64,000 nt of DNA, taken from Candidatus Saccharimonadota bacterium. Lineage in GTDB: Bacteria; Patescibacteriota; Saccharimonadia; Saccharimonadales; UBA4665. Numbering within the stretch: position 1 is the stretch's first letter; the number at the start of each line of letters is the position of its first letter. Below, one piece after another: positions 1 through 64,000 of the stretch. The position numbers were made by a program, and so were the translations under genes. Where the stretch lies: positions 1 to 64,000 of the forward strand of contig JARIHI010000003.1 of NCBI GenBank assembly GCA_029288365.1. Reading direction: 5' to 3'. The notes below the pieces were generated by a model, which saw nothing but the letters and a program-made list of their open reading frames with translations, was not told the DNA's origin and did no database searches.

Positions 1-375
1 CTGTATGCCAACCCAAACGCGGCCGACGAACTTATGCAGAAGCACGGCATGACAATTGCCGAGGCGCACGATTATATCTTTGAGTCTACAAAGGACAGCT
101 TTGCGCACGAGGGAATGCACCATGTCCACTTTTGGCGAGCAACATTCGATCAGCTGGTGCGGTTTAAGCGGACTGCGGCGTGTGACGGCTTGAAACACGT
201 AAGTCCGTATGTAGCCGAAGCGTATGATCCGGCTACTGAACTGAACGGAGATAAAGAGCGGTTCGCTGAAACTGGCATGCAATATTACCGTTCGCCGGAC
301 GCATTGCGTGACGTGGGAGGTGGCAACCACTTTAAGGCGTTTTCAGAGTTTGCTGAGCAGTATATTGATGTGTAA
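1..375 (+). CDS. 3' end of an unidentified protein (5' truncated)
   Basis: The reading frame is open from base 1 and ends at TAA 373-375, so the start lies upstream of the window. The visible 124 residues are polar, rich in H, F and Y, with no membrane segment and no motif I recognise. A GGGNHF stretch lies near the C-terminus. It is followed by the promoter of the ribosomal block and is probably a separate transcript. I cannot assign a function. Confidence 0.6.
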   Translation: MYANPNAADELMQKHGMTIAEAHDYIFESTKDSFAHEGMHHVHFWRATFDQLVRFKRTAACDGLKHVSPYVAEAYDPATELNGDKERFAETGMQYYRSPDALRDVGGGNHFKAFSEFAEQYIDV

Positions 376-386
376 TTATCTACATA

Positions 387-416
387 TTGACAAGAGGTAG
401 ATATCTCTGTTAAGAT
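387..416 (+). promoter_or_regulatory. Promoter of the S10/spc ribosomal block
   Basis: TTGACA at 387-392, an 18-base spacer and TAAGAT at 411-416. Predicted start is near 423, giving a leader of about 190 nt before rplC. A perfect 10-base inverted repeat (403-412 with 468-477) brackets the -10 and start region. Confidence 0.65.
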
Positions 417-477
417 GTAACGGTATATCAAATTTCCGTACTTGGTTATTTGGGAAGGTCTGCTTCGTAACAGAGAT
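403..477. repeat. 10-bp perfect inverted repeat bracketing the promoter
   Basis: ATCTCTGTTA (403-412) is the exact reverse complement of TAACAGAGAT (468-477), 55 bases apart. The left arm runs into the -10 box, so in this transcript only the right arm is copied. It could be a DNA operator pair, or a hairpin in read-through RNA from the upstream gene. Confidence 0.45.
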
Positions 478-504
478 AGAAACCGCCCGGAGCCGAGCAT
501 TTTT

Positions 505-618
505 ATGTCAGACTTTTCGTTTGTTATCAACGATATAACACCGAAAGAAGACAAAAAACGAGAGGCGAGGCGGAATAAAGGATACAGGCTGCCAAGTGTC
601 TGTATGGAGTCACTATGA
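505..618 (+). CDS. Possible 37-aa leader ORF overlapping rplC (ATGA)
   Basis: An ATG at 505 opens 37 codons ending in TGA 616-618, which overlaps the rplC ATG at 615 as ATGA. The product would be charged and lysine/arginine-rich in the middle. The nearest Shine-Dalgarno-like GGAG (489-492) is 12 bases away, which is long. The arrangement allows translational coupling with rplC, but a chance ORF in a leader is equally possible. Confidence 0.25.
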   Translation: MSDFSFVINDITPKEDKKREARRNKGYRLPSVCMESL

Positions 619-1235
619 AAGCATTAATCACTCGAAAGGTCGGCATGACGAGCACCATCGCTGAAGATGGTGTTGTTACTGCTGTTACCTTGCTTTCCGC
701 TAGTCCCTGTGTCATAACACAGGTGAAGACAGATGAAACTGACGGCTATACGGCCATACAGATCGGTTTTGAGGAAGCAAAACAAAACAACGTTCATAAA
801 GCACAGCAAGGCCACTTTAAGACCGCTGGCATTATGCCAAAGGTAGTGCGTGAATTCCGCGTAAAGGAAATTACCGAAGACCTCAAGGTTGGTGAATCAA
901 TTAACCCAGAGGTCTTTTTAGTTGGTGACACAGTTGACGTAACTGGCACCAGCAAGGGTAAGGGCTTTGCTGGTACGATTAAGCGGCACAATTTCCACCG
1001 AGGCCGAAAGACTCACGGCGGTAACGGCAATGTTCGTAAGCCAGGTTCTATTGGCTCTATGTATCCTCAAAAAATATTTAAAGGAAAAAAAATGGCTGGT
1101 CAGATGGGAGATGAGCAAGTAACCGTACAAAATTTGAAAATTGCTCTCGTTGACACAGAATTAGGTGTTATTGGCGTTACTGGCGCAGTTCCTGGCCCGC
1201 GTCGTGGCATTGTGGTTATAAAGGAGGCTAAGTAA
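615..1235 (+). CDS. rplC: 50S ribosomal protein L3
   Basis: A 206-residue L3, close to the usual 209, a primary 23S rRNA binder near the peptidyl transferase centre. The diagnostic KGKGFAG and IKRHNF segments of the central loop are present around residues 115-125. GGAG at 606-609 is a suitable ribosome binding site. It is the first recognised gene of the block; rpsJ (S10), which usually precedes it, is not here. Its stop overlaps the rplD start. Confidence 0.97.
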   Translation: MKALITRKVGMTSTIAEDGVVTAVTLLSASPCVITQVKTDETDGYTAIQIGFEEAKQNNVHKAQQGHFKTAGIMPKVVREFRVKEITEDLKVGESINPEVFLVGDTVDVTGTSKGKGFAGTIKRHNFHRGRKTHGGNGNVRKPGSIGSMYPQKIFKGKKMAGQMGDEQVTVQNLKIALVDTELGVIGVTGAVPGPRRGIVVIKEAK

Positions 1236-1873
1236 TGGCAGTCGCGACATATACAAAAGCTGGTGCAAAGGCTACTGCCGCTGCCAAGCTTGATAAAACA
1301 GTTTTTGACGTTGAGGTTAACAATCATGAGCTTCTGAAACGGACATACACTGCTTACCTTGCGAATGGCCGTACTAATTTGGCTGTTACTAAAACCCGTG
1401 GCTTAGTACGTGGCGGTGGTCGTAAGCCGTGGCGTCAAAAAGGGACGGGTCGCGCTCGTTTTGGTTCAACTCGAAACCCAATTTGGCGTAGTGGTGGTAT
1501 TGTGTTTGGCCCAACTGGCGAAGAAAACTACACCAAAAAAATTCCGACTGCCATGAAGCGCAAAGCGCTACGTCAGTCACTGACATTGGCTGCCACGGAG
1601 AGCCGTATAAAAGTTATTGAAACATTTGAATGTAAAGAAGGCAGAGTTGCACCGACTATAAAACTGCTTAATAAGATTGAAGCTACAGGCAGAGTTTTAC
1701 TTGTAGTAAGCGTAAAAGACAAGTTAGTAGAACAGGCTACCCGTAACCTGCAGAACGTCGAAGCTATTCAGGTGAACCAACTAAATGTTTACAAAATTAT
1801 GAACGCAGATACGCTAGTGATAAGCCAGAAAAGCTTAGAAGCCATCAATGAATGGCTGGGAGGTAAAAAATAA
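1235..1873 (+). CDS. rplD: 50S ribosomal protein L4
   Basis: A 212-residue L4 with the characteristic basic loop (GGGRKPWRQKGTGRAR, near residues 60-76) that reaches into the exit tunnel. Start and stop overlap its neighbours by one base, so translation is probably coupled. In gammaproteobacteria L4 also represses the S10 operon; whether it does so here cannot be seen. Confidence 0.97.
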   Translation: MAVATYTKAGAKATAAAKLDKTVFDVEVNNHELLKRTYTAYLANGRTNLAVTKTRGLVRGGGRKPWRQKGTGRARFGSTRNPIWRSGGIVFGPTGEENYTKKIPTAMKRKALRQSLTLAATESRIKVIETFECKEGRVAPTIKLLNKIEATGRVLLVVSVKDKLVEQATRNLQNVEAIQVNQLNVYKIMNADTLVISQKSLEAINEWLGGKK

Positions 1874-2253
1874 TGAGTAAGACAATGATCCTCCGTCCGC
1901 GAATGAGTGAGAAAACATATGCTCAGAGCCAAGCTCAAACATATGTATTTGTCGTGCCAAAAGAGGCGAATAAGCATAGCGTGGCCCGAGCAGTTGAAGC
2001 TCAGTTTGAGGTAACGGTAACCAACGTAAATATCCTGAATCAAAAAGGAAAGGCAAAGCGCACCGTTAGCAAGGGTGGACGGCGAGTGGCTAAAGGTTCG
2101 CAGTCAGATGTCAAGAAAGCCTATGTAACTTTGAGCGAAGGCCAAAGTTTGCCAATTTTTGAAGCTATTGAAGAAGCTGAAGCTAAGGAAGAAAAAATCA
2201 ACAAACAAGTTGAAAAAGCTGCCAAGAAAGCTGAGAAGAAGGAGAAGAAATAA
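1873..2253 (+). CDS. rplW: 50S ribosomal protein L23
   Basis: L23 lies at the tunnel exit and docks trigger factor and SRP. The core (about 95 residues) begins with the usual LRPRMSEKTY and ends near residue 100. A tail of about 26 residues rich in Glu, Lys and Ala follows and makes the protein 126 aa, longer than typical. Starts on the last base of rplD. Confidence 0.95.
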   Translation: MSKTMILRPRMSEKTYAQSQAQTYVFVVPKEANKHSVARAVEAQFEVTVTNVNILNQKGKAKRTVSKGGRRVAKGSQSDVKKAYVTLSEGQSLPIFEAIEEAEAKEEKINKQVEKAAKKAEKKEKK

Positions 2254-3089
2254 TGGCGATTAAGATTTATAATCCAACTACTCCTGGCCGCCGCGGCATG
2301 TCCTCGCAAGATACAAGCGTTATAACTACAAAGAAGCCTTTGCGTTCTCTGCTGGTAGCAAAAAAACGTACTAATGGTCGCAACAACCAAGGACGCATTA
2401 CTACGCGTCATCGCGGTGGCGGTGCTCGCAGGTTTTATCGTTTGGTAAATTTTGCATTGCCAAGTGGTATTACTGCAACCGTAGAACATATCGAATATGA
2501 CCCAAACCGTTCTGCGCACATCGCACGTATCAAAGACCAAAGTGGCGTGTATCACTACATCCTTGCACCAAACGGCATCAAGGTAGGGCAACAAATTTTC
2601 AGTGGCGAAGAAGCTCCGATTGAAATCGGTAATCGTCTTCCAATCAAATCTATTCCTTTGGGCAGTGTAATCCATGCTATTGAATTGCAGCCAGGCAAGG
2701 GCGCACAAATTGCCCGTTCTGCTGGTAACCGTGCCCAGCTTATGGCTAAAGAAGGCAAAAATGCTCAAGTTCGTATGCCAAGCGGTGAGGTACGTATAGT
2801 AAATATTGAATGCACTGCGACTATTGGTGCTGTCGGAAATGAGCAACATCAAAACATCAAGATCGGTAAAGCTGGCCGTAACCGTCACTTAGGTAAGCGT
2901 CCATCTGTTCGTGGTATTGCTATGAACGCTGCCGATCACCCACATGGTGGAGGTGACGGTGGTTCGCATGGTGTTGGACGCGTTCCACGGACGCCTTGGG
3001 GCCAAAAAACCCTTGGGCAAAAAACTCGGCGTCGTAAGTCAACTAACAAGTTTATCGTAAGAAGCCGTCATCAGGCGAAGAGGAGATAA
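2253..3089 (+). CDS. rplB: 50S ribosomal protein L2
   Basis: A 278-residue L2, the usual length (273-280). The signature near the C-terminus (NAADHPHGGGDG) includes the histidine implicated in peptidyl transferase centre assembly. GRNRHLGKRP and the basic C-terminal tail are also typical. Overlaps the rplW stop by one base. Confidence 0.98.
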   Translation: MAIKIYNPTTPGRRGMSSQDTSVITTKKPLRSLLVAKKRTNGRNNQGRITTRHRGGGARRFYRLVNFALPSGITATVEHIEYDPNRSAHIARIKDQSGVYHYILAPNGIKVGQQIFSGEEAPIEIGNRLPIKSIPLGSVIHAIELQPGKGAQIARSAGNRAQLMAKEGKNAQVRMPSGEVRIVNIECTATIGAVGNEQHQNIKIGKAGRNRHLGKRPSVRGIAMNAADHPHGGGDGGSHGVGRVPRTPWGQKTLGQKTRRRKSTNKFIVRSRHQAKRR

Positions 3090-3099
3090 GAGGTAGTAT

Positions 3100-3375
3100 A
3101 TGAGTCGTTCACTGAAAAAGGGACCATTTATCGATCCGAAGCTCGCTAAGAAAGTGGCGGCGCTTGGTTCAGAGGATCGAACAATTATCAAAACTTGGGC
3201 ACGAGCCTGTACAATTTCTCCGGAATTTGTAGGTCGTACCATAGCTGTTCATAACGGACGTGTACACGTGCCTGTATTTGTTACAGAGAATATGGTAGGT
3301 CACAAGCTTGGTGAATTTGCGCCAACCCGTAAATTCCGTAGTCACGGCGGTAAGCTGGCGAAAGGTAAGAAGTAG
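3100..3375 (+). CDS. rpsS: 30S ribosomal protein S19
   Basis: A 91-residue S19 starting [10 protein letters not shown], with the conserved HNG and [11 protein letters not shown] segments that contact 16S rRNA in the head. An AGAGG-type binding site lies in the 10-base gap after rplB. Confidence 0.97.
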
Positions 3376-3377
3376 TT

Positions 3378-3749
3378 ATGCAAGTAAAAGCAATAGCAAA
3401 AGGCGTTCGTGTGAGTCCACGTAAAGTTGGATTGGTTGCCGCTTTGATACGAGGACGTACGGTTGCTGATGCACTTATCATTCTTGAACACACACCTCGT
3501 CGTGCAGCAACACCGGTGCTCAAGACTATCAAGAGCGCTCAAGCAAACGCCGACAACAATCATAACGTGAAACCAGATACTCTAAAGATCGTAGAAATTA
3601 GCGTAACTCCAGGCCCGCGTCTAAAGCGTTTTCGCCCAGCCGCTCGCGGCATGGCGTTGCCCTATCAAAAGAAAACCTCGCACATCCGTGTAGTTGTTGA
3701 TGGAGAGATACGCGCACCGAAGAAGAAAGTAGAAAAGGAGGCCAAATAA
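3378..3749 (+). CDS. rplV: 50S ribosomal protein L22
   Basis: A 123-residue L22 with the RVSPRKVGLV start segment and a beta-hairpin (GPRLKRFRPAARG) that lines the exit tunnel, the region where macrolide-resistance changes occur. It ends in a short Lys/Glu tail. Overlaps rpsC by one base. Confidence 0.96.
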   Translation: MQVKAIAKGVRVSPRKVGLVAALIRGRTVADALIILEHTPRRAATPVLKTIKSAQANADNNHNVKPDTLKIVEISVTPGPRLKRFRPAARGMALPYQKKTSHIRVVVDGEIRAPKKKVEKEAK

Positions 3750-4378
3750 TGGGGCAAAAAGTTAATCCAATTTCAATGCGCCTCCAGGTAAACAAAGACT
3801 GGCGCAGCAAATGGTTTGTGAATAAGCGCGAATATGCCGAGTACTTAAAGAAAGATCTTGCAGTACGCAAGCTCATTCAAGGTAAGGTTGGATCTCGTGG
3901 TGCGATCAATAAGGTAGATATTGAACGCTCACCAAATCTTGTAACGGTTACTATCACAACTGCTCGCGCAGGTGTTGTTATTGGCCGAGGAGGTTCTGGT
4001 GCACAGGAGCTGAAAGCAGCTATCGAGAAGGTATACGGTGTGCCAAGTCGTGTAAACATTGAAGAAATCAAAAAGCCAGAATTATATGCCAAGTTAGTGG
4101 CAGAAAACATTGCTAACCAATTAGAGCGTCGTATTAGCTTTCGTCGTGCGATCAAGTCTTCTAGTGCTGCTACCATGCGTGCTGGAGCCAAAGGGATCCG
4201 TATAGAGGTAGCGGGCCGATTAAATGGTGCAGAAATGTCTCGACGAGAAAAAGAAGTAGCAGGCAGCGTACCACTTCATACACTTCGAGCTGATATTGAT
4301 TACGCCGGTGTTGCCGCGCAAACTCCTGCGGGTATCATTGGTGTGAAAGTATGGATTTATAAAGGGGAGGTAGCATAA
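3749..4378 (+). CDS. rpsC: 30S ribosomal protein S3
   Basis: A 209-residue S3 with the KH domain GRGG loop (near residue 73) and the C-terminal S3 domain ([18 protein letters not shown]). S3 lies at the mRNA entry channel. Starts MGQKVNP as expected and overlaps rplV by one base. Confidence 0.97.
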
Positions 4379-4379
4379 C

Positions 4380-4793
4380 ATGTTGATCCCAAATCGTACA
4401 AAGTTTCGCAAAGTTCGCAAAGGACGTATTACTGGTGTAGCTACTAGCGGTAATTATATCGCTTTTGGACAATATGCATTACAGGCTCAGGGTCATGAGC
4501 GTATTACCTCTCGTCAAATTGAGTCTGCTCGTCAGGCTATGACTCGGTATATCAAACGTGGCGGCAAAATTTGGATCCGTGTATTTCCTCATACTCCTGT
4601 GACAAAAAAACCTCAAGACGTAAAAATGGGCAGCGGCAAAGGTAATCCTGAATACTTTGTGGCAAAAGTTCGTCCAGGCACTATCATGTTTGAAATGCAG
4701 GGCGTCGCTGAACCAGTAGCTCGTGAAGCAATGCGCTTAGCGGCTCACAAATTACCTGTTAAGACCAAGTTCTTGGTTCGGGAGGAGTCATAG
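4380..4793 (+). CDS. rplP: 50S ribosomal protein L16
   Basis: A 137-residue L16 opening [11 protein letters not shown] with the conserved [12 protein letters not shown] and [11 protein letters not shown] segments. It helps form the A-site region of the large subunit. It sits one base after rpsC. Confidence 0.97.
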
Positions 4794-4795
4794 AT

Positions 4796-4996
4796 ATGAA
4801 AGTTACTGATATCCGAAAACTAAACACAGAAGAGCTCGTAGTCCAAACCACTGCACTACGTGAAGAAATTAGCGAGCTTAAGCGTCGAGCTGTCACTGGT
4901 GAAGTACAAAACGTACGTCAAATCCGTGCTAAGCGCAAAGACCTTGCGCGCATGTTGACGGTGATGAGTGAGCAACTCGCAAAGGAGAACATCTAA
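4796..4996 (+). CDS. rpmC: 50S ribosomal protein L29
   Basis: A 66-residue, mostly helical L29 with the typical [11 protein letters not shown] and [17 protein letters not shown] helices. It lies at the tunnel exit beside L23. A GGAGG site overlaps the end of rplP. Overlaps rpsQ by one base. Confidence 0.95.
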
Positions 4997-5271
4997 TGGC
5001 AAAGACAATTATTGGAACTGTTTCGTCTGACAAAGTTGATAAAACGATTGTCGTAACTGTTCGTACTCGCAAAACACATCCACTTTATCGAAAGCAGTAT
5101 ACGGTTAGCAAGAAGTTTATGGCTCACGATGAGAAAAACGAAGCTCATGTGGGCGACAGAGTAGCTATTGTAGAAACTCGACCACTGAGTGCTCGTAAAC
5201 GACATACGCTTGATCGTGTGGTTGAAAAAGCTGGAATTGAGCACGTTGAAACAGAAAGCGAAGGAGTGTAG
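4996..5271 (+). CDS. rpsQ: 30S ribosomal protein S17
   Basis: A 91-residue S17, an OB-fold protein of the 30S body. Conserved [14 protein letters not shown] start, KTHPLYRK and [13 protein letters not shown] segments are present. It sits between L29 and L14 in canonical order. Confidence 0.96.
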
Positions 5272-5272
5272 C

Positions 5273-5641
5273 ATGATACAGCAAGAATCTCGCTTAGCGG
5301 TTTGTGATAACAGTGGTGCAAAAGAAATTTTGTGTATTCGGGTGCTTGGCGGTACTCGACGTCGATATGCAAGAGTGGGTGATATCATTGTGGCTACTGT
5401 AAAAGAAGCTAATCCAAATGGGCAGGTAAAGAAAAAGTCAGTCATTCGTGCAGTTGTGGTTCGAACTCAGGATAGAATTCGCCGAAAAGATGGTTCAACA
5501 ATAAAGTTTGACGATAATGCCGCAGTAGTTATTGGTGATGATAAACAACCACGCGCTACGCGTATCTTTGGCCCTGTACCACGTGAGTTACGAGACTATG
5601 GTTATAGCAAAATTGTTAGCCTTGCTCCGGAGGTACTTTAG
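5273..5641 (+). CDS. rplN: 50S ribosomal protein L14
   Basis: A 122-residue L14, exactly the family length when started at ATG 5273 (MIQQESRL). A longer frame opens at 5189 but lies inside rpsQ and has no homologous residues. AGGAG at 5262-5266 gives a 6-base spacing. Typical segments are [16 protein letters not shown] and the C-terminal FGPVPRELR. It binds the h14 bridge to the 30S subunit. Confidence 0.97.
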
Positions 5642-5971
5642 ATGAATAAATTATTTAAAATTCGTTTGAAGAAAGGTGACTCAGTAGTTGTTCGTATTGG
5701 TAAACACAAAGGCAAAATCGGTAAAGTATTGGCAACGCATCCTAAAGAGAATAAAGTCACCGTAGAAGGCGTAAACATTGTTAAAAAACATCAAAAGCCG
5801 AACAAGCAATACCCTCAAGGGGGCATTATTGAGATCACTAAGCCGATAGATGTCAGTAAAGTTGGATTGCAAGATCCCACTACCAAAAAAGCAACACGTA
5901 TTGGATACAAAGTAAGTAAGGAAGGCGACAAGATTCGCGTCGCAAAAGCATCAGGAAAGGAGATAAAATAA
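5642..5971 (+). CDS. rplX: 50S ribosomal protein L24
   Basis: A 109-residue L24 with a KOW motif ([20 protein letters not shown], residues about 10-29) followed by a [10 protein letters not shown] strand. It is an assembly initiator of the 50S subunit. It starts directly after the rplN stop and overlaps rplE by one base. Confidence 0.96.
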
Positions 5972-6552
5972 TGGTTACAACTACAAAATCATCTACTCCT
6001 GCGCATGCACGTCTTCGTACTTTGTACAAAGAGCAATTTGCCGATGAACTACAAAAAGAACTAGGACTATCAAATATTAACCAAGTGCCTAAACTTGAAA
6101 AAATTGTAATTAACGTAGGTCTTGGAAAGGCAAAAGACGACAAGCGCGTGATGGAGGCCGCAATCAATACACTCCGTAAAATCACTGGACAGGAGCCAAT
6201 TCAAACAGTTGCCAAGAACTCTATCGCAGGCTTTAAGCTACGTGAGGGTAATGTCATAGGCCTAAAGGTCACGCTTCACGGTGATCATATGTACGAGTTT
6301 TTGGATAGGTTGATAAATATCGTGATGCCTCGCTTACGAGATTTTCATGGTGTGAGCAATAAATCATTTGATAAACAAGGTAATTACAGCATTGGACTCG
6401 TCGACCAGTCTGTATTTCCTGAATTAACGTTTGAAGAAACTACGACAGCACATGGATTACAGGCAGTACTAGTGACTAATGCGCAGGAGGTTGCGCACGC
6501 CAAAGCATTGCTTACAAAATTCGGTATGCCGTTTGAAAAGGAAGGTAAATAA
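5971..6552 (+). CDS. rplE: 50S ribosomal protein L5
   Basis: A 193-residue L5, slightly longer at the N-terminus than the usual 179. Conserved [16 protein letters not shown] and GNYSIGL segments are present. It binds 5S rRNA and contacts P-site tRNA. Confidence 0.97.
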
Positions 6553-6553
6553 T

Positions 6554-6823
6554 ATGGCGAAAAAATCTATCGTAGCGCGCGACTTAAAGCGGCAGAAGAT
6601 GATTAAGAAATATGCTGCAAAACGTGCTGAACTTAAGGCTATGGGTGACCAAGAGGGGTTAGCTAAGTTGCCCCGCAATTCAAGCCCAACCCGTTGGAAG
6701 AATCGCTGCACAGAAACAGGTCGACCTCATGCATACATGCGTCAGTTTGGCTTAAGTCGAATTTCATTCCGTGAACACGCAAGCAAAGGTGAGATCCCTG
6801 GCGTAACGAAAGCGAGTTGGTAG
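6554..6823 (+). CDS. rpsN: 30S ribosomal protein S14, zinc-free type
   Basis: The true start is ATG 6554 ([10 protein letters not shown]), one base after rplE and giving the 89-residue short S14; the frame also opens at 6479 inside rplE. The C-terminal RNA-binding module ([17 protein letters not shown]) has a single Cys instead of the two CxxC pairs of zinc S14, so this is a C-minus form. Confidence 0.95.
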
Positions 6824-6833
6824 GACTATGAGT

Positions 6834-7229
6834 ATGACTTCAACCGACCCAATTGCAGATATGTTGACGCGTGTACGGAATGCTATTTTAGTGCGCAAGC
6901 ATGAAGTAGTCATGCCCCACTCAAAGGTTAAACAATCAGTTGCTGAGATATTAAAGGCTAATGGATTTTTGAAAGATGTGTCAGTTGTTGATGCCAGCGT
7001 TGGCAAAACGCTAAAACTTGTGATTAATGATGAACAAGAAAGTGCACCGATTACTGAGATTGTACGTATGAGTAAGCCAGGACGTCGTTATTACGTAAAA
7101 TCTAAAGACATCCCTACAGTTAAGCGTGGTCGTGGTATCGTGGTTGTTTCAACGCCTAAGGGCGTAATGACTGGACAAGATGCTAAGGCGCAGTCTGTTG
7201 GTGGCGAGTTAATTTGTAAAGTGTATTAA
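6834..7229 (+). CDS. rpsH: 30S ribosomal protein S8
   Basis: S8 binds 16S helix 21 and acts early in assembly. ATG 6834 gives 131 residues starting MTSTDPIADMLT, matching homologue N-termini, and places AGGA (6822-6825) 8 bases upstream. An in-frame ATG at 6828 would leave only 2 bases. The C-terminal SPKGVMTGxDAK-type signature and GGELICKVY end are intact. Confidence 0.93.
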   Translation: MTSTDPIADMLTRVRNAILVRKHEVVMPHSKVKQSVAEILKANGFLKDVSVVDASVGKTLKLVINDEQESAPITEIVRMSKPGRRYYVKSKDIPTVKRGRGIVVVSTPKGVMTGQDAKAQSVGGELICKVY

Positions 7230-7248
7230 AAAAGTAAGGAAAGATACG

Positions 7249-7788
7249 ATGAGTCGAGTAGGAAAACTGCCAATCATAGTCCCGAGCGGTGTGACAATCA
7301 CTGTCGACCCAGATTTCGTAACTGTTGCCGGTGGCAAGGGAACGCTCAAGCAATTTACGATGTCGGGGATTGGTGTAGAACAGAAAGAAAATGAAGTAAT
7401 TGTAACTCGGGCAAATGACGAGCCAAAGATTCGGGCAAAACACGGATTAATGCGCGCGCTGCTTGCCAATATGGTAACTGGCGTCAGCACAGGCTTTAGT
7501 AAAAAACTTGAGATTAATGGTGTAGGTTATCGCGTAAATCTTGCTGGCACAGACCTCAAGTTCAACCTCGGCTTTTCTCATGATGTTGTGTATCATCTCC
7601 CCCAAGGTGTAGCAGCAACAGTCGAGGGTACTTCAATTACCATCACTGGGATTGATAAGCAGCAAGTAGGTCAAGTAGCGGCTGAAATTCGTGCACTGAA
7701 GAAACCTGAACCGTATAAAGGCAAAGGTATCAAATACGCTGATGAGCGCATTATCCGTAAGAGTGGTAAGTCAGGAAAGGATAAATAG
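7249..7788 (+). CDS. rplF: 50S ribosomal protein L6
   Basis: A 179-residue L6 made of two repeated domains. It starts MSRVGKLPI and ends with the signature PEPYKGKGIKYADE that contacts the sarcin-ricin region. AAGGAAAG lies just upstream. Confidence 0.97.
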   Translation: MSRVGKLPIIVPSGVTITVDPDFVTVAGGKGTLKQFTMSGIGVEQKENEVIVTRANDEPKIRAKHGLMRALLANMVTGVSTGFSKKLEINGVGYRVNLAGTDLKFNLGFSHDVVYHLPQGVAATVEGTSITITGIDKQQVGQVAAEIRALKKPEPYKGKGIKYADERIIRKSGKSGKDK

Positions 7789-7796
7789 GAGCTAGT

Positions 7797-8153
7797 ATGA
7801 ATCGATTATCACACAAACTGCAAAAGTTTCAGCTTCGTAAAAGTCGGACTCGCTCAAATATTATCGGGACACCTGAACGACCTCGATTAAGTGTTAATAT
7901 CAGCAACATTCATGTTACTGCGCAGATTATTAATGATACCGAACACAAAACCTTGGTTTACGTGAGCACTGTTGGCAAAAAAGACTTGCCTAGTACTATG
8001 ACTGAAAAAGCTGAATGGGTTGGTATAGAAATCGCCAAAAGGGCAAAAGCTGCAAAAGTAAAGAAAGTTGCTTTTGACCGTGGAGGTCGTGTATACCATG
8101 GCCGAGTTAAAGCGTTAGCGGATGCAGCGCGTAAGACAGGATTGGAGTTCTAA
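7797..8153 (+). CDS. rplR: 50S ribosomal protein L18
   Basis: A 118-residue L18, the 5S rRNA binder. It has the basic N-terminus (RKSRTRSNIIGTPERPRLSV) and the C-terminal FDRGGRVYHGRVKALADAAR signature. AGGAG sits 6-10 bases before ATG. Confidence 0.97.
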   Translation: MNRLSHKLQKFQLRKSRTRSNIIGTPERPRLSVNISNIHVTAQIINDTEHKTLVYVSTVGKKDLPSTMTEKAEWVGIEIAKRAKAAKVKKVAFDRGGRVYHGRVKALADAARKTGLEF

Positions 8154-8154
8154 T

Positions 8155-8754
8155 ATGACTGCACAACAACAAACAGAACAACGTTCGCGTCGCCGCCCCG
8201 AGCAAGTACCAGAAGAAAAGCCCTTTGATGAGCGAGTATTACACATTGACCGTGTAGCTCGTGTTGTAAAGGGTGGCCGTCGTTTTCGTTTCCGTGCGCT
8301 TGTGGTAGTAGGTGATCGTAAAAATCGAGTAGGCATCGGTATTGCAAAAGGAGCTGACGTAACCACGGCGGTTGCAAAAGCGACTGATGTAGCTAAAAAG
8401 CACATGATTACCATTTCGTTAGACAAATATGGGACACTTCACCATGAGGCTCAAGCTAAGGTAGGCGGTGCAAACATTTTAATTAAGCCTGCCAGTTCTG
8501 GTACTGGTCTTATCGCCGGCGGTGTCGTTCGTACTATACTGGAAGTTGCTGGAGTGAATAACGTTCTAAGTAAATCGCTAGGCTCCACCAACAAAGTAAA
8601 TACTGCATATGCTACCCTTGCTGCACTGGAGTCAATTGTGCCATCAGCAAAATGGATTACTACCAATAACACAAAGGCAGTAAGTGCTAAAAAAGCTACA
8701 GAAAAGCCATCTGCCAAGAAAAATCCGGCAAAAAAAGCAAAGGACAAGGAGTAA
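8155..8754 (+). CDS. rpsE: 30S ribosomal protein S5 with basic tail
   Basis: Started at ATG 8155 (MTAQQQTEQ), with TTGGAG nearby, the protein is 199 aa. The core has the double-stranded RNA-binding signature (VARVVKGGRRFRFRALVVVG) and the GTGLIAGGVVRTILE segment. Beyond the core is a Lys/Ala/Pro-rich tail of about 30 residues. The next gene is rplO; rpmD, normally between them, is absent. Confidence 0.95.
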   Translation: MTAQQQTEQRSRRRPEQVPEEKPFDERVLHIDRVARVVKGGRRFRFRALVVVGDRKNRVGIGIAKGADVTTAVAKATDVAKKHMITISLDKYGTLHHEAQAKVGGANILIKPASSGTGLIAGGVVRTILEVAGVNNVLSKSLGSTNKVNTAYATLAALESIVPSAKWITTNNTKAVSAKKATEKPSAKKNPAKKAKDKE

Positions 8755-8758
8755 ATAA

Positions 8759-9256
8759 ATGAAGTTTCATGAACTCCAAACTACAAAGATGAAGTGCGCT
8801 AAGCGTGTAGGTCGTGGTATTGCAGCCGGACGCGGCAAAACAGCCGGACGCGGCACAAAAGGTCAAAAATCACGCAGTGGTTCATCCAAAAAACCAGGCT
8901 TTGAAGGTGGACAGAATCCACTTATGCAGCGCTTGCCAAAGTTACGCGGCTTTCATTCGTTCAGAACACCGGCTGAAACAGTATATACAGGTCAGCTGGA
9001 GGAGTTTGCGGGTAAAACGATTACTGTTACCGCCTTGGCTGAAGCTGGCTTAGTTTCAAGTCCATATGCCAGCGTAAAGCTTGTTGTTAAGGGTGAACTT
9101 ACCAAAAAAGTAAGTGTGGAATTACAGAGTGCCAGTGCACTTGCAGTTGAGGTAATTGAAAAGGCCGGAGGTAGTTTTACGCAAGTTGGGCGTACTCCGC
9201 GACCTAAAACATCTGAAAAACAAATTGCAAAAGCACAAGCAAAATCTAAGAAATAA
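8759..9256 (+). CDS. rplO: 50S ribosomal protein L15
   Basis: A 165-residue L15 with the Gly/Arg-rich N-terminal extension (RVGRGIAAGRGKTAGRGTKGQ) that threads into 23S rRNA and the GFEGGQNPLMQRLPK segment. It ends in a lysine-rich tail. AAGGAG lies 8 bases before the start. It follows rpsE by 4 bases. Confidence 0.96.
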   Translation: MKFHELQTTKMKCAKRVGRGIAAGRGKTAGRGTKGQKSRSGSSKKPGFEGGQNPLMQRLPKLRGFHSFRTPAETVYTGQLEEFAGKTITVTALAEAGLVSSPYASVKLVVKGELTKKVSVELQSASALAVEVIEKAGGSFTQVGRTPRPKTSEKQIAKAQAKSKK

Positions 9257-9259
9257 ATA

Positions 9260-9298
9260 ACAACACTATTTGTGCCGTCAGCACATCCATAGTGTTGT
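9260..9298 (+). other. Nested hairpin between rplO and secY
   Basis: ACAACACTAT (9260-9269) pairs perfectly with ATAGTGTTGT (9289-9298), and inside it TGTGC (9271-9275) pairs with GCACA (9281-9285). No T-run follows, so it is not a classic terminator. A TATACT at 9298-9303 overlaps the 3' arm. It could be a processing site, a partial terminator or an element setting the rplO/secY ratio. Confidence 0.55.
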
Positions 9299-9338
9299 AT
9301 ACTGGGAATAAGTAGAGGGTAAGAGAGACAGACATACC

Positions 9339-10838
9339 ATGAATTGGAAAGTTATTTGGCGGTCATTAAAGCATCGTGACATGCAAAAACGCATCGCTGC
9401 CGTATTGGGTATATTGATAGTCTTTCGTTTCTTGGCTCATATACCGATTCCGTTTGGTGATCCTCAAACTGTCAAGCAGGTACTTGATAACTTGTTTTCG
9501 TCTGAGGCTACACCGCAACTACTTAACTTCCTGAATGTTGTATCGGGCGGAGCTTTAGCTAACTTTTCTATCATGGTGGCTGGTCTTGGCCCATACATTA
9601 ACGCCTCCATCATTATGCAGCTGCTAACAAGAGCTATTCCTAAGATGGAAGCCTTGCGCAAAGAAGGCGAATCTGGCCAAAGAAAGATCAACCAGTATAC
9701 CCGTATCCTCACTTTTCCTTTAGCAATTATTCAATCTATCGGCGCAATCTACCTTATACGTACTGCGGCACAGAGTGTTTCAGGCGTAGGTGATATTACT
9801 GCTGATGCAGATATATGGCAATGGGTGTTGATGGTTTCGGCGCTTACTGCTGGTTCTATGATACTGATGTGGCTTGGCGAACTGGTGACTGAGCAAAGCA
9901 TTGGTAACGGTATCTCGTTATTAATTACTGCTGGCATTGTTAGTACTTTGCCAAGTACTGTTGCCAACGTTGGAAGTGCAGCATTTGGCCACGATAAGCA
10001 TTGGAAATTATTTGGTTATGATTTGCCGATAGATTCAAAAGAGCTAGGTATAGTATTGCTGATACTCGCAGGTGTGATCGCTATGACCTGGGCAGTAGTA
10101 AAACTCAATGAAGCGCAACGTAAAATCACTGTAAACTATGCAAAACGCGTACAGGGCAATCGTACGTATGGTGGAGTAACCACTATCCTCCCGGTGAAAC
10201 TTATAACGGCTGGCGTAGTTCCTATTATCTTTGCGGTAGCGTTCTTAAGCGTACCGAGTTTTGCTGGGCAACTCCTATCCAATGCGAGTAACCCCAAGTG
10301 GGTAGAACTCGGCAAGCACCTTACTACGTGGTTCCAGGCGCCAAATTCCCAAACGTTTGCTGTCGGAGGATGGGAAGCCTATATTTATCCTGTTACCTAC
10401 TTCTTGTTGGTGGTACTGTTTACCTTTTTTTATACGAGCATTACCTTCAATAGTAAAGAGATAGCTGAAAATCTTCAAAAACAAGGTGGGTTTATTGAGG
10501 GAGTCCGCTCCGGAACTCAAACTGAAAAATACTTATCAGTTATCGTTAATCGTTTAACGCTGTTTGGCGCGCTGAGCATAGGTCTATTGGCACTCGTTCC
10601 CATATTTGCTCAAATATTCATTCAAGCAAATATTACCTTAGGAGGCACAGGAATTCTTATCTTAGTATCCGTAGCGCTTGAAGTATTGCGAGCAGTTGAA
10701 TCACGGGCGCTTATGATAACTTATGATCAATATTCTAGCCCTGAATTCTTTGGTGATCCTGCTACAGAAGAAGCAGAAAAAGAAGAAAAAAAGAAACGAC
10801 GCCTGCGTTTGCCTCGTAGGCACAAACATTCTTCTTAA
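9339..10838 (+). CDS. secY: Protein translocase subunit SecY
   Basis: The channel-forming subunit of the Sec translocon, with about ten membrane helices. At 499 aa it is longer than the usual 430-445; extra length is in loops and a highly charged C-terminal tail. Signature segments include NASIIMQLLTRAIP and QSIGNGISLLI. adk and map, which often follow, are absent; infA comes next under its own promoter. secE is at 31882. Confidence 0.96.
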   Translation: MNWKVIWRSLKHRDMQKRIAAVLGILIVFRFLAHIPIPFGDPQTVKQVLDNLFSSEATPQLLNFLNVVSGGALANFSIMVAGLGPYINASIIMQLLTRAIPKMEALRKEGESGQRKINQYTRILTFPLAIIQSIGAIYLIRTAAQSVSGVGDITADADIWQWVLMVSALTAGSMILMWLGELVTEQSIGNGISLLITAGIVSTLPSTVANVGSAAFGHDKHWKLFGYDLPIDSKELGIVLLILAGVIAMTWAVVKLNEAQRKITVNYAKRVQGNRTYGGVTTILPVKLITAGVVPIIFAVAFLSVPSFAGQLLSNASNPKWVELGKHLTTWFQAPNSQTFAVGGWEAYIYPVTYFLLVVLFTFFYTSITFNSKEIAENLQKQGGFIEGVRSGTQTEKYLSVIVNRLTLFGALSIGLLALVPIFAQIFIQANITLGGTGILILVSVALEVLRAVESRALMITYDQYSSPEFFGDPATEEAEKEEKKKRRLRLPRRHKHSS

Positions 10839-10854
10839 ATTTTTCATAAAACTC

Positions 10855-10884
10855 TTTACAAATGTTGTGAAAACCTGCTATAAT
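10855..10884 (+). promoter_or_regulatory. Strong promoter of infA with a very short leader
   Basis: TTTACA at 10855-10860, 18-base spacer, TATAAT at 10879-10884. The start site should fall near 10891, only about 10 bases before the infA ATG at 10902, with no Shine-Dalgarno in that leader. Confidence 0.75.
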
Positions 10885-10901
10885 CAATTCCTGTTATATT
10901 T

Positions 10902-11123
10902 ATGGCCGCGAGCAAAGAAGTAATTGAGCTAACAGGGACGATCATAGAGACGCTACCGGGTACTCAATTTCGAGTTGAGCTCGAGAATGGACATCAAATC
11001 ATAGCTCATGTGGCTGGGAAGATGCGGAAACATTATATCCGTATTGTACCCGGTGACTCGGTCACTGTAGAGTTGACACCTTACGATCTTAGTAAGGGTC
11101 GGATTACGTACCGAAAGTCGTGA
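10902..11123 (+). CDS. infA: Translation initiation factor IF-1
   Basis: A 73-residue OB-fold IF-1, full length, with the family sequence [20 protein letters not shown] and the KMRKHYIRI segment. It binds the 30S A site during initiation. Its own promoter predicts a near-leaderless mRNA, unlike the Shine-Dalgarno-led ribosomal genes around it. Confidence 0.97.
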
Positions 11124-11133
11124 ACATTTACAT

Positions 11134-11198
11134 AGTAGTATATCTCGCACAGAAATTCTGCGTCCCCGATGCTTGATTTCAATGCAAGTCGTACTACT
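11134..11198 (+). other. Candidate structured leader (three-way junction) upstream of rpmJ
   Basis: AGTAGTA (11134-11140) pairs with TACTACT (11192-11198), enclosing two hairpins: one around 11146-11162 (CAGA/TCTG core) and one at 11171-11189 (CTTG/CAAG). It lies in the 143-base gap between infA and rpmJ. The fold is read by eye. An autoregulatory leader for the rpmJ-rpsM-rpsK-rpsD-rpoA transcript is the obvious hypothesis. Confidence 0.4.
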
Positions 11199-11261
11199 CC
11201 GTAAAGGTCACAGGATTTATAAATATAAGCAGTGAGTCAATCTCATGAAAGGAGACTGATC

Positions 11262-11277
11262 CGTACATGAAAGTACG
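11262..11277 (+). promoter_or_regulatory. Hairpin presenting the rpmJ start codon in its loop
   Basis: CGTAC (11262-11266) pairs with GTACG (11273-11277), leaving a six-base loop ATGAAA that contains the rpmJ AUG. GGAG of the ribosome binding site (11251-11254) lies just upstream. Confidence 0.45.
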
Positions 11278-11383
11278 TGCAAGTGTAAAAAAGATTAGCC
11301 CGGACGACAAAATCGTACGTCGTAAGGGCCGTTTATATGTCATTAATAAACTTAAGCCTCGCCATAAGCAGCGACAAGGATAA
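11267..11383 (+). CDS. rpmJ: 50S ribosomal protein L36, zinc-free type
   Basis: A 38-codon L36, starting [10 protein letters not shown] and ending PRHKQRQG. The zinc ligands of the common form (C11, C14, C27, H33) are here S11, D14, N27 and a retained H33, so no zinc ribbon can form. Fixed in position between infA and rpsM as in most bacteria. AAGGAGA is upstream. Confidence 0.95.
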
Positions 11384-11393
11384 GGAGTAGTTA

Positions 11394-11780
11394 ATGGCAC
11401 GTATTTCTGGGGTTACAATTCCAAATGAAAAACAGGTTCAAATTAGCTTGACTTATGTCTATGGTGTCGGTCTAAAAACCAGCCAAGATATCTTAAAACA
11501 GGCTAAGGTAGAACCAACTGTCCGTACCAAGGACTTAACTGATGACGAAGTTTCTCGTATTCAGGAAATTATAAATAATAATTTAGTTGTTGAAGGTGAG
11601 CTGCAACGTATCGTTACAGGCAACATTAAACGCCTGAAAGACATAAATGCTTACCGTGGCTTACGACATAAGCAAAACCTTCCATCACGCGGGCAACGCA
11701 CAAAGACCAACGCCCGTACTCGTCGAGGGAAAAAGACCACCGTTGGCGGCACAGCTAAAAAAGTAGCATCAAAGACATAA
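11394..11780 (+). CDS. rpsM: 30S ribosomal protein S13
   Basis: A 128-residue S13 of the 30S head with the helix-two-turn-helix region (YVYGVGLKTSQDIL) and the basic C-terminus GLRHKQNLPSRGQRTKTNAR. A GGAG site lies at 11384-11387, 6 bases before ATG. Confidence 0.97.
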   Translation: MARISGVTIPNEKQVQISLTYVYGVGLKTSQDILKQAKVEPTVRTKDLTDDEVSRIQEIINNNLVVEGELQRIVTGNIKRLKDINAYRGLRHKQNLPSRGQRTKTNARTRRGKKTTVGGTAKKVASKT

Positions 11781-11796
11781 GGTACAGGAGAGGATA

Positions 11797-12186
11797 ATGG
11801 CAGAATCAACAACCAAGAAGAAAAAAGCCAAGCGCTCTGTGCCAACTGGTCAGGTACATATTTTGGCAACTTTTAATAACACCATAGTTACATTCACTGA
11901 TAGTAAAGGTGGGGCATTAACGGCTGCGAGTGCAGGCGGCTGCGGTTTTCGGGGCTCTAAAAAGGGTACAGCTTACGCCGCTCAGGTGGCTGCAGAAAAA
12001 GCTGGCCAAGCTGCAAAGCAACAGTACGGTTTTAGCAAAGCAGACGTATACCTAAAAGGTGTAGGACTTGGCCGTGACGCTGCTGTACGTGCGTTATCAA
12101 GCCTTGATATACAGGTAGAAAGCATTAAAGACGTGACTGGCGTACCTCATGGTGGTGTACGACCTAAGAAAGCACGTAGAATTTAA
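11797..12186 (+). CDS. rpsK: 30S ribosomal protein S11
   Basis: A 129-residue platform protein with the signature GGxxFRGSKKGTAYAAQ-type segment and the C-terminal TGVPHGGVRPKKARRI. Start preceded by AGGAGAGG. Confidence 0.97.
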   Translation: MAESTTKKKKAKRSVPTGQVHILATFNNTIVTFTDSKGGALTAASAGGCGFRGSKKGTAYAAQVAAEKAGQAAKQQYGFSKADVYLKGVGLGRDAAVRALSSLDIQVESIKDVTGVPHGGVRPKKARRI

Positions 12187-12195
12187 GGTAAAGAT

Positions 12196-12813
12196 ATGGC
12201 ACGAGATACACAGTCTATTGTAAAAATGTCCCGTCGTGAAGGCTATGCGCTTCATCCCAAGGCTCACAAAGCCTTAGTGAAGCGTTCAACTCCGCCGGGT
12301 CAACAAAGCCAACGAGGCATGCGCAGTAAGCCAAGCCAATACGCATTGCAGCTTCGTGAAAAGCAAAAAGTGAAACGCTTGTATGGTTTACTGGAAAAGC
12401 AATTTAGAAACCTTATGAAAGAAGCTTCGCGCACTAAGGGTGAAGCTGGTCAGGTGCTTTTGCAACTGCTTGAACGACGTCTTGACAATACAGTTTACCG
12501 TGCAGGCTTTGCGCCGAGCCGTCGCGCCGCGCGTCAATTAGTTAGCCACGGGCACTTCATGCTTAATGGTACACGCGTAGATATTCCGTCAATCCGAATT
12601 AAGATTGGTGATGAAATCGTCGCACGTGAACATAGTAAAGGCACTGAATATTTTAAGAAGTTAGACGACGTTAGCCCAGCTCCAACTGAAGCTACAGCAT
12701 GGTTGAAGGTCAATCGTAAAAAATTTGAAATTCAGGTAACTGGCTTGCCTTCTCGCGAAGAAGCAGAACCAGATATCAATGAACAATTAATCGTAGAATA
12801 TTACTCACGCTAA
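12196..12813 (+). CDS. rpsD: 30S ribosomal protein S4, zinc-free type
   Basis: A 205-residue S4 with the S4 RNA-binding domain (ERRLDNTVYRAGFAPSRRAARQLVSHGH) near residues 95-120. The N-terminal segment that carries four zinc-binding cysteines in the zinc form contains none here. S4 nucleates 30S assembly and often represses its own operon. Confidence 0.96.
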   Translation: MARDTQSIVKMSRREGYALHPKAHKALVKRSTPPGQQSQRGMRSKPSQYALQLREKQKVKRLYGLLEKQFRNLMKEASRTKGEAGQVLLQLLERRLDNTVYRAGFAPSRRAARQLVSHGHFMLNGTRVDIPSIRIKIGDEIVAREHSKGTEYFKKLDDVSPAPTEATAWLKVNRKKFEIQVTGLPSREEAEPDINEQLIVEYYSR

Positions 12814-12830
12814 GGGAGGCGGAAACTAGT

Positions 12831-13781
12831 ATGTCAAACAACATTCACACACCAGGTCTCGTTAAAGTAGACGATCACAGTGCGACCAGTGCAACTTTTG
12901 TAGTCGAACCACTGCACAGTGGTTACGGCATGACGCTCGGCAATAGTTTACGCCGAGTATTGCTTGCAAGCATTGCCGGCGCAGCAACAACGAGCTTCAA
13001 GATTGAAGGCGCAACTCATGAATTTACCACCATACCAGGAGTCAAGGAAGACGTAGTAGATATCATGTTGAACCTTAAGGGTATACGTTTCCGTGTATAT
13101 GGTGATGACACCCAAACACTTCGTATTACTAAAAAAGGTAAAGGCAACGTTACAGCAAAAGATATACAAGTCAATGCAGATGTAGAAGTCGTTAATCCAG
13201 ATCAAGTAATAGCTACAATTGATGATGATAAAGCTAATTTTGTTATGGATCTCGTTATAGAGACCGGACGCGGTTATCGAACAGTTGAAGAAGTAACGGC
13301 TAAAAAATCAAGTGATATGATTGCCCTTGACGCCGTTTTTAGTCCAGTGCTTCGTGTACGATATAAGGTAGAAAACACGCGTGTTGGTCAAGCAACGGAC
13401 CTAGATAAGCTTATTTTGACTATCGACACAGACGGCTCTATCAGCCCAACTGAAGCTTTTGAGGAAGCGTCGGCAATCCTCGTAAACCAGTACACCGCAT
13501 TAGCCGGTAAAACTCGTGTAGCGGCTGGTGAACCGCTTGTAGCTGGTTCAAGCGAAGGTAGTAGCACTGCAGGTAACTCAGATGACGAGCCTACACTACT
13601 TAACATTCCTGTTGAAGACCTCAACCTTTCTGCACGTACAACCAATGCTCTCATCAATAACGATATTCATACTATCAAAGACCTATTTTCTTTGAGTGAT
13701 GCTGAACTCCGAGACTTAAAAGGCTTCGGTAGTAAAGCCCTAGATGAAGTTAAAGATAAATTAGCGGAGTTGGAGCTTTAA
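12831..13781 (+). CDS. rpoA: DNA-directed RNA polymerase subunit alpha
   Basis: A 316-residue alpha subunit. The N-terminal dimerisation/assembly domain has PLHSGYGMTLGNSLRRVLL; a short acidic Gly/Ser linker near residue 240 leads to a C-terminal domain (LNLSARTTNALINN, KGFGSKALDEV) that contacts UP elements. GGGAGG lies 11 bases before ATG. Confidence 0.97.
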   Translation: MSNNIHTPGLVKVDDHSATSATFVVEPLHSGYGMTLGNSLRRVLLASIAGAATTSFKIEGATHEFTTIPGVKEDVVDIMLNLKGIRFRVYGDDTQTLRITKKGKGNVTAKDIQVNADVEVVNPDQVIATIDDDKANFVMDLVIETGRGYRTVEEVTAKKSSDMIALDAVFSPVLRVRYKVENTRVGQATDLDKLILTIDTDGSISPTEAFEEASAILVNQYTALAGKTRVAAGEPLVAGSSEGSSTAGNSDDEPTLLNIPVEDLNLSARTTNALINNDIHTIKDLFSLSDAELRDLKGFGSKALDEVKDKLAELEL

Positions 13782-13783
13782 AG

Positions 13784-14242
13784 ATGCATCGTCACGGATA
13801 TCAAGGGCGGAAGTTCCACCGCGAACGTGATCAGCGGCGGGCTCTTATGAAAGGCCTGGCTGATTCGCTCATTAAGTATGAGTCAATTGAGACTACGTTG
13901 CCCAAAGCCAAAGAAGTAGTCCCTTATATTGAAAAATTAATTACTAAAGCTAAAAAGGCCGATCTTCATAATCGTCGACAAATTATTGCTAGCCTTCAAA
14001 CCATTGAAAGCGCGCATAAGTTGGTTGAAGAAATCGCACCGAAACTTTCCAGCAGAGTTAGTGGCCATGTGCGTATAGAGCGCACAAAAGTTCGCCGTGG
14101 CGATAACACTCAACTAGCTCGTGTAAGTTTTGTTGATGATTTGAAAGAAGCGCCAGTAGCCAAACCAGCTAAAAAGGAAGTTAAGCCTGCGGCAGTTAAA
14201 AAACCAGCAGCAAAACCCAAGAAAGCTGAGGAGAAAGCCTAA
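13784..14242 (+). CDS. rplQ: 50S ribosomal protein L17 with Lys/Ala/Pro tail
   Basis: The core (about 115 residues) starts MHRHGYQGRKFHRERDQRRAL, typical of L17. A low-complexity tail of about 35 residues alternating Lys, Ala and Pro brings it to 152 aa. Two bases after rpoA; one-base overlap with rplM. Confidence 0.95.
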   Translation: MHRHGYQGRKFHRERDQRRALMKGLADSLIKYESIETTLPKAKEVVPYIEKLITKAKKADLHNRRQIIASLQTIESAHKLVEEIAPKLSSRVSGHVRIERTKVRRGDNTQLARVSFVDDLKEAPVAKPAKKEVKPAAVKKPAAKPKKAEEKA

Positions 14243-14682
14243 TGAAAACCTATAGCGCAAAACCCAGCGATGTAACCCGCAAATGGTATGTAGTAGACGC
14301 CTCTGAGGTATCACTAGGCCGAGCCGCAACCCAAATCGCTGCCTTACTTACTGGTAAGCGTAAACCCCAATTCACCCACCATATTGACTGCGGAGATTAT
14401 GTAGTAGTAGTGAACGCAGACAAGCTTGTTGTCACCGGCAATAAACTCACTGATAAAAAGTATTACCGACACAGCGGATTTCCAGGCGGTATCAAAGAAG
14501 CTAGCTTGGCAGATAAAATGGCCAAAAATTCAACAGAAGTAGTTATACGAGCTGTACGTGGTATGTTACCTGTCAATAAGCTCCGTGACGAACGTCTTAA
14601 GCGTCTCAAGGTGTATAGCAACGCAGAACATAATCATGAAGCTCAAAAACCTGAGACATTCTCATTAAAGGAAGGTAAATAA
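14242..14682 (+). CDS. rplM: 50S ribosomal protein L13
   Basis: A 146-residue L13, an early 50S assembly protein. Segments RKWYVVDASEVSLGRAATQIA, GKRKPQFTHH and RAVRGMLPVNKLRDE are family hallmarks. Paired with rpsI as in most bacteria. Confidence 0.97.
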   Translation: MKTYSAKPSDVTRKWYVVDASEVSLGRAATQIAALLTGKRKPQFTHHIDCGDYVVVVNADKLVVTGNKLTDKKYYRHSGFPGGIKEASLADKMAKNSTEVVIRAVRGMLPVNKLRDERLKRLKVYSNAEHNHEAQKPETFSLKEGK

Positions 14683-14683
14683 T

Positions 14684-15082
14684 ATGGCGAAAGACCAATA
14701 TTTTTACGCACTCGGTAGGCGCAAAAGCGCAACTGCCCGTGTACGTTTGCAGGGCGGCAAAGGCAATATAGTTATTAATGACAAGCCAGCAGCTGAGTAT
14801 CTTGAAGGCAGTAAATACTTACTTCGCAAACTTGAAGAACCGTTTGTAGTGCTTCAACAAGAGAACAAGTTTGATATCAGCGTACGCGTTACTGGCGGCG
14901 GCCAAACTGGTCAAGTTGAAGCAATTCGTTTAGGTATTGCCAAAGCACTGACTGAAATGGACGAAAACTTGAAGAGCACACTTAAGCGAGCTGACCTTCT
15001 AAGCCGTGATCCTCGCGAAAAAGAACGCAAGAAATTTGGCCTCAAAGGCGCTCGTAAACAACGCCAATTCACTAAGCGTTAA
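14684..15082 (+). CDS. rpsI: 30S ribosomal protein S9
   Basis: A 132-residue S9 whose basic C-terminus (RKQRQFTKR) reaches the P-site tRNA. GRRKSATARV and GGGQTGQ segments are diagnostic. Last gene of the ribosomal block; I see no clear terminator directly after it, the next being at 15268. Confidence 0.97.
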   Translation: MAKDQYFYALGRRKSATARVRLQGGKGNIVINDKPAAEYLEGSKYLLRKLEEPFVVLQQENKFDISVRVTGGGQTGQVEAIRLGIAKALTEMDENLKSTLKRADLLSRDPREKERKKFGLKGARKQRQFTKR

Positions 15083-15126
15083 GTTCCTTAGTACAAACAA
15101 CGAGGTCTTAGTTTAGGTTTTCGAAT

Positions 15127-15155
15127 TTGACAGGTGTTGACAGGAGGTGTATATT
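15127..15155 (+). promoter_or_regulatory. Promoter preceding a 26-aa ORF and an attenuator-like terminator
   Basis: TTGACA at 15127-15132, 17-base spacer, TATATT at 15150-15155. A second TTGACA lies at 15137-15142. The start should fall at about 15162, on or next to the ATG at 15163. Confidence 0.65.
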
Positions 15156-15162
15156 ACTGGCT

Positions 15163-15243
15163 ATGTCAACACAACGAGCATACCGTACATACTTTTGGTT
15201 TACCGACCCCATTTGTGGTGGCTATTTGCGCATGCGTGTATAA
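15163..15243 (+). CDS. Possible leaderless 26-aa leader peptide
   Basis: ATG 15163 opens 26 codons ending TAA 15241-15243. The peptide has an aromatic cluster (TYFWF, codons 9-13) with one Trp codon at 15196. The predicted mRNA would start at or beside the AUG. Downstream, a terminator (15268-15294) can be replaced by an alternative pairing (15215-15230 with 15259-15276) that a ribosome finishing the ORF would cover. This resembles an amino-acid attenuator; trpS lies downstream. Confidence 0.4.
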   Translation: MSTQRAYRTYFWFTDPICGGYLRMRV

Positions 15244-15267
15244 ATAACGAAATCGATACGCAAAGAT

Positions 15268-15294
15268 AACCGTCACAAAAGTGGCGGTTTTTTT
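15268..15294 (+). terminator. Intrinsic terminator, possibly an attenuator
   Basis: AACCGTCAC (15268-15276) pairs with GTGGCGGTT (15281-15289) around an AAAA loop, followed by a T-run to 15294. It ends either a short RNA from the 15127 promoter or, under attenuation, controls entry into the 79-aa gene and trpS. Confidence 0.8.
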
Positions 15295-15319
15295 AATAAG
15301 AAACGTAAAAAGGAATAAA

Positions 15320-15559
15320 ATGTGTGAATTATCGAGCGCTCTCATAGAAGAGCTAGAAACAGACGAGGAAATGATGAAGCTTGTAGACAGGTACGCACCT
15401 GAAGCCATAGCCGAGCAGCAGCGCCGAGAAGAAACTTGCGGTATTGACCCTCAAAGGCTTCGACTTTACAATCTTGGGGTAGTTGCCCTAACAGGCAAGG
15501 AAAGTGATTTATTATTCGCCGCACACCACCCGTCAGCAAGTAGGCCAGAACTGGCGTAA
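15320..15559 (+). CDS. Small hypothetical protein (79 aa)
   Basis: Started at ATG 15320 with AAGGA 6 bases upstream; an earlier in-frame ATG at 15281 lies in the terminator stem and is unlikely. Acidic first half (SALIEELETDEEMM), no membrane segment and no domain I recognise. It sits between the terminator and trpS. Confidence 0.6.
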   Translation: MCELSSALIEELETDEEMMKLVDRYAPEAIAEQQRREETCGIDPQRLRLYNLGVVALTGKESDLLFAAHHPSASRPELA

Positions 15560-15565
15560 GTAAGG

Positions 15566-15571
15566 TATAAT
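15566..15571 (+). promoter_or_regulatory. -10 box of trpS, leaderless geometry
   Basis: TATAAT ends 7 bases before the trpS ATG at 15579, so transcription would begin at the start codon. No convincing -35 and no Shine-Dalgarno are visible. Confidence 0.5.
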
Positions 15572-15578
15572 GGTTGTG

Positions 15579-16721
15579 ATGAATAAACCAGTAATATTGA
15601 CCGGTCTCCGGGCAAATGACGAATTTCACTTAGGAAACTATTTGGGCGGTATCTTACCTACAGTGCAGCTACAACAGCGACATGCTGGTGAGTATCAGGT
15701 AAACATGTTCGTGCCTGACCTACATAGCTTTACGACTCCAATCGAACACTACAAGCTCTACCAACAAACTCTGGATAATCTACGCGTGTTTGCAGCTGCA
15801 GGTTTAGACACGACTAATACAGATACATATATATATCGTCAAAGTTTTATTCCGGCACACAGTGAACTTGCTTGGATACTTGACTGTTTTACGTATTTCG
15901 GTGAGCTAAGGCGGATGACACAATTCAAAGACAAAGCAGGGGTAGTAGAACGTAATTTTATTGATAAATTGTCAGATTCGGCTACCCAGGATGAAGTTCT
16001 TAAAAAACTAGAACAAGTATCTGTTGAAATAGGTAAGATTACCCAGAATAAACAAGCGGAAGATAGTGTTACTGCAGGCTTGTTTAACTATCCCGTCCTA
16101 ATGGCCGCGGACATATTATTGTACGAGGCAAAATATGTGCCTGTAGGCGCAGACCAGAGACAGCACTTAGAATTGACGCGTGATTTAGCCATCCGTTTAA
16201 ATAATAAATTTCAACAAGAGTTATTTGTAGTACCTGAATCGTGGGATAAGCAACTAGAGTTTGCAGATCGTGAGGCAGGTGTACGGATACGAAGTCTGCG
16301 CAACCCGGCAAAGAAAATGAGTAAAAGTATTGCTGACCCGTCGGGTACAATTATGCTTAGTGATGCCCCTGAGGAAGCGTCCAAAAAAATCATGCGCGCT
16401 GAAACTGATAGTTTTGGAGAAATTCGTTTTGATTTCAAAGAACGCCCTGGTGTATCGAATCTTCTGCAGATAGAAGCTTTGCTGTCTGGGAGACCGCAGA
16501 CAGAAGTTAACGCTGAATGGGAGGGTAAAGAACGCTACGGTGACCTGAAAGAAGTTGTTGCTGCTACTGTAGAACGTTTCTTGGCTGAAATCCAAGCAAA
16601 ACTTTCAACAGTAAACGAAGAAACTATTCTGACTAAATTGACGCAAGACGAGCAAAAGATGAATGAAGCAGCAAATGCTACTCTTCTGAAGGTGCAAAGA
16701 GCTGTCGGCTTGCGAAAATGA
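15579..16721 (+). CDS. trpS: Tryptophanyl-tRNA synthetase
   Basis: A class I synthetase charging tRNA-Trp. The HIGH-type motif HLGN is at residues 17-20 and KMSKS near residue 246. Start at ATG 15579 (MNKPVILTGLRAND) fits homologues (xKPVxLTGxxP); the in-frame ATG at 15570 lies inside the -10 box. 380 aa, somewhat above the usual 330-350. Its stop overlaps the next gene as ATGA. tRNA-Trp itself is at 27565. Confidence 0.93.
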   Translation: MNKPVILTGLRANDEFHLGNYLGGILPTVQLQQRHAGEYQVNMFVPDLHSFTTPIEHYKLYQQTLDNLRVFAAAGLDTTNTDTYIYRQSFIPAHSELAWILDCFTYFGELRRMTQFKDKAGVVERNFIDKLSDSATQDEVLKKLEQVSVEIGKITQNKQAEDSVTAGLFNYPVLMAADILLYEAKYVPVGADQRQHLELTRDLAIRLNNKFQQELFVVPESWDKQLEFADREAGVRIRSLRNPAKKMSKSIADPSGTIMLSDAPEEASKKIMRAETDSFGEIRFDFKERPGVSNLLQIEALLSGRPQTEVNAEWEGKERYGDLKEVVAATVERFLAEIQAKLSTVNEETILTKLTQDEQKMNEAANATLLKVQRAVGLRK

Positions 16722-17581
16722 GTGAAATAAAAAATTCGTCAGCACAAAGGCTTGATCAGCGTGTAATCGAATTATTTCCAGAGTGTAGCCGAAGCTTCGC
16801 CACGAAACTCATAGAAATTGGGAAAGTATCAGTAAACGGTAAAGCTGTAGTAAAGTCCGGTTATAAACTAAAGCCCGAAGATAGAGTACATGTAGATTAT
16901 ATTGCTCCGAGCGTCTTACAGACCCCAACTATTGATTTGCCAATTCTTTATGAAGACAACGACTGTGTAGTTATAAGTAAGCCAATAGGAGTTTTAACTC
17001 ACAGCAAAGGAGCGTTTAACTCTGAAGCTACTGTGGCTACGTGGTTGAAATCCAGAGTTACCGATATGAAGGGTGATCGAGCAGGCATTGCGCACCGATT
17101 AGATCGAGCGACGAGCGGAGTAATGATATGTGCCAAGACTCCTGAAGCCTTAGCGTGGCTACAAAAACAGTTTGCCCAGCGTAAAACAAAAAAGGTCTAT
17201 AACGCCCTTGTTGTAGGGCGTATGGAACCAAAAGAAGCAATCATAGATATGCCCATAGGGCGTAATCCTAAAAAACCACAAACTTTCCGAGTGGGCAACA
17301 ACGGCAAGGCGGCAAAAACTCACTACAAGGTATTGCAATCGTCAGGTGAGTATAGTTTGGTCGAACTTCGACCCGAAACAGGTCGCACACATCAACTGAG
17401 AGTTCACTTAAAACAACGCAATCATCCGATTCTAGGAGATATACTATACGGAGGGGAAACAGCCGAACGCTTGTACCTTCATGCAGTATCACTAGAGTTA
17501 ACCTTGCCCAATCGTGAGCGCAAGACATTCACTGTATCTTTGCCGCAGATATTTTATGAAAGACTACACCTCCATGAATAA
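16718..17581 (+). CDS. RluA/RluD-family 23S rRNA pseudouridine synthase
   Basis: 287 aa: an N-terminal S4 domain (SFATKLIEIGKVSVNGK, residues about 27-50) followed by a pseudouridine synthase domain. The catalytic aspartate is in HRLDRATSG near residue 129; GRTHQLRVHL follows in the C-terminal half. The order S4-PsiSynth matches RluD/RluC-like enzymes; which uridine is modified cannot be told. Overlaps trpS by 4 bases. Confidence 0.88.
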   Translation: MSEIKNSSAQRLDQRVIELFPECSRSFATKLIEIGKVSVNGKAVVKSGYKLKPEDRVHVDYIAPSVLQTPTIDLPILYEDNDCVVISKPIGVLTHSKGAFNSEATVATWLKSRVTDMKGDRAGIAHRLDRATSGVMICAKTPEALAWLQKQFAQRKTKKVYNALVVGRMEPKEAIIDMPIGRNPKKPQTFRVGNNGKAAKTHYKVLQSSGEYSLVELRPETGRTHQLRVHLKQRNHPILGDILYGGETAERLYLHAVSLELTLPNRERKTFTVSLPQIFYERLHLHE

Positions 17582-18446
17582 GCTATTGTTACACCCTGTC
17601 ACGAGACAACAGTTAGATAATTTTTTGTTGAAACCTTCGCACACCCTCGCTTTAATAGCTCCAAAAGGCAGTGGGAAAGGTGCTGTCGCCAATGAATTGG
17701 CATCTAGGCTTCTTGAAGTACCCCCAAATAAGCTTACTGCTTATCCGTATTTTCGAAAATATCTCCCAGAAAACCATGCAATTTCTATTGCAGTGGCTCG
17801 AGAAATCATCGGTTTTATAAAGCTCAAAACGGCAGGAAAAAAACCTTTACGACGGGTTGTTATCATTGAAGAAGCCCAGACACTGACCACAGAAGCCCAA
17901 AATGCACTCTTGAAAACCCTCGAAGAACCTCCATCTGACACAGTTATCATAGTAACACTTACAGACACGACGAGTATTTTGCCCACGATACTGTCGCGTT
18001 TACAAACCATTACTCTTCAACAGGTAGAAAAGCAATCCGCGCTAGAGTACTTTGTAGCTAATAACCATGATGTGCAGCAAATTGAAAGATACTTTCTTAT
18101 GAGCGGGGGTTTAGCTGGGCTTACTCATACGCTCTTAGTCCAAAACGAAGATCATGTATTGGTAAGTGCTATTCGGGAAGCAAAACGAATTTTGCAAGCA
18201 GATGGTTTTGAGCGTTTAGTAATGGTTGATAACATTGTGAAGCAAAAAAGTAGTGGTGATATAGTGGCGGCACTTTGCACAGTCAGCCGCTCTGCACTTT
18301 ATAAAGAAGCAAATCGTAAAGAAACTCGGCAATCGGTCTTGTACCGGTGGGCAAAAGTGTTAGAAGTAGCAGAGGAAGCAAAAGGATTGTTAGCTCAAAA
18401 TGCGCAAGCCAAACTTGTATTAACGAACTTGTTTTTACGTATATAA
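17574..18446 (+). CDS. holB: DNA polymerase III delta-prime-like AAA+ ATPase
   Basis: 290 aa with a P-loop (APKGSGKG), a Walker B-like VVIIEEAQ, NALLKTLEEPP and an LSRLQ segment where clamp loaders have the SRC motif. These indicate a clamp-loader subunit that opens the beta clamp with DnaX (45725). No zinc-module cysteines are visible. ATG 17574 overlaps the previous stop by 8 bases; ATG 17556 is an alternative. Confidence 0.75.
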   Translation: MNKLLLHPVTRQQLDNFLLKPSHTLALIAPKGSGKGAVANELASRLLEVPPNKLTAYPYFRKYLPENHAISIAVAREIIGFIKLKTAGKKPLRRVVIIEEAQTLTTEAQNALLKTLEEPPSDTVIIVTLTDTTSILPTILSRLQTITLQQVEKQSALEYFVANNHDVQQIERYFLMSGGLAGLTHTLLVQNEDHVLVSAIREAKRILQADGFERLVMVDNIVKQKSSGDIVAALCTVSRSALYKEANRKETRQSVLYRWAKVLEVAEEAKGLLAQNAQAKLVLTNLFLRI

Positions 18447-18451
18447 GTCAC

Positions 18452-18457
18452 TATACT
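18452..18457 (+). promoter_or_regulatory. -10 box close to the TPR gene start
   Basis: TATACT ends 11 bases before ATG 18469, predicting a leader of about 4-5 bases without a Shine-Dalgarno. Confidence 0.4.
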
Positions 18458-18468
18458 AGATTTTGATT

Positions 18469-19122
18469 ATGTTTGAGCTAGCAGTTGTCGCAGGATTCGG
18501 GGTATTAGCGTATCGAAATCTGAAAATACATGATGATGAGTTTGCTGGCGTCTCCCGTAAAGTAGGTGATCGATTGGGCAAACTGTGGGATATTGCCCAT
18601 CAAGGAATGCGTGAAAATCGCTTTTTACGCGCCGAGAAGGCGCTCCTAACTATTCTGAAGATAGATGAGCGCAATGCCGCCGCTTATAACAGACTCGGTA
18701 TATTATATGCAAAACAAAAAGAATATAGAGATGCTATTGACTGTTTTGAGATTGCCTCAAGTATTGAGTCGACGCCTTCTAGTTTGCATAATCTCGGGCT
18801 TATTTATTACGAAACTGAGAATTATGCGAAAGCAGCTACTGCTTTTGAACAAGCTTTGAAGCTTGAAGAAGACCAGGCTGCTCGACATGTAGCTTACGCA
18901 AAAGTCCAAGAAAAACTTGGTAATGACAAGCTTATGTTTCAACATTTATTACGAGCTGTTGAACTTGAGCCAAACAAAGAAACCTATAAATTACTCCTTG
19001 TAGCCTATCAGGCGCATGGTATGGATGCCGAAGCTGATATGATAGAACAAAAGCTCAAGAAACTTATTGTACCTGCTGGTCGACCAAAACGAATTGCTCG
19101 AGCAAAACGGGTTGTTGTTTAG
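18469..19122 (+). CDS. Membrane-anchored TPR-repeat protein
   Basis: 217 aa. Residues 1-16 form one hydrophobic helix (FELAVVAGFGVLAY), then several TPR repeats (for example AAYNRLGILYAKQKEYRDAI, SLHNLGLIYYETENYAKAA). A basic C-terminus follows. It probably scaffolds protein contacts at the membrane; the partner is unknown. ATG 18469 is preferred to an in-frame TTG at 18463. Ends overlapping the convergent gene by 4 bases. Confidence 0.8.
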   Translation: MFELAVVAGFGVLAYRNLKIHDDEFAGVSRKVGDRLGKLWDIAHQGMRENRFLRAEKALLTILKIDERNAAAYNRLGILYAKQKEYRDAIDCFEIASSIESTPSSLHNLGLIYYETENYAKAATAFEQALKLEEDQAARHVAYAKVQEKLGNDKLMFQHLLRAVELEPNKETYKLLLVAYQAHGMDAEADMIEQKLKKLIVPAGRPKRIARAKRVVV

Positions 19123-19589
19123 CCTTCTACAACTGCCACGTAAAGATTTTCAACTATTTGTCGAAAATGATTTATAGCATCGTCTCCTACACTTTCTTCT
19201 ATTCTGAAACCTGGGAATCCGCTTGTTTCGCTTGTTAGATAATCCAATAACTCTTGAGCGTAATCAGCACGTATACCATGCAAGTTTTGCGTACCTGCTT
19301 TTAGTATTTTCCATGGCAACCAAGGCGCAGGGAAAAGGCAATCTCTAATTGTTTGTTCATTTCCGTGAACTGCCTGGCTACACAAAGCAGCGAGAAATCG
19401 TTTTGCTTTTTGTGGAGTACATCCTGTGCTGTCCGTGTATGCTATTATTTTCTCTACTGTAATCACAGGAACAGGCTGATTGGTGTCAGGATCAGTAAGC
19501 ATATCTGAGAATAGGGGGTTAAGCTCAAAATCTGGCGACAAGCTCTGTTCTTCGGTGCCGTCGCAGGTTTTTACGTGCTCTGTGGTCAT
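19119..19589 (-). CDS. Hypothetical protein (156 aa)
   Basis: A soluble-looking protein with several Cys and Trp residues (FPAPWLPWKIL in the middle) and no motif I recognise. GAGG lies about 7 bases before the ATG on the minus strand. It converges with the TPR gene. Confidence 0.6.
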   Translation of the reverse strand: MTTEHVKTCDGTEEQSLSPDFELNPLFSDMLTDPDTNQPVPVITVEKIIAYTDSTGCTPQKAKRFLAALCSQAVHGNEQTIRDCLFPAPWLPWKILKAGTQNLHGIRADYAQELLDYLTSETSGFPGFRIEESVGDDAINHFRQIVENLYVAVVEG

Positions 19590-19632
19590 GCATTGCCTCT
19601 ATTGAATAGTGGTATCATAACGTATTGCTCTC

Positions 19633-19661
19633 TTGATGAAAAGAGATACATTTGCTACACT
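19633..19661 (+). promoter_or_regulatory. Promoter of the tRNA-Thr/tRNA-Tyr pair
   Basis: TTGATG at 19633-19638, 17-base spacer, TACACT at 19656-19661 preceded by TGC (extended -10). Start near 19668, about 16 bases before the first tRNA. Confidence 0.5.
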
Positions 19662-19683
19662 AACACCTGTATTTATTATTGTT

Positions 19684-19760
19684 GCCACCTTAGCTCAGTT
19701 GGTTAGAGCGGCGGTTTTGTAAACCGTAGGTCCGGGGTTCGAATCCCCGAGGTGGCTCCA
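19684..19760 (+). tRNA. tRNA-Thr (anticodon UGU)
   Basis: Cloverleaf folds with acceptor GCCACCT/AGGTGGC, anticodon stem GCGGT/ACCGT, loop TTTGTAA with anticodon TGT at 19718-19720, and a standard GGTTCGAATCC T-arm. CCA is encoded (19758-19760). Confidence 0.95.
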
Positions 19761-19761
19761 T

Positions 19762-19847
19762 GCAGGGTTAGTGAAGCGGTCAAACACGACAGACTGTAAA
19801 TCTGTTGGCATATGCCTTCGTAGGTTCGAATCCTACACCCTGCACCA
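19762..19847 (+). tRNA. tRNA-Tyr (anticodon GUA)
   Basis: Acceptor GCAGGGT/ACCCTGC, anticodon stem CAGA/TCTG with loop CTGTAAA (anticodon GTA), and the long variable arm of class II tRNAs, which bacterial tRNA-Tyr has. CCA encoded. One base after tRNA-Thr, so probably cotranscribed. Confidence 0.94.
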
Positions 19848-19908
19848 AATCTTTTGAAAAACGGTTCTACTATTTGACATCAACCTTAATTTATAATATT
19901 TTTAATTC

Positions 19909-20130
19909 ATGTCAGAACTATCTGTTCAAAGCAGAGAGCAAGAAGAAATCGACGGTGTTGCGATGGGGTCACTACTTTTATCAAGCGTGGCTGTCGGTGC
20001 AGGGTATGTTGCAGAAGTCTTGCATCAGCCAGCTATAAAGTATGGTTTATGCGCCCTCAGCGCAATTAGCTATGGAGTGGCAATGAAACGCATGTTTCAC
20101 GCTTCAAATAACGAAGCTCACCACTTATAG
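19909..20130 (+). CDS. Small membrane protein (73 aa)
   Basis: Polar N-terminus followed by two hydrophobic stretches (SLLLSSVAVGAGYVAEVL; YGLCALSAISYGVAM). No recognised family. TATAAT at 19892-19897 ends 11 bases before ATG and there is no Shine-Dalgarno. The hairpin at 20133-20161 (TACCAT/ATGGTA) follows the stop. Confidence 0.5.
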   Translation: MSELSVQSREQEEIDGVAMGSLLLSSVAVGAGYVAEVLHQPAIKYGLCALSAISYGVAMKRMFHASNNEAHHL

Positions 20131-20210
20131 ATTACCATTTAGGGCCCATAGCCTCATGGTATACTAAAATAGTTTTATTAGTAGTTAAATATAAACTTAA
20201 ACACACCAGC

Positions 20211-20224
20211 AAGCTTATAAGCTT
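20211..20224. repeat. 14-bp perfect palindrome before tRNA-Thr(GGU)
   Basis: AAGCTTATAAGCTT reads the same on both strands and ends 8 bases before the tRNA. TATAAG inside it could be a -10 box. A protein-binding site is possible; nothing else supports it. Confidence 0.3.
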
Positions 20225-20231
20225 AAGCTAT

Positions 20232-20306
<75 letters not shown>

Positions 20307-20316
20307 TATAGAACAG

Positions 20317-20345
20317 TTGATAAACAGTGGTTAATCTGATAGAAT
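20317..20345 (+). promoter_or_regulatory. Promoter of rpmG, leaderless geometry
   Basis: TTGATA at 20317-20322, 17-base spacer, TAGAAT at 20340-20345. Predicted start near 20352, 3 bases before ATG 20355. Confidence 0.6.
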
Positions 20346-20354
20346 TACATAGTT

Positions 20355-20558
20355 ATGGCAAAAAAAGGCGATAAGCGTAAACTGATTGGACTTGTAAGCG
20401 AAGAATCTGGCGAGCGTATTTACTATACGACAAAAAATACGATGAACACCCCGGACAAACTAAGCCTTCGTAAGTATAGTCCAAAACTACGGAAACACGT
20501 AGTATTCACCGAAACCAAGAAAAACTTGGGACGAAACGAAGTAAAAGGCCGCAAGTAG
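20355..20558 (+). CDS. rpmG: 50S ribosomal protein L33, zinc-free type
   Basis: 67 aa. The core [26 protein letters not shown] aligns with L33. The two CxxC pairs of zinc L33 are replaced by S15/S18 and S42/L45. An N-terminal basic extension and a C-terminal tail lengthen it beyond the usual 50-55. Its promoter predicts a leaderless mRNA; a terminator overlaps its end. Confidence 0.88.
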
Positions 20559-20567
20559 CGGTCTTTT
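20543..20567 (+). terminator. Intrinsic terminator of rpmG
   Basis: AAAAGGCCGC (20543-20552) pairs with GCGGTCTTTT (20558-20567), loop AAGTA, one G-T pair. The 5' arm is within the last rpmG codons. Confidence 0.8.
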
Positions 20568-20607
20568 ATTGTCCGTTTACTATCTCCTGTATAGCCTCTT
20601 TTAATCT

Positions 20608-22554
20608 CTATGTATCTTGTTTTTTTGACACATCGAGTGCTGTATTGATAAATTCAGCATGACTCCAAACAAGTGGCGCAACTGATACTTGCTGACCTGT
20701 AGTAGGATTAACTTGCTCGGATAATATACCACTTTGCAGGGTTTTGCCCAGTGTCCACTCTAAGTAATACTTTGCTTTCTCAGGCCGGCTAGTTCGGACG
20801 TAGTATTGAGCCATCCATAAAGTAGTTACAAACCAGGGATTTCCTAACAACGGTGGGTCTGACTCGAAATAATGATCATTTTCATACCGGGGTGTACCTC
20901 CGGCAGGACATTGGTCAAGCAATATTGATTCTATAGTGTTTACTGTAGCGTCAATGGTAGATTTTGCAAAAATGTTATCATCACCGAACATAATTACACC
21001 GTATAGGCTTGAGATATCAATAACGTTGTCGAAGGCTAGTGAACCATCTTCTTTTAATAAGTAGCCTTTTCGGAATGCTTGCCGTTCCTCATTAAAGAAA
21101 ACCTTTGCGTTACTTGCAATGGATTGAGCAGTCTTTTGCCATCGTACTGCGTCGTCTGGATATTCAAATTTCTCGGCAAAATCAGCTGCAACCAGAAGGG
21201 CTTGATAAACACAAGCCGTAGTATACGTTGATGTCAAAAATTTTTCTTCCCATAAATCATAACTAGCGTGGGGCAAGCCGGTTTGCTCGTCGATAAAACC
21301 AGCCATAAAATCAGCAGCAGGTTGAATGAATGTCGTATAAAGACTAAGTACAAAGGTATCATCAGCAGACGCTGCGTGGTATTCGCCAAGCATATAAAGT
21401 ACCACCGCTGTTTCATCTTCTTGGATAGCAAGTTCTTTACGGTCACCATGTATAAGCGGATGCCAAGTACTTCCAATGGAGCGATCTGGTTGGTATTTGT
21501 GTTTCAGGTAGCCTTCTGGCGTTAGGATGTCCCTGCAAAACTCAAAAAAACTCTTAGCTTCCTCTGTATAGCCAAGTCTGATTAGAGGCCATATGGCGTA
21601 CGCACCATCACGAGGCCATACGTAGCTGTAATAATCCCGTCCGAAGTTATAGATAGACGAATCACACGAAGCTATGATACCCCCACGCTTATCAATATGA
21701 GCTTTTATAACCATTAACGATTTTCGGGCCATGTGTCGGTAATCATCCTCTACTGTTTGCAGGCGACGATCTGCAATGTGGAGCCATTCATACCAGTATT
21801 CACGCGTATCGGACAAACGCTTATCGAGTCCAGCAGCTTTAAATGTTTTGTGAATCTTTTCTGCGCTATATTGAGAATCAGCAGCAATAACCCAATAGTC
21901 AATAGTTTTACTTTTTTTAGCCCCGACACCACAGACAAGGCGAAGGACCGTGTCAACACCTCCATGCTCTACGGCATTATTAGTCAGTTCACCGTCTTCA
22001 GCGTCTCTATAAGTGCCTTCTTTGCCTTCGATGCCATAATTCCCGATAGAAAATTGATCGTATTCCGTGCCGTCGTCTAACTGACCGTATATAAGTAAGC
22101 AGCAACGACCTTTGTAATCTAATATGTAGTTTTCTTCTGGAACATATAGTGCAGTATCAGCACGTCCAGCTCGTGATATTTGGAATACCTGGTGCATGAA
22201 TACCCGAATATCCCGGTAAGATTCGGCTAAGTTATTTACAGTAATTCGCCGGCAAAATGCATTGACCTCACTATCTACAAAATCGTTAAAGTGAAGTGAA
22301 ACTTGGAGGTTATTGTTGTGCATGTCGACAGAGCTTACTAGTGCATTGTTTTCAAAATCAACAGAAACTTCCCAGTCATTACCGCCCACCCAAGAAAAAC
22401 TTCCATCGATCCATACCCCAATTTTATGGTGCACACTTCGAGATGTTGTTAGATTATCAAGACCTACATAGGGGTAGTAAAAATCATGCACTAGACCAAA
22501 CTCATTAAGCCCGACAGTCAACTGACCATTACCAAGCATCACTGGGCGCGCCAT
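20608..22554 (-). CDS. Glycoside hydrolase family 15 (glucoamylase-like)
   Basis: 648 aa. An N-terminal beta-sandwich domain (about 1-250) is followed by the (alpha/alpha)6 catalytic domain. YVWPRDGAYAIWPL near residue 306 carries the conserved WPRD of the active site, and ESDPPLLGNPWFVTTLW lies towards the end. It would release glucose from alpha-1,4/1,6 glucans. No signal peptide, so probably cytoplasmic. GGGAG lies 7-9 bases before ATG. Last gene of the GT4-GH57-GH15 cluster. Confidence 0.88.
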   Translation of the reverse strand: MARPVMLGNGQLTVGLNEFGLVHDFYYPYVGLDNLTTSRSVHHKIGVWIDGSFSWVGGNDWEVSVDFENNALVSSVDMHNNNLQVSLHFNDFVDSEVNAFCRRITVNNLAESYRDIRVFMHQVFQISRAGRADTALYVPEENYILDYKGRCCLLIYGQLDDGTEYDQFSIGNYGIEGKEGTYRDAEDGELTNNAVEHGGVDTVLRLVCGVGAKKSKTIDYWVIAADSQYSAEKIHKTFKAAGLDKRLSDTREYWYEWLHIADRRLQTVEDDYRHMARKSLMVIKAHIDKRGGIIASCDSSIYNFGRDYYSYVWPRDGAYAIWPLIRLGYTEEAKSFFEFCRDILTPEGYLKHKYQPDRSIGSTWHPLIHGDRKELAIQEDETAVVLYMLGEYHAASADDTFVLSLYTTFIQPAADFMAGFIDEQTGLPHASYDLWEEKFLTSTYTTACVYQALLVAADFAEKFEYPDDAVRWQKTAQSIASNAKVFFNEERQAFRKGYLLKEDGSLAFDNVIDISSLYGVIMFGDDNIFAKSTIDATVNTIESILLDQCPAGGTPRYENDHYFESDPPLLGNPWFVTTLWMAQYYVRTSRPEKAKYYLEWTLGKTLQSGILSEQVNPTTGQQVSVAPLVWSHAEFINTALDVSKKQDT

Positions 22555-22651
22555 TAGAAACTCCCTCTGGCTGTAAGATACAAATTACTGCGGCTTGAAT
22601 TCAGGATTAGCCCAGTAAAACATACTCTACTCAACTCGTTAAACCCTAAGC

Positions 22652-23863
22652 TCATATGTGTATACCTTTCTCACTAAGTCGGAACTTTAAGTCATGATAG
22701 GCGTTCATAAACGCAATGAAAGCGTCATAAGGATTTTCGTACGGGCTAAAGTAGGCGTGTATATCGCCATCATTAAACCATTTAGTACACATGTAGTAAA
22801 AATGGTCAGAGGTCTGCAATCGGCGATAATCTTCAATAAGGCTTAGATCATTGGTATCTAAAATTTTCTGATGCATATCATATAAAGCATGAATAGCTTG
22901 TTGCTGCATACCATTACCAAGCCAGGCACTGAGATCACGCTCAGTATCAGCCCAAGTAACGGTGTAAGGCATGTCTACTCGGTCTTTTGCGTCGAAAGTA
23001 TCGATAGTTTCGCTAACTGTCATAAAGGTATTACCCGGTGTCTTTAGCCATTGTTCTGGCAGGTGGTAAAGGAAATTAAAGATGCCCGAATCATCCCATT
23101 GATGCTCTCCAAAGGTCTCATAATCCATAAATAAATTAAAATTGGTGCCTTCGCTTGTTTCATTAAGCCAATGAGTAAATTTATCAGCAGTCAAAGGCCA
23201 TTCCGCCCAGTTTTGATCACCAAAACGAAAGGCTATGTCGTCACTGAGCTTATAATTTTTCATAAGTAAACGGATGTTATCGGTATAAGTAGGTTGGTAT
23301 ACAAAATTTGGACTGCGCCATCCGAGTATCGGATCCCAGCCTTCTGCCAAAATACCTTTATAACCAGCTTTATCTGCCCAATGCGCCAGATCGTTGTTAT
23401 ATGAAAGCTCGGTATTACGAAATACCTGAGGTGTTTGACCGAATACACTCTGTACCTTTTCACGGTGCATGTTCACCTGGGTTTCAAATTCATCACGGTT
23501 ATAGAAAAAGGCTAGACTGTGATGATATGTTTCGCCGACTATCTCAACTCTACCGGTAGCAACGAGATCCTTGAAAGACTGCAAGGCCTCTGGTGACCAC
23601 ATTTCAAGCTGTTCAATCACCGTACCAGTTATAGACAGGCTCAGTCGAAATTCCGGATACTTTTGAAGAAGCTCCAATAAACGAGCGTTGGTGGGTATAT
23701 AAGACTTCTCGGCAACTTTATGCAGAATCCGCTCATTACTAGTACGGTCTTCGTATGGCATGGTAAAAAAATAGTCGTGATTTACACCTGCGTCAAAAAT
23801 GGTGTAGTGTCGTACGCGGAACGGCTGATGAACGTGCAAATACATGACTATTGCTCGGTTCAT
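22652..23863 (-). CDS. Glycoside hydrolase family 57 (alpha-amylase/glucanotransferase)
   Basis: 403 aa with GH57 hallmarks in order: HVHQP near residue 11, VEIVGETYHH, FRNTELSYNN (the region of the catalytic Glu nucleophile) and FMDYETFGEH (the Asp acid/base region). Acts on alpha-glucans as amylase or 4-alpha-glucanotransferase; which cannot be told. Overlaps the upstream glycosyltransferase by 4 bases, so expressed with it. Confidence 0.88.
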   Translation of the reverse strand: MNRAIVMYLHVHQPFRVRHYTIFDAGVNHDYFFTMPYEDRTSNERILHKVAEKSYIPTNARLLELLQKYPEFRLSLSITGTVIEQLEMWSPEALQSFKDLVATGRVEIVGETYHHSLAFFYNRDEFETQVNMHREKVQSVFGQTPQVFRNTELSYNNDLAHWADKAGYKGILAEGWDPILGWRSPNFVYQPTYTDNIRLLMKNYKLSDDIAFRFGDQNWAEWPLTADKFTHWLNETSEGTNFNLFMDYETFGEHQWDDSGIFNFLYHLPEQWLKTPGNTFMTVSETIDTFDAKDRVDMPYTVTWADTERDLSAWLGNGMQQQAIHALYDMHQKILDTNDLSLIEDYRRLQTSDHFYYMCTKWFNDGDIHAYFSPYENPYDAFIAFMNAYHDLKFRLSEKGIHI

Positions 23864-25065
23864 GCTACTGCCTCCATCAGGTGGTTATCGTAGATTGCCT
23901 GTAGCTTGTGTGCTGAGCTGTCCCAGCTTAAACGCGTAAATTCTTGATATGAATTGTTGTGGAGCTCGCGCTGTAAGCTGTCATTTTGAACGACAGCAGT
24001 GATTTTGTTGGCCATCTCGTCAACATCCCAAAAGTCCACTTTAAGACAGTTCATTACGACTTCACTTACACCAGATTGTTTACTGATGATAGCGGGGGTA
24101 CCGTAGCTGATGGCCTCTAGGGGAGTGAGACCAAAAGGCTCAGAAACTGATGGCATAACAAATACGTCACCTATAGCGTAGGCGTCACGCCAGTTTTTGC
24201 CGCGCTGGAAGCCTGTGAAGATAACATTTTTAGAAATACCTAATTTTGCAGCGAGTTCTATAAGTTCAAAATATTGTTCGCCGCTCCCCACAATTAAAAA
24301 AATTGTCTTGGGGGCACGAACGATTACTTCTTTTGCGGCATGTAGCAGATTAGGCAGGTTTTTTTGCATAGTTAAACGACCTATGCTTGTAACGACTCGG
24401 TAACCCTGCTGCTTCATAGCGGTTAAATAATGGTACGCGTTAGTAGGATCAAGCGGTTCCAGGCCTTGACTATCTATACTGTTGTGTACAACGTCTATTT
24501 TACTAGCAGGAATACCGTAATCTTCAATAATACAACGCTTAGTGTGCTCACTAACAGCTATAATCTTATCTGCCATATGAAGTCCTAGGCTTTCTATTTC
24601 TCGCACCAGAGGATTGCCATCGTTTCCTCCGGCCCGATCACGCTCTACAGAATGTACATGCACTATAAGTGGTATATTTGTCAACCTACGTGCCTGCAAG
24701 GCAGCGCGAAATGTAAGCCAATCATGTGCATGAATAACGTCGTAACTGCCATATTTTGCCAAGTGGGTCACGGCGTGCTCGTATAACAACTGTTGTTCAC
24801 TAAGGCTCAAGTATTCTTCGTGACCATCTGCAAAAGTATATTTGTAGCTATCATAGGCGATACCACTCATTTTAATGGCGGTCACCCCTTGTGGGTGAGC
24901 AGCTATTACTTTCATAAAATCGACAGGTTCATCGTGATTGTATGGTAGAACGAACTCTATATCGATATTTTTTTTAGAGAGGGCTTTGCAAAGCTGGTAG
25001 CATGCCACACCCAGCCCACCACTATTATAGGGAGGCAACTCCCAGCCAAGCATCAATACTTTCAT
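23860..25065 (-). CDS. Glycosyltransferase, GT4/GT5-like (glycogen synthase-like)
   Basis: 401 aa from the ATG whose complement is 25063-25065 (MKVLMLGWELPPYNSGGLG); a longer frame to 25131 is less likely. Two Rossmann folds, the Gly-rich N-terminal loop for the sugar nucleotide, and the E-x7-E region EPFGLTPLEAISYGTPAI. With GH57 and GH15 it suggests synthesis and remodelling of a storage glucan. A TATAAT on the minus strand lies about 33 bases upstream of the ATG. Confidence 0.85.
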   Translation of the reverse strand: MKVLMLGWELPPYNSGGLGVACYQLCKALSKKNIDIEFVLPYNHDEPVDFMKVIAAHPQGVTAIKMSGIAYDSYKYTFADGHEEYLSLSEQQLLYEHAVTHLAKYGSYDVIHAHDWLTFRAALQARRLTNIPLIVHVHSVERDRAGGNDGNPLVREIESLGLHMADKIIAVSEHTKRCIIEDYGIPASKIDVVHNSIDSQGLEPLDPTNAYHYLTAMKQQGYRVVTSIGRLTMQKNLPNLLHAAKEVIVRAPKTIFLIVGSGEQYFELIELAAKLGISKNVIFTGFQRGKNWRDAYAIGDVFVMPSVSEPFGLTPLEAISYGTPAIISKQSGVSEVVMNCLKVDFWDVDEMANKITAVVQNDSLQRELHNNSYQEFTRLSWDSSAHKLQAIYDNHLMEAVA

Positions 25066-25191
25066 TAGCCTCTGTTTTCTGCAACTTATGTGTTTGGTGT
25101 GTATTATAAACCGCTTAAGCCTGAAGCACAACCGTTTTCAAGAAGATTTTGAAGAGTTTAAGCATAAATTAATTTTACAGTTATACATGCC

Positions 25192-25842
25192 TTACTGCAT
25201 AAGGCTTATTGCGCGTGAAATCACCAATAAAACGGTAAATACGGACACAAGAGACTGTACGAGCATCATTATTTTTGCCCGATGGGTAACGGGTAAGGTA
25301 TCGGCTGAGGCAAAATTAGTTACATTTGTTGCTGAGAGATACAAATAATCAGTAAAACCTGGTCGCCAATTTTCTGGTGCTATATGTTTATGTATGATTT
25401 GTGGAAAAAGGAAATCTTCTCTCCTAAGAGATTGCAACCTTACATCAGGGCCACCGCCATCCATTTCCCAATACCATAAAGCAAACAGGAAGATATTTGT
25501 TGTGTAAATAGTCATAGCGTTTAAGAAAAGGTTTTCACCGTCTAATGGAGAGCTGCCGGTAATAAGTGCGTTTATTAAAATTATAAGAGAGAAGATATTT
25601 GCTGCCGTGGCTATACCGATAAGTGTTAGTGCTATGCTGCGTCGTATCCGAGAAACACGGTGATATCCATCTGGTGTGAGAACAGTCAGTGCAAGCAGAA
25701 GCACTACTTCTAACAAGATTAGGATTACTTTATTAGCCGGAAAAAAGGAGTGAGCCGTGATAAGCTGAAGGCCAATAATAGTCGCGACGCCTAGCTGTAG
25801 ATGCCATATCGGATCATGGGTGCGGCGGAATATTTTTTTCAT
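25192..25842 (-). CDS. DUF1345-like integral membrane protein
   Basis: 216 aa with about five membrane helices and the segment FTDYLYLSATNVTNFASADTLP, typical of DUF1345 proteins and reminiscent of a pore loop. Function unknown. On the minus strand a TATAAT (25851-25856) ends 8 bases before ATG, with no Shine-Dalgarno. Confidence 0.75.
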   Translation of the reverse strand: MKKIFRRTHDPIWHLQLGVATIIGLQLITAHSFFPANKVILILLEVVLLLALTVLTPDGYHRVSRIRRSIALTLIGIATAANIFSLIILINALITGSSPLDGENLFLNAMTIYTTNIFLFALWYWEMDGGGPDVRLQSLRREDFLFPQIIHKHIAPENWRPGFTDYLYLSATNVTNFASADTLPVTHRAKIMMLVQSLVSVFTVLLVISRAISLMQ

Positions 25843-25921
25843 TGGCTGCTATTATAGCCGAGTTATATAAGAATCAAAAATACTCTTAAAAAGCATAGGC
25901 GTTATACCTTATCTGGTATGC

Positions 25922-25949
25922 TTGACATATAATTTTAGTCCTGTACGAT
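25922..25949 (+). promoter_or_regulatory. Possible promoter of the Rpf-like gene
   Basis: TTGACA at 25922-25927 with TACGAT at 25944-25949 (16-base spacer). Transcription from here would give a leader of about 165 nt. Confidence 0.4.
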
Positions 25950-25955
25950 AAAGGT

Positions 25956-26755
<800 letters not shown>

Positions 26756-26773
26756 ACACTATGTAATATCTGC

Positions 26774-26808
26774 GTAGATACTTCTTCTGCACTTGAGGGA
26801 GTATCTAC
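26774..26808. terminator. Bidirectional terminator-like hairpin
   Basis: GTAGATACT (26774-26782) pairs perfectly with AGTATCTAC (26800-26808) between two convergent genes. Only a weak T-run (ATTTTG) follows on the plus strand. Confidence 0.5.
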
Positions 26809-27494
26809 ATTTTGATTTGCTTGCCTAAAACAGTAGGTTCACCCTTAATATGCACGTTAATAGTTGCTTTGACACGAGCAAGAATTTCGCGACGAGTGGC
26901 GTTACTTGCTTCTATATTAGAAGCGATACCGTAGGCTTGTATGCCAAAATTTCTACAAAGATATATTGCACGTGGTAAGTGAGATTTAGCACTAAAAATA
27001 ATAACTGGTTTATTTTTTTGCCCAAAAACCTTTGCCGCTCTTTCGCATGACTCATACGTGCTTCTTCCAGCAAAATCGCGTTGTAATTTACTTGCAGCGA
27101 TATGCTTCTTGTTCACCAAATAGTCTCGCATAGCTGTCGGTTCATCATAGTTTTTAAACCGATTATCACCAGACAAAAGTAACTTATCAACATAGCCTTT
27201 CTCCAGAGCGTTTGCTGCAAAATCTAGCCGTGCTTGAAGCTCCTTAAATGGTTTACCTTCTTTTGTGATGCCGGCTCCCAGTACTATACCGATACGAATA
27301 TGCGTATTTTTTATAGAACTTGTGTTGTGTGTATCCAAGATGTATTTTTCATCGGAAGAAATAACAGCATATGAAAAAACTATAATACCAAAGATTAAGA
27401 TAACGCCTAGGCTAAATCCTGTCCACAGAATATGCTTATGTTGTTTTACAAAGGTAACAGTGGAAATATAGAAATATCTCAAACGGGTGTGCAT
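26805..27494 (-). CDS. SanA/YdcF-like DUF218 membrane protein
   Basis: 229 aa from ATG (complement of 27492-27494), preferred to an upstream in-frame TTG because TATAAT (27502-27507) ends 7 bases before it. One N-terminal membrane helix, then a DUF218 domain with GIVLGAGI, LLSGDN and RSTYESCERA. SanA-type proteins affect envelope permeability; the biochemical role is unclear. Confidence 0.82.
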   Translation of the reverse strand: MHTRLRYFYISTVTFVKQHKHILWTGFSLGVILIFGIIVFSYAVISSDEKYILDTHNTSSIKNTHIRIGIVLGAGITKEGKPFKELQARLDFAANALEKGYVDKLLLSGDNRFKNYDEPTAMRDYLVNKKHIAASKLQRDFAGRSTYESCERAAKVFGQKNKPVIIFSAKSHLPRAIYLCRNFGIQAYGIASNIEASNATRREILARVKATINVHIKGEPTVLGKQIKM

Positions 27495-27564
27495 ATTCAA
27501 AATTATAGAACAAAATACCTACAATAATTTTCAAATGATTTGTTAGTATAGCAATTCAGGATTA

Positions 27565-27640
27565 TGGCAGGGGAGACAGGACTTGAACCTGCGACACCTG
27601 GTTTTGGAGACCAGTGCTCTACCAACTGAGCTACTCCCCT
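27565..27640 (-). tRNA. tRNA-Trp (anticodon CCA)
   Basis: On the minus strand: acceptor AGGGGAG/CTCCCCT, anticodon stem CTGGT/ACCAG with loop CTCCAAA (anticodon CCA), T-arm GCAGGTTCAAGTCCTGT, encoded CCA end at 27565-27567. Confidence 0.95.
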
Positions 27641-27666
27641 TCAATAACGCCGTCAGCGCTAAAAGT

Positions 27667-27695
27667 ATTCTACTGGAAATTATAACTCATGTCAC
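27667..27695 (-). promoter_or_regulatory. Promoter of tRNA-Trp
   Basis: On the minus strand GTGACA (27690-27695), a 17-base spacer and TAGAAT (27667-27672). Start near 27660, about 20 bases before the tRNA. Confidence 0.5.
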
Positions 27696-27747
27696 CAGAT
27701 GAAATTACTTTTCCAACCAAGTCAAATCTGTTATACAATATATACAT

Positions 27748-28410
27748 ATGTCAAAGCTAGCTCCAGCAAAACCATTTTTATTACTTTTTTATGGATTTCC
27801 CGGTTCAGGCAAAACATATTTCTCAAGACAATTAGCAGAACGTATTCAAGTGGCTCATGTTCAAGCAGATCGTATTCGTTATGAACTGTTTGAAGAACCT
27901 CGATATGACAAACAAGAAAACACCGTAGTGCTACAAATAGTTAACTACATGGTAGAGGAATTTCTAAGAGCTGGTGTAAGTGTAATATACGACATGGGCG
28001 CGCTTCGATTAGCTCAGCGGCGTATGTTGCGCGACATGGCTCGTAAAGCGGGCGCCGAGCCTATATTACTGTGGCAACAGATCGACTCAGAGAGTGCCTT
28101 AGCACGTGTTATGAAGCGTGATCGCCGTAAAGCTGATGATCACTATGCTTTACAGTCAGATTACACTACCTTCCAAAAAGTTGCTGGTAATATGCAAAAT
28201 CCTCAAGTAGGTGAAAACTACACCGTGATTAGCGGAAAGCATGTGTTCAATACACAATTTAATGCTTTGCTGCGTCATTTTTATCAAAAAGGGATTATTA
28301 ACAGCAATCAAAGTATAGCTAAAGTGGCAAAACCCGGTTTAGTAAATCTGGTACCTAATCCAAACGCTGGTCGCGTTGATATGTCTCGTCGCAATATAAA
28401 TATTCGATAA
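27748..28410 (+). CDS. P-loop kinase/ATPase (AAA_33 type)
   Basis: 220 aa. Walker A GFPGSGKT near residue 20, then ADRIRYELF, DMGALRLAQRR, and RDRR resembling a lid. Homologues include zeta-toxin-like and small-molecule kinases; the substrate is unknown. A TACAAT-type -10 (27734-27739) ends 8 bases before ATG and there is no Shine-Dalgarno. Followed after 8 bases by the YgjP-like gene. Confidence 0.72.
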   Translation: MSKLAPAKPFLLLFYGFPGSGKTYFSRQLAERIQVAHVQADRIRYELFEEPRYDKQENTVVLQIVNYMVEEFLRAGVSVIYDMGALRLAQRRMLRDMARKAGAEPILLWQQIDSESALARVMKRDRRKADDHYALQSDYTTFQKVAGNMQNPQVGENYTVISGKHVFNTQFNALLRHFYQKGIINSNQSIAKVAKPGLVNLVPNPNAGRVDMSRRNINIR

Positions 28411-28418
28411 ATACAGCT

Positions 28419-29129
28419 ATGCCCATAAAGATTGTTGATATCCCGGATGTGGGAAAAGTTTATCTACAAAAACGCCGAGGTAGTCGCAATATACGGCTAA
28501 AAATTGATGCCAATGCAAAAATATCTGTCTCATTACCATACTTTGTACCCTATGTCATGGCGACAGAATATGTGAAAAAAAACCAATCTTGGATTAAGGC
28601 CGAGCAAGCAAAGCGAACAGTATACCTGTTAGATGGCATGAATATTGGCCGTGTTCACACATTACGTTTTTTAGAAGATATGCGTGCTACCACACCCAAA
28701 ACAAGAGTAACAGCCAACGAGGTTATCGTCCGACACGCTATTATCCCCACCGACATGGTGGTACAATTGGCCGCAAAAAAGGCGTCAATCCGAGCACTAA
28801 AACTACAGGCAACCCATTTCTTACCAAAACGATTACGCGATATTGCAAAGAGTGAAGGCTATGAATACTCAAAAGTATCGGTAAAACAAATGAAAGGACG
28901 CTGGGGGAGTTGCAACCAAGACAAATCCATTGTGCTGAATATATTTCTTATGGAGTTGCCGGTTGAATTAATTGATTATGTCATCCTTCACGAATTAGCT
29001 CATACTCGTGCACTTAATCACGGTCCGGAATTTTGGCAAGAATTCGAAAAGCATTTGCCCAATGCCAGAAAGCTTCGCAAACAACTTCATGCATATCAAC
29101 CCACTATTCCTGCACAAACTGTGGCATAA
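28419..29129 (+). CDS. YgjP-like metal-dependent hydrolase (DUF45)
   Basis: 236 aa with the zincin motif HELAH (in ILHELAHTRALNHGPEFW, near residue 190), preceded by KGRWGSCNQDKSI, the standard DUF45/YgjP arrangement. Probably an intracellular metalloprotease; substrate unknown. Confidence 0.82.
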   Translation: MPIKIVDIPDVGKVYLQKRRGSRNIRLKIDANAKISVSLPYFVPYVMATEYVKKNQSWIKAEQAKRTVYLLDGMNIGRVHTLRFLEDMRATTPKTRVTANEVIVRHAIIPTDMVVQLAAKKASIRALKLQATHFLPKRLRDIAKSEGYEYSKVSVKQMKGRWGSCNQDKSIVLNIFLMELPVELIDYVILHELAHTRALNHGPEFWQEFEKHLPNARKLRKQLHAYQPTIPAQTVA

Positions 29130-29130
29130 T
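29125..29130 (+). promoter_or_regulatory. -10 box of the histidine kinase, leaderless geometry
   Basis: CATAAT ends exactly 7 bases before ATG 29138; it overlaps the previous stop codon. No Shine-Dalgarno. Confidence 0.45.
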
Positions 29131-29137
29131 AGTGCTC

Positions 29138-30250
29138 ATGGTTAACGAAAACACAGAAGAGATCGAAAAAGCATTTTTAGAGCGTGAGCGATTGGACAGT
29201 CTTATTAATAGTATGACTGACGGCGTGATAGCGCTTGATCAGGACCTAAAAGTTGTAGTGTATAACGGCGCCGCACTAAACATATTAGACCTGAATGGCA
29301 GCATTGAAAATAAACAAATAGATAACGTTTTAAAGCCTATCGATGAGGGTAAGCATCCTGTTATTGTGAGTGAAATCATCAAAAATTCACCTGTAGGGTT
29401 TGAGACTCGAGATTTTAGCTTGGTATATGACGATGGAAGTCATAGTGCAGTTTACTTAAGTATCGCACCTGTGCATAACGGGTATGGCAAAGGCGGGGTT
29501 GAAGGTTACGTGCTCCTACTCCGTGATATAACCCATGAAAAGTCTCTGGAAGAAGAGCGCAGTGAGTTCATTAGTGTAGTCAGCCACGAACTACGAACAC
29601 CAGTTACTATTGCCGAAGGAAGTATCGGGAATGCAATGTACGTTGTACAAAAAGGCGCAAAACCCGAAATAATTATCAAAGCACTTGAGGCTGCACACGA
29701 CCAAGTATTGTTTTTGGCGACTATGATCAACGACCTCTCAACACTTTCTCGAGCAGAACGTGGCAAACTTACTTTGGAAGTAGAAACCATTAACGTACAC
29801 CGTTTACTCGAGGAGCTAGTAGCAAGCTACAAACCAGCTGCTGACGCGAAGCATCTTACTATAGATCTGGAAGTTGATCCACGCCTAGAAACGGTTCAAT
29901 CAAGCGAATTGTATATAAGAGAAATTTTGCAAAATTTTGTAACAAATGCAATTAAATACACTGAAGAAGGTGGCCTGACAGTGTCCGCGCAACCAGGAAC
30001 CAATGGAGTAGCTATCAGCGTGCATGATACAGGTATAGGTATCAGCAAAAAAGATCAAAAAAAGATTTTTGAAAAATTCTTCCGCTCAGAAGATTATCGA
30101 ACACGCAAAAACACCGGTACTGGACTAGGACTTTATGTGACCATGAAGCTTATAAAGATTGTAAAGGCTGAGCTGAAGGTAGAAAGCGAACTTAATCAGG
30201 GCTCAACCTTTACTGTAATTTTTCCTAATATGGGCGTACCTACACCTTAG
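29138..30250 (+). CDS. PAS-domain sensor histidine kinase
   Basis: 370 aa, no membrane segment. PAS domain at about residues 20-130 (SLINSMTDGVIALDQDLKVV), HisKA with the phosphorylated His in FISVVSHELRTP near residue 151, then HATPase (NFVTNAIKYT N-box, DTGIGI G1, GTGLGLYV G2). A cytoplasmic sensor; no response regulator is adjacent, so its partner is elsewhere. ATG 29138 is preferred to an in-frame ATG at 29033 inside the previous gene. Its end overlaps the convergent gene by 11 bases. Confidence 0.9.
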   Translation: MVNENTEEIEKAFLERERLDSLINSMTDGVIALDQDLKVVVYNGAALNILDLNGSIENKQIDNVLKPIDEGKHPVIVSEIIKNSPVGFETRDFSLVYDDGSHSAVYLSIAPVHNGYGKGGVEGYVLLLRDITHEKSLEEERSEFISVVSHELRTPVTIAEGSIGNAMYVVQKGAKPEIIIKALEAAHDQVLFLATMINDLSTLSRAERGKLTLEVETINVHRLLEELVASYKPAADAKHLTIDLEVDPRLETVQSSELYIREILQNFVTNAIKYTEEGGLTVSAQPGTNGVAISVHDTGIGISKKDQKKIFEKFFRSEDYRTRKNTGTGLGLYVTMKLIKIVKAELKVESELNQGSTFTVIFPNMGVPTP

Positions 30251-31748
30251 GTAAATGTGGCATGACGTGCATTACCGGAAGACACACGTTACGGCCTTTC
30301 CATTGTATATCTGAAAACTCATACTTATAAAGGGAGTAGTGGATATACATAAAGTCGGTACATATTGTTGGCAAAAAGCCTATTAAAGCCACGTGCCAAC
30401 TACATATTTTGGTTTTAATCGCTATTGCTATATATGCTACGCTGCAAAGCACAATGTTTATTACTGCTGTTATTATCCAAGCAAACGAGATATTGCCTGC
30501 CAAAGCAAACGCAAGTACAACATAGGGTGAGATGAAGCATACAAACCCAGTAATTGTTACCATTAGCACTGTTTCGGGACGCTTGTGAAGTTGTGGATAG
30601 CGTGTTCGAATAGCAGTTTGGCGTTGTTCTGCAGAACCTTTTGCCGAATAAACTGACAAATACTCATTTGCGCGTATGAAACTATACCCGTCTTTTGAAA
30701 GAAGTTGCTTTGCGAAATATGCTTCGGGTAAAATTGCCCGGCTTACTGCTCCAAAACCACCTAACTTAACTATGTCTTGTCTATATATCGCCCAAAAACT
30801 ACTAAGCACTGGTGGCCTATTAAAAAGTCGTCTTGGGGGAGCCAACTCCCAAAAATAACGGGCAGCTTGAGCCAGTGGAATATGCCATCTGTTTAAGCTT
30901 TGCCTGATAGGCAGTACACACATCATCTTTTTGTGACGAGCTTTCATAGCTAATATCATTTGTCTGATAGTGTCTGGTTCAAAGCGCGTATCCACGCCAC
31001 AAAATAAGATTATTTCACCGCTTGCTTCATGAAGTAATTGCTCGTACGCGTAATTTTTAGCCAGCCAACCATCTCTAGGCAAATCTCCTTGCACGAAACG
31101 TACGCCTGCATGTGCAAAACTACGAATAATCTCAGGAGTACGCTTCAGCTGGGAGCAGTCGTCTAATACCAGGATTTCTAACTTGGGGTAATTGGTTTTT
31201 ACAAGTGTTTGCAAGCATTCATATAAGTCATCGGTTTCGTTTCGCGCCGGTATAGCAACAGATATACTCGGTAACTCGCTTGAGGCTACATTATTATCTT
31301 CATTCTTTGCCTGGGTATGTTTAAGTGTCCTAAATGTACTGATGGCCGCTACACCACCTGCGATAATCTGAAATAGTGCTACTAGTCCAAGCCAAAAATT
31401 AGCCGATACGGGACGCTCTGCTAGCAAAAACCATACCACAAGCACAATCGCCTGACATAAACCAAAGAGTACCGATGTTCTTAGGGTTACATTGTACATA
31501 TAATGAAGATTCATTCGTCCTTCAATAATTCGAAGTAAATTTATAGCCCGATAAAAGCTAATAAGCCCTATCAGTGCAGTAAAAATATTTAAAAACCCTA
31601 CCACAAGGGCAACTGAAGCAAAGATTATACACACCAAAGCAGCCAAGCATGCAATTATTTGAAGTGCATACCTATACCAAATAAATTCCGCATGAACAAA
31701 AAGCTCAAGAATGAACCCCACTCCAAGTGTTATAAGCACAAGCTCCAT
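30240..31748 (-). CDS. Membrane glycosyltransferase family 2
   Basis: 502 aa: about four N-terminal membrane helices, a GT2 domain (SVAIPARNETDDL, VLDDCSQ, then GVDTRF as the DxD-like site), and further C-terminal helices. Likely transfers sugars onto a lipid or polymer at the membrane. TATAGT on the minus strand (31757-31762) ends 8 bases before ATG. Confidence 0.82.
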   Translation of the reverse strand: MELVLITLGVGFILELFVHAEFIWYRYALQIIACLAALVCIIFASVALVVGFLNIFTALIGLISFYRAINLLRIIEGRMNLHYMYNVTLRTSVLFGLCQAIVLVVWFLLAERPVSANFWLGLVALFQIIAGGVAAISTFRTLKHTQAKNEDNNVASSELPSISVAIPARNETDDLYECLQTLVKTNYPKLEILVLDDCSQLKRTPEIIRSFAHAGVRFVQGDLPRDGWLAKNYAYEQLLHEASGEIILFCGVDTRFEPDTIRQMILAMKARHKKMMCVLPIRQSLNRWHIPLAQAARYFWELAPPRRLFNRPPVLSSFWAIYRQDIVKLGGFGAVSRAILPEAYFAKQLLSKDGYSFIRANEYLSVYSAKGSAEQRQTAIRTRYPQLHKRPETVLMVTITGFVCFISPYVVLAFALAGNISFAWIITAVINIVLCSVAYIAIAIKTKICSWHVALIGFLPTICTDFMYIHYSLYKYEFSDIQWKGRNVCLPVMHVMPHLPKV

Positions 31749-31787
31749 TACCCTAAACTATACAGCTCCAAATAACTGAATGCTAGG

Positions 31788-31816
31788 TTGACTTCTGTTA
31801 CCGTATGCAGTATATT
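31788..31816 (+). promoter_or_regulatory. Promoter of secE-nusG
   Basis: TTGACT at 31788-31793, 17-base spacer, TATATT at 31811-31816. Start near 31823. Confidence 0.7.
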
Positions 31817-31827
31817 GACACGTGAAG

Positions 31828-31857
31828 GCCTACTATCTTTAGTAGGCTATTTTATTT
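31828..31857 (+). terminator. Terminator-like hairpin at the 5' end of the secE mRNA
   Basis: GCCTACTA (31828-31835) pairs perfectly with TAGTAGGC (31840-31847), loop TCTT, followed by TATTTTATTT. It begins about 5 bases into the predicted transcript, so it may attenuate transcription or protect the 5' end. Confidence 0.55.
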
Positions 31858-31881
31858 GGGAGACGCCCGAAGGAGTTATAA

Positions 31882-32340
31882 ATGGCTGAAAAACCAGCAA
31901 AAAATCAAACCAAAAGACCCAAAAGACGACTCAAGGCTACGCCAACTCTTCGTGAACAAACAGCAAGCCAAACTGCTCAGGAGATTAAACCCAATCTTTT
32001 GAAAAGGATAGTAAAAGCACCCTTTGCGTTCATATATAGAATTTTGCGCGAGGTTGCTCTGTTGATCGTACGCAGCCCCTTAGGCAAATTAGTAAAAGCT
32101 ATTTGGAAGAGTCGTATCTTTACCCCTGTACGTTTTATTTTTAAGGTTATTGGTAAGATACTACTCTTGAGTTACTTTAAGAATTCATGGCAAGAACTTC
32201 GTCAAGTAGTATGGCCAGATACCCGGACTACCTGGAGACTTACAGGGGCAGTACTAGTATTTGCTATAGTTTTCGGGCTCATGGTTGCAGGATTGGATTA
32301 CGCATTAGAAAAAGGATTTAGAGAGGTATTACTAAAATGA
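31882..32340 (+). CDS. secE: Preprotein translocase subunit SecE with long N-terminal extension
   Basis: 152 aa. The conserved SecE part is the last 60 residues: amphipathic helix SWQELRQVVWPDTRTTWR followed by one membrane helix. The first 90 residues are very basic with hydrophobic patches and may add a membrane-associated segment. GGAG lies 7 bases before ATG. Overlaps nusG by 4 bases. Confidence 0.92.
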   Translation: MAEKPAKNQTKRPKRRLKATPTLREQTASQTAQEIKPNLLKRIVKAPFAFIYRILREVALLIVRSPLGKLVKAIWKSRIFTPVRFIFKVIGKILLLSYFKNSWQELRQVVWPDTRTTWRLTGAVLVFAIVFGLMVAGLDYALEKGFREVLLK

Positions 32341-32879
32341 GCAAACGCTACGATTCACACAAAGCTTGGTATGCAATACATACCTACAGCGGTTATGAAG
32401 AAAAAGTCGCCGAAAGTATTCGACAACGCGCGGAAAGTTTAGATATGAAAGACAAAATTTTCCAAACGCTTGTACCGAAGGAAAAAATGATTGAAGTAAA
32501 AAATGGCAAACGCAAAGTTGTTGAAAAACGTATTTTCCAGGGCTACGTGCTTGTAGAAATGAAAATGAGTGAGGATGCCTGGTATATCGTTCGTAATACC
32601 CCCTCAGTAACTGGATTTGTGGGTACTGGCACCGAGCCAACCCCAGTAAGCGACGAAGAGATTGAAAAAATTATGAAACGCATGGGCCGCGAAGAGCCAA
32701 AACATAAGATTGATTATGCTGAAGGTGAGGTAGTCAATATTGTTGATGGGCCATTTAAAGGTTTTGACGGTTCTATTTCCGAAATCGACGCTGCCAAAGG
32801 CAAACTTAAAGTACTAGTTAATATGTTTGGGCGAGAAACCCCCGTAGAGCTAGATGCCTTACAGGTTAAAAAAGTATAG
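32337..32879 (+). CDS. nusG: Transcription termination/antitermination factor NusG
   Basis: 180 aa: NGN domain (AWYAIHTYSGYEEKVAESI; RIFQGYVLVEM; TPSVTGFVG) and a C-terminal KOW domain (EGEVVNIVDGPFKGFDGSI). Couples RNA polymerase to ribosomes or Rho. Its secE-nusG-rplK context is canonical. Confidence 0.97.
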   Translation: MSKRYDSHKAWYAIHTYSGYEEKVAESIRQRAESLDMKDKIFQTLVPKEKMIEVKNGKRKVVEKRIFQGYVLVEMKMSEDAWYIVRNTPSVTGFVGTGTEPTPVSDEEIEKIMKRMGREEPKHKIDYAEGEVVNIVDGPFKGFDGSISEIDAAKGKLKVLVNMFGRETPVELDALQVKKV

Positions 32880-32895
32880 CTTTATTGTGTAAAAT

Positions 32896-32911
32896 AGGCT
32901 ATAATTAGCCT
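32896..32911 (+). promoter_or_regulatory. -10 box within a dyad upstream of rplK
   Basis: AGGCTA (32896-32901) and TAGCCT (32906-32911) form a dyad whose centre contains TATAAT (32900-32905). The -35 region is poor. It may be an operator over a promoter, or a hairpin between nusG and rplK. Confidence 0.45.
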
Positions 32912-32951
32912 GTTACGCACTCCAAATGTGAACTAAAGGAGTAAATTAATT

Positions 32952-33377
32952 ATGGCGAAAGCTGTAAAAGCAAATCTAAAAATGAAAATCCCAGCTGGTC
33001 GCGCATCTGCTGCGCCTCCTGTTGGTAGCACGCTTGGTCAATACGGCGTTAACATGATGGATTTTATTAATCCATTCAATGACGCTACCAAAGATATGCA
33101 AGGACAAACGGTCACTGCACATATTACAATTTACGATGACCGTACTATGGACTTTCGAGTGGTTGGTGCGCCAACTGATGATTTGATCCGTGCAGAACTG
33201 GGCATTAAAAAAGGCTCTGGGCGACCAAACAGTGAAAAGATCACCAAAAAGTTATCTGATGCTCAGTTGACTAAAATTGCTGAGAATAAAGCCAAAGACA
33301 TGAATACTGAAAATATTGATGCAGTTAAGAAAATGGTAGCTGGTACCGCTCGTTCTATGGGAGTAGAGATAGGATAG
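32952..33377 (+). CDS. rplK: 50S ribosomal protein L11
   Basis: 141 aa, standard length. PPVGSTLGQYGVNMMDF in the N-terminal domain and the C-terminal GTARSMGVEI signature. It forms the stalk base that factors contact. AAAGGAG precedes ATG. Confidence 0.97.
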   Translation: MAKAVKANLKMKIPAGRASAAPPVGSTLGQYGVNMMDFINPFNDATKDMQGQTVTAHITIYDDRTMDFRVVGAPTDDLIRAELGIKKGSGRPNSEKITKKLSDAQLTKIAENKAKDMNTENIDAVKKMVAGTARSMGVEIG

Positions 33378-33380
33378 TTT

Positions 33381-33587
33381 ATGGCACGCGATGGTAGGGG
33401 ACAGATTTTAGTTAAAGAAGGCTACATACCTTCCGGTCATATTGCTCTATCAAATGAAGCAGGTGCTCCTATCAATCGTGGAGATTACTGGGACTTAGCA
33501 GATGAAGCTGCTTTGGCTAACCCAGATGCTCGAGTTCTAAGTTCCGCTGGAGCAAGAACAGCCACAGAAAGCACACTAGAAGTATAA
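33381..33587 (+). CDS. Small conserved-looking protein between rplK and rplA (68 aa)
   Basis: Begins 3 bases after rplK with an AGGA-type site overlapping its end. Acidic, Ala-rich, no membrane segment; the core is GYIPSGHIALSNEAGAPINRGDYWDLADE. No family recognised. Its position inside the L11 operon suggests co-expression with the ribosome. Confidence 0.6.
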   Translation: MARDGRGQILVKEGYIPSGHIALSNEAGAPINRGDYWDLADEAALANPDARVLSSAGARTATESTLEV

Positions 33588-33638
33588 AAATATTTGTGGG
33601 AGGTATAAAAACCATTTGCACCACGAAAGGAGATAATA

Positions 33639-34589
33639 ATGGCAAAAACTAAAAAAGAGCTACTCGAAGAGGCAAAAAACCTCGGTATAGAGGTAGACGA
33701 AAAGGCAAAGATCGCAGAAATTCAAGCGCTTATTGATAATGTGCCTGTCTCAGAAGAAAACGAAACTGAGATTACGATAGCCAAAGCTGGAAAACGTAGT
33801 GCAAAGGCACTTGCAGAAGCGGAAGAAAAAGCTGCCAAAGAAGAGCGTAAGACTATCAAAGCAGAAGCTGAAACAGAAGTAAAACCAAAGAAAGTGGTGC
33901 AACCTACTCGTTCTCGTTTGGAGCGCCGTGGTAAAAAATATCGCGAGGCTGCCAAGGCCATCGAAAAAGATAAAGTTTATCCACTGAGCGAAGCAGTCGC
34001 ATTGGCCGTAAAGTCCAGCAGCGTAAAATTTGACGCTACCGTAGAGCTACACGTAAATTTGAACGTTGATCCACGCCATGCTGACCAAAATATCCGTGAT
34101 AATTTGATTTTACCGGCTGGTACTGGTAAAAAGGTGCGCGTAGCAGTACTTGCTGACGAAGATATAAAAGACGCTGAGCTTGTAGGTGTAGAAAAAATTA
34201 TCAAAGACCTTGATAAGGGTACGATCAATTTTGATATTCTCATTGCAACTCCATCTACCATGCCAAAACTCGGTAAGTACGCTCGCGTGTTAGGACCGCG
34301 CGGACTTATGCCAAATCCAAAGAGTGGCACAGTAACAACAGATATTACAAAGGCAGTAGAGCAAGCTAAGGCCGGACGAGTAGAATACCGCGTAGACAGT
34401 ACAGGTATCGTGCACGTTAGAGCTGGCAAGGTAAGCTTTAAGCCTGCAGACCTTGAAGCAAATCTACGCGCGATTCTTGTGAGCCTTAAGGGCAACAAAC
34501 CAGCAAGCGTAAAAGGTACCTACGTTAAGGCTATTCACCTGACCACTACTATGGGTCCTTCTATTTCCATTGCAACCTCAGAAATGTAA
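33639..34589 (+). CDS. rplA: 50S ribosomal protein L1 with N-terminal extension
   Basis: 316 aa against the usual 225-235. The L1 core starts near residue 92 (GKKYREAAKAIEK) and has LPAGTGKKVRVAV and RGLMPNPKSGTV. The first 90 residues comprise a SAP/HeH-like helix pair (KKELLEEAKNLGIEV) and a Lys/Glu-rich linker. L1 forms the mobile E-site stalk. AAAGGAG lies just upstream. Confidence 0.95.
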   Translation: MAKTKKELLEEAKNLGIEVDEKAKIAEIQALIDNVPVSEENETEITIAKAGKRSAKALAEAEEKAAKEERKTIKAEAETEVKPKKVVQPTRSRLERRGKKYREAAKAIEKDKVYPLSEAVALAVKSSSVKFDATVELHVNLNVDPRHADQNIRDNLILPAGTGKKVRVAVLADEDIKDAELVGVEKIIKDLDKGTINFDILIATPSTMPKLGKYARVLGPRGLMPNPKSGTVTTDITKAVEQAKAGRVEYRVDSTGIVHVRAGKVSFKPADLEANLRAILVSLKGNKPASVKGTYVKAIHLTTTMGPSISIATSEM

Positions 34590-34632
34590 ACTCACAGTAT
34601 ATGCATCTCGCAGGGAGACCAGAGGTACATAT

Positions 34633-34935
34633 TTATGGAAGCTCCAGTACCTGTGACTCGTCAGGCTTCTTAAATACGCAATACGCCAAACCGCTGATTG
34701 CTACAACAGCAGCTATTTTATTTTGTAATTGTATGGCAGCGGATTTTTTAGCAAGGTTCTGCTCTCTTTGCCTACATGCATGATTACACTCCTCCTGAAA
34801 TGCTCTTTCCAAGCCATACAAAGCACCCATATCATACAGTCGTATCGTGGTGACAATGAAGTAACCGATAGCAGCTACCGTTACAATCACTATGAAGAAT
34901 GAAAAACTATCAGTGACATTACGAGATATTTTCAT
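34633..34935 (-). CDS. Small membrane protein (100 aa)
   Basis: A first helix (SFFIVIVTVAAIGYFIVTTI), a Cys-containing charged middle (ECNHACRQREQN) and a second hydrophobic stretch near residue 75. No family recognised; no obvious Shine-Dalgarno. Confidence 0.5.
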   Translation of the reverse strand: MKISRNVTDSFSFFIVIVTVAAIGYFIVTTIRLYDMGALYGLERAFQEECNHACRQREQNLAKKSAAIQLQNKIAAVVAISGLAYCVFKKPDESQVLELP

Positions 34936-34986
34936 AAAACCAATTTAAACACAAGCGAAATACTATTGTAAAATAGTAACCCCACT

Positions 34987-35015
34987 TTGACCTCTGTTTT
35001 TTTAGTTGCTATACT
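34987..35015 (+). promoter_or_regulatory. Promoter of the five-gene operon
   Basis: TTGACC at 34987-34992, 17-base spacer, TATACT at 35010-35015 preceded by TGC (extended -10). Start near 35022; a GAGAGGG ribosome site follows before ATG 35047. Confidence 0.7.
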
Positions 35016-35046
35016 ATTTAAAATAAATGTGAGAGGGTTATAGAGA

Positions 35047-35604
35047 ATGGCTTCTGCTTGGAAGAAACGTTTAATTTCACAAGGTGACCTTATGACGTTG
35101 CACGAGAAATTAAATGAAAAGGGTAAAAAGATTGTATTTACCGCTGGATCATGGGATCTGGTACATGTAGGACAACTTCGCTATCTTGAGCTGGCCAAAT
35201 CAAAAGGCGACATACTAGTAGTTGGAGTAAGCAGTAATGACGCGATAAAGCGTGTCAAAGGGCCAAATAAGCCTATCTTGGACGAAAAAATCAGGGCCGA
35301 AATGCTTACTTATTTACGGTGTGTCGATTTTGTAACGATCTTACCGGAGCCAAGCTGCCAACCGTCACTCGGTCTTCTAAGGCCAGACGTATACGTGACA
35401 GTTAAAGAAGACTGGACTGAAAATTATAAAGACTCACGCGAATACAAAACTGTCACCAAATACGGCGGAACAGTAGAGGTCATTGATCGTCAGTCAACAA
35501 CTATCTCCACTACCAAGATCGTGCAGCGTGCTATCGGTGGACATTTGGGAGATGTATTTAAGGATTTTATGGAGCTACGCAAAGATCCCCTTAAGGAGCG
35601 CTGA
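35047..35604 (+). CDS. RfaE2/HldE-C-like nucleotidyltransferase
   Basis: 185 aa. The nucleotide-binding motif is GSWDLVHVGQLRYL near residue 39, with HVGQ in place of the usual HxGH; KRVKGPNKPIL and STTISTTKIV (the C-terminal TxxST-like site) follow. It should join a phosphorylated small molecule to a nucleotide (ADP- or CDP-activation). First gene of an operon with HIT-Nudix, deaminase, kinase and GT4 genes. A paralogue starts at 63656. Confidence 0.8.
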   Translation: MASAWKKRLISQGDLMTLHEKLNEKGKKIVFTAGSWDLVHVGQLRYLELAKSKGDILVVGVSSNDAIKRVKGPNKPILDEKIRAEMLTYLRCVDFVTILPEPSCQPSLGLLRPDVYVTVKEDWTENYKDSREYKTVTKYGGTVEVIDRQSTTISTTKIVQRAIGGHLGDVFKDFMELRKDPLKER

Positions 35605-35611
35605 CACCATA

Positions 35612-36601
35612 ATGAGTAAGCTAACCCCTGAGGATCAAAAAAAACAGGAGCTCTACCGTGACGCACGTTTTACGAACCAGTACGATCAAATTTGGCAATC
35701 AGTTGGTAAGTGCGTATTTTGTGACTTGAAAGAAAAATACGTCATTTTTGAAGAAAATGGTATCGTATTAACAATTAGCTTGTTCGCTTATATAGACGGG
35801 CACTGTATGATCATGCCGCGTAGGCACGTAAGATCACCTAAGGAGCTCACTGACCTGGAGTGGGACACGGTACGAAAATTCTCTTACATTGCCAAGAAAT
35901 TGATCAAGGACGTACATAGTGTTAAGGGTATGCAACTTATTTATAAGGATGGGGTAGAAGCTCAGAGCACCGTGGAGCACCATTTACACTTTCACTGTGT
36001 GCCATTTGATGCGCCCGACCTTATGGAATGGAATTACCGTAAACTCCAATACACGCCGCTTGAAAATACAAATCAATACAAACAAGCACGTAAAAAAATT
36101 ATTACCTCTGGCGCTAAGTTTGATAAAAAGTACCACCAGTCTCACAGCTTACCTATATATTGTGACGTTATTATTCTTTCATCAAATAGAGAAATTTTAT
36201 TCCAAGAGCGCGCAGAATCACACAAACTGTCACCTGACTTCTTGACCCCTCTTGGTGGAAAAGTCGAATCATTTACACGCACTTTACAAGAAGAACTTGC
36301 TCGAGAAATTAACGAAGAAGCAGGAATTACTATATCACCAAAGGATTGCACGCTTTTATCGTCCAGGGTCGATACTGTTAAGCACACTAATGTATCGAAG
36401 CAATTAAAGGCAACATACCCTACAACTACTGTTTTCTTACGTAATACCTATCTTTTGAAAAACTTCGATAAAAATACCAAACTAACACCGGGTGACGATG
36501 CCGAAAATTTCGTGTGGATACCTATAAACGAAATAGCCAGTCATGAACGCATTTCTGAAAGTACTAAAGAAATTATAGAATTGATACAAGATGAGCAGTA
36601 A
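35612..36601 (+). CDS. HIT-Nudix fusion protein
   Basis: 329 aa from ATG 35612. The N-terminal HIT domain has CVFCDL (residues about 34-39) and the catalytic histidine triad HHLHFHCVP near residue 129. The C-terminal Nudix domain (from about 180) has LGGKVES and REINEEAGI, but where a normal box reads GE it has an insertion-like FTR, so the first box glutamate is displaced. Both domains hydrolyse or transfer nucleoside phosphates. Overlaps the next gene by 11 bases. Confidence 0.82.
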   Translation: MSKLTPEDQKKQELYRDARFTNQYDQIWQSVGKCVFCDLKEKYVIFEENGIVLTISLFAYIDGHCMIMPRRHVRSPKELTDLEWDTVRKFSYIAKKLIKDVHSVKGMQLIYKDGVEAQSTVEHHLHFHCVPFDAPDLMEWNYRKLQYTPLENTNQYKQARKKIITSGAKFDKKYHQSHSLPIYCDVIILSSNREILFQERAESHKLSPDFLTPLGGKVESFTRTLQEELAREINEEAGITISPKDCTLLSSRVDTVKHTNVSKQLKATYPTTTVFLRNTYLLKNFDKNTKLTPGDDAENFVWIPINEIASHERISESTKEIIELIQDEQ

Positions 36602-37565
36602 TCAGTATACCTTTGACTGGAGTGAACTGGCCTTTAAGAGTAAGAAGCCGCTAAATGATCTCAATGCCATATTTATTGCCGCACCACGAGAACTTTCAAA
36701 AGCTCGCTTTGCTGAATTGATAAAAACTTACCTGCCGAAGGGTAACGTAGTGTTAGGGATTGCCAAAGAGCCTTATATTGACGGATTCGATGGTCAGCCG
36801 CAATTTCGTACCCTAACGCTCGAAAATGTGCAATCAATTATTGATAAAGTAAACAAATCTTCATCACAGCGGAAAATTTTCACTCTGACATATTATCAAC
36901 GTGAAACTCAGTACATTTTTGAAAAAATAAAATGGCAGCGTGTACTGCTTATAAATGGATCGTGGATGTATGCATTTCATACAACAACACCTTATTATGC
37001 ACTGGTAAACCGTCGGATACCGATAGACCGCATCTCACCCTTTGTAAGCGAAGTCGAAGCGCGAAAATACGAAAAAACTATAGAATCACAACTTTTGCCC
37101 CTTCCTAAATCCAGCACGATCCTATCTGAAACAGCAATGCTTGAAGCGGCCGCCCAAGCAGCAAATCACTCCTATGATTATAACTTTCAAACAGGTGTTG
37201 CCTTAGGTAAAAAAGAAAGTAAAGCCTACAAACTGCTAGCTACCGCTTATAACGCTGTCGTACCATTTCAGACCTATGCTATGCATTATGGTGCATCACG
37301 TGAGCAAAATTTTTCGCCCCCAAACGATCTCAATCATTACGATACGGTTCACGCTGAAGTATGCCTTATCCTTAAGGCACAAGAAGAAAATATAAATCTC
37401 TTAAACAGTACGTTATTTATTAATCTGCTTCCATGTCCGGTTTGCAGTCGTATGCTTACAAAAACTCCAATCGCTGAAATTGTATATCAGCAGGATCACT
37501 CAGACGGCTATGCTGTAAAAATGCTTGAGAAAGCCGGGAAAAAAGTCAGAAGGCTTGCCGTATAA
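36591..37565 (+). CDS. Cytidine/dCMP deaminase-like protein with unknown N-terminal domain
   Basis: 324 aa. The C-terminal third has the zinc site of the deaminase superfamily: HAEVCLIL (His ligand and catalytic Glu, near residue 256) and PCPVCSRML (two Cys ligands, near 283). The first 170 residues (IFIAAPRELSKARF, LLINGSWMYAFH) match no family I know and may be nucleotide-binding. The substrate is unknown; neighbours suggest a nucleotide or nucleotide sugar. Confidence 0.72.
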   Translation: MSSNQYTFDWSELAFKSKKPLNDLNAIFIAAPRELSKARFAELIKTYLPKGNVVLGIAKEPYIDGFDGQPQFRTLTLENVQSIIDKVNKSSSQRKIFTLTYYQRETQYIFEKIKWQRVLLINGSWMYAFHTTTPYYALVNRRIPIDRISPFVSEVEARKYEKTIESQLLPLPKSSTILSETAMLEAAAQAANHSYDYNFQTGVALGKKESKAYKLLATAYNAVVPFQTYAMHYGASREQNFSPPNDLNHYDTVHAEVCLILKAQEENINLLNSTLFINLLPCPVCSRMLTKTPIAEIVYQQDHSDGYAVKMLEKAGKKVRRLAV

Positions 37566-37571
37566 AATCCC

Positions 37572-38591
37572 ATGCAAGAAGCTACGATACTTCGCGCCTA
37601 TAACTGCTATGGGCTTGGTACTGTGCAATTACTTGGCAAGCATAAAGGCTACAGAAACACCTCATACCCAGCGAAATTGCCAAATGGCGAGATAGTAAGC
37701 CTAATTTTATACAAATCAGAAACTGGCATGCGTGAACGCATCCAGTATATACATAGGGTGAGTAACCAACTCAAGGATGTCATGCCAGTACGTACTCCTT
37801 GGGATTCACGGATTTTAATGCTCAAAGTCGAAGAAACGGTACGTTACGCCGGGCTATACACTTATTTACCAGGAGCAACTATTCCGTGGGAGGCTTATAC
37901 GAAACATCATATTAAATTATTAGGAATGGCGATGGGTCACATGCATGCTGCGCTTACAAATTTACAGCCAAATAACCCGCCGTTGGTTGCCGATGAGTAT
38001 ATGGCTATTTGTCAGCGAATGACACTGTATTTTACATCTAGTGGGGTTCAAAAAGCTCTGCAGCAAAAACTACACACCACTATAAGCATGGATGTGCTTA
38101 ATCTGTATCAAACTATCCTGAAAACTACTAAAAAACTACCGTGTCAGCGTATGTTGCACATGGACTTCGTGAGAGGCAATGTATTATTCGATAAAGTCGA
38201 GACCGTCAATCAAACGTCATTACAAATAGGCAACATAACTATCAGTGGTATAGTGGACCTTGAAAAAACTGCCTATGGTCATCCTGCATTTGACATTGCC
38301 CGAACCCTCGCTTTTTTGTTGGTTGACAGTAAGTATAAGTCCCCTGAAAAGACAAGAAAATATTTTTTGAACTCGGGTTACGTGAAACGAGGTAAACAGA
38401 AAATACCGAATATTACTTATACAATGTACGGACAAAAAATAGACGTACTAGAAATCCTGATCGACATGTTTTTGGTATACGATTTTTATAAGTTTTTACG
38501 TCATAATCCCTACGAATCACTTTCTGAAAATGAACATTTTATCCGTACTCGTGCTATGTTACTACAAAAGGGAGTTTTACAAGCCTTATGA
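37572..38591 (+). CDS. APH/choline kinase-like phosphotransferase
   Basis: 339 aa. The catalytic loop HMDFVRGN near residue 194 is the Brenner motif of the aminoglycoside/choline kinase family, and GIVDLEKTAYG near 228 supplies the metal-binding Asp. A small-molecule kinase, which would feed the upstream nucleotidyltransferase. Overlaps the GT4 gene by 4 bases (ATGA). Confidence 0.75.
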   Translation: MQEATILRAYNCYGLGTVQLLGKHKGYRNTSYPAKLPNGEIVSLILYKSETGMRERIQYIHRVSNQLKDVMPVRTPWDSRILMLKVEETVRYAGLYTYLPGATIPWEAYTKHHIKLLGMAMGHMHAALTNLQPNNPPLVADEYMAICQRMTLYFTSSGVQKALQQKLHTTISMDVLNLYQTILKTTKKLPCQRMLHMDFVRGNVLFDKVETVNQTSLQIGNITISGIVDLEKTAYGHPAFDIARTLAFLLVDSKYKSPEKTRKYFLNSGYVKRGKQKIPNITYTMYGQKIDVLEILIDMFLVYDFYKFLRHNPYESLSENEHFIRTRAMLLQKGVLQAL

Positions 38592-39736
38592 GAGTCGCTA
38601 TTGTTGTACCGCATATTTTTATGCATCAGGATATTTTGCCAAAGGTTATATTTTCACCTGGCACTTTAGCAATTGAGCTTGCCGAAGGTCTTCAGGACTT
38701 AGGACTAGACGTCACGTTATTCACTCCAGGGCCAATTGATACTAAAGTTTCTAATAGTACGGCAGACCTGAGTAATTTTGATGCTGAACTACGAGGTAGG
38801 AGCGACACATATATAGATTTACTAAAAAAACATCCTCTGACTTTTATTACGCTTGCCCGGCAAGTCCAGGCTGAATTAATTACTGAGGCATACAAAAGAG
38901 CCAACGCCAACGAATTTGACCTTGTGCACATCTACACGAACGAAGAGGAGATTGCTCTGGTCACAGCAGATCTTTGTAAAAAACCAGTAGTATTTACTCA
39001 TCACGATCCATTTAACTTTTTGGTAAAATATAAAGCCATATTTCCTAAATACTTACACCGAAACTTCATATCTATCTCGAATTCCCAAAGAAGAGGTATG
39101 CCGAAAGACACAAATTGGCTAGCAACCATTTACCACGGCATGGACCCGCAGGCTTATAAACCTGTAGAAAATCCACGAACAGACTACGTAGCCTATCTTG
39201 GTCGTATTATCGAACCTAAAGGCGTACACCTAGCTATCCAAACCCTACAGCAACATAATCGAGTTCACCCAAATGATCCTCTTGTGTTAAAAATTGCTGG
39301 GAAGCACTATAGCGGCAAAAAAGACCAATACTGGCAAGAGCAGATTTTGCCGCAACTTGACGACAAATTCATCGAGTATGTTGGCTTTATTGAAAGCTCG
39401 AATGATAAGCAAACGTTTCTCGGCAATGCTCGAGCACTTATCATCCCTTCGTTATTTGAAGAACCGTTTGGCATGGTTATGATTGAAGCACTAGCTTGCG
39501 GCACACCGGTAATCGGCATCAATTCCGGCGCAATTTCAGAAGTAATCAGTCAACACAAAACTGGCATTGTAGTACCGAAAACAACCGAATCTCAAATGAT
39601 TACAGATCTCACAAGGGCGATAGAAGATATTAAAAATATTGACCACACTATATGCCGGCAAGAGTTCGAGAAACGCTTTACTTTACAGCGTATGTGCCAA
39701 GAGCATCTGCAGGCTTACCAAAAACTTATAGGATAA
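38588..39736 (+). CDS. Glycosyltransferase family 4
   Basis: 382 aa with an N-terminal Rossmann domain and the GT4 donor-site signature EEPFGMVMIEALACGTPVIG near residue 290. Last gene of the operon; it could use the sugar or alcohol nucleotide made by the preceding genes. It converges with thyA with an 11-base overlap. Confidence 0.82.
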   Translation: MRVAIVVPHIFMHQDILPKVIFSPGTLAIELAEGLQDLGLDVTLFTPGPIDTKVSNSTADLSNFDAELRGRSDTYIDLLKKHPLTFITLARQVQAELITEAYKRANANEFDLVHIYTNEEEIALVTADLCKKPVVFTHHDPFNFLVKYKAIFPKYLHRNFISISNSQRRGMPKDTNWLATIYHGMDPQAYKPVENPRTDYVAYLGRIIEPKGVHLAIQTLQQHNRVHPNDPLVLKIAGKHYSGKKDQYWQEQILPQLDDKFIEYVGFIESSNDKQTFLGNARALIIPSLFEEPFGMVMIEALACGTPVIGINSGAISEVISQHKTGIVVPKTTESQMITDLTRAIEDIKNIDHTICRQEFEKRFTLQRMCQEHLQAYQKLIG

Positions 39737-40538
39737 CGAGTGGGGCCTTGATGTGTGGATGTGGATCGTAATCTTTTAGCACAAAATTATCTTCGGTAAA
39801 ATTATCAATGTCTGCAGGCTTACCCACAATTTCTAGCTTTGGTAATTGTTTTGGCTTGCGTTTAAGTTGCTCCTTGGCTTGATCAAGATGGTTGTTATAC
39901 AGGTGTGCGTTACCAATAGATATAACTAACTCTCTGGCCTCCAAACCCGTCAAGGAAGCCACCATTTGTAAGAGCATAGCGTATTGTGCAATATTGAACG
40001 GTAATCCTAAAAATACGTCCGACGAACGTTGATAGAGTTGCATACGCAACTTACCTTTAGTTACGTCAAACTGAAACATGGTGTGACATGGCGGTAAGCG
40101 CATAGCTTCAAGGTCGGCCACATTCCAGGCATTGACAATAATAGCCTTAGAATGCGGATTGGTTTTTATTTGGTCTATAGTCCACTGTAGTTGATCAAAT
40201 TCTTGTCCATCTTGACCTTTCCAGTGCCGCCACTGTACGCCATATACTGGGCCAAGATTCAAGTCTTTATCGGCAAACTCGTCCCAATAGTGGATCTTGT
40301 GGTCTTGTAAATACTTAATGTTAGAGCTGCCCGAGACAAACCATAACAATTCATGTAACAAGAGAGAAAAGGGCATTTTCTTTGTCGTCAAAAGCGGAAA
40401 ACCATGTCGCAAATCAAAATGCATTTGATAGCCAAAAATAGATTTGATGCCATGTACACCGCGTGTTGGCTTGCTTTTGCCGTTCTTTAAAATCTCAGCC
40501 ATTAGTTTGAGATATTCGTACTCGGGATGGGCAGCCAT
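39726..40538 (-). CDS. thyA: Thymidylate synthase ThyA
   Basis: 270 aa. The catalytic cysteine is in PPCHTMFQFDV near residue 152, with RSSDVFLGLPFNIAQYA and the N-terminal RTxxGxxS-like region reading RGVHGIKSIFG. Converts dUMP to dTMP with methylene-tetrahydrofolate, producing dihydrofolate, which the divergent DHFR at 40742 would recycle. Confidence 0.95.
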   Translation of the reverse strand: MAAHPEYEYLKLMAEILKNGKSKPTRGVHGIKSIFGYQMHFDLRHGFPLLTTKKMPFSLLLHELLWFVSGSSNIKYLQDHKIHYWDEFADKDLNLGPVYGVQWRHWKGQDGQEFDQLQWTIDQIKTNPHSKAIIVNAWNVADLEAMRLPPCHTMFQFDVTKGKLRMQLYQRSSDVFLGLPFNIAQYAMLLQMVASLTGLEARELVISIGNAHLYNNHLDQAKEQLKRKPKQLPKLEIVGKPADIDNFTEDNFVLKDYDPHPHIKAPLVIL

Positions 40539-40547
40539 TATTTAACC

Positions 40548-40646
40548 CTACTTTTCTTCAGTTTCTTCTTCATCAAGAAAGCTCAGGTCAATTTCTTCAT
40601 CCTGAAGCTCATCATCACCATAATAACCATCAGCATCTTGTGTCAT
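40548..40646 (-). CDS. Very small acidic protein (32 aa) upstream of thyA
   Basis: Thirty-two codons with a strong GGAGG site 6 bases before ATG. About half the residues are Asp or Glu, with a GYYGDDE segment and IDLSFLDEEE. Transcribed with thyA from the promoter at 40685. No family recognised. Confidence 0.6.
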   Translation of the reverse strand: MTQDADGYYGDDELQDEEIDLSFLDEEETEEK

Positions 40647-40684
40647 GTTTCCCTCCAACAAAGCCTCATTTAATAACTCTTTTT

Positions 40685-40713
40685 AGTATAACGAAGCCCT
40701 ATATACTTGTAAA
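40685..40713 (-). promoter_or_regulatory. Promoter of the 32-aa gene and thyA
   Basis: On the minus strand TTTACA (40708-40713), 17-base spacer, TATACT (40685-40690). Divergent from the DHFR gene. Confidence 0.65.
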
Positions 40714-40728
40714 CTAACCCTGTTTTGT

Positions 40729-40734
40729 AATAAT
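40729..40734 (+). promoter_or_regulatory. -10 box of the DHFR gene, leaderless geometry
   Basis: AATAAT ends 7 bases before ATG 40742. TTGTAA at 40707-40712 is a possible -35 at 16 bases. Confidence 0.45.
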
Positions 40735-40741
40735 AAAGGCA

Positions 40742-41242
40742 ATGAAAGTGTTTATTATTGCCGCTCTTACTGCTGATGGGTTTATTGCCCGGCATAGCGC
40801 CCATACAGCAGACTGGTCAGTAAAAGAGGATAAACAACTATACGTGCGTTTGACGAAAGAAGCCGGAGTTATGATAATGGGGGCTCGTACTTTTGACACA
40901 ATTGGGCGTGCGCTGCCAGAACGTAAAACTATAGTTTACACTTCAAATCCCGACGCCTACACAGGCTTCGACATAGAGACCACAAAAGAAGCGCCTAAAG
41001 ACCTGCTCAAGCGCCTAGAAAAAGAAGGGTACACCTCAGTAGCTATATGCGGTGGTGCTCAAATATACACCCACTTTTTACAAGCTGGAGCTGTAACTGA
41101 CCTTCATCTTACATATGCGCCACTGCTTTTTGGAAAAGGTATACCGCTTTTTGCAGACAACTTTGACATACAACTTAAACTTGTATCAGTAGAAAAGCTA
41201 GGCGTCGATAGTCTATACGCACACTACACAGTGTTAGCATAA
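40742..41242 (+). CDS. folA: Dihydrofolate reductase family protein
   Basis: 166 aa. IIAALTADGFIAR at the N-terminus, MGARTFDTIG near residue 46 and AICGGAQIYTHFL near 103 are DHFR/RibD-C-like NADPH-binding signatures. Next to thyA, reduction of dihydrofolate is the likely role, although RibD-type reductases share the fold. Confidence 0.82.
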   Translation: MKVFIIAALTADGFIARHSAHTADWSVKEDKQLYVRLTKEAGVMIMGARTFDTIGRALPERKTIVYTSNPDAYTGFDIETTKEAPKDLLKRLEKEGYTSVAICGGAQIYTHFLQAGAVTDLHLTYAPLLFGKGIPLFADNFDIQLKLVSVEKLGVDSLYAHYTVLA

Positions 41243-41293
41243 GGTTGAATAATAGGTAACTTAAGCTTGCATTAGGTGAATCATTATGGCTTA

Positions 41294-43639
41294 ATGAATT
41301 CACAGATGAGCAATATGTTAAGGAAGAGTACGCCCAAGTCAAACGGTGTTTTTGTCGTCGTAGAGGGTACAGACGGCTCTGGTAAAGCTACGCAGTGTCA
41401 GCTACTAGCAGATCGTCTAAAGTCCGAAGGTTATGACGTGGAGGTTTTTGATTTTCCTCGCTATAGCCAACCCTCCAGTTATTTTGTACAGCAATACTTA
41501 AATAGCAAGTACGGGGATATTAATGAAGTAGGGCCGTACAGCGGTTCTCTTTTCTTTGCTCTTGACCGATACGACATCGCTAGAGATATACGGACAGCTT
41601 TAGAAAATAATAAAATTGTGGTAGCAAATCGTTTTACCGCATCAAGCATGGCTCACCAGGGAACTAAGTTTGCCCATGTTGAGGAGCGACGTGGCTTCTT
41701 TATATGGCTAGATAACTTGGAGTTTGAGCTACTTGGCATACCCCGCCCAGACGTAAACTTCGTACTTAATGTCCCTGCAACTATTGCTCAACAACTTGTT
41801 GATACAAAAGAGGCGAGGAAGTATACAAACAAAAAACGTGACTTGCATGAAGCAGATCTACAGCACCTTACAAAATCAGTAGAGATATATGATGATTTAT
41901 GCAAACTTTTCCCTCGTGATTTTCAGCAAATAGATTGCGTGCGTGATGGAAAAATTATGGACAGAAAAGATATCCATACCTTACTATGGGGCAAAGTAGC
42001 TCCTTTGTTGCCTAAGCCGCAGCCTAAACCGTCAAGTCTGAGTAAAAAAGTAGCTAATCCCTATGTGGCACAGACTGAAGTAGGACTTAAGGTCACAAAA
42101 CTTGGCGAAACTTTTCTCCAAGAGATAGTAACAAATACCGAAGATGATGTGTATGCATTGACTGCTACTCTTCCACCGGCAACAGCAGCGGCAGCTATGG
42201 CGCGGCTATGTCGGTGTGGCGATGACCTGCGTCTGACTATTTTGAATGAGTTTGCCCACGCGGAAAGCAAAGACAAAGAGCTACTACAGCGAGTTATTAC
42301 AGCTTATGGAGACGACTCCGTGCAACAGCTGGTCGGACAGTACATTGTGGTAGAAAACGCCAGCAACCTTCTTACTAAAAAATTAGAGTGGGGCAGGCTA
42401 GCCGCATATTTAGAACAGTCAACACGTTATATATACTTTGATAAAAAAGATTCGCAAGGTAAATATAAATACTATACGCCTGATAACTTTGACACAAAGA
42501 CACGCACTCTTTACGAAGAGGGAATGAATTCCATATTTGAACTTTACTCTGAAATGGTACATCGCTTAAACGACCATATTCAAAAACATTCCACTGTACC
42601 AGCCGAAACAAAAGATGCTGCATGGCGAAATGCTACCAGAGCTCAGGCCTGTGATGCTGTACGTCCTGTCTTGCCGGTAGCTACACAATCAACGGTGGGT
42701 ATCTTTGCCTCCGGCCAAGCCATAGAAAATTTGATCCTGCATTTGCTTAGTGACGAACTTATAGAAGCTCAAAGGACTGGAGAAAAAGTACTCAAAGAAG
42801 CTCGTAAAACAATGTCCGCCTTTTTGGAACGTGTTGATAAGCCTGAAAGAGGAGGAGCACACATTGCCTACCGCGCACGTACCCATAAAGCTGTAGAGGA
42901 CCTGGCCAAAGAATTATTACCTGAAAACCATACGATTACCCTAGAAGCGGTTCGCATGACAGATGTATGGCCGCGTAATGAACTAGATGTCGTAGCAGAT
43001 ATGTTGTATGAGCACAGTAACCTGTCATTAGAGGAAATCCGCGCTGAAGTAGAAAAAATGACCTATAAGCAAAAATTAAAAGTCGTCCAAACTTATATCG
43101 GAGAACGGTTGAATCGACGCCACAAACCCGGTAGAGCACTTGAAAAAATCCATTATAGTTTCGACTTGGTTTCTGATTACGGAATCTTTCGCGACCTGCA
43201 GCGACATCGCATGGTAGATGATCTGGAGTGGCAAAGGTTGACTCCTCGTTATGGCTACGAGGTGCCGCAATTGGTTGATAAAGCAGGACTTAGTGATCTA
43301 TTCGAACGATGCTTTGACATCAGTTTAGAACTATATAGCCATCTACAAGCGGCAGGCTATTCGCTTGAAGCACAATATACTACACTACTCGGTCATAAAA
43401 TGCGCTGGAAAGTAACGTATAACGCTCGAGAAGCGTTTCATATACATGAACTTCGCACTTCGCCGCAAGGACACCCTGGTTATCGTAAGCTAGTCCAACA
43501 GATGCATGAGACAGTCGCCCAAGCCCACCCCCTAATTGCAGAGAGTATGAAGTTTGTAAATAAAGGCGAAGATCCTGAACTCACTCGCCTAGCAGCCGAG
43601 AAATATGCTCAATTTAAGGTAGAGCAACGTAATACCTAG
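41294..43639 (+). CDS. dTMP kinase fused to two ThyX-like domains
   Basis: 781 aa. Residues about 15-235 are thymidylate kinase (P-loop EGTDGSGKATQ; DRYDIA; ANRFTASSMAHQG). The rest is two ThyX (flavin thymidylate synthase)-like units. ThyX normally has RHRxxSxNExSxRY. The first unit (near residue 366) reads WGRLAAYLEQSTRY, keeping ExSxRY but not RHR; the second (near 637) keeps RHR but then reads MVDDLEWQ. Start is uncertain: ATG 41294 has CATTAT 6 bases upstream; GTG 41276 is in frame. Confidence 0.82.
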   Translation: MNSQMSNMLRKSTPKSNGVFVVVEGTDGSGKATQCQLLADRLKSEGYDVEVFDFPRYSQPSSYFVQQYLNSKYGDINEVGPYSGSLFFALDRYDIARDIRTALENNKIVVANRFTASSMAHQGTKFAHVEERRGFFIWLDNLEFELLGIPRPDVNFVLNVPATIAQQLVDTKEARKYTNKKRDLHEADLQHLTKSVEIYDDLCKLFPRDFQQIDCVRDGKIMDRKDIHTLLWGKVAPLLPKPQPKPSSLSKKVANPYVAQTEVGLKVTKLGETFLQEIVTNTEDDVYALTATLPPATAAAAMARLCRCGDDLRLTILNEFAHAESKDKELLQRVITAYGDDSVQQLVGQYIVVENASNLLTKKLEWGRLAAYLEQSTRYIYFDKKDSQGKYKYYTPDNFDTKTRTLYEEGMNSIFELYSEMVHRLNDHIQKHSTVPAETKDAAWRNATRAQACDAVRPVLPVATQSTVGIFASGQAIENLILHLLSDELIEAQRTGEKVLKEARKTMSAFLERVDKPERGGAHIAYRARTHKAVEDLAKELLPENHTITLEAVRMTDVWPRNELDVVADMLYEHSNLSLEEIRAEVEKMTYKQKLKVVQTYIGERLNRRHKPGRALEKIHYSFDLVSDYGIFRDLQRHRMVDDLEWQRLTPRYGYEVPQLVDKAGLSDLFERCFDISLELYSHLQAAGYSLEAQYTTLLGHKMRWKVTYNAREAFHIHELRTSPQGHPGYRKLVQQMHETVAQAHPLIAESMKFVNKGEDPELTRLAAEKYAQFKVEQRNT

Positions 43640-43681
43640 TATATCTAATTAAAAGTCTTTTATGCTATTTGGATTATCAGG

Positions 43682-43710
43682 TTGACCTAAAGAGGCTAAC
43701 CATATATAAT
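43682..43710 (+). promoter_or_regulatory. Promoter of rplJL
   Basis: TTGACC at 43682-43687, 17-base spacer, TATAAT at 43705-43710. Start near 43717; leader about 265 nt. Confidence 0.75.
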
Positions 43711-43716
43711 TAGCGA

Positions 43717-43982
43717 GTTACCAAAGACAGTGACTGTAAATAACTATCATATTTACTTAATTTGTCACCGAGGCTAGCAAGAAACATCGTTTTAGTTTTG
43801 AGCACAATCTCGTTATAAGTCTTTGGGCAACCAAAGACTTTTTTAGTTCTTTAAAAATCTAGGTCGAAGATTTTAGATAGATTTAAGGGAAAAGAGCAGC
43901 CCGAGAGAATGAATTTATTTCATTCCCCGGCGCGATGAGAAAAACCGCGAGGTTTGTCTCATTACCCTGAAAGGAATTTTAT
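43717..43982 (+). promoter_or_regulatory. L10-type leader with terminator/antiterminator choice
   Basis: From 5' to 3': CCAAAGAC (43721-43728); a long hairpin (43730-43768; GTGAC/GTCAC and GTAAATA/TATTTAC stems with an asymmetric bulge, the likely L10 site); and the attenuator. CCAAAGAC at 43721 equals part of the attenuator 3' arm and can pair with its 5' arm instead, forming an antiterminator that encloses the L10-like hairpin. Downstream are two more hairpins (about 43914-43931; AAACC/GGTTT with a GCGA loop inside ATGAGA/TCTCAT). Confidence 0.6.
43817..43844 (+). terminator. Attenuator terminator in the rplJ leader
   Basis: AAGTCTTTGG (43817-43826) pairs perfectly with CCAAAGACTT (43831-43840) around a GCAA tetraloop, then a T-run to 43844. 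It lies 140 bases before rplJ, so transcription of rplJL must pass it. Confidence 0.85.
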
Positions 43983-44504
43983 ATGGCATTAAGCAAACAA
44001 CAGAAGGATGATGTAGTCGCTGAAGTTTCAGAGCTCATCAGTTCTTCAAAAATGACTGTTGTCGCCAAATATCAGGGCACACCAGTAAAAGCTATGCAAG
44101 AGCTACGGCGCCAAGCCAAAGACAGCGGCACTCAAGTAAAAGTTGTCAAAAATCGCTTGGTTATCAAGGCTTTGCAAGCTAGCGATACGTTCAAAGATGT
44201 AGAAACATCTGAACTTGAAGGCATGTTGCTGTACGCATTCAACAGCGAAGACGAAGTAGCACCAGCCCAGAGTTTGGACAAATTTGCTAAAGCTAATCCA
44301 ACAATCCAATTCGTTGGCGCTTACAGCGCAGAAGGTAAGTTCTTAAGTGCTGACGACGTGAAAGCGTTGGCTGGGCTTCCAGGCAAGAATGATCTTATTG
44401 CTCAAGTTATGGCAACGTTGGCCTCACCGGTCAACGATGTTATGAGCGGTCTTTCTGGCAATCTGCATGGACTTTTGGATGGCATTGAAGCAAAAGCAGC
44501 ATAA
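43983..44504 (+). CDS. rplJ: 50S ribosomal protein L10
   Basis: 173 aa. MALSKQQKDDVVAEV start and KVVKNRLVIKAL are typical; the C-terminal helix binds L7/L12 dimers. AAAGGA precedes ATG. L10 with L12 is known to bind its own leader in other bacteria, which fits the structure upstream. Separated from rplKA by 9.4 kb. Confidence 0.96.
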   Translation: MALSKQQKDDVVAEVSELISSSKMTVVAKYQGTPVKAMQELRRQAKDSGTQVKVVKNRLVIKALQASDTFKDVETSELEGMLLYAFNSEDEVAPAQSLDKFAKANPTIQFVGAYSAEGKFLSADDVKALAGLPGKNDLIAQVMATLASPVNDVMSGLSGNLHGLLDGIEAKAA

Positions 44505-44528
44505 ATTATTTAGATAAAGGAGAATATA

Positions 44529-44912
44529 ATGGCTGATTTAAAGAAATTAGCAGAAGAGCTTACAAAGCTTACTGTACTAGAAGTAAACGAACTTAAAACT
44601 ATCCTTAAGGATGAATACGGTATTGAACCCGCAGCTGCTGCTGTAGCTGTAGCAGGCCCTGCTGCTGGCGGTGAAGCTGGTGCAGCTGCTGCTGACGAAA
44701 AGAGCGAATACGACGTGGTATTGAAAGACGCTGGCGCTCAAAAAGTCGCAGTTATCAAAGCTGTTAAGGAAATCACCGGCCTTGGCCTTGGTGAAGCAAA
44801 AGCTATCGTTGACGGCGCTCCAAAGCCTGTGCTTGAAAAAGCAGCTAAAGATGATGCAGAAGCAGCCAAGAAAGCTTTGGAAGAAGCTGGCGCTACTGTC
44901 GAACTTACCTAA
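44529..44912 (+). CDS. rplL: 50S ribosomal protein L7/L12
   Basis: 127 aa: N-terminal dimerisation helices, an Ala/Gly-rich hinge (about residues 36-56) and a C-terminal factor-binding domain with [20 protein letters not shown]. Multiple copies form the stalk. AAAGGAGA precedes the start. Confidence 0.97.
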
Positions 44913-44935
44913 TCTAGAGCAAGCTACTATGTATA

Positions 44936-44971
44936 AAACCGCCCTGAGTTATCTTGGGGCGGTTTTAGTTA
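44936..44971 (+). terminator. Intrinsic terminator of rplJL
   Basis: AAAACCGCCC (44936-44945) pairs with GGGCGGTTTT (44958-44967), 12-base loop, followed by AGTT. Confidence 0.85.
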
Positions 44972-44993
44972 TCCACAGGTTTTCATGAGGCTT

Positions 44994-45023
44994 TGACTTG
45001 ACAGGTACATACATGATAGATTT
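44994..45023 (+). promoter_or_regulatory. Promoter of the 169-aa gene
   Basis: TTGACT at 44994-44999 and TAGATT at 45018-45023 (18-base spacer); an overlapping TTGACA lies at 44999-45004. A hairpin TAAGTGT/ACACTTA (45031-45037 with 45046-45052) would form the 5' end of the transcript. Confidence 0.5.
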
Positions 45024-45072
45024 AGGTTATAAGTGTAAAAACAAACACTTACGAGTGTGAGAGACAAATATT

Positions 45073-45582
45073 ATGCCAGACGTACCAGAAAAACAAATTA
45101 AACGATTACGCGCGCTTATCCAAGAAGCTGAAACCGGTCTAGCAGCTGCTAATGAGCTGCTAGTAAGTCTTCTTGGTGATGACGAAAACCTAACAGCTCC
45201 CGTACAAGCTGATAACCTCGGTAAAGTTATTGAGGGAGTATTTGACGGACAAAATATGGTCGGCTCAGATGGTAAAACCTATCCCGTGCCAGCTAACTAC
45301 GCAAGTAAATCAAAACTTGTTCAGGGTGATATTCTCAAATTAACTATTGCAGACGACGGTACATTCTTATACAAACAAATAGGTCCGGTAGCCCGCAAGC
45401 AAATTGTTGGCGGACTCAAGCTTGAAAACGGTCACTACTTTGTTGAGGCAAATGGTAAAAATTATCGTGTCCTTCTGGCTAGCGTCACATATTTTAAGGC
45501 CAAACCTGGCGACCAAGTAAGCGTCAACGTACCCGAAGAAGACGAAAATGCTGAATGGGCTGCTTTAGAAGCTGCCTTGTAA
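45073..45582 (+). CDS. Unidentified soluble protein (169 aa)
   Basis: An N-terminal helix (residues 5-35, heptad-like), then a beta-rich domain with FDGQNMVGSDGKTYPVPANY, SKLVQGDILKL and ANGKNYRVLLA, suggesting an OB- or SH3-like fold. Acidic C-terminus. No membrane segment. I do not recognise the family. It has its own promoter and follows the rplL terminator. Confidence 0.7.
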   Translation: MPDVPEKQIKRLRALIQEAETGLAAANELLVSLLGDDENLTAPVQADNLGKVIEGVFDGQNMVGSDGKTYPVPANYASKSKLVQGDILKLTIADDGTFLYKQIGPVARKQIVGGLKLENGHYFVEANGKNYRVLLASVTYFKAKPGDQVSVNVPEEDENAEWAALEAAL

Positions 45583-45664
45583 TAAGTAGCGACGGAAATT
45601 AGGTGACAGTTAAACACTGGCAATTTGTGGTCTTTTTAACTTAGAAATTAACGGTTTTGACGCG

Positions 45665-45670
45665 TATAAT
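45665..45670 (+). promoter_or_regulatory. -10 box upstream of dnaX
   Basis: TATAAT with no convincing -35. Start near 45677, giving a leader of about 48 bases that contains GGGAG, too far from ATG 45725 to decide the start. Confidence 0.4.
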
Positions 45671-45724
45671 AAAGGTTATAAAGAAGGGAGCACTGGCTAC
45701 TAATTGCTAGTTACTATTCCAGGC

Positions 45725-47212
45725 ATGGGGCAAGCATTGTATCGTAAGTACCGGTCTAAAGCATTGGCAGAAATTGTCGGTCAAGAACACATCACCAAGG
45801 CATTAACTAAGGCTTTGGCTACTAATCGTATTAGTCATGCGTACTTATTTACTGGCCCGCGAGGAATTGGCAAAACCAGCATAGCCCGTATCCTTGCTTT
45901 TGAAGTAAACGGTCTGCCATACGACGAGACTGCAACCCATCTAGATATTATTGAAATTGACGCTGCGTCTAACCGTCGAATTGACGAAGTACGTGATCTC
46001 CGTGACAAAGTACACATAGCTCCGACCTCTGCTAGCTATAAAGTCTATATCATAGACGAAGTTCATATGCTTACCCGTGAAGCATTCAACGCGCTACTCA
46101 AAACCCTTGAAGAGCCGCCTGCACACGTCATATTCATTCTGGCTACTACAGAGGTACATAAGCTCCCCGAAACTATTATCAGCAGAACTCAACATTTTAC
46201 CTTTAAGCCTATTGACGAAGAAAATGTAGTTAAACATCTAAAGTCCATAGCTAAAGCTGAAAAAATTACTATAGACGATGAAGCAGTACGACTTATCGCA
46301 AAACACGGCGAAGGTTCTTTTCGTGATAGCATAAGCATGCTCGATCAGATTCAACATACTGCAGCTAAAATTACCGTGCACGATGTGGAAGCAATGCTTG
46401 GGATTGCACCAAAAGAAGCTGTCAAGAAACTATGGAGCTTTATAGACGAAGCTGATGCTAAAAACCTCATAATTACCCTTCAAGCGCTCCATAACCAAGG
46501 AATCAGCCCAGTGATACTTGCCAAGCAATTGAGCGCCGTTATTCGCACCGATCTCATCAGTGGTGCCTCTACCACTCCTGCGCGAGACTTGGGTTTGCTA
46601 GAGAAACTTATAGAAATCTCTGGCTCAGCTGATCCGTCTGCCGCACTAGAGGTAACACTTTTACATGTTGTGTTCGCCGATACCGCTCGAGTGATACCAA
46701 GCGATCAACAATCTGCACCTCCTACTAAAGAAATTAAAGTTGTTGAAAAAAAAGCCATGCCCACAACTACAAAAAAACCTATCGATTCTAAAAACCGCTT
46801 GAGTCTGGCAGACACCGAAAAGCCACTTAAGCCCAAGAGTCACCGAGATCATCCATCATCAATTAACGCTACTATTTGGCCTGAGGTGCTAACAAGTATT
46901 AAACAACGATACAATACACTTTATGGAGTGCTTCGTATGGCGCAGCCTGAGTTTGAAGGGCAGACTGTCACTCTTACTTTAAAATTTACTTTTCACCAAA
47001 AAAGACTCAACGAACCCAAAAATAAGCAGCTTATTGCCGATGCCGTTGCTCAAGTATGCGGAGTAAATCCTGAGATTATATGTGTTATTAACGAGACACA
47101 GCCCGCCGTACCGTCCCAGCAAGCCAAAGAAACACTTCAAATTCCACAACCTACTGGCCCCTTAGGAACCATTAGCAATATTTTTGGCGGAGCAGAACTG
47201 CTAGAATCGTAA
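45725..47212 (+). CDS. dnaX: DNA polymerase III gamma/tau subunit DnaX, lacking the zinc module
   Basis: 495 aa, starting MGQALYRKYRSK. Walker A GPRGIGKT (residues 44-51), Walker B VYIIDEVH, NALLKTLEEPP and a sensor region complete a clamp-loader ATPase. Between Walker A and IEIDAASNRR most DnaX proteins carry a four-Cys zinc module; here a short Cys-free linker (EVNGLPYDETATHL) replaces it. A Lys/Pro-rich linker and tau-like C-terminal domain follow. An in-frame TTG at 45704 is less likely. Confidence 0.93.
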   Translation: MGQALYRKYRSKALAEIVGQEHITKALTKALATNRISHAYLFTGPRGIGKTSIARILAFEVNGLPYDETATHLDIIEIDAASNRRIDEVRDLRDKVHIAPTSASYKVYIIDEVHMLTREAFNALLKTLEEPPAHVIFILATTEVHKLPETIISRTQHFTFKPIDEENVVKHLKSIAKAEKITIDDEAVRLIAKHGEGSFRDSISMLDQIQHTAAKITVHDVEAMLGIAPKEAVKKLWSFIDEADAKNLIITLQALHNQGISPVILAKQLSAVIRTDLISGASTTPARDLGLLEKLIEISGSADPSAALEVTLLHVVFADTARVIPSDQQSAPPTKEIKVVEKKAMPTTTKKPIDSKNRLSLADTEKPLKPKSHRDHPSSINATIWPEVLTSIKQRYNTLYGVLRMAQPEFEGQTVTLTLKFTFHQKRLNEPKNKQLIADAVAQVCGVNPEIICVINETQPAVPSQQAKETLQIPQPTGPLGTISNIFGGAELLES

Positions 47213-47219
47213 GCAGACT

Positions 47220-48581
47220 ATGAGTCAACAATCTTCCAAACAGCCAGTGCCTCAAAATATCGAGGCAGAAGCCAGCCTCCTCGGCGCAATTCTTATTGAT
47301 AGCGACGCAATAGTTAAGATTGCCGATATCATAACCGCTGAGGATTTCTACGATCCAAGACATAAACATATTTACGAAGCAATTAACCGTTTATATGAAC
47401 GTCGTGAACCAATTGATGTCTTAACTTTAGCTGATCAGTTAAAAAATACAGGTGTACTTGAAGTAATAGGGGGACCGGCTTACTTAACTGAGTTAACCAA
47501 TTTTGTGCCAACCGCTGCTCATGTAGAGCAATACGCAGAAATTGTGGCACAGAAGGCGTTGCGGCGTCGCTTAATTGCAGCTTCACAAGACATGGTTGAC
47601 TTAGGTCATGATGAATCAAAGAGCCTCAAAGAGCTCATAGAAGACGCTGAAACACGACTGTTTAAAGTAAGTGAACAACACGTAAAACAGTCACTTGTGA
47701 GTATCGAAACTATTCTTTCAGAAAGTTTTGATAGGTTAGATGATTTGCATAAAGACAAGAAAAAAATCCGAGGCATACCTACTGGCTATCAAGAATTAGA
47801 CAATATGCTAGCTGGCTTGCAACGCTCTGATTTATTTATCTTGGCAGCAAGACCTGCAATGGGTAAAACGGCATTTGTACTAAACTTGGCACATAATGTA
47901 GCAGTTCAATCCAAAGAGCCAGTGCTTATTTTTAGCCTGGAAATGAGCAAAGAGCAACTAGTTGACCGCTTATTGGCAATGGAATCAGGCGTAGACGCTT
48001 GGGCACTTCGTACCGGTAATTTGACCGACAGCGACTTTGAAAAGCTGGGTCACGCTATGGGTACCCTAAGTGAAGCCCCGATTTATATTGATGATACACC
48101 TGGCATAACGGTCAGTGATATGCGCACAAAAGCTCGCAGAGAAGCACATCACCGCAAGCTCGGTCTCGTTGTTGTTGACTATTTGCAGCTAATGAGTGGT
48201 GGTGGTAAGTATGGTGAAGGCAACAGAGTGCAAGAGATATCTGAAATATCTCGTGGCCTTAAAGGCATGGCCCGCGAACTCAATGTGCCGCTGATCGCCT
48301 TAAGCCAACTGAGTCGTAGTGTCGAGAGTCGAAGTCCTCAAATTCCACAGTTGGCTGACCTCCGTGAATCAGGTTCCATTGAGCAAGATGCCGATATTGT
48401 GGCATTTTTGTACCGCGAAGATTACTATAATCCTGAAACTGATCGTCAAAACGTTATGGATGTTCTAGTAAAGAAACACCGTAATGGACCAGTTGGTGGC
48501 ATTGAGCTGTATTTCAACCGTGATAAACAAATGATACGATCTATCGACAAACGACATACAAGCGAACCGTTTGCGGAATAA
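47220..48581 (+). CDS. dnaB: Replicative DNA helicase DnaB
   Basis: 453 aa. N-terminal DnaB domain (PQNIEAEASLLGAIL), then the RecA-like motor with Walker A ARPAMGKT near residue 211, LVVVDYLQLM and the DLRESGSIEQDAD segment. Unwinds DNA at the fork. It lies 7 bases after dnaX, so the two replication genes are likely cotranscribed. Confidence 0.97.
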   Translation: MSQQSSKQPVPQNIEAEASLLGAILIDSDAIVKIADIITAEDFYDPRHKHIYEAINRLYERREPIDVLTLADQLKNTGVLEVIGGPAYLTELTNFVPTAAHVEQYAEIVAQKALRRRLIAASQDMVDLGHDESKSLKELIEDAETRLFKVSEQHVKQSLVSIETILSESFDRLDDLHKDKKKIRGIPTGYQELDNMLAGLQRSDLFILAARPAMGKTAFVLNLAHNVAVQSKEPVLIFSLEMSKEQLVDRLLAMESGVDAWALRTGNLTDSDFEKLGHAMGTLSEAPIYIDDTPGITVSDMRTKARREAHHRKLGLVVVDYLQLMSGGGKYGEGNRVQEISEISRGLKGMARELNVPLIALSQLSRSVESRSPQIPQLADLRESGSIEQDADIVAFLYREDYYNPETDRQNVMDVLVKKHRNGPVGGIELYFNRDKQMIRSIDKRHTSEPFAE

Positions 48582-48586
48582 AATGT

Positions 48587-48592
48587 TATAAT
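48587..48592 (+). promoter_or_regulatory. Extended -10 box before the membrane glycosyltransferase
   Basis: TATAAT preceded by TGT (extended -10), ending 11 bases before ATG 48604; predicted leader about 4-5 bases without a Shine-Dalgarno. Confidence 0.5.
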
Positions 48593-48603
48593 TGACGCTA
48601 GAA

Positions 48604-49809
48604 ATGAAAAAGTTTGGGGTACGCATATCACTGGGTAATTCGTGGCAATTTTTAAGCACGCTAGTTATTGTAGTCGCAGCCCTGGGCTTACTTCTGGCCT
48701 CGCAACTTGAGACTTTACTGCCCGGGTACAGCAAAGTGGAAGTTATGACTGTTCACAGTATTGGTGTGACAGAAATTATTCACAATCCTCTCAACGCACC
48801 TTACAAGGTTATTACCTTGGTGATTAACAAAATTATAGACAATCCTCTATTAGCAACCCGGCTCAGTGCCAGCATATTTGGAGTAGCAACGCTCGGCTTA
48901 TTTTACGTTGGCATTCGTCATTGGCACGCCAAGCGAACAGCCTTCTTAGCCGCCGTATTATTCGCTTGCTCAGCATGGTTTTTACACGTAGCGCGATTTG
49001 GAGCAGCTGATATATTGTTGCCTTTTAATATTTTATTGCTTGCCGTCTCTAGCTACTGGATCGCTACTTCAAAACATGCCAAAATCAGCTACTTCGTTGC
49101 TATACTCGCTATTGGTCTAAGCATTTACACGCCTGGCATGGTCTGGTTTATTCTACTCGGGATTATCCTACGCCATAATGACATATGGGGTATTAGAAAA
49201 TACTTAAGTCTGTTGTATCAAATCGCTTTATGCGTGTCATTTGTCGTAATTATTATTGCACCACTTGCATATTCAATAGCAAAGCACCCGCACATCATTA
49301 CTGCGCTACTTGGCTTGCCTGAAGGCTGGCCAAATATAGTTAAATTTGCTAAAGACTTCATTCTATTGCCTGTAAATGTATTTATCTGGAATCCTGAACA
49401 CCCTCGAATGAGCCTCGGCCACCTTCCATATATAGATGGTGTGGCAGGAATTTTGTTCCCGCTGGGCGTATACTACTATTTTAAATTCCGCTCTCTAAAA
49501 CGAGCCAAACTATTAGCACTATGTTTTCTAATTGCTGGCGTGTTGGTAGCCCTCGGGGGACCTGTAAGCATGGCTATCTTCCTGCCGCTCGTATACATTG
49601 TGATAGCTGGCGGTATCGCACTACTTCTTGGCCAATGGTTGACAGTATTTCCTCGAAATCCTTTCGCTAAGTCGCTCGGAATTATCCTTTTGTCTGTCGC
49701 TATCGGCATAAGTTGTATATACAATCTCCGAACCTATTTCGTTGCCTGGCCAAATAATAAGGCAGTAAAATCAGAATTCAGACAGACCTCTGAAAATTTG
49801 CTACAATAA
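48604..49809 (+). CDS. Polytopic membrane protein, PMT/ArnT-like glycosyltransferase
   Basis: 401 aa with about ten membrane helices. The first loop (SKVEVMTVHSIGVTEIIHNPLN) and LATRLSASIFGVATLGL resemble lipid-linked sugar transferases of the PMT/ArnT (GT-C) type, though I do not see a clean DE motif. ATG 48604 is preferred to in-frame TTG 48592, which lies in the -10 box. Confidence 0.65.
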   Translation: MKKFGVRISLGNSWQFLSTLVIVVAALGLLLASQLETLLPGYSKVEVMTVHSIGVTEIIHNPLNAPYKVITLVINKIIDNPLLATRLSASIFGVATLGLFYVGIRHWHAKRTAFLAAVLFACSAWFLHVARFGAADILLPFNILLLAVSSYWIATSKHAKISYFVAILAIGLSIYTPGMVWFILLGIILRHNDIWGIRKYLSLLYQIALCVSFVVIIIAPLAYSIAKHPHIITALLGLPEGWPNIVKFAKDFILLPVNVFIWNPEHPRMSLGHLPYIDGVAGILFPLGVYYYFKFRSLKRAKLLALCFLIAGVLVALGGPVSMAIFLPLVYIVIAGGIALLLGQWLTVFPRNPFAKSLGIILLSVAIGISCIYNLRTYFVAWPNNKAVKSEFRQTSENLLQ

Positions 49810-49832
49810 AGTACTGTAACGAAAGGGAAGAT

Positions 49833-50126
49833 ATGGGAAAATTTGACCAAGCAAAAATGCTTTTACAGGTTAAAAAAATTCAGAAAGAACTGCAAAAACA
49901 AATTATTACTATTGAGAAAGGTGATGGCGCCGTCCGGGTTGAAATTAATGGTGAGCAAAAAATTAAGAAAATCCATATTGACCCCGACTCTGTAGATCTC
50001 GACGATATTGGAGAACTTGAAAAGTGGGTAGAAGAAGCAGTTAAAGAAGCCATCCAGGCCAGCCAGAAACTCGCAGCAGAAAAAATGCAACCAATGATGG
50101 GCGCACTTGGTAATTTAGGGCTGTAG
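49833..50126 (+). CDS. YbaB/EbfC-family nucleoid-associated protein
   Basis: 97 aa: N-terminal helix (AKMLLQVKKIQKELQKQ), a GDGAVRVEINGEQKIKKIHID beta region and a C-terminal helix ending in a Met/Gly-rich tail. The pairing ybaB-recR after dnaX is conserved in many bacteria. GGGAAG lies upstream. Confidence 0.9.
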   Translation: MGKFDQAKMLLQVKKIQKELQKQIITIEKGDGAVRVEINGEQKIKKIHIDPDSVDLDDIGELEKWVEEAVKEAIQASQKLAAEKMQPMMGALGNLGL

Positions 50127-50135
50127 TTATTTTAT

Positions 50136-50741
50136 ATGCAGCTGTTACCGTCTGCTTTGGTTGATCTAATTGAAGCTCTAGGCACCTTGCCGGGAGTGGG
50201 ACCACGCACAGCCGAACGATACGCATACCACTTAGTAAGAAAGGACTCTCAAACAGCGCAAAGGTTGGCAGAAAGCCTAAAAAATCTTCATAGCGGCATT
50301 AGCTACTGTCCAAAAACATTTGCACTTATTAGTCCCGACGAAGATTTATCACCTTTGTACACCGACCTTTCACGCAACAAAAAACTTATTGCGGTGGTGG
50401 CAGAGCCCTTTGATATCGTTGCTTTAGAAAAAACCGGTCAGTTCAAAGGAACCTACCATGTGTTAGGTGGTCTCATATCACCGATAGACGGCGTCGGGCC
50501 AGAACAGCTACATATAGAGGCTTTGCTCAAACGCATAAAGGAAGACGAAGTTGAAGAGATTATCCTAGCTACAAATGCTAATGTCGAAGGTGAGTCAACA
50601 GCTCTTTACGTTCAAAAGCAACTTACAGATAAAGATATAAAAATTACACGCTTGGCGCGCGGCTTACCTATAGGCGTCGATCTGGAGTACGCCGATCAAA
50701 TTACCTTAGGACGGGCACTCCAAGGCCGTACCGCCTTATAA
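50136..50741 (+). CDS. recR: Recombination protein RecR without its zinc finger
   Basis: 201 aa, standard length. The helix-hairpin-helix GTLPGVGPRTAERYAYH is at residues 16-32 and the Toprim domain has VVAEPFDIVALEKT, YHVLGGLISPIDGVGP and TNANVEGESTA. The usual four-Cys zinc finger between them is reduced to one Cys (SYCPKT). Works with RecO/RecF in gap repair. Confidence 0.95.
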   Translation: MQLLPSALVDLIEALGTLPGVGPRTAERYAYHLVRKDSQTAQRLAESLKNLHSGISYCPKTFALISPDEDLSPLYTDLSRNKKLIAVVAEPFDIVALEKTGQFKGTYHVLGGLISPIDGVGPEQLHIEALLKRIKEDEVEEIILATNANVEGESTALYVQKQLTDKDIKITRLARGLPIGVDLEYADQITLGRALQGRTAL

Positions 50742-50745
50742 CTGT

Positions 50746-50751
50746 TATAAT
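50746..50751 (+). promoter_or_regulatory. Extended -10 box of the DHH gene, leaderless geometry
   Basis: TATAAT preceded by TGT, ending 6 bases before ATG 50758. No Shine-Dalgarno. Confidence 0.55.
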
Positions 50752-50757
50752 AACTGC

Positions 50758-51789
50758 ATGACCTATCCAGAGACCGAGCAGTTACAGCAGCTTATTGCCG
50801 AAGCGAACCATATTCTGATAATCCAAGCTGATAATCCTGACGCTGATAGCCTCGGTAGCGCTCTGGCGCTCGAAACTGTTTTAGGTAATTTAGATAAAAA
50901 AACTTCTCTATATTGCTCAGTAGATATGCCCACATATCTTCGCTATATGCCAGGCTGGGATCGGGTGGCCAAAGATATACCCAGTAATTTTGATCTCAGT
51001 ATTATTGTAGATGCCTCAACCATGACTTTGTTGGAGAAATTTCAAGACCCCAGCATAAAGGGGATCATTGCCAGCAGACCTTGTGTTGTGCTTGATCATC
51101 ATGCTATTACAGATAACCCTATTCCTTTCACGACAATTATTATCAATGACGGTAGTCGTGCCTCGGCAGGAGAACTCTTATACATACTTGGCAAAGAACT
51201 TGCTTGGCCGTTTGATACCGCAGCATATGAGTACGTAGCCAATACGATACTAGGAGATACTCAAGGCTTAACGAATGAGCTGGCTAAGCCAGAAACTTAC
51301 CGTATTATGGCCGAACTCCTAGAAAAGGGTGTGGATCGCCCAAAGCTAGAGGAAGTCCGCCGAGAGTTTGGGAAAATGCCAGAAGTAATTTTTCGTTATA
51401 AAGCAAAGCTCATTGAGCGTACAGAGCTGCATAGTGATGGTCGTATCGCCTACGTCAGTGTACCGCAGCAAGAAATTAACGACTACAGCCCTTTGTACAA
51501 TCCTGCGCCCCTTATCCAAAACGACATGCTACAAACAAGTGGTGTACAGGTAGCTATCGTAGTAAAAGTATATGAAAACGGACGCATTACCGCCGCTATT
51601 CGAGCTAACTCTGGTTATATGGTCGCAGGCGCATTAGCAGAGCATTTTGGAGGAGGCGGACACAAATACGCCAGTGGATTTAAACTTACAAACGGGAAAC
51701 CGCTTGGCGAAGTAAAGCAAGAATGTATTCGATATGCTACTGAATTATTAAATAACCAAGTAGCGGAGTTGCAGAGTGAAACTGTATAA
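50758..51789 (+). CDS. DHH-DHHA1 phosphoesterase (NrnA-like)
   Basis: 343 aa. DNPDADSLGSA near residue 26 and VLDHHAI near 118 are the DHH metal sites; GGGGHKYASGF near 300 is the DHHA1 signature. Members degrade nanoRNA, pAp or cyclic dinucleotides; the substrate cannot be fixed from sequence. Overlaps cysS by 14 bases. Confidence 0.88.
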   Translation: MTYPETEQLQQLIAEANHILIIQADNPDADSLGSALALETVLGNLDKKTSLYCSVDMPTYLRYMPGWDRVAKDIPSNFDLSIIVDASTMTLLEKFQDPSIKGIIASRPCVVLDHHAITDNPIPFTTIIINDGSRASAGELLYILGKELAWPFDTAAYEYVANTILGDTQGLTNELAKPETYRIMAELLEKGVDRPKLEEVRREFGKMPEVIFRYKAKLIERTELHSDGRIAYVSVPQQEINDYSPLYNPAPLIQNDMLQTSGVQVAIVVKVYENGRITAAIRANSGYMVAGALAEHFGGGGHKYASGFKLTNGKPLGEVKQECIRYATELLNNQVAELQSETV

Positions 51790-53188
51790 CACCCTGACAC
51801 GCAGCCTTGCAGAAGTCAAGCCACTCCAACCACCTCAAGTAACCGTGTACACCTGCGGGCCAACCGTATACGACTACCCCCATGTGGGAAATTGGTTTAC
51901 GTTTATCAGATACGACCTGCTTATACGCGTCCTTAGTCAAACAACCTATAAGCCCGTATGGGTTATGAATATTACTGACGTAGGGCACCTGGTCAGTGAT
52001 GCCGACGAAGGCGAAGATAAGCTCGAAAAAGGCGCTGAGCGTGAAGGCAAGACAGCTTGGGAAGTAGCAAAATACTATAGTGACTATTTTGTGCAAGGAC
52101 TTGAACGTCTAAATATCACTTCGCCAAAATATTTACCACTTGCCACTGAGCATATAGCTGAACAAATTGCATTAATTCAAAAACTAGAAGCCAAAGGATA
52201 TACCTACACTATCAATGACGGTGTGTATTATGACACAAAGAAATTCGAAAATTATGAGGCCTTTGCCCGGCTCGACTTAGACGACCAACAAACCAGTGTT
52301 CGGGTAGAGCACAATCCAGAGAAGCACAATCCATCAGACTTTGCACTCTGGAAATTCAGCCCTACAGACAAAAAGCGTGATATGGAATGGGATAGCCCCT
52401 GGGGCAAAGGCTTCCCCGGATGGCATATAGAATGCTCTGCCATGGCTATGAAACTTCTCGGTGAAACTATCGATATCCACTCTGGGGGCATTGATCATAT
52501 ACCAGTCCATCACACTAATGAAATTGCTCAAAGTGAAGCCGTAACCGGCAAACGGTTTGCGAACTACTGGATGCACACTAATCACATCACTATTAACGAC
52601 GAAAAAATCAGTAAAAGCCTCGGTAATACTATTACCCTGGAAGATATTGAGGCTCAAGGCTTTAGTCTGGAAGTGTTCCGGCTACACGTGCTAGAAAGTC
52701 ACTACCGCTCACAAAGCAAATTTAGCTGGGAGAGCTTACTGGCAGCTAAAAACCGCTTGGCAACCCTACAGGAGTTTGCAGATTTACGCTTCCAGGGCGA
52801 CCCCGACGCAATATTAGTCGGCGACGATTACTTTGAAAAACAACAAGCACTCATCCTACAAGCTTTATTTGACGACCTAAATACGCCTATAGCCTTACGT
52901 ATTATTAGCGAAACCATAACTTGGATTAATAAAAACGGATTGCACCCTACATATACAGAGCCTGGTGGCAGTTTCCATAACTTCGTTAGTTTTTTAGATG
53001 AAGTTTTCGGTCTACGACTAAGTGAAGGCTCCGATATTACTCCTGAGCAAAAACAGCGCATTACAGATCGTGATACAGCTCGTCATAAAGGCGATTGGGC
53101 AACAGCAGACGCTATCCGTGACGCCCTACATCAGGAGGGCATTGGCCTTAGGGATAGGCCGCTACAAGCTATTTGGTACCGGCTTTAA
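51776..53188 (+). CDS. cysS: Cysteinyl-tRNA synthetase
   Basis: 470 aa, starting at GTG 51776 (MKLYNTLTRS) with GCGGAG 7 bases upstream. TCGPTVYDYPHVGN contains the HIGH motif and first zinc Cys; WHIECSAM and the DIHSGGIDHIPVHHTNE segment hold the other zinc ligands; KISKSLGN is KMSKS. The catalytic zinc is retained here, unlike the structural sites lost in neighbours. Confidence 0.96.
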   Translation: MKLYNTLTRSLAEVKPLQPPQVTVYTCGPTVYDYPHVGNWFTFIRYDLLIRVLSQTTYKPVWVMNITDVGHLVSDADEGEDKLEKGAEREGKTAWEVAKYYSDYFVQGLERLNITSPKYLPLATEHIAEQIALIQKLEAKGYTYTINDGVYYDTKKFENYEAFARLDLDDQQTSVRVEHNPEKHNPSDFALWKFSPTDKKRDMEWDSPWGKGFPGWHIECSAMAMKLLGETIDIHSGGIDHIPVHHTNEIAQSEAVTGKRFANYWMHTNHITINDEKISKSLGNTITLEDIEAQGFSLEVFRLHVLESHYRSQSKFSWESLLAAKNRLATLQEFADLRFQGDPDAILVGDDYFEKQQALILQALFDDLNTPIALRIISETITWINKNGLHPTYTEPGGSFHNFVSFLDEVFGLRLSEGSDITPEQKQRITDRDTARHKGDWATADAIRDALHQEGIGLRDRPLQAIWYRL

Positions 53189-54287
53189 GAGCATTTGCTT
53201 CAGAGGTAGCTAATTTGCCACGATTTTGAAGATAGTCTATAGCCAGTACACGCAAGCAACCTGCCACAGGAATAGCTACGATACCCCCCAGAATGCCCGC
53301 CAAGTTAATGCCGATGATAACCGAGGCAAACACCAAAAGTGGAGACATATTTGTAGCGTTAGCCTGAATACGTGGTTGTATGACGTAATTTTCAATCTGT
53401 TGATATAAAATATAGAAAGCTAACACCAGAATAGCACTTATAGGTGACTCGGTTAAAGCAACGATTGTAACAATTGTTGCCCCAATATAATGTCCGATCA
53501 TCGGTACCAGGCCGCACAAAAATACAATTACAGCCAAAGCACCTGCATAGGGCACATGCAGCGTTAGCATAACCGGTAAAATAAACATTGCCGCCACAAG
53601 TGCAAGCGTTACCTGACCATTGACGTAACCTCTTACTACTCTGTACATATCGCCAACTAAATAATCCGTGCGCTCACGCTTATCAACAGGCAAAAATCTC
53701 CTGCCGTATGCAATCCAACGAGGCCCTTCTACAAGCATCATAAAGGTTAGTACCAATACTGTGAGCACTGATACTATGCCGTTGCCCACGGTGCTTACGG
53801 TAGCGACGGCAGTATTGCCAGAGTTCTTAACGATACTTGATAAGTCATTTGATAATTCTTCGGTTGCACCTTCAAGGTTGTTGTCGCGAATAAACTTGCC
53901 GATGGCGCTGTCTTGATCTTGCAAATCTTCTACAATCCCCGGTACTGCGGTCACAAAACTAGTTATTTGACGAGCGGCTGGCGGCACAATGATAGCGATA
54001 AATCCCGCAAGTATAAGCACTACTATAAGAAAAGAAATGCTAGTAGCTGCAGAACGGCTCCCTCGTAGTCTTCCGGGAATTTGCTTGGATATCCAATGTA
54101 CCGGCGCATTCAGCGCAACCGATAAAAAGAAAGCTATAAAAATCAAAATAAGCGCATGGCTTACCTTATTCAACGCCGCTAAGATAACGGTAGTAACTAC
54201 CACGGTGACAATAATTCGAACAACAGTCCGGCTCGAAATAACAATCTCCATCTTTTGCGGATGATCTGTCCCAGATTTTAGCTTCAT
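53169..54287 (-). CDS. AI-2E family (PerM-like) transporter
   Basis: 372 aa with about eight membrane helices and the C-terminal signature YQQIENYVIQPRIQ. The family includes Na+/H+ antiporters and putative autoinducer exporters; substrate unknown. The ATG complement at 54285-54287 is preferred: GATAAT (54294-54299, minus strand) ends 6 bases before it. Its end overlaps cysS by 20 bases. Confidence 0.88.
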   Translation of the reverse strand: MKLKSGTDHPQKMEIVISSRTVVRIIVTVVVTTVILAALNKVSHALILIFIAFFLSVALNAPVHWISKQIPGRLRGSRSAATSISFLIVVLILAGFIAIIVPPAARQITSFVTAVPGIVEDLQDQDSAIGKFIRDNNLEGATEELSNDLSSIVKNSGNTAVATVSTVGNGIVSVLTVLVLTFMMLVEGPRWIAYGRRFLPVDKRERTDYLVGDMYRVVRGYVNGQVTLALVAAMFILPVMLTLHVPYAGALAVIVFLCGLVPMIGHYIGATIVTIVALTESPISAILVLAFYILYQQIENYVIQPRIQANATNMSPLLVFASVIIGINLAGILGGIVAIPVAGCLRVLAIDYLQNRGKLATSEANALKAGTK

Positions 54288-54304
54288 ACTGACATTATCA
54301 CCTA

Positions 54305-55444
54305 CTAGCCTCTTCGTTGCAACGCATCTTGATATACAGAAAGTATTTGCGTGGCTACAACTTCTTTGTCGAATTGTTTTACATATATTTTTTGTTTTTG
54401 ATGACAAGCTTGTCTTGCTGCTTTATCGTTGAGGTAACGGGCAAGCTTTTCAGCAAAGGCCTTTGTATCATTCGGGTTAATCAGCTGGTCAGTGAAAGGC
54501 CCCATTACGGTTCGGTAACCAGCGTTATTACCAGCCAGCACCGTACCTGGTGTAGCAGCGAGAGCCTCAAGTAGGCTTATACCAAAACTTTCACCTCCGG
54601 TACTAGGAAATACCGATATATCACCTTTAGCTAAGAAGCCAGCTTTTGCTTCTTCTGCCACAAATCCACTAAAAGAAACTATATCGCCAAGCCCATTACG
54701 CCGCACAAACGTTTCAAGATGATCCCGCAGCATACCTTTGCCACCAATACTAACATGGTAAGGGTACTCGCACAGATTGTTCGTTTTCATATAAGCTACT
54801 GCTTCCAACAGCTGGGTTACGCCTTTGCGCTCAACGAGTCGTCCTAAAAATACTATCTCCAACCTTTCAGCGCTGTTTTGGGCAGGCACCAAGAACTGTG
54901 ATACATCGGTCATGTTTGGTAAGACTGTGGAGTCAATTCGATAAGTTTTCTTGGCAAAAGCTTGGGCAGCCGTAGATACACTCAGCATGGTATCAAAACG
55001 CTTGAGTTGCTGCGCTACCCATATACCCAAGCCTCTTGTAGCTACGCTAACGAATTTTGACTCAGGAAAAATATGAAAAGTGCCGACAACAGCAGTCTTA
55101 GGCTGAGCGTGTGATATAAGTTGTCCTGCCATAAACGGACTATACGGAACCTGGATATGTAAAACATCAAAATCTATATCAGCTAATACTTTTCTGACTG
55201 TACGCGGATGAGCAGGTAAAGGTGAGCCGCCACTATTGCCGTTAAAACGTGTTCTGATTCGCTTACTCAAAACGTGGAGATTCGGTAAATCAGTTCGCTT
55301 GGTGTCGCTCGTAAGGTAGTGCACCTCGTGTCCCTCTTCGGCAAGCCAGCGCCCCAAGGTGACTACATACTGTTGGACACCGTCTGTCGAATCAAGTGAG
55401 TCGTCCAATACCAACCCAATGACTAATTTTTTACTACTTACCAT
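54305..55444 (-). CDS. Glycosyltransferase family 4 (PimA/PimB-like)
   Basis: 379 aa. LDDSLDSTDGVQQYVVTLG at the N-terminus is the acceptor-side glycine loop, EIVFLGRLVERKGV starts the donor domain and GESFGISLLEALA is the E-x7-E site. It overlaps the next GT4 gene by 11 bases; both are probably one envelope-glycan unit with the hydrolase at 56582. Confidence 0.85.
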   Translation of the reverse strand: MVSSKKLVIGLVLDDSLDSTDGVQQYVVTLGRWLAEEGHEVHYLTSDTKRTDLPNLHVLSKRIRTRFNGNSGGSPLPAHPRTVRKVLADIDFDVLHIQVPYSPFMAGQLISHAQPKTAVVGTFHIFPESKFVSVATRGLGIWVAQQLKRFDTMLSVSTAAQAFAKKTYRIDSTVLPNMTDVSQFLVPAQNSAERLEIVFLGRLVERKGVTQLLEAVAYMKTNNLCEYPYHVSIGGKGMLRDHLETFVRRNGLGDIVSFSGFVAEEAKAGFLAKGDISVFPSTGGESFGISLLEALAATPGTVLAGNNAGYRTVMGPFTDQLINPNDTKAFAEKLARYLNDKAARQACHQKQKIYVKQFDKEVVATQILSVYQDALQRRG

Positions 55445-56558
55445 AGTTGCTTAGTGTGGCCTTATAGACTGCTTCGTACTGCTTAACAACATTTGGGTAA
55501 TCATATTGACTCACGTTTTCATGAGCCCATGTTCTCCAAAGCTTTCTTAGGTCTCGTTCACGTAAAAGTAAATGTAACCTATGGGCAAATTCATCAATTT
55601 GTTTTGTGTTTACCAAGGAGATTGACCCTAAACCTTGTAATACCGATGCATAGCCCGAGTTATTACCCGCTACTGTTACCAGGCCGGTAGCCATAGCCTC
55701 AAGAAGTACAATGCCAAAACTTTCGCCGTAAATAGCCGGAGAACAAAATAGGTCAGCTTCTCGAAGCAGTTGTTTTTTCTTGGTTTCGGTGACGTAGCCT
55801 AAAAACTTAACTTTATCGTCAATCCCAAGTTCTATACTTAAATCTTCCAATTTTTGACGATCAACACCATCACCTGCAATAACTAACTTTACGTCTGTCT
55901 CTTTCTCAGATAACACCGCAAAAGCCTTCAACAAGTACATAATACCCTTACGCTTTTCTAGACGCCCAATATAAAGAATAGTCTTTTTTGCATTTTTAGA
56001 TCGATGGCGCGGAGTGTGAAAATTTTTTAAGTCAATACCGTTTGGCACTATTGATACCGGTTCGTTTGTCATAGTGCGTAAATATTCCATGGCTGCCTCA
56101 CTTACAGCCGTAAAACTATCGAGATACTTCAATACGGATTTGGTGTATGGAGCCACAACTTTTGCAAAAGTACGACTCATCATTGTTTCGGGTAGCTTGG
56201 CGTGAAAAGTAGCTACGTTCGGACATTGCGAGCGGCTTAGAATTTGACGACTCAAAATAGGTATCCATGGCTCATGAAAATGAAGAACATCAAATTTTTC
56301 TTTTTCCAGGATAGCGTCAATTTCTGATCCGTCGCCGCTGGCGCTAATCTGGGAGGTTGTATGAGTTGGGGCACGAAAATCAGTCGAGGCACCTAAGTAA
56401 ATAGTATCTTTGTAGCTTTTGGTGGTGCCGCGAGGTCTTGGCGTAATGACTTTAACCTGGTGATCTAAGTCAGTTAAACCCGACTGCAAAGCCCGGATAC
56501 ACTCCTGAACACCACCCCCCTTATTTATGTCATAAGGACATACCAAGCCAATTTTCAT
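55434..56558 (-). CDS. Glycosyltransferase family 4 (PimA-like)
   Basis: 374 aa. VCPYDINKGGGVQECIR at the N-terminus, ILYIGRLEKRKGI and GESFGIVLLEAMATG mark the GT4 fold. Its closest in-window relative is the adjacent gene, indicating duplication. An AGAGGA ribosome site and TATACT lie just upstream on the minus strand. Confidence 0.86.
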   Translation of the reverse strand: MKIGLVCPYDINKGGGVQECIRALQSGLTDLDHQVKVITPRPRGTTKSYKDTIYLGASTDFRAPTHTTSQISASGDGSEIDAILEKEKFDVLHFHEPWIPILSRQILSRSQCPNVATFHAKLPETMMSRTFAKVVAPYTKSVLKYLDSFTAVSEAAMEYLRTMTNEPVSIVPNGIDLKNFHTPRHRSKNAKKTILYIGRLEKRKGIMYLLKAFAVLSEKETDVKLVIAGDGVDRQKLEDLSIELGIDDKVKFLGYVTETKKKQLLREADLFCSPAIYGESFGIVLLEAMATGLVTVAGNNSGYASVLQGLGSISLVNTKQIDEFAHRLHLLLRERDLRKLWRTWAHENVSQYDYPNVVKQYEAVYKATLSNYGK

Positions 56559-56581
56559 AGTTGTCCTCTAGTATATCATTC

Positions 56582-57514
56582 TCAGGGGTACTTCGCTAAC
56601 TTCCTCTTCAGCTTTGATGGCACCATAATAGCCATATCTTTTTTATCACCCAAGACGTTAGGAGTATGAGCATGTGATTTCATTTCTACGCGGTGGTAGT
56701 CGCTAAAAACTACTCGCATATGCTGCTCCACGATGTAATTATCAAAATAATGGTCACTGCTAGCAGCTACATGCCATACGGGTAAATCAATCTTATTTCG
56801 ACAATTATCAAGATCTAGGAACTCACTGGTTGTTGCCCAGTGAGTACGTACATCATTCATCTGCCATAGTTTTACTTCAAAATCCATCATGGTAGAAAAG
56901 TCATGAGCTTCCATTTCTAAAAATCTACGCCGGCCAGCTGGTAAGCGCACATACAGGTTTTTGATAACAAATTTATTTAACCCAAGATAGCGTATAAAAA
57001 ATGGAACAGGTCGAGCTGCAAACAAACGAGTTAGAGCTATAAAAACTTTGCGCTGTACAGGCCTAAACAAAAAATCATCACGATGCATAAATCCAACAAT
57101 ACTGACCAGCAAGTCAACTTTTTTTGCGAGCTCGGGATTACGCTGGAGCATACGCGTAGCTACGATAAAACCGTATGATATACCGACAATTGTAATACGC
57201 TTACGCCGATATCGCATTTTTACAAAAGCCGCCAAATAATCAGCCATGGTGTCAAGGTCGGGTTTTTGACCAATCTTATATAAACTATCCATGCCACCAA
57301 AACCAGGCAGGTCAGGCATAGTAACCGGCCCATAATCCCGTAGATTTTCTACCAAACCAGTCCAACGTTCTATAAGCGCATGATGGCCATATATTACTAA
57401 AATTTCACGATTTTTGTTTTTTTTGGCAGATGGTATTTTGAGCATTCGGCCTTTCATGCCGTGTACATTAAGCTCAAAAATATAATCAGCAAGATTGAGT
57501 GCCTTTGTAGCCAT
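56582..57514 (-). CDS. Alpha/beta hydrolase
   Basis: 310 aa. YGHHALIERW (oxyanion region), DLPGFGGM, the nucleophile elbow GISYG near residue 110 and a late His (SHAHTPN) form a typical triad layout. Basic cap region. Substrate unknown. AAGGA lies before ATG on the minus strand; its 3' neighbours are the two GT4 genes. Confidence 0.78.
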   Translation of the reverse strand: MATKALNLADYIFELNVHGMKGRMLKIPSAKKNKNREILVIYGHHALIERWTGLVENLRDYGPVTMPDLPGFGGMDSLYKIGQKPDLDTMADYLAAFVKMRYRRKRITIVGISYGFIVATRMLQRNPELAKKVDLLVSIVGFMHRDDFLFRPVQRKVFIALTRLFAARPVPFFIRYLGLNKFVIKNLYVRLPAGRRRFLEMEAHDFSTMMDFEVKLWQMNDVRTHWATTSEFLDLDNCRNKIDLPVWHVAASSDHYFDNYIVEQHMRVVFSDYHRVEMKSHAHTPNVLGDKKDMAIMVPSKLKRKLAKYP

Positions 57515-57578
57515 AATAGATTTTCCTTACAAACCAGTCTACGTCATCAACACCCTGGAAGCAATACAGAGCGTAGTC

Positions 57579-57584
57579 TATACT
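57579..57584 (+). promoter_or_regulatory. -10 box of the VanY gene, leaderless geometry
   Basis: TATACT ends exactly 7 bases before ATG 57592; no Shine-Dalgarno. Confidence 0.5.
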
Positions 57585-57591
57585 GTATATA

Positions 57592-58353
57592 ATGCGTAAG
57601 AAATACATCATTGGCAGTATTCTTGTCGCCCTAATGGTCGGTGCTGGCTATTTTATATTTTTTTTCAACTCCAAAGCTCCTGAAGCGCAAGTCTATCATC
57701 CGTCTACCAAACCTGCCGAGCAACAAAACACTCCAAATGTGAGTACTCCTAAGCCGAAAACTTTCAACAAAAAACTTTACTCACTCGATGACCCTGCCAG
57801 TATCTGGGTCGTAGCTAACAAAACTCGTCCTTTACAGCCAAAATCATACGCACCGAGCGACCTTGTAAGCGTTGGTAACGGTCAAAGAATGCGTGCTGAA
57901 GCCGCGACTGCTTTAAAACAGTTATTTGCAAGCGCAAAAACCGCAGGATATACTCTCAAATCACTCAGCGGCTATCGTTCTTACGGCACACAAGTCAGCG
58001 TATACAATAACGAAGTCAAGACATACGGACAAGCCGTCGCTGACAGCGAAAGCGCGCGTCCAGGGACAAGCGAGCACCAGACTGGCTTAGCTATCGACGT
58101 AGGTGGAGGAGGCTGTGGCATTGAAGATTGTTTCGGCAATACAGCAGCAGGGAAATGGCTGGCTAATAACGCGTATCAACATGGGTTTATTATTCGCTAC
58201 CCCCAAGGAAAAACGAGCATTACTGGTTATCGGTACGAACCATGGCACATTCGCTACATAGGCGCTGCTTTGGCTACCGAAATGCACAATACCAACGTAC
58301 AAACTCTAGAAGAATTCTTTAATTTGCCTGCTGCTCCATCGTATACTAACTAA
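57592..58353 (+). CDS. D-alanyl-D-alanine carboxypeptidase, VanY/M15B
   Basis: 253 aa. N-terminal membrane anchor (residues 5-26), Pro/Thr linker, then the M15B domain: SGYRSYGTQV, SEHQTGLAIDVGG (zinc His and Asp, near residues 162-174) and EPWHIRYIG (general base Glu and zinc His). It trims the terminal D-Ala of peptidoglycan peptides outside the membrane. Confidence 0.9.
   Translation: MRKKYIIGSILVALMVGAGYFIFFFNSKAPEAQVYHPSTKPAEQQNTPNVSTPKPKTFNKKLYSLDDPASIWVVANKTRPLQPKSYAPSDLVSVGNGQRMRAEAATALKQLFASAKTAGYTLKSLSGYRSYGTQVSVYNNEVKTYGQAVADSESARPGTSEHQTGLAIDVGGGGCGIEDCFGNTAAGKWLANNAYQHGFIIRYPQGKTSITGYRYEPWHIRYIGAALATEMHNTNVQTLEEFFNLPAAPSYTN
58342..58347 (+). promoter_or_regulatory. -10 box of the class A beta-lactamase-like gene
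   Basis: TATACT, formed by the last codons of vanY, ends 8 bases before ATG 58356; leaderless geometry. Confidence 0.4.
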
Positions 58354-58355
58354 AT

Positions 58356-59234
58356 ATGCATAAACGTCTTCGACTAATTATTTTATTATGTGTTCTGATG
58401 GCAGCAGTTGTAGCGGCGTATTTTATCGCTCGGCCCAGCACTCAAGCAATTACGAGTAAAATTACACCTCAGAAACACGTTAGCGATACACCCTCTATTA
58501 AACCAACTACTCCTCGTGGCCCCGTAGTCGATGCCAACTTGCAATCCCAACTACAAAACTGGGCACAAAATCATAGCGGAAATTACGGTATAGCTGTACA
58601 AGAAGTGGGTGGCAAACAACGCATGGCTAGTTACCAAGCCGATAGATCGTTCGTAACGGCCAGCACCTATAAGCTCTTCGTGGTTTATGGCATTTTGCAC
58701 GATATAGAACAAGGCAACCATAGCCTAGGCAGCACTACTAGCCTTGGGCTCACCGTAAGTCAATGTATCGATGCTATGCTCATTCGCTCAAACAACGACT
58801 GCGGATATCCTATGGGAAAACTCATGGGATGGAATAATCTCATCGCACTTCTAAAACAACAAGGCTTCACTAACACTGATCTGTATAATTACGATGTTTC
58901 AGGTAATCCTACGTCTGCCGACAAAACCTCTACTGCTCAAGACGAGGCCGACTTTATGAAGCAGCTTGTGGAAGGCAAGTTACTCACCAAAGATCATACC
59001 GATCTTATGCTTTCGCGTATGAAGCAACAAATTTATCGAGAACGCATACCCGCCGGTGTGCCTGCGGGCGTAGAAGTAGCAGATAAGCCCGGCTGGCTTA
59101 CTGGAATACAGTGTGATACTGCCGTGGTATACGGCACGAAGAGCACTTATGTCATTAGTATAATGTCGACAAATACCACACCCACTCAACTAGCCAGTCT
59201 CTCAACGCTGGTATACGACTACTTAAATAACTAG
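58356..59234 (+). CDS. Serine hydrolase, class A beta-lactamase-like
   Basis: 292 aa with an N-terminal membrane helix. The active-site SxxK is STYK near residue 106; RSNNDCG resembles the SDN element and DKPGW sits where KTG is expected, with P replacing T, so lactamase activity is uncertain. Could be a cell-wall peptidase. Placed two bases after vanY, suggesting a shared role. Confidence 0.78.
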   Translation: MHKRLRLIILLCVLMAAVVAAYFIARPSTQAITSKITPQKHVSDTPSIKPTTPRGPVVDANLQSQLQNWAQNHSGNYGIAVQEVGGKQRMASYQADRSFVTASTYKLFVVYGILHDIEQGNHSLGSTTSLGLTVSQCIDAMLIRSNNDCGYPMGKLMGWNNLIALLKQQGFTNTDLYNYDVSGNPTSADKTSTAQDEADFMKQLVEGKLLTKDHTDLMLSRMKQQIYRERIPAGVPAGVEVADKPGWLTGIQCDTAVVYGTKSTYVISIMSTNTTPTQLASLSTLVYDYLNN

Positions 59235-59240
59235 GAATGA

Positions 59241-59269
59241 TTGAAAATTACCCCCTAACAGGGTACAAT
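59241..59269 (+). promoter_or_regulatory. Promoter of tRNA-Gln
   Basis: TTGAAA at 59241-59246, 17-base spacer, TACAAT at 59264-59269; start near 59276. Confidence 0.55.
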
Positions 59270-59291
59270 ATGCAAGTTATTCCGAAATAAT

Positions 59292-59365
59292 AGGGCGTGG
59301 CCAAGTGGTAAGGCACCAGGTTTTGGTCCTGGCATTCGGGGGTTCGAATCCCTCCGCCCTAGCCA
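59292..59365 (+). tRNA. tRNA-Gln (anticodon UUG)
   Basis: Acceptor TAGGGCG/CGCCCTA, anticodon stem CCAGG/CCTGG with loop TTTTGGT (anticodon TTG), T-arm GGGTTCGAATCCC, encoded CCA. Confidence 0.95.
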
Positions 59366-59392
59366 AGATTTATACCAAAGGAGACCTAGACA

Positions 59393-59914
59393 ATGAATCC
59401 AGAAATATGGGTTGTAGTTTTAACTGGATTTTCAGGATTACTCGGTATACTTTTAACACAATCGTATTCTAAAAATGCTAATCTACGCGCGGAATTAAAA
59501 AATAAAAAACAAAAATTATATTCAGAATTTATAGTTTTTTTGTATAAAATTTACTCGGGTACTGAAGAAATAGGAGAAGACGAAGTTGCTAGTAAACTTA
59601 AGCAATATTTCCCCAAATTATTAACGTTTGCGTCTAACGAAGTTATTAAAAATACTGGTGATTTCATGCAACACATTTACAAATTTGATCAAGAAGCAGC
59701 CGATAGTGGTGATGCCACATGGAATATCCAAAGTATGGAGTACTTTGGAGATCTTATTTTAGCAATACGCAACGACTTAGGGCATAAAAAGTTCTTGGAA
59801 GTGATGAAATGGCATGACGTAGCAAGGCTATGGATAACAGACATAGACCAGTACATCCCGAAAGCCGAACAAACGCCCAGATCAAGGCATGTGGGTCCTT
59901 CGCCAAAAATATAG
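59393..59914 (+). CDS. Hypothetical membrane-anchored protein (173 aa)
   Basis: One N-terminal helix (VVVLTGFSGLLGILLT) then a mostly helical soluble domain. No family recognised. AAGGAG precedes ATG, 27 bases after tRNA-Gln, so it may be transcribed from the tRNA promoter. It looks richer in A/T than its neighbours. An 8-base inverted repeat (59914-59921 with 59969-59976) follows the stop. Confidence 0.6.
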   Translation: MNPEIWVVVLTGFSGLLGILLTQSYSKNANLRAELKNKKQKLYSEFIVFLYKIYSGTEEIGEDEVASKLKQYFPKLLTFASNEVIKNTGDFMQHIYKFDQEAADSGDATWNIQSMEYFGDLILAIRNDLGHKKFLEVMKWHDVARLWITDIDQYIPKAEQTPRSRHVGPSPKI

Positions 59915-60041
59915 ATTGGATTCAACAAAACTAACGTACTATTAATCTAACCTGAGAGTATCAGTGATATCCAATCATTGCTTCACGTCTCTAAAAATCG
60001 AAAAACAAAGCATACCCTAGTAATGTACAAATCCTATTTGA

Positions 60042-60047
60042 TATAGT
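60042..60047 (+). promoter_or_regulatory. Extended -10 box before the GTG-started membrane gene
   Basis: TATAGT preceded by TGA, ending 9 bases before GTG 60057. Confidence 0.4.
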
Positions 60048-60056
60048 TCTAGGTAA

Positions 60057-60617
60057 GTGATTACTGCTGACCCGAGCTTTAAGTTTTTAGGTATTCTTTC
60101 CATCCTCATTGTTTGGAGTGGTTTACTATTTTTGCTATATAAGTGGCCCAGCACTAAGTCGATGTCTTTTAGTCTCCATGCAGCCCAGACTAGGGCAGGG
60201 CAAATTTATTATTTTTTCCTTTTTCTTATTACCTTGCCGCTGTTTTACCTGTTTGTCGTAAAGTGGTACGTTCCAGCACTTGATTTGCCTCCTGCTTTTA
60301 CCTACTTGGTAATTGCGGGAGTTTTGGGTCAGTTACTTGCTGTTATTGTCCCAGCAGTAGAGGGCACCAAAGAAAAGATTCATAATTTTGGCGCATTTTT
60401 GATGGCACTTACAATGATACCGCTATCGGTACTCGTCTCTTTCGCTGAGATACCTACATTCGTAAAAATACTTGCGATCACTAGTGTTGTTTATATGATT
60501 AGCTCAGCCATTTTGTATTTTTATGTAAAATCAGCCCGTGCTAACTACCTGTATTTCCAAGCGGTTTACATAGCCCTATTCCATATCGTGATCATTACAA
60601 GCACTTATAGCCAGTAA
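60057..60617 (+). CDS. Integral membrane protein (186 aa)
   Basis: About six membrane helices (for example ILSILIVWSGLLFLLY, YYFFLFLITLPLFYLFVV, FVKILAITSVVYMISSAILYF). Starts at GTG 60057. No family recognised. Confidence 0.6.
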   Translation: MITADPSFKFLGILSILIVWSGLLFLLYKWPSTKSMSFSLHAAQTRAGQIYYFFLFLITLPLFYLFVVKWYVPALDLPPAFTYLVIAGVLGQLLAVIVPAVEGTKEKIHNFGAFLMALTMIPLSVLVSFAEIPTFVKILAITSVVYMISSAILYFYVKSARANYLYFQAVYIALFHIVIITSTYSQ

Positions 60618-60643
60618 GGCAAAGTCTTGCAAATGTTTGGTTT

Positions 60644-61750
60644 TTACTTTACGTAGCCGGTAATGGGTAGTGAGGTGATTCTTTTTTTGGGGCTATATGG
60701 AGTGTACAAGAGAGCGCCCCACACTACTGTTGCAGCCATAATAAATCCAGAAGCAAAAAACACACTGTTACTGTCGGATAAAAATAATACTGTACACAAT
60801 ACAGCCCAAGTAGCTAGGTAACCTAAATCACTGGCTATTTCTATAGACACGATGTAAGGCAAGCCCTTATCTTTTGCATGCGAATAATAAGTGGTGTTAA
60901 GCCCATTCAGAGCATAACCTTGAGCCGCATTGTAGCCTATGCCCAGTAACGCAATGGGGTTAAAGGTCGTAGCTACCAGTCGTCCCCAGTTGATAGTACT
61001 CATCCCGGTCACACCCTGGGCAAGAACTGTGCGGCTTTGCCCGCGGTCACCACGATGACCAGCTAGCCATATTGCCACAATCGTTCCGAATACCGAGAAA
61101 GCCGTAACTACCCCTATCTCACTAAAGCCACCTAGAGCAACAGCTAAATACACTGGCCACAGGTTGCGGCTGATAGTTTCTTCACTACAGAAACAGGCGT
61201 TTGCTATGACATCTCTGGTAGGAGCATTTTTTAAAGAGAAATGCAGTTTAACGGATTGGTCAATGGCAGGTATCTTTCGAATTTGTGTGAGGGGTTTTAT
61301 AGTAAAAACAAGACAAAACAAGGCAAACCCCAGCAGCCAATCAGCTCCAAATAAAGTGCCTACGAGTGCTCCAACAAGCGGACCAGAGAAGTCAGCAATT
61401 TGCCCAAAGATCTCCATAGTTGCCATACTGGAACTTTTGGTATCGTCTTTCATAATGGCCGGAACATACATATGGCGGGCATTAGAGCCAAACGAATCGA
61501 TGAGACCCAAAACAATAGCACCCATTACTAAAAAGAGTGTATTTTGAGTTTGAGCGTAACCTAGAATGTTCGCCAAATATAGAGCATAAAATACAAAACT
61601 CACAGCCAGACCTACATGTATCCCTCGTCGCTGTATAAAAATAATAGCTGGGACGTCCCCAATAAGTTTCACGAAGGCAAACAGTAAGTAAAACCCAGCG
61701 ATCATAAAGAGAGAACCGCCATTTTGCAGAATGACCAAAGGTATAAACAC
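60644..61750 (-). CDS. MFS-type transporter, start uncertain
   Basis: At least 368 aa with about ten membrane helices and an MFS-like pattern. GTG at 61750 is the first canonical start, but the frame stays open and protein-like for at least another 31 codons (LSWYRFSNGLVGV directly before it), with no ATG, GTG or TTG. An ATC at 61843 has TACTAT 6 bases upstream. The gene may use a non-canonical start or have lost its start. Confidence 0.75.
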   Translation of the reverse strand: MFIPLVILQNGGSLFMIAGFYLLFAFVKLIGDVPAIIFIQRRGIHVGLAVSFVFYALYLANILGYAQTQNTLFLVMGAIVLGLIDSFGSNARHMYVPAIMKDDTKSSSMATMEIFGQIADFSGPLVGALVGTLFGADWLLGFALFCLVFTIKPLTQIRKIPAIDQSVKLHFSLKNAPTRDVIANACFCSEETISRNLWPVYLAVALGGFSEIGVVTAFSVFGTIVAIWLAGHRGDRGQSRTVLAQGVTGMSTINWGRLVATTFNPIALLGIGYNAAQGYALNGLNTTYYSHAKDKGLPYIVSIEIASDLGYLATWAVLCTVLFLSDSNSVFFASGFIMAATVVWGALLYTPYSPKKRITSLPITGYVK

Positions 61751-61933
61751 TCCAACTAAACCATTACTAAACCGATACCAGCTTAGTGTTTCTGCGATGT
61801 GTTTGATTTCAGGTTGTATGGATAAAAACTTACTTAGTGTGATGCACGTATAGTACCATATGTAATTTGCTGGCTATTGACAATGGTCATTATCGAGTTC
61901 AAACTTAAGCGTAATAAGTAATCCGGTGAATTT

Positions 61934-63586
61934 ATGGAAAACGACACCTCTTCCGATGTATCATCATCTAGCCAAAATAGGGACCCTAATTCTACTGCTG
62001 TTACCATTCCACCCTCTTCTGTTTCTCCGAACAATACTCCACTACCTAATAATAAAAACGTACGCTCTAAAATAAAGCTTCTGCTCTTGCTGATAACAGT
62101 CGTAATAATGTGCGGTGTAGCTGCCGTCATTTACTTTGTACTGAAAAATAGTGGTCAAGCAGTAGAGGCCACTAAAAAAGATATACCTTCTATAAGTTAT
62201 GGGCTGCCTGATGGAGATCTAACCCAAATATACCCAGCAGGGGATACTGCTACAGCGTTTCAGGTGAACACACAATTGTTTGAAGGGTTAGTGCGCTACA
62301 ACAAACAGACCAGAGTTGTGCCTGCATTAGCTACCAGCTGGACTAATTCCGATACAAGCACCTGGACATTTAACTTGCGTCATGATGTTAAGTTTCATAG
62401 CGGCAGGCAATTTACGGCTCAAGATGTAAAACATAGTCTTGACTATGCCATTGCCCACAAGGATGACAATAGCTTAAGTAACCTTGCGTACGCTAGCACC
62501 ATTAAACAAGTTGAGGTTATCAGTCCTTACCAAATAAAGATCACGACAAATGGCCCTGACCCTATACTCCTTAATCGTTTAACTTTTCTTTTCATTATGG
62601 ATTCTAAAGCCAAACTAGGTGATGCAGAAGCAGGAACCGGTCCATATACAGTTAAGTCGGGCACAAAGCCCACCCCAGATACAATCAACCTAGTCGCTAC
62701 ATCTAATTATTACGGCGGTCATATTTATACTCGAGCCGTAAAAATAAAGGTAGTGCATAACGCTGATTCTCTGGTGCAAGGTGTCAACAATGGCACTTTT
62801 GACTTAGCAGGAAGTTTTGATACAAATAAACTGACTGAAATTACTCGCTCACATCAAACTATAGAGCGACAAAATCTTGGCGTTTCTTTCCTGGGGCTAA
62901 ATACAGTTCGCACCGACTCACCACTTTCTACCGTGGAAGGACGACAAGCAGTAGCGTACGCTCTAAATATCTCGGAAATCATTAAAAAAAGAAATGCCCA
63001 TGGCATACAGGCAAGTCAAATCATACCCCCAGCTCTACCAGGTCATGATCCTACTATTAAAAATACACCCTATGAACCAGAAAAAGCCAAGGCACTGCTA
63101 GCAAAGACTAAAAGCGCTTCAACTCCTCTTGTTTTTGGCTATTTAAGCGACGGGACAGATGCGGAGTATTTTGGACAAATTACAAAAGACCTTCAGTCAG
63201 CGGGCTTTAACATCAAAGCAGAACCAGCAACCGACTTGAACGACCTGGTAAATAAAAGCTTTGGGGGACAAATAGATATCTTCTCTCTGACTGATGATAG
63301 CGCCACGCTTGACGGGCTTACTTTCTTTACCGATTTACTACAAGGTAACGAAATCTACCATAACGAGCAAGTGGACAACCTTATAGCACAAGCAAGTAGT
63401 GCACTAAACCCTTCAGAGCGAGTAGCCATTTTGCAAAAAATTTCCCAGATTGCATCTAAAGAACTGCCTATTATACCGCTGTATACACCCACGGACTCAT
63501 TTGTATTAACAAAACCGTATCATATGCAAATAGATATACCGAGCGCCTGGGCAGGAATTTATTTTTGGCAAGTTTACCAAAGCTAA
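61934..63586 (+). CDS. Peptide-type ABC substrate-binding protein (SBP_bac_5)
   Basis: 550 aa. A cytoplasmic Ser/Asn/Pro-rich tail, one membrane helix (residues about 55-77), then the extracellular domain: FEGLVRYN, ATSWTNSDTSTWTFNLRHDVKFH and DVKHSLDYA are typical of DppA/OppA proteins. It has a membrane anchor and no lipoprotein Cys. No permease or ATPase gene lies in the window. Confidence 0.85.
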   Translation: MENDTSSDVSSSSQNRDPNSTAVTIPPSSVSPNNTPLPNNKNVRSKIKLLLLLITVVIMCGVAAVIYFVLKNSGQAVEATKKDIPSISYGLPDGDLTQIYPAGDTATAFQVNTQLFEGLVRYNKQTRVVPALATSWTNSDTSTWTFNLRHDVKFHSGRQFTAQDVKHSLDYAIAHKDDNSLSNLAYASTIKQVEVISPYQIKITTNGPDPILLNRLTFLFIMDSKAKLGDAEAGTGPYTVKSGTKPTPDTINLVATSNYYGGHIYTRAVKIKVVHNADSLVQGVNNGTFDLAGSFDTNKLTEITRSHQTIERQNLGVSFLGLNTVRTDSPLSTVEGRQAVAYALNISEIIKKRNAHGIQASQIIPPALPGHDPTIKNTPYEPEKAKALLAKTKSASTPLVFGYLSDGTDAEYFGQITKDLQSAGFNIKAEPATDLNDLVNKSFGGQIDIFSLTDDSATLDGLTFFTDLLQGNEIYHNEQVDNLIAQASSALNPSERVAILQKISQIASKELPIIPLYTPTDSFVLTKPYHMQIDIPSAWAGIYFWQVYQS

Positions 63587-63643
63587 TAGATATAAATATA
63601 AGTTTGTGGTATTTGTTTATTTGCAGAGTAATATTCGGTGATT

Positions 63644-63649
63644 TATCAT
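63644..63649 (+). promoter_or_regulatory. -10 box of the terminal nucleotidyltransferase gene
   Basis: TATCAT ends 6 bases before ATG 63656; leaderless geometry. Confidence 0.35.
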
Positions 63650-63655
63650 GCATAC

Positions 63656-64000
63656 ATGGTAGTAAACTACGATAGCCTAGCAGACATTCGCGCACGACAC
63701 CAAGACAAAAAAATTATATTAACTAGCGGTACGTTCGATTTATTTCATATTGGTCACTTGCGTTACTTGCAAGCAGCCAAATCTTACGGGGATATTCTAG
63801 TAATTATACTCAGTGGTGACGCTAGGGTTCGAGCCAGAAAAGGATTAGAGCGTCCGATTATTCCAGAAAACGAACGAGCAGAAATACTGGCTGCCTTAGA
63901 GATGGTAGATTATGTATTTATAGATCCTGCAAAATATAAAAAGGATCAAGTTGACCCAATTCATACAGATATAGTTAATGGCCTACAGCCCGATCTATAT
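63656..64000 (+). CDS. RfaE2-like nucleotidyltransferase, 3' truncated by the window
   Basis: 115 codons visible. GTFDLFHIGHLRYLQAAKSYGD holds the intact HxGH nucleotide-binding motif near residue 34, and RKGLERPIIPENERAE follows. It is a paralogue of the protein at 35047, which has HVGQ instead. Product would be a cytidylyl- or adenylyltransferase; the end is outside the window. Confidence 0.8.
   Translation, partial: MVVNYDSLADIRARHQDKKIILTSGTFDLFHIGHLRYLQAAKSYGDILVIILSGDARVRARKGLERPIIPENERAEILAALEMVDYVFIDPAKYKKDQVDPIHTDIVNGLQPDLY

Follow-up and report, generated by a model that had tools for sequence, protein, structure and literature searches.

Candidate leaderless genes with -10-like hexamers next to their start codons, alongside Shine-Dalgarno genes, in a Saccharibacterium

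The locus and its start-adjacent hexamers

The window analysed here is a stretch of 64,000 nt, positions 1-64,000 of the forward strand of contig JARIHI010000003.1 (assembly GCA_029288365.1), from Candidatus Saccharimonadota bacterium. The lineage is Saccharibacteria, in agreement with the initial annotation, which had taken the DNA to come from a CPR genome. Many of its genes carry a hexamer resembling a bacterial -10 element a few nucleotides before the start codon, a distance referred to below as the gap. The putative elements and the associated starts are as follows.

10879..10884, +, -10 TATAAT, 17 nt before infA start 10902; a short leader instead of a leaderless start
15127..15132, +, -35 TTGACA of the leader ORF (26 aa), separated by 17 nt from its -10
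15150..15155, +, -10 TATATT of the 26-aa ORF, at a gap of 7 nt from its ATG
15163..15243, +, 26-aa ORF MSTQRAYRTYFWFTDPICGGYLRMRV and stop; leaderless candidate, predicted Trp leader peptide
15212..15221, +, predicted antiterminator strand TTTGTGGTGG within the leader ORF, pairing with the terminator 5' arm and loop (p=0.007, 300 shuffles)
15268..15294, +, intrinsic-terminator-like AACCGTCAC-AAAA-GTGGCGGTT and T-run
15566..15571, +, -10 TATAAT, 7 nt before trpS start 15579
15579..16721, +, trpS (PF00579), leaderless candidate
18452..18457, +, -10 TATACT, 11 nt before TPR gene start 18469
20340..20345, +, -10 TAGAAT, 9 nt before start 20355 of putative rpmG (name from the initial annotation)
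25851..25856, -, -10 TATAAT, 8 nt before start 25842 of the gene initially called 'DUF1345'
27502..27507, -, -10 TATAAT, 7 nt before sanA-like (DUF218) start 27494
27734..27739, +, -10 TACAAT, 8 nt before AAA_33-domain gene start 27748; absent from the initial annotation
29125..29130, +, -10-like CATAAT, 7 nt before histidine kinase start 29138; overlapping the preceding gene at its end
31757..31762, -, -10 TATAGT, 8 nt before GT2 start 31748
40729..40734, +, -10-like AATAAT, 7 nt before DHFR start 40742; weak and outside TANNNT
50746..50751, +, -10 TATAAT, 6 nt before DHH gene start 50758
54294..54299, -, -10-like GATAAT, 6 nt before AI-2E start 54287
57579..57584, +, -10 TATACT, 7 nt before vanY start 57592
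58342..58347, +, -10 TATACT, 8 nt before lactamase-like start 58356; lies within the vanY 3' end

All eleven hexamers that had been named with gaps of 6-8 are present at those gaps in the window, as are the wider ones of rpmG (9), TPR (11) and infA (17). Three of the eleven, those of the histidine kinase, DHFR and AI-2E genes, do not match TANNNT, and taken as single genes the DHFR and AI-2E hexamers may be chance matches. The trpS start at 15579 is the second in-frame ATG, the first, at 15570, lying partly in the -10. With regard to gene identities, no certain identification could be made in the window of the gene called 'PMT-like', and the 'DUF1345' gene has no Pfam match. An MFS-like ORF at 60644-61750 was considered as the AI-2E gene and ruled out, since Pfam places AI-2E at 53169-54287.

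The lack of a Shine-Dalgarno (SD) site at these eleven starts, judged by SD 4-mers within 30 nt, holds outright for five; at the 26-aa ORF, trpS, sanA, AI-2E and GT2 the 4-mers lie only 12-22 nt away, in or upstream of the -10, and at DHFR AAGG is found 2 nt before the ATG. That all eleven head transcripts is overstated, being doubtful for the five that each follow a same-strand ORF, at distances of 2 nt (lactamase), 8 nt (histidine kinase), 16 nt (DHH), 17 nt (AI-2E) and 19 nt (trpS).

Enrichment of adjacent hexamers in the same genome

Enrichment was assessed with motif-blind starts, defined as the first ATG of each transcript-head gene, in the window and in a held-out set of 334 kb from other stretches of the same genome. 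The held-out DNA was chosen by coordinate, and its first 234 kb were inspected before the last 100 kb was added. The tests used 71 of 72 called genes in the window and 282 of 304 in the held-out set, leaving out genes without an upstream neighbour in the stretch, without a usable ATG or with a start less than 80 nt from an edge.

The window is too small to be conclusive alone (6/29 head genes, compared with 3.2 in shuffles, p ~0.1, not significant). Of 198 head genes in the held-out set, 73 have a TANNNT that ends 6-9 nt upstream of the first ATG, against 27.7 in shuffles (p ~1e-15) and 26.7 in control windows; the initial annotation had named a lack of enrichment at 6-8 over shuffles as the result that would count against it, and the held-out DNA gave enrichment. 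Operon-internal genes of the same set show 14/84 against 7.1 (p ~0.01). Expressed as excess over shuffles, the leaderless type makes up ~23% of head genes in the sampled DNA of this genome, a figure that is a lower bound because some starts and non-TANNNT hexamers escape detection; the remaining head genes have an SD or neither signal. The highest rate of adjacent -10s in this sample is found in same-strand gaps of 25-60 nt (24/45, from rounded rates). A strict pattern, TGNTATAAT-N6-8-ATG, occurs 13 times in the whole genome, compared with 4 for the same pattern with N14-16 spacing, the control that was used in place of a discarded reversed-pattern control.

Promoter features and the use of Shine-Dalgarno sites

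Hexamers at gaps of 6-9 from this genome, other Saccharibacteria and other Patescibacteria were pooled (n=252); loci L021-L024, sequence duplicates of other loci, were removed in this set alone. A match to TTGACA (at least 4/6) at a spacer of 17 precedes 42 of the 252, against a mean of ~11 per spacer at 10-14 and 20-25, where spacers 10 and 11 are likewise raised (21 and 25 of 252). The TGn extension accompanies 85/252, compared with 18/256 of the hexamers lying 14-21 nt from the start, for which both features are weak. Since neither feature was used for selection, the two mark the adjacent hexamers as promoters, an assignment that is statistical and predicted for the class. A downstream in-frame start with an SD within 58 nt occurs in 1/195 candidates versus 9/429 other head genes. 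A pyrimidine at -1, frequent at gap 6 (60/73), was dropped as an initiator signature because gap 9 behaves alike (28/33) and SD genes reach 60%.

As had been claimed for operon-internal ribosomal genes, internal genes keep SD sites, with 4-mers in 31/42 internal genes of the window against ~14% of control windows, and a 5-mer is present in 25/84 held-out internal genes. Among the 73 held-out head genes with the hexamer, a 5-mer occurs in one and a 4-mer in six; starts of the leaderless type lack SD sites, and distal genes have them. The 3' end of the genome's own 16S gene is cut at a contig edge, so the anti-SD was taken from relatives, where its core is intact in 11/11 complete 16S ends, the other three of 14 loci (L037-L039) being without a 3' end. 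With SD sites marking the distal genes and an intact anti-SD in relatives, the coexistence of two initiation modes in this genome is very probable, as the initial annotation had proposed.

Recurrence in relatives

The layout predicted to be leaderless is one that recurs in many relatives of this Saccharibacterium. Across 39 Patescibacteria genomes the strict pattern totals 352 against 127 for N14-16, exceeding the spacing control in 28, this genome included, and showing no excess in 11, of which five are below the control and six equal to it. When 11 Saccharibacteria groups are pooled (397 head genes), TANNAT occurs 26, 22 and 16 times at gaps 6, 7 and 8, against ~5 per position farther upstream. 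TANNNT has little or no excess in four of these 11 groups and in three (G061, G051, G095) of ten other Patescibacteria genomes. The same pipeline returned no excess for Escherichia coli K-12 (2/62 against 4.3 in control windows) and 5/22 against 1.1 for Deinococcus radiodurans plasmid MP1.

For individual genes, TANNNT at gap 5-9 precedes trpS in 23 of 30 genera, with hexamers in the 12-16 window in 15/30 and an SD 5-mer in 5/30. Conservation at the DHH gene is partial (13/26 usable of 30 relatives' loci; control windows 1-6). Loci without a usable start were dropped, namely 4/30 for DHH and 3/28 for trpS across the phylum.

Predicted tryptophan and cysteine leader elements

The 26-aa ORF, which precedes trpS, has the appearance of a leader peptide belonging to a tryptophan attenuator. 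A Trp-codon peptide and a terminator lie upstream of trpS in 14 of 30 loci (L042 in place of L166), some of which have short upstream DNA, and three relatives carry a cysteine counterpart ahead of cysS. The start-adjacent -10 layout occurs at these predicted sensor peptides as well. The alternative between antiterminator and terminator reaches p<0.05 in shuffles for 13/15 Trp elements, L164 and L165 being the exceptions, and for 3/3 Cys elements. Folded without the 3' arm, the antiterminator forms in 15/15; with it, the terminator is the best fold in 7/15. The predicted element is of the attenuator type, with a Trp-codon leader ahead of a synthetase gene and a terminator that would be mutually exclusive with an antiterminator. 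The Rfam Trp_leader model gives the 26-aa element 19 bits, compared with a gathering score of 41. The 12 matches of the corresponding scan are not a genome-wide rate, because the scanned DNA is rich in trpS and DHH neighbourhoods.

The balance tips slightly towards a broader reading, in which leaderless initiation would be widespread and probably old in Patescibacteria, and Saccharibacteria would have built ribosome-sensing attenuators on it, with strong promoters whose transcripts would open on the AUG of a very short leader peptide, of Trp type at trpS or Cys type at cysS. On this reading, the sensing ribosome of a transcript that begins at the leader-peptide AUG would load at its extreme 5' end while the RNA is still emerging.

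Proposed mechanism and alternatives

The observation made initially is confirmed and its leaderless interpretation is supported. It is highly likely that the hexamers act as -10 elements of sigma-70-type promoters positioned 6-8 nt before the start codon and yield leaderless mRNAs, with distal genes initiating via SD sites. From the peak in hexamer position, the -35 and TGn features, the SD sites of distal genes, the conservation at trpS and the recurrence in the phylum, all of them observed, we infer both the transcription start and initiation by 70S ribosomes. RNA polymerase would begin at the A of the start codon or up to 3 nt upstream; a -10 at 6-8 nt would in this way place the RNA start at or near the start codon and give a leaderless mRNA, which assembled 70S ribosomes would most likely bind at the 5'-terminal AUG. 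Ribosomal-protein operons and operon-distal genes would use SD sites and the intact anti-SD. Genes with gaps of 9-11 could have leaders of a few nucleotides.

Such gaps (rpmG, TPR) are also what would be expected if the transcripts carried short leaders of 4-12 nt and were initiated by an SD-independent 30S route rather than being truly leaderless, and head genes of this genome with long upstream DNA often have strong -10s at gap 10-14 as well (17, against 27 at 5-9). The pooled relatives peak at 6-8, the position expected for a start at the A of the AUG or no more than 2 nt upstream, and this alternative is considered unlikely. Chance hexamers in AT-rich upstream DNA, made striking through free choice of starts, would fit the motif-blind count in the window and the three named hexamers outside TANNNT. 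The held-out, relatives' and trpS-ortholog counts exceed shuffles or position controls, which refutes chance at the level of the class and leaves this explanation extremely improbable.

It is also conceivable, with a very low probability, that the hexamer is a translation element on a normal leader, an A/U-rich or S1-type ribosome site, and not a promoter. It sits where an SD would be expected, non-SD signals rich in A/U have been discussed in other phyla (PMC5397173, PMC9581028), and one open frame of the genome matches the S1 domain four times. Against this, the peak at 6-8 is sharp, and TTGACA at 17 nt and TGn, both promoter features, co-occur with the hexamer. We know of no role in translation for either of the two.

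Comparison with known systems

CPR/Patescibacteria have reduced genomes and smaller ribosomes (PMC12641178), and the way they begin translation has received little attention. Should roughly one transcript head in four be leaderless, gene-start annotation would change for these bacteria, as would expression tools, and whole promoters would fit in very short intergenic gaps. Leaderless genes are an already known kind in bacteria; a literature search found no report of them for this group. The TANNNT-led leaderless genes of Zheng 2011 (PMC3160421) have the first T of the hexamer ~12 bp from the start, equal to gap 6 and like the layout here, and SD sites are expected there in operon-distal genes, as found here. 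That survey covered 953 bacterial genomes of 2010, its main text being without 'TM7' or 'candidate', whereas the present one covers Saccharibacteria and other Patescibacteria. A similar layout is described in Deinococcus-Thermus (PMC12340547), where on average ~30% of ORFs have a -10 ~6-7 bp upstream; the effect of a -35 at 17 bp was examined there, a spacing also seen here. The Deinococcus-Thermus layout was tested by experiment, and that of the Saccharibacterium is predicted from sequence. Symbiotic species and those of unclear classification were left out of the bacterial survey in the same paper, whose main text contains neither 'patescibacteria' nor 'candidate'.

The leader elements have counterparts in the leaderless polycysteine ORF attenuators of mycobacteria (Canestrari 2020, via PMC9031893, PMC13236596), in which a leaderless short ORF with codons for the sensed amino acid likewise precedes an operon. 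Unlike these, the elements described here are of Trp (trpS) and Cys (cysS) type and have an intrinsic-terminator-like hairpin with alternative pairing. The trp/trpS attenuators of Actinobacteria, one of which is predicted for trpS2 of S. avermitilis, share with the element here a Trp-codon leader peptide, an antiterminator and a terminator (PMC1262725). They contain two or three Trp codons, in contrast to the single one of the Saccharibacterial element, which further differs in its putative leaderless promoter, its phylum and its WFT-core peptide.

Hexamers adjacent to start codons

The window occupies C5:1-64000 of a 908 kb host genome in 8 contigs. In it, the initial annotation had placed -10-like hexamers 6-8 nt before the starts of 11 genes that it regarded as heading transcripts. 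All 11 hexamers lie at the claimed gaps, and three do not fit TANNNT, namely those of the histidine kinase (CATAAT), DHFR (AATAAT) and AI-2E (GATAAT) genes. For trpS, position 15579 is the likely start, since an earlier in-frame ATG at 15570 falls partly within the -10. Five of the genes have a same-strand ORF 2-19 nt ahead and are therefore no clear transcript heads. The five named relatives of the DHH protein all come from Candidatus Saccharibacteria MAGs, at 45-63% identity.

Further features of the window
39726-43639: a thymidylate synthase of the ThyA type, with one ORF close by that fuses thymidylate kinase and ThyX (Thy1) domains
43703-43854: L10 leader (Rfam), preceding rplJ
61855-61841 (minus): an MFS-like ORF (first ATG 61705) without an ATG near its likely N-terminus; an in-frame ATC codon at 61843 follows -10-like TACTAT at a gap of exactly 6 nt, a possible non-AUG leaderless start

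Enrichment within the genome

Genes were called with a simple purpose-written caller whose starts were chosen blind to the motif, as the first ATG reaching no more than 20 nt into the preceding gene, and TANNNT at a gap of 6-9 nt (end of hexamer to start codon) was scored and compared with shuffles. The window yields 6 of 29 head genes with the hexamer (3.2 in shuffles, p ~0.1), a count that proves nothing by itself. The excess over shuffled upstream DNA is carried by a held-out sample of 334 kb, selected by coordinate from other stretches of the same genome. Here the hexamer precedes 27/78 divergent heads (shuffles 11.8; mean of control windows 14-65 nt upstream, 12.0), 46/120 genes behind a same-strand gap of more than 25 nt (15.9; 14.7) and 14/84 internal genes (7.1; 4.9). 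The two classes of heads combined give 73/198 (p ~1e-15), the peak having been visible already on an earlier inspection of the first 234 kb.

Conservation across relatives and phylum

At the trpS start, 23 of 30 genomes with the homologous gene, all of different genera, carry TANNNT at 5-9 nt, 13 of them at exactly 7, and an SD 5-mer is found in 5/30. Control 5-nt windows from 17 nt outward hold 1-7 of 30, and the interval 12-16 holds 15, nine of these at gap 12, as with the TAAGGT that overlaps TATAAT at the window's own trpS. The DHH start has the hexamer at 5-9 nt in 13 of 26 usable loci (30 in total; controls 1-6), and more distant trpS loci from across the phylum in 13 of 25 usable (28 in total; control windows up to 9).

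With the same gene-calling pipeline, a clear excess of TANNNT is seen in 7 of 11 Saccharibacteria groups, with little or none in G023, the pooled G005/G007/G012, the named set and G024 (4 head genes). Of ten Patescibacteria genomes from other groups, seven reach about 1.7-fold or higher on small counts, and G051, G061 and G095 have little or no excess. Escherichia coli K-12 has no excess (2/62 vs 4.3 in controls) and a D. radiodurans plasmid has one (5/22 vs 1.1). A whole-genome test free of gene calls, comparing TGNTATAAT-N6-8-ATG with the spacing control N14-16 in 39 genomes, gave 352 vs 127 matches (13 vs 4 in the host genome itself), the adjacent spacing being higher in 28 genomes, the same in 6 and lower in 5. 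Those five are G047, G050, G059, G069 and G074, which may have lost the leaderless mode or may simply have low counts.

Promoter features and Shine-Dalgarno use

Two features that are independent of the choice of hexamer accompany it and bear on whether these sites are promoters. They were scored in a pooled set of 252 head genes with TANNNT at 6-9 nt, from the host genome, Saccharibacteria and other Patescibacteria. A TTGACA-like hexamer stands at spacer 17 in 42/252, against an average of about 11 per spacer at 10-14 and 20-25; counts are also raised at spacers 10 (21) and 11 (25), which is unexplained. TGn precedes the hexamer in 85/252, compared with 18/256 where the hexamer stands 14-21 nt away from the start. 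Because TGn rates run at 6-8% for gaps of 14-21 and at 11-18% for 22-29, the data suggest two kinds of promoter, one adjacent and one at least 22 nt away, with few that yield leaders too short for an SD, this bimodality being a reading of the counts.

Two modes of initiation very probably coexist. SD 5-mers occur in 25/84 held-out internal genes and in 1/73 held-out heads with an adjacent -10 (4-mers, 6/73). In the window, 31/42 internal genes have an SD 4-mer (control windows ~14%). The host's own 16S ends at a contig edge and the anti-SD was read from relatives; the tail is GGATTACCTCCTTTCT in all 11 loci with a complete 3' end (L026-L036), so that CCTCC is intact there. The host genome encodes IF3 and has an open frame that matches the S1 domain four times.

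A predicted tryptophan attenuator ahead of trpS

15127-15294: predicted tryptophan attenuator
15163..15243 (+): 26-aa ORF, MSTQRAYRTYFWFTDPICGGYLRMRV, with promoter layout TTGACA-17-TATATT-7-ATG
15579..16721 (+): trpS

The predicted attenuator would consist of a 26-aa leader peptide that has a leaderless start and a single Trp codon, an antiterminator strand within it and a terminator, whose arm starts 26 nt past the stop codon. A comparable element occurs at 14/30 Saccharibacteria trpS loci. A search of genomes with the peptide gave, apart from itself, weak matches only (best E 0.03), several of which lie upstream of trpS and have in common a WFT core with a similar terminator behind it.

The collected DNA of the host and its relatives was scanned for a promoter with adjacent ATG, short ORF and terminator. 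The 12 matches comprise nine Trp-codon peptides, two Cys-containing and one unrelated; the gap is exactly 7 in ten. Other 5-nt gap windows gave 1-9 matches; when at least five matching bases were required in the -35, they gave 0-2 and the adjacent spacing 7. All nine Trp-codon peptides, the host's included, are found ahead of trpS or among the genes that usually surround it, eight with a WFT or WLT core. Upstream DNA was long enough in 13 Trp elements, of which nine have an ATG and two a GTG with TANNNT at 7-8 nt; L042 has a gap of 10, and no such start with a -10 was seen in L172. Between the element and trpS downstream there is one gene in L240-L244, L246 and the window, and there are two in L042; no gene was called there in L245, and the contig of L239 (G009) stops short of trpS.

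In 13 of 15 Trp elements a stretch 13-24 nt past the Trp codon, at 16 nt in eight of them, can pair with the terminator 5' arm at p <0.05 (300 mononucleotide shuffles per element), a level not reached in L164 and L165. In L160 the leader strand is GAGGCGG (usually GTGGCGG) and the arm CCGTCTC (usually CCGCCAC), a covariation that keeps the pairing. ViennaRNA folds of leaders from 14 nt past the codon (12 Trp and 3 Cys; L155, L162 and L168 left out) gave the antiterminator in 15/15 without the 3' arm; with it the best fold was the terminator in 7/15 and the antiterminator in 8/15.

A Cys counterpart is predicted in three relatives, where a Cys-codon peptide 6-7 nt past a -10 is accompanied by a terminator and a putative antiterminator.

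L237, 1436: Cys-codon leader peptide
L238, 10467 (minus): Cys-codon leader peptide
L024, 11055: Cys-codon leader peptide

On one side of these elements is the DHH gene and on the other cysS (assigned by eye from its sequence and location), with one gene intervening, and their -35 is weak (3-4 of 6 matches). No Cys element was found at DHH/cysS in the window, where the two ORFs adjoin or overlap.

Comparison with known systems

Leaderless genes are established in bacteria (PMC3160421, PMC12340547, PMC9581028, PMC5397173, PMC9031893), with leaderless transcription predicted for 21.6% of species (PMC9581028). Examples from Absconditabacteria, Campbellbacteria, Peregrinibacteria and Wolfebacteria are listed as SD-scarce and without conserved CCUCC (PMC10783764), and unusual initiation in CPR is thus partly known. 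Among the literature matches listed, no title or abstract opening concerns leaderless genes in CPR, Patescibacteria, Saccharibacteria or TM7; subscription papers, including the GeneMarkS-2 paper, may contain such a statement. The leaderless mechanism is of a known kind, with no report found for this lineage within the literature searched. The predicted aminoacyl-tRNA synthetase attenuators would be an unexpected, testable use of leaderless starts; leaderless Cys attenuators are known from mycobacteria (described in PMC9031893, cited in PMC13236596).

Follow-up and report, generated by a model that had tools for sequence, protein, structure and literature searches.

What function could five genes for nucleotide and sugar enzymes serve in the midst of ribosomal protein genes? 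The window (the whole stretch of 64,000 nucleotides that was analysed) belongs to a Saccharibacteria-type genome of 908 kb that is 97% complete. Five open reading frames on its forward strand code for a CTP_transf_like nucleotidyltransferase (NT; 35047–35604) resembling RfaE2, GCT and ECT, a HIT-Nudix fusion (35612–36601), a deaminase composed of an N-terminal domain and a zinc domain of the dCMP deaminase type (dCMP_cyt_deam; 36591–37565), an APH-fold kinase (37572–38591) and a GT4 glycosyltransferase (38588–39736). An earlier sequence-only reading of this DNA gave the spacing of the genes correctly (gaps of 7 and 6 nt, overlaps of 11 and 4 nt), and the families it named match the Pfam and NCBIfam domain calls (HIT and NUDIX for the fusion). 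It had also placed a strong promoter at the head of the operon. A site TTGACC-N17-TATACT is indeed located upstream of the NT gene (34987–35015, forward strand) and agrees with the consensus at 10 of 12 positions, with an extended −10 element (TG); since the region holds 19 promoter-like sites versus 15.2 ± 3.6 in shuffled sequences, a consensus scan by itself is no proof that a promoter exists here.

The five genes had been described as an operon inserted between rplKA and rplJL. This position is correct, but the operon shares it with further genes. Between the end of rplA (34589) and rplJ (at 43983), the GT4 gene is followed by a convergent thyA (39726–40538, reverse strand; PF00303), which it overlaps tail-to-tail by 11 nt, then by a gene for a DHFR/RibD_C-like reductase (40742–41242, forward strand; RibD_C 66.7 bits, DHFR_1 66.0 bits) and by a fusion of thymidylate kinase (TMK) and ThyX (41276–43639, forward strand; Pfam), the ThyX part of which gives two Thy1 matches. 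The operon thus lies within a thymidylate locus rather than alone between ribosomal genes. The TMK-ThyX fusion is part of the resident dTTP locus, outside the laterally conserved set. Between rplA and the operon there is also a 100-aa open reading frame on the reverse strand (34633–34935), with an N-terminus like a membrane segment and no family match, and farther away GH15, GH57 and GT4 genes form a group reminiscent of glucan metabolism (20608–25131, reverse strand).

Conservation of the gene set

The set is not peculiar to this genome. As the sequence-only reading had supposed, its families co-occur elsewhere: a neighbourhood search found NT, HIT, APH, GT4 and ThyA together with a deaminase in nine sampled genomes from seven families and in one further MAG. 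This co-occurrence rules out a chance neighbourhood, and no clear separate housekeeping orthologue was apparent for the deaminase, NT, APH or GT4 proteins. Orthologues of the APH-fold kinase are present in all nine genomes with an A- or B-type module (see below), in 0 of 46 other genomes of the order and in 0 of 6 D-type genomes. GT4 orthologues, with full-length matches at 57–62% identity, are likewise found in 9/9 A/B genomes but in 0/52 others of the order, and elsewhere there are only paralogues of about 33% identity. The related loci keep GT4, ThyA, APH, NT, HIT and deaminase genes together, at the rplA–rplJ site wherever the position can be read from the contig (G109, G011, G147, G053 and others, the contigs of G109 and G053 being cut on one side); locus L023 has the same set as copies dispersed over about 10 kb. 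As the genes differ in order and orientation from one genome to another, cotranscription of GT4 with the rest is limited to some of the genomes.

The proteins of the set do not diverge in step with the ribosome. Between the window and G147, L11, L1 and L10 are 47–54% identical, yet ThyA reaches 86% and NT 81%; between the window and G134, a member of the same family, L11 is 81% and yet ThyA 69% identical. Since identity within the cluster does not track ribosomal identity, lateral movement of the set seems likely, perhaps through exchange at the rplA–rplJ site. Carriage by phages or plasmids was considered and rejected: a scan of IMG/VR with the deaminase gave no match, plasmids gave none either, and phage records yielded weak HIT or generic NT matches only.

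A smaller core of NT, deaminase, HIT and ThyA recurs across CPR in three architectures besides that of the window (type A). Type B has a short deaminase (G134) or a HIT-deaminase fusion (G038), the rest being as in type A; HIT is fused to the deaminase in locus L105, and in both L104 and L105 a short deaminase is swapped in, with NT, HIT, APH, GT4 and ThyA staying in place. Type C consists of a tandem NT-NT, HIT, a short deaminase and a protein with MtrA-like, ThyA and PterinBD-DUF4346 parts, and an APH-type kinase is nearby in the two cases seen. In L101 (6532–8037), a ThyA-like domain adjoining a C-type module is situated between the MtrA-like and PterinBD-DUF4346 domains. Type D combines NT and a deaminase with a different N-terminal domain of about 120 aa, convergent with ThyA-DHFR-HIT. 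In the NT tree, the sequences of types A and C group in a single clade (99/97), and a second clade (98/96) holds 18 of the 19 D sequences together with the lone NT of genome G022. This last NT (L070) has no deaminase beside it, and neither ThyA nor ThyX was found in that genome.

Beside the module, APH was not found outside A/B and C types, and GT4 was found in A/B types only, which indicates that not all five genes are essential to one reaction series and counts against the explanation favoured below. One could think of two functions on one laterally moving cassette, in which deaminase, ThyA and DHFR would lead to dTMP, and APH, NT and GT4 (with HIT) would carry out a Leloir-type salvage from a sugar or alcohol via X-P and NDP-X to a glycoconjugate, much as the sequence-only reading had proposed. 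Such activation and transfer are known roles of APH kinases, RfaE2-type NTs and GT4s, the NT is RfaE2-like, the GT4 resembles glucosylsucrose and pterin glucosyltransferases, and the restricted occurrence of APH and GT4 suits a separate function. However, in types C and D, which lack GT4 (and, in the case of D, APH too), NT and HIT still accompany the deaminase and ThyA. NT and HIT thus follow the thymidylate genes, not the glycosyltransferase, and we regard a cassette with two functions as possible but rather unlikely.

Thymidylate synthases and dCTP deaminase

The most constant partner of the set is ThyA. The protein of the window is an ordinary thymidylate synthase (PF00303, 364.5 bits) with the PCH motif of the catalytic Cys and the DVFLGLPFN motif of the substrate Asn, and it is 43–47% identical to ThyA of other Saccharibacteria. 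ThyA is encoded in the cluster of every relative. In a sample of 380 genomes of the phylum, it is present in 32/32 genomes with NT and deaminase versus 176/348 others, and within the order in 14 of 15 versus 32 of 134. DHFR, its companion in most loci read, is present in the window, G109, G011, G038 and L023, and in G147 as judged from its sequence. ThyX shows the opposite distribution, with matches in four of 15 module genomes (one of them weak) versus 103 of 134 others in the order; like those for Dcd below, the absences come from profile searches of phylogenetically structured samples with genome completeness of roughly 65–100%. The TMK-ThyX fusion coexists with ThyA in the window and in G109 and is missing from most other module genomes. 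As most A/B genomes give no ThyX match, ThyA is the only dTMP synthase detected there. In two D-type loci, a CofE-like F420 gamma-glutamyl-ligase gene, possibly encoding a folate polyglutamylase, is found beside DHFR (L089, 6943–7743, by Pfam; L090, 10149–10901, by eye).

The combination of ThyA, kinase, NT and GT4 might recall clusters for nucleotide modification, and in type C, ThyA forms one protein with MtrA-like and pterin-binding DUF4346 domains, so that a modified deoxypyrimidine or a pterin cofactor could be envisaged as the product. Yet the conserved Cys and Asn motifs, the identity to other ThyA proteins and the role of ThyA as sole detected dTMP synthase in most A/B genomes make such a product highly improbable.

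Thymidine nucleotide synthesis is essential for every cell. Only a few ways of reaching dUMP are known, through dCTP deaminase, dCMP deaminase or UDP reduction (PMC10733785). Full-length dCTP deaminase (Dcd; PF22769) was detected in 1/41 module genomes as opposed to 67/88 non-module genomes (20/21 within the order, 47/67 in the rest of the phylum), a contrast with a pooled Fisher p of about 1e-16, which overstates the evidence because the genomes are not independent samples. Partial matches to profile positions ~65–152 in frames of 144–177 aa were read as dUTPases and left uncounted. In the 12 non-module genomes of the order compared by coordinates, Dcd lies within ~2.6 kb of TMK-ThyX, and the Dcd-TMK-ThyX block often occupies the same rplA–rplJ site as the module, where examined; L019, L106 and L116 have Dcd, a canonical dCMP deaminase and TMK at rplA. 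Distribution among genomes, location and protein families together show that the deaminase is of the dCMP deaminase type, that ThyA and a DHFR come after it and that the set takes the place of Dcd.

The sole module genome retaining Dcd is G109, which has also kept ThyX, and the window keeps ThyX; both cases count against replacement. They may also be arranged as an apparent replacement series, from Dcd, ThyX and module in G109 through ThyX and module in the window to the module with ThyA only in most others. Since the module replaces Dcd and often ThyX, it is best read as serving dUMP/dTMP supply. We consider it probable that the set, together with thyA and DHFR, constitutes an alternative dUMP/dTMP-supply module. 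That this module replaces Dcd, and ThyX in most Saccharibacteria hosts, is our best explanation overall, and one towards which the evidence leans. The sequence-only reading was right about a recurring family set, but the weight it gave to an activated sugar or alcohol of an unusual kind is not supported as stated: it left outside the constant partners thyA and, in most loci read, DHFR, and the module replaces Dcd and often ThyX. A sequence of kinase, nucleotidyltransferase and transferase may still be a sub-function of APH, NT and GT4.

Protein families and possible reactions

The deaminase has a zinc site HAE...PCPVC (CDA fold), and its nearest structural neighbour is a dCMP deaminase. In a model with a pLDDT of 68.6, the first fifteen Foldseek matches were dCMP deaminases or a bifunctional dCMP/dCTP enzyme (7fh4), and a dCMP-deaminase-like activity is predicted. 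The N-terminal domain of ~170 aa gave no match in Pfam or PDB sequence searches. Folded alone it yielded a weak model (pLDDT 55.6), so its HUP-like Foldseek matches (best E 8e-3) are only a hint that the domain is possibly HUP-like. Profile comparison detected no homology between the A- and D-type N-terminal domains or between either and NT, nor did PDB or Pfam sequence searches relate the two domains. Other deaminases of CPR genomes have extensions of their own: L047 (847–1881) joins a P-loop kinase and a dCMP deaminase in one protein (Pfam-confirmed), and the N-termini of L043 (805–1896), L048 (1474–2520) and L049 (802–1887) look dUTPase-like by eye.

The catalytic motifs are intact across the five proteins with the exception of NT, where HVGQ replaces HxGH. 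NT keeps KEDW and ISTTKI and lacks the RTEG part of RTEGISTT. It scores 118.4 bits with the RfaE2 model TIGR02199 (cut-off 181.5) and 32 bits with that of glycerol-3-phosphate cytidylyltransferase, TIGR01518 (cut-off 165), and hence falls outside both families; its best PDB match is ECT, and its nearest relatives are the CTP-using GCT, CCT and ECT. The HIT motif is HLHFHCV, and the Nudix half is missing in several relatives. The kinase belongs to the APH fold (HMDFVRGN and DLE motifs) and lies far below the score of its nearest NCBIfam model, homoserine kinase PRK05231 (53.5 versus 271 bits). A heptose pathway was rejected because NT scores too low for RfaE2 and the kinase belongs to APH instead of PfkB. 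An assignment of GT4 as pterin glucosyltransferase was discarded too, as glucosylsucrose synthase matches better.

It is conceivable that the deaminase itself acts on dCTP or dCDP, with a role in nucleotide sensing or regulation, not in catalysis, for NT and the HUP-like N-terminal domain. Dcd replacement would then follow directly, the match to 7fh4 would fit, and CDADC1 is a precedent for a deaminase of this fold acting on (d)CTP (PMC12184417, PMC12088426). The HVGQ motif would also be in keeping with a regulator. On the other hand, ISTTKI and KEDW are kept, the NT of L023 retains HxGH, and few proteins of the set are as well conserved as NT (78–82% identity in most module genomes); we regard this reading as improbable.

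In the dUMP/dTMP-supply reading, a deoxycytidine nucleotide would be deaminated to dUMP, bypassing free dUTP, ThyA would convert dUMP to dTMP, and the DHFR-like enzyme would recycle dihydrofolate. More speculatively, NT could use dCTP to charge an alcohol or sugar phosphate (X-P), giving dCDP-X, which HIT with Nudix might cleave to dCMP (or dUMP) and X-P, so that NT and HIT together would provide the dCTP-to-dCMP step needed by the deaminase. The APH kinase would supply X-P in A/B and C types, and GT4 would be a clade-specific accessory. HIT proteins cleave NMP from NDP-X or NpnN. Given this family chemistry and the CTP-using relatives of NT, the carrier route is the simplest use of all core parts. 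Our best explanation as a whole is also supported by the linkage of HIT, which other CPR have in a block with ThyA and DHFR that is convergent with NT-deaminase and which is fused to the deaminase in L105. To our knowledge, a plain dCMP deaminase elsewhere needs neither NT nor HIT, which counts against our best explanation. We regard it as doubtful that NT and HIT form and cleave (d)CDP-X. Somewhat more doubtful still is a complete dCTP-to-dUMP carrier pathway without free dUTP, in which the N-terminal domain would let the deaminase act on or release dCDP-X, HIT/Nudix would free dUMP or dCMP and return X-P, and APH and GT4 would supply and use X in Saccharibacteria.

Relation to known systems

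The component families are known. The open-access papers searched contained no description of their conserved combination, of the mutual exclusion between it and Dcd, or of the two N-terminal domains that lack a match. If the proposal is true, a CPR-wide module that displaces Dcd with the help of NT and HIT would be another solution for dUMP in streamlined symbionts, and several proteins whose present annotation says no more than RfaE-like, HIT or deaminase would gain a function.

An anti-phage system was rejected: PADLOC and NF041025 matches are weak, local and far below curated scores. Anti-phage dCTP deaminases resemble the zinc domain, but in local matches of 48–62 aa only, and the partners of the module are metabolic and situated at a ribosomal/dTTP locus. 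Pathways with kinase and cytidylyltransferase (Kennedy pathway, HldE/RfaE2, TagD) share an APH-fold kinase and a CTP_transf_like NT with the module, and ECT has tandem domains like the C-type NT; they differ in that our NT is under the RfaE2 cut-off and the cluster is ThyA-linked, with no CDP-alcohol transferase seen in it. The Dcd route serves the same step of metabolism and sits at the same place on the chromosome in the loci compared, but with an unrelated enzyme, Dcd and module being nearly mutually exclusive. A route to dTMP through dCMP deaminase, ThyA and DHFR is known from Gram-positive bacteria, eukaryotes and phage T4 (cd/td/frd). The module has the deaminase fold, ThyA and DHFR in one cluster as well, and adds to them the constant NT and HIT, an N-terminal domain for which sequence searches of Pfam and PDB gave no match, and the APH and GT4 proteins of its clade.
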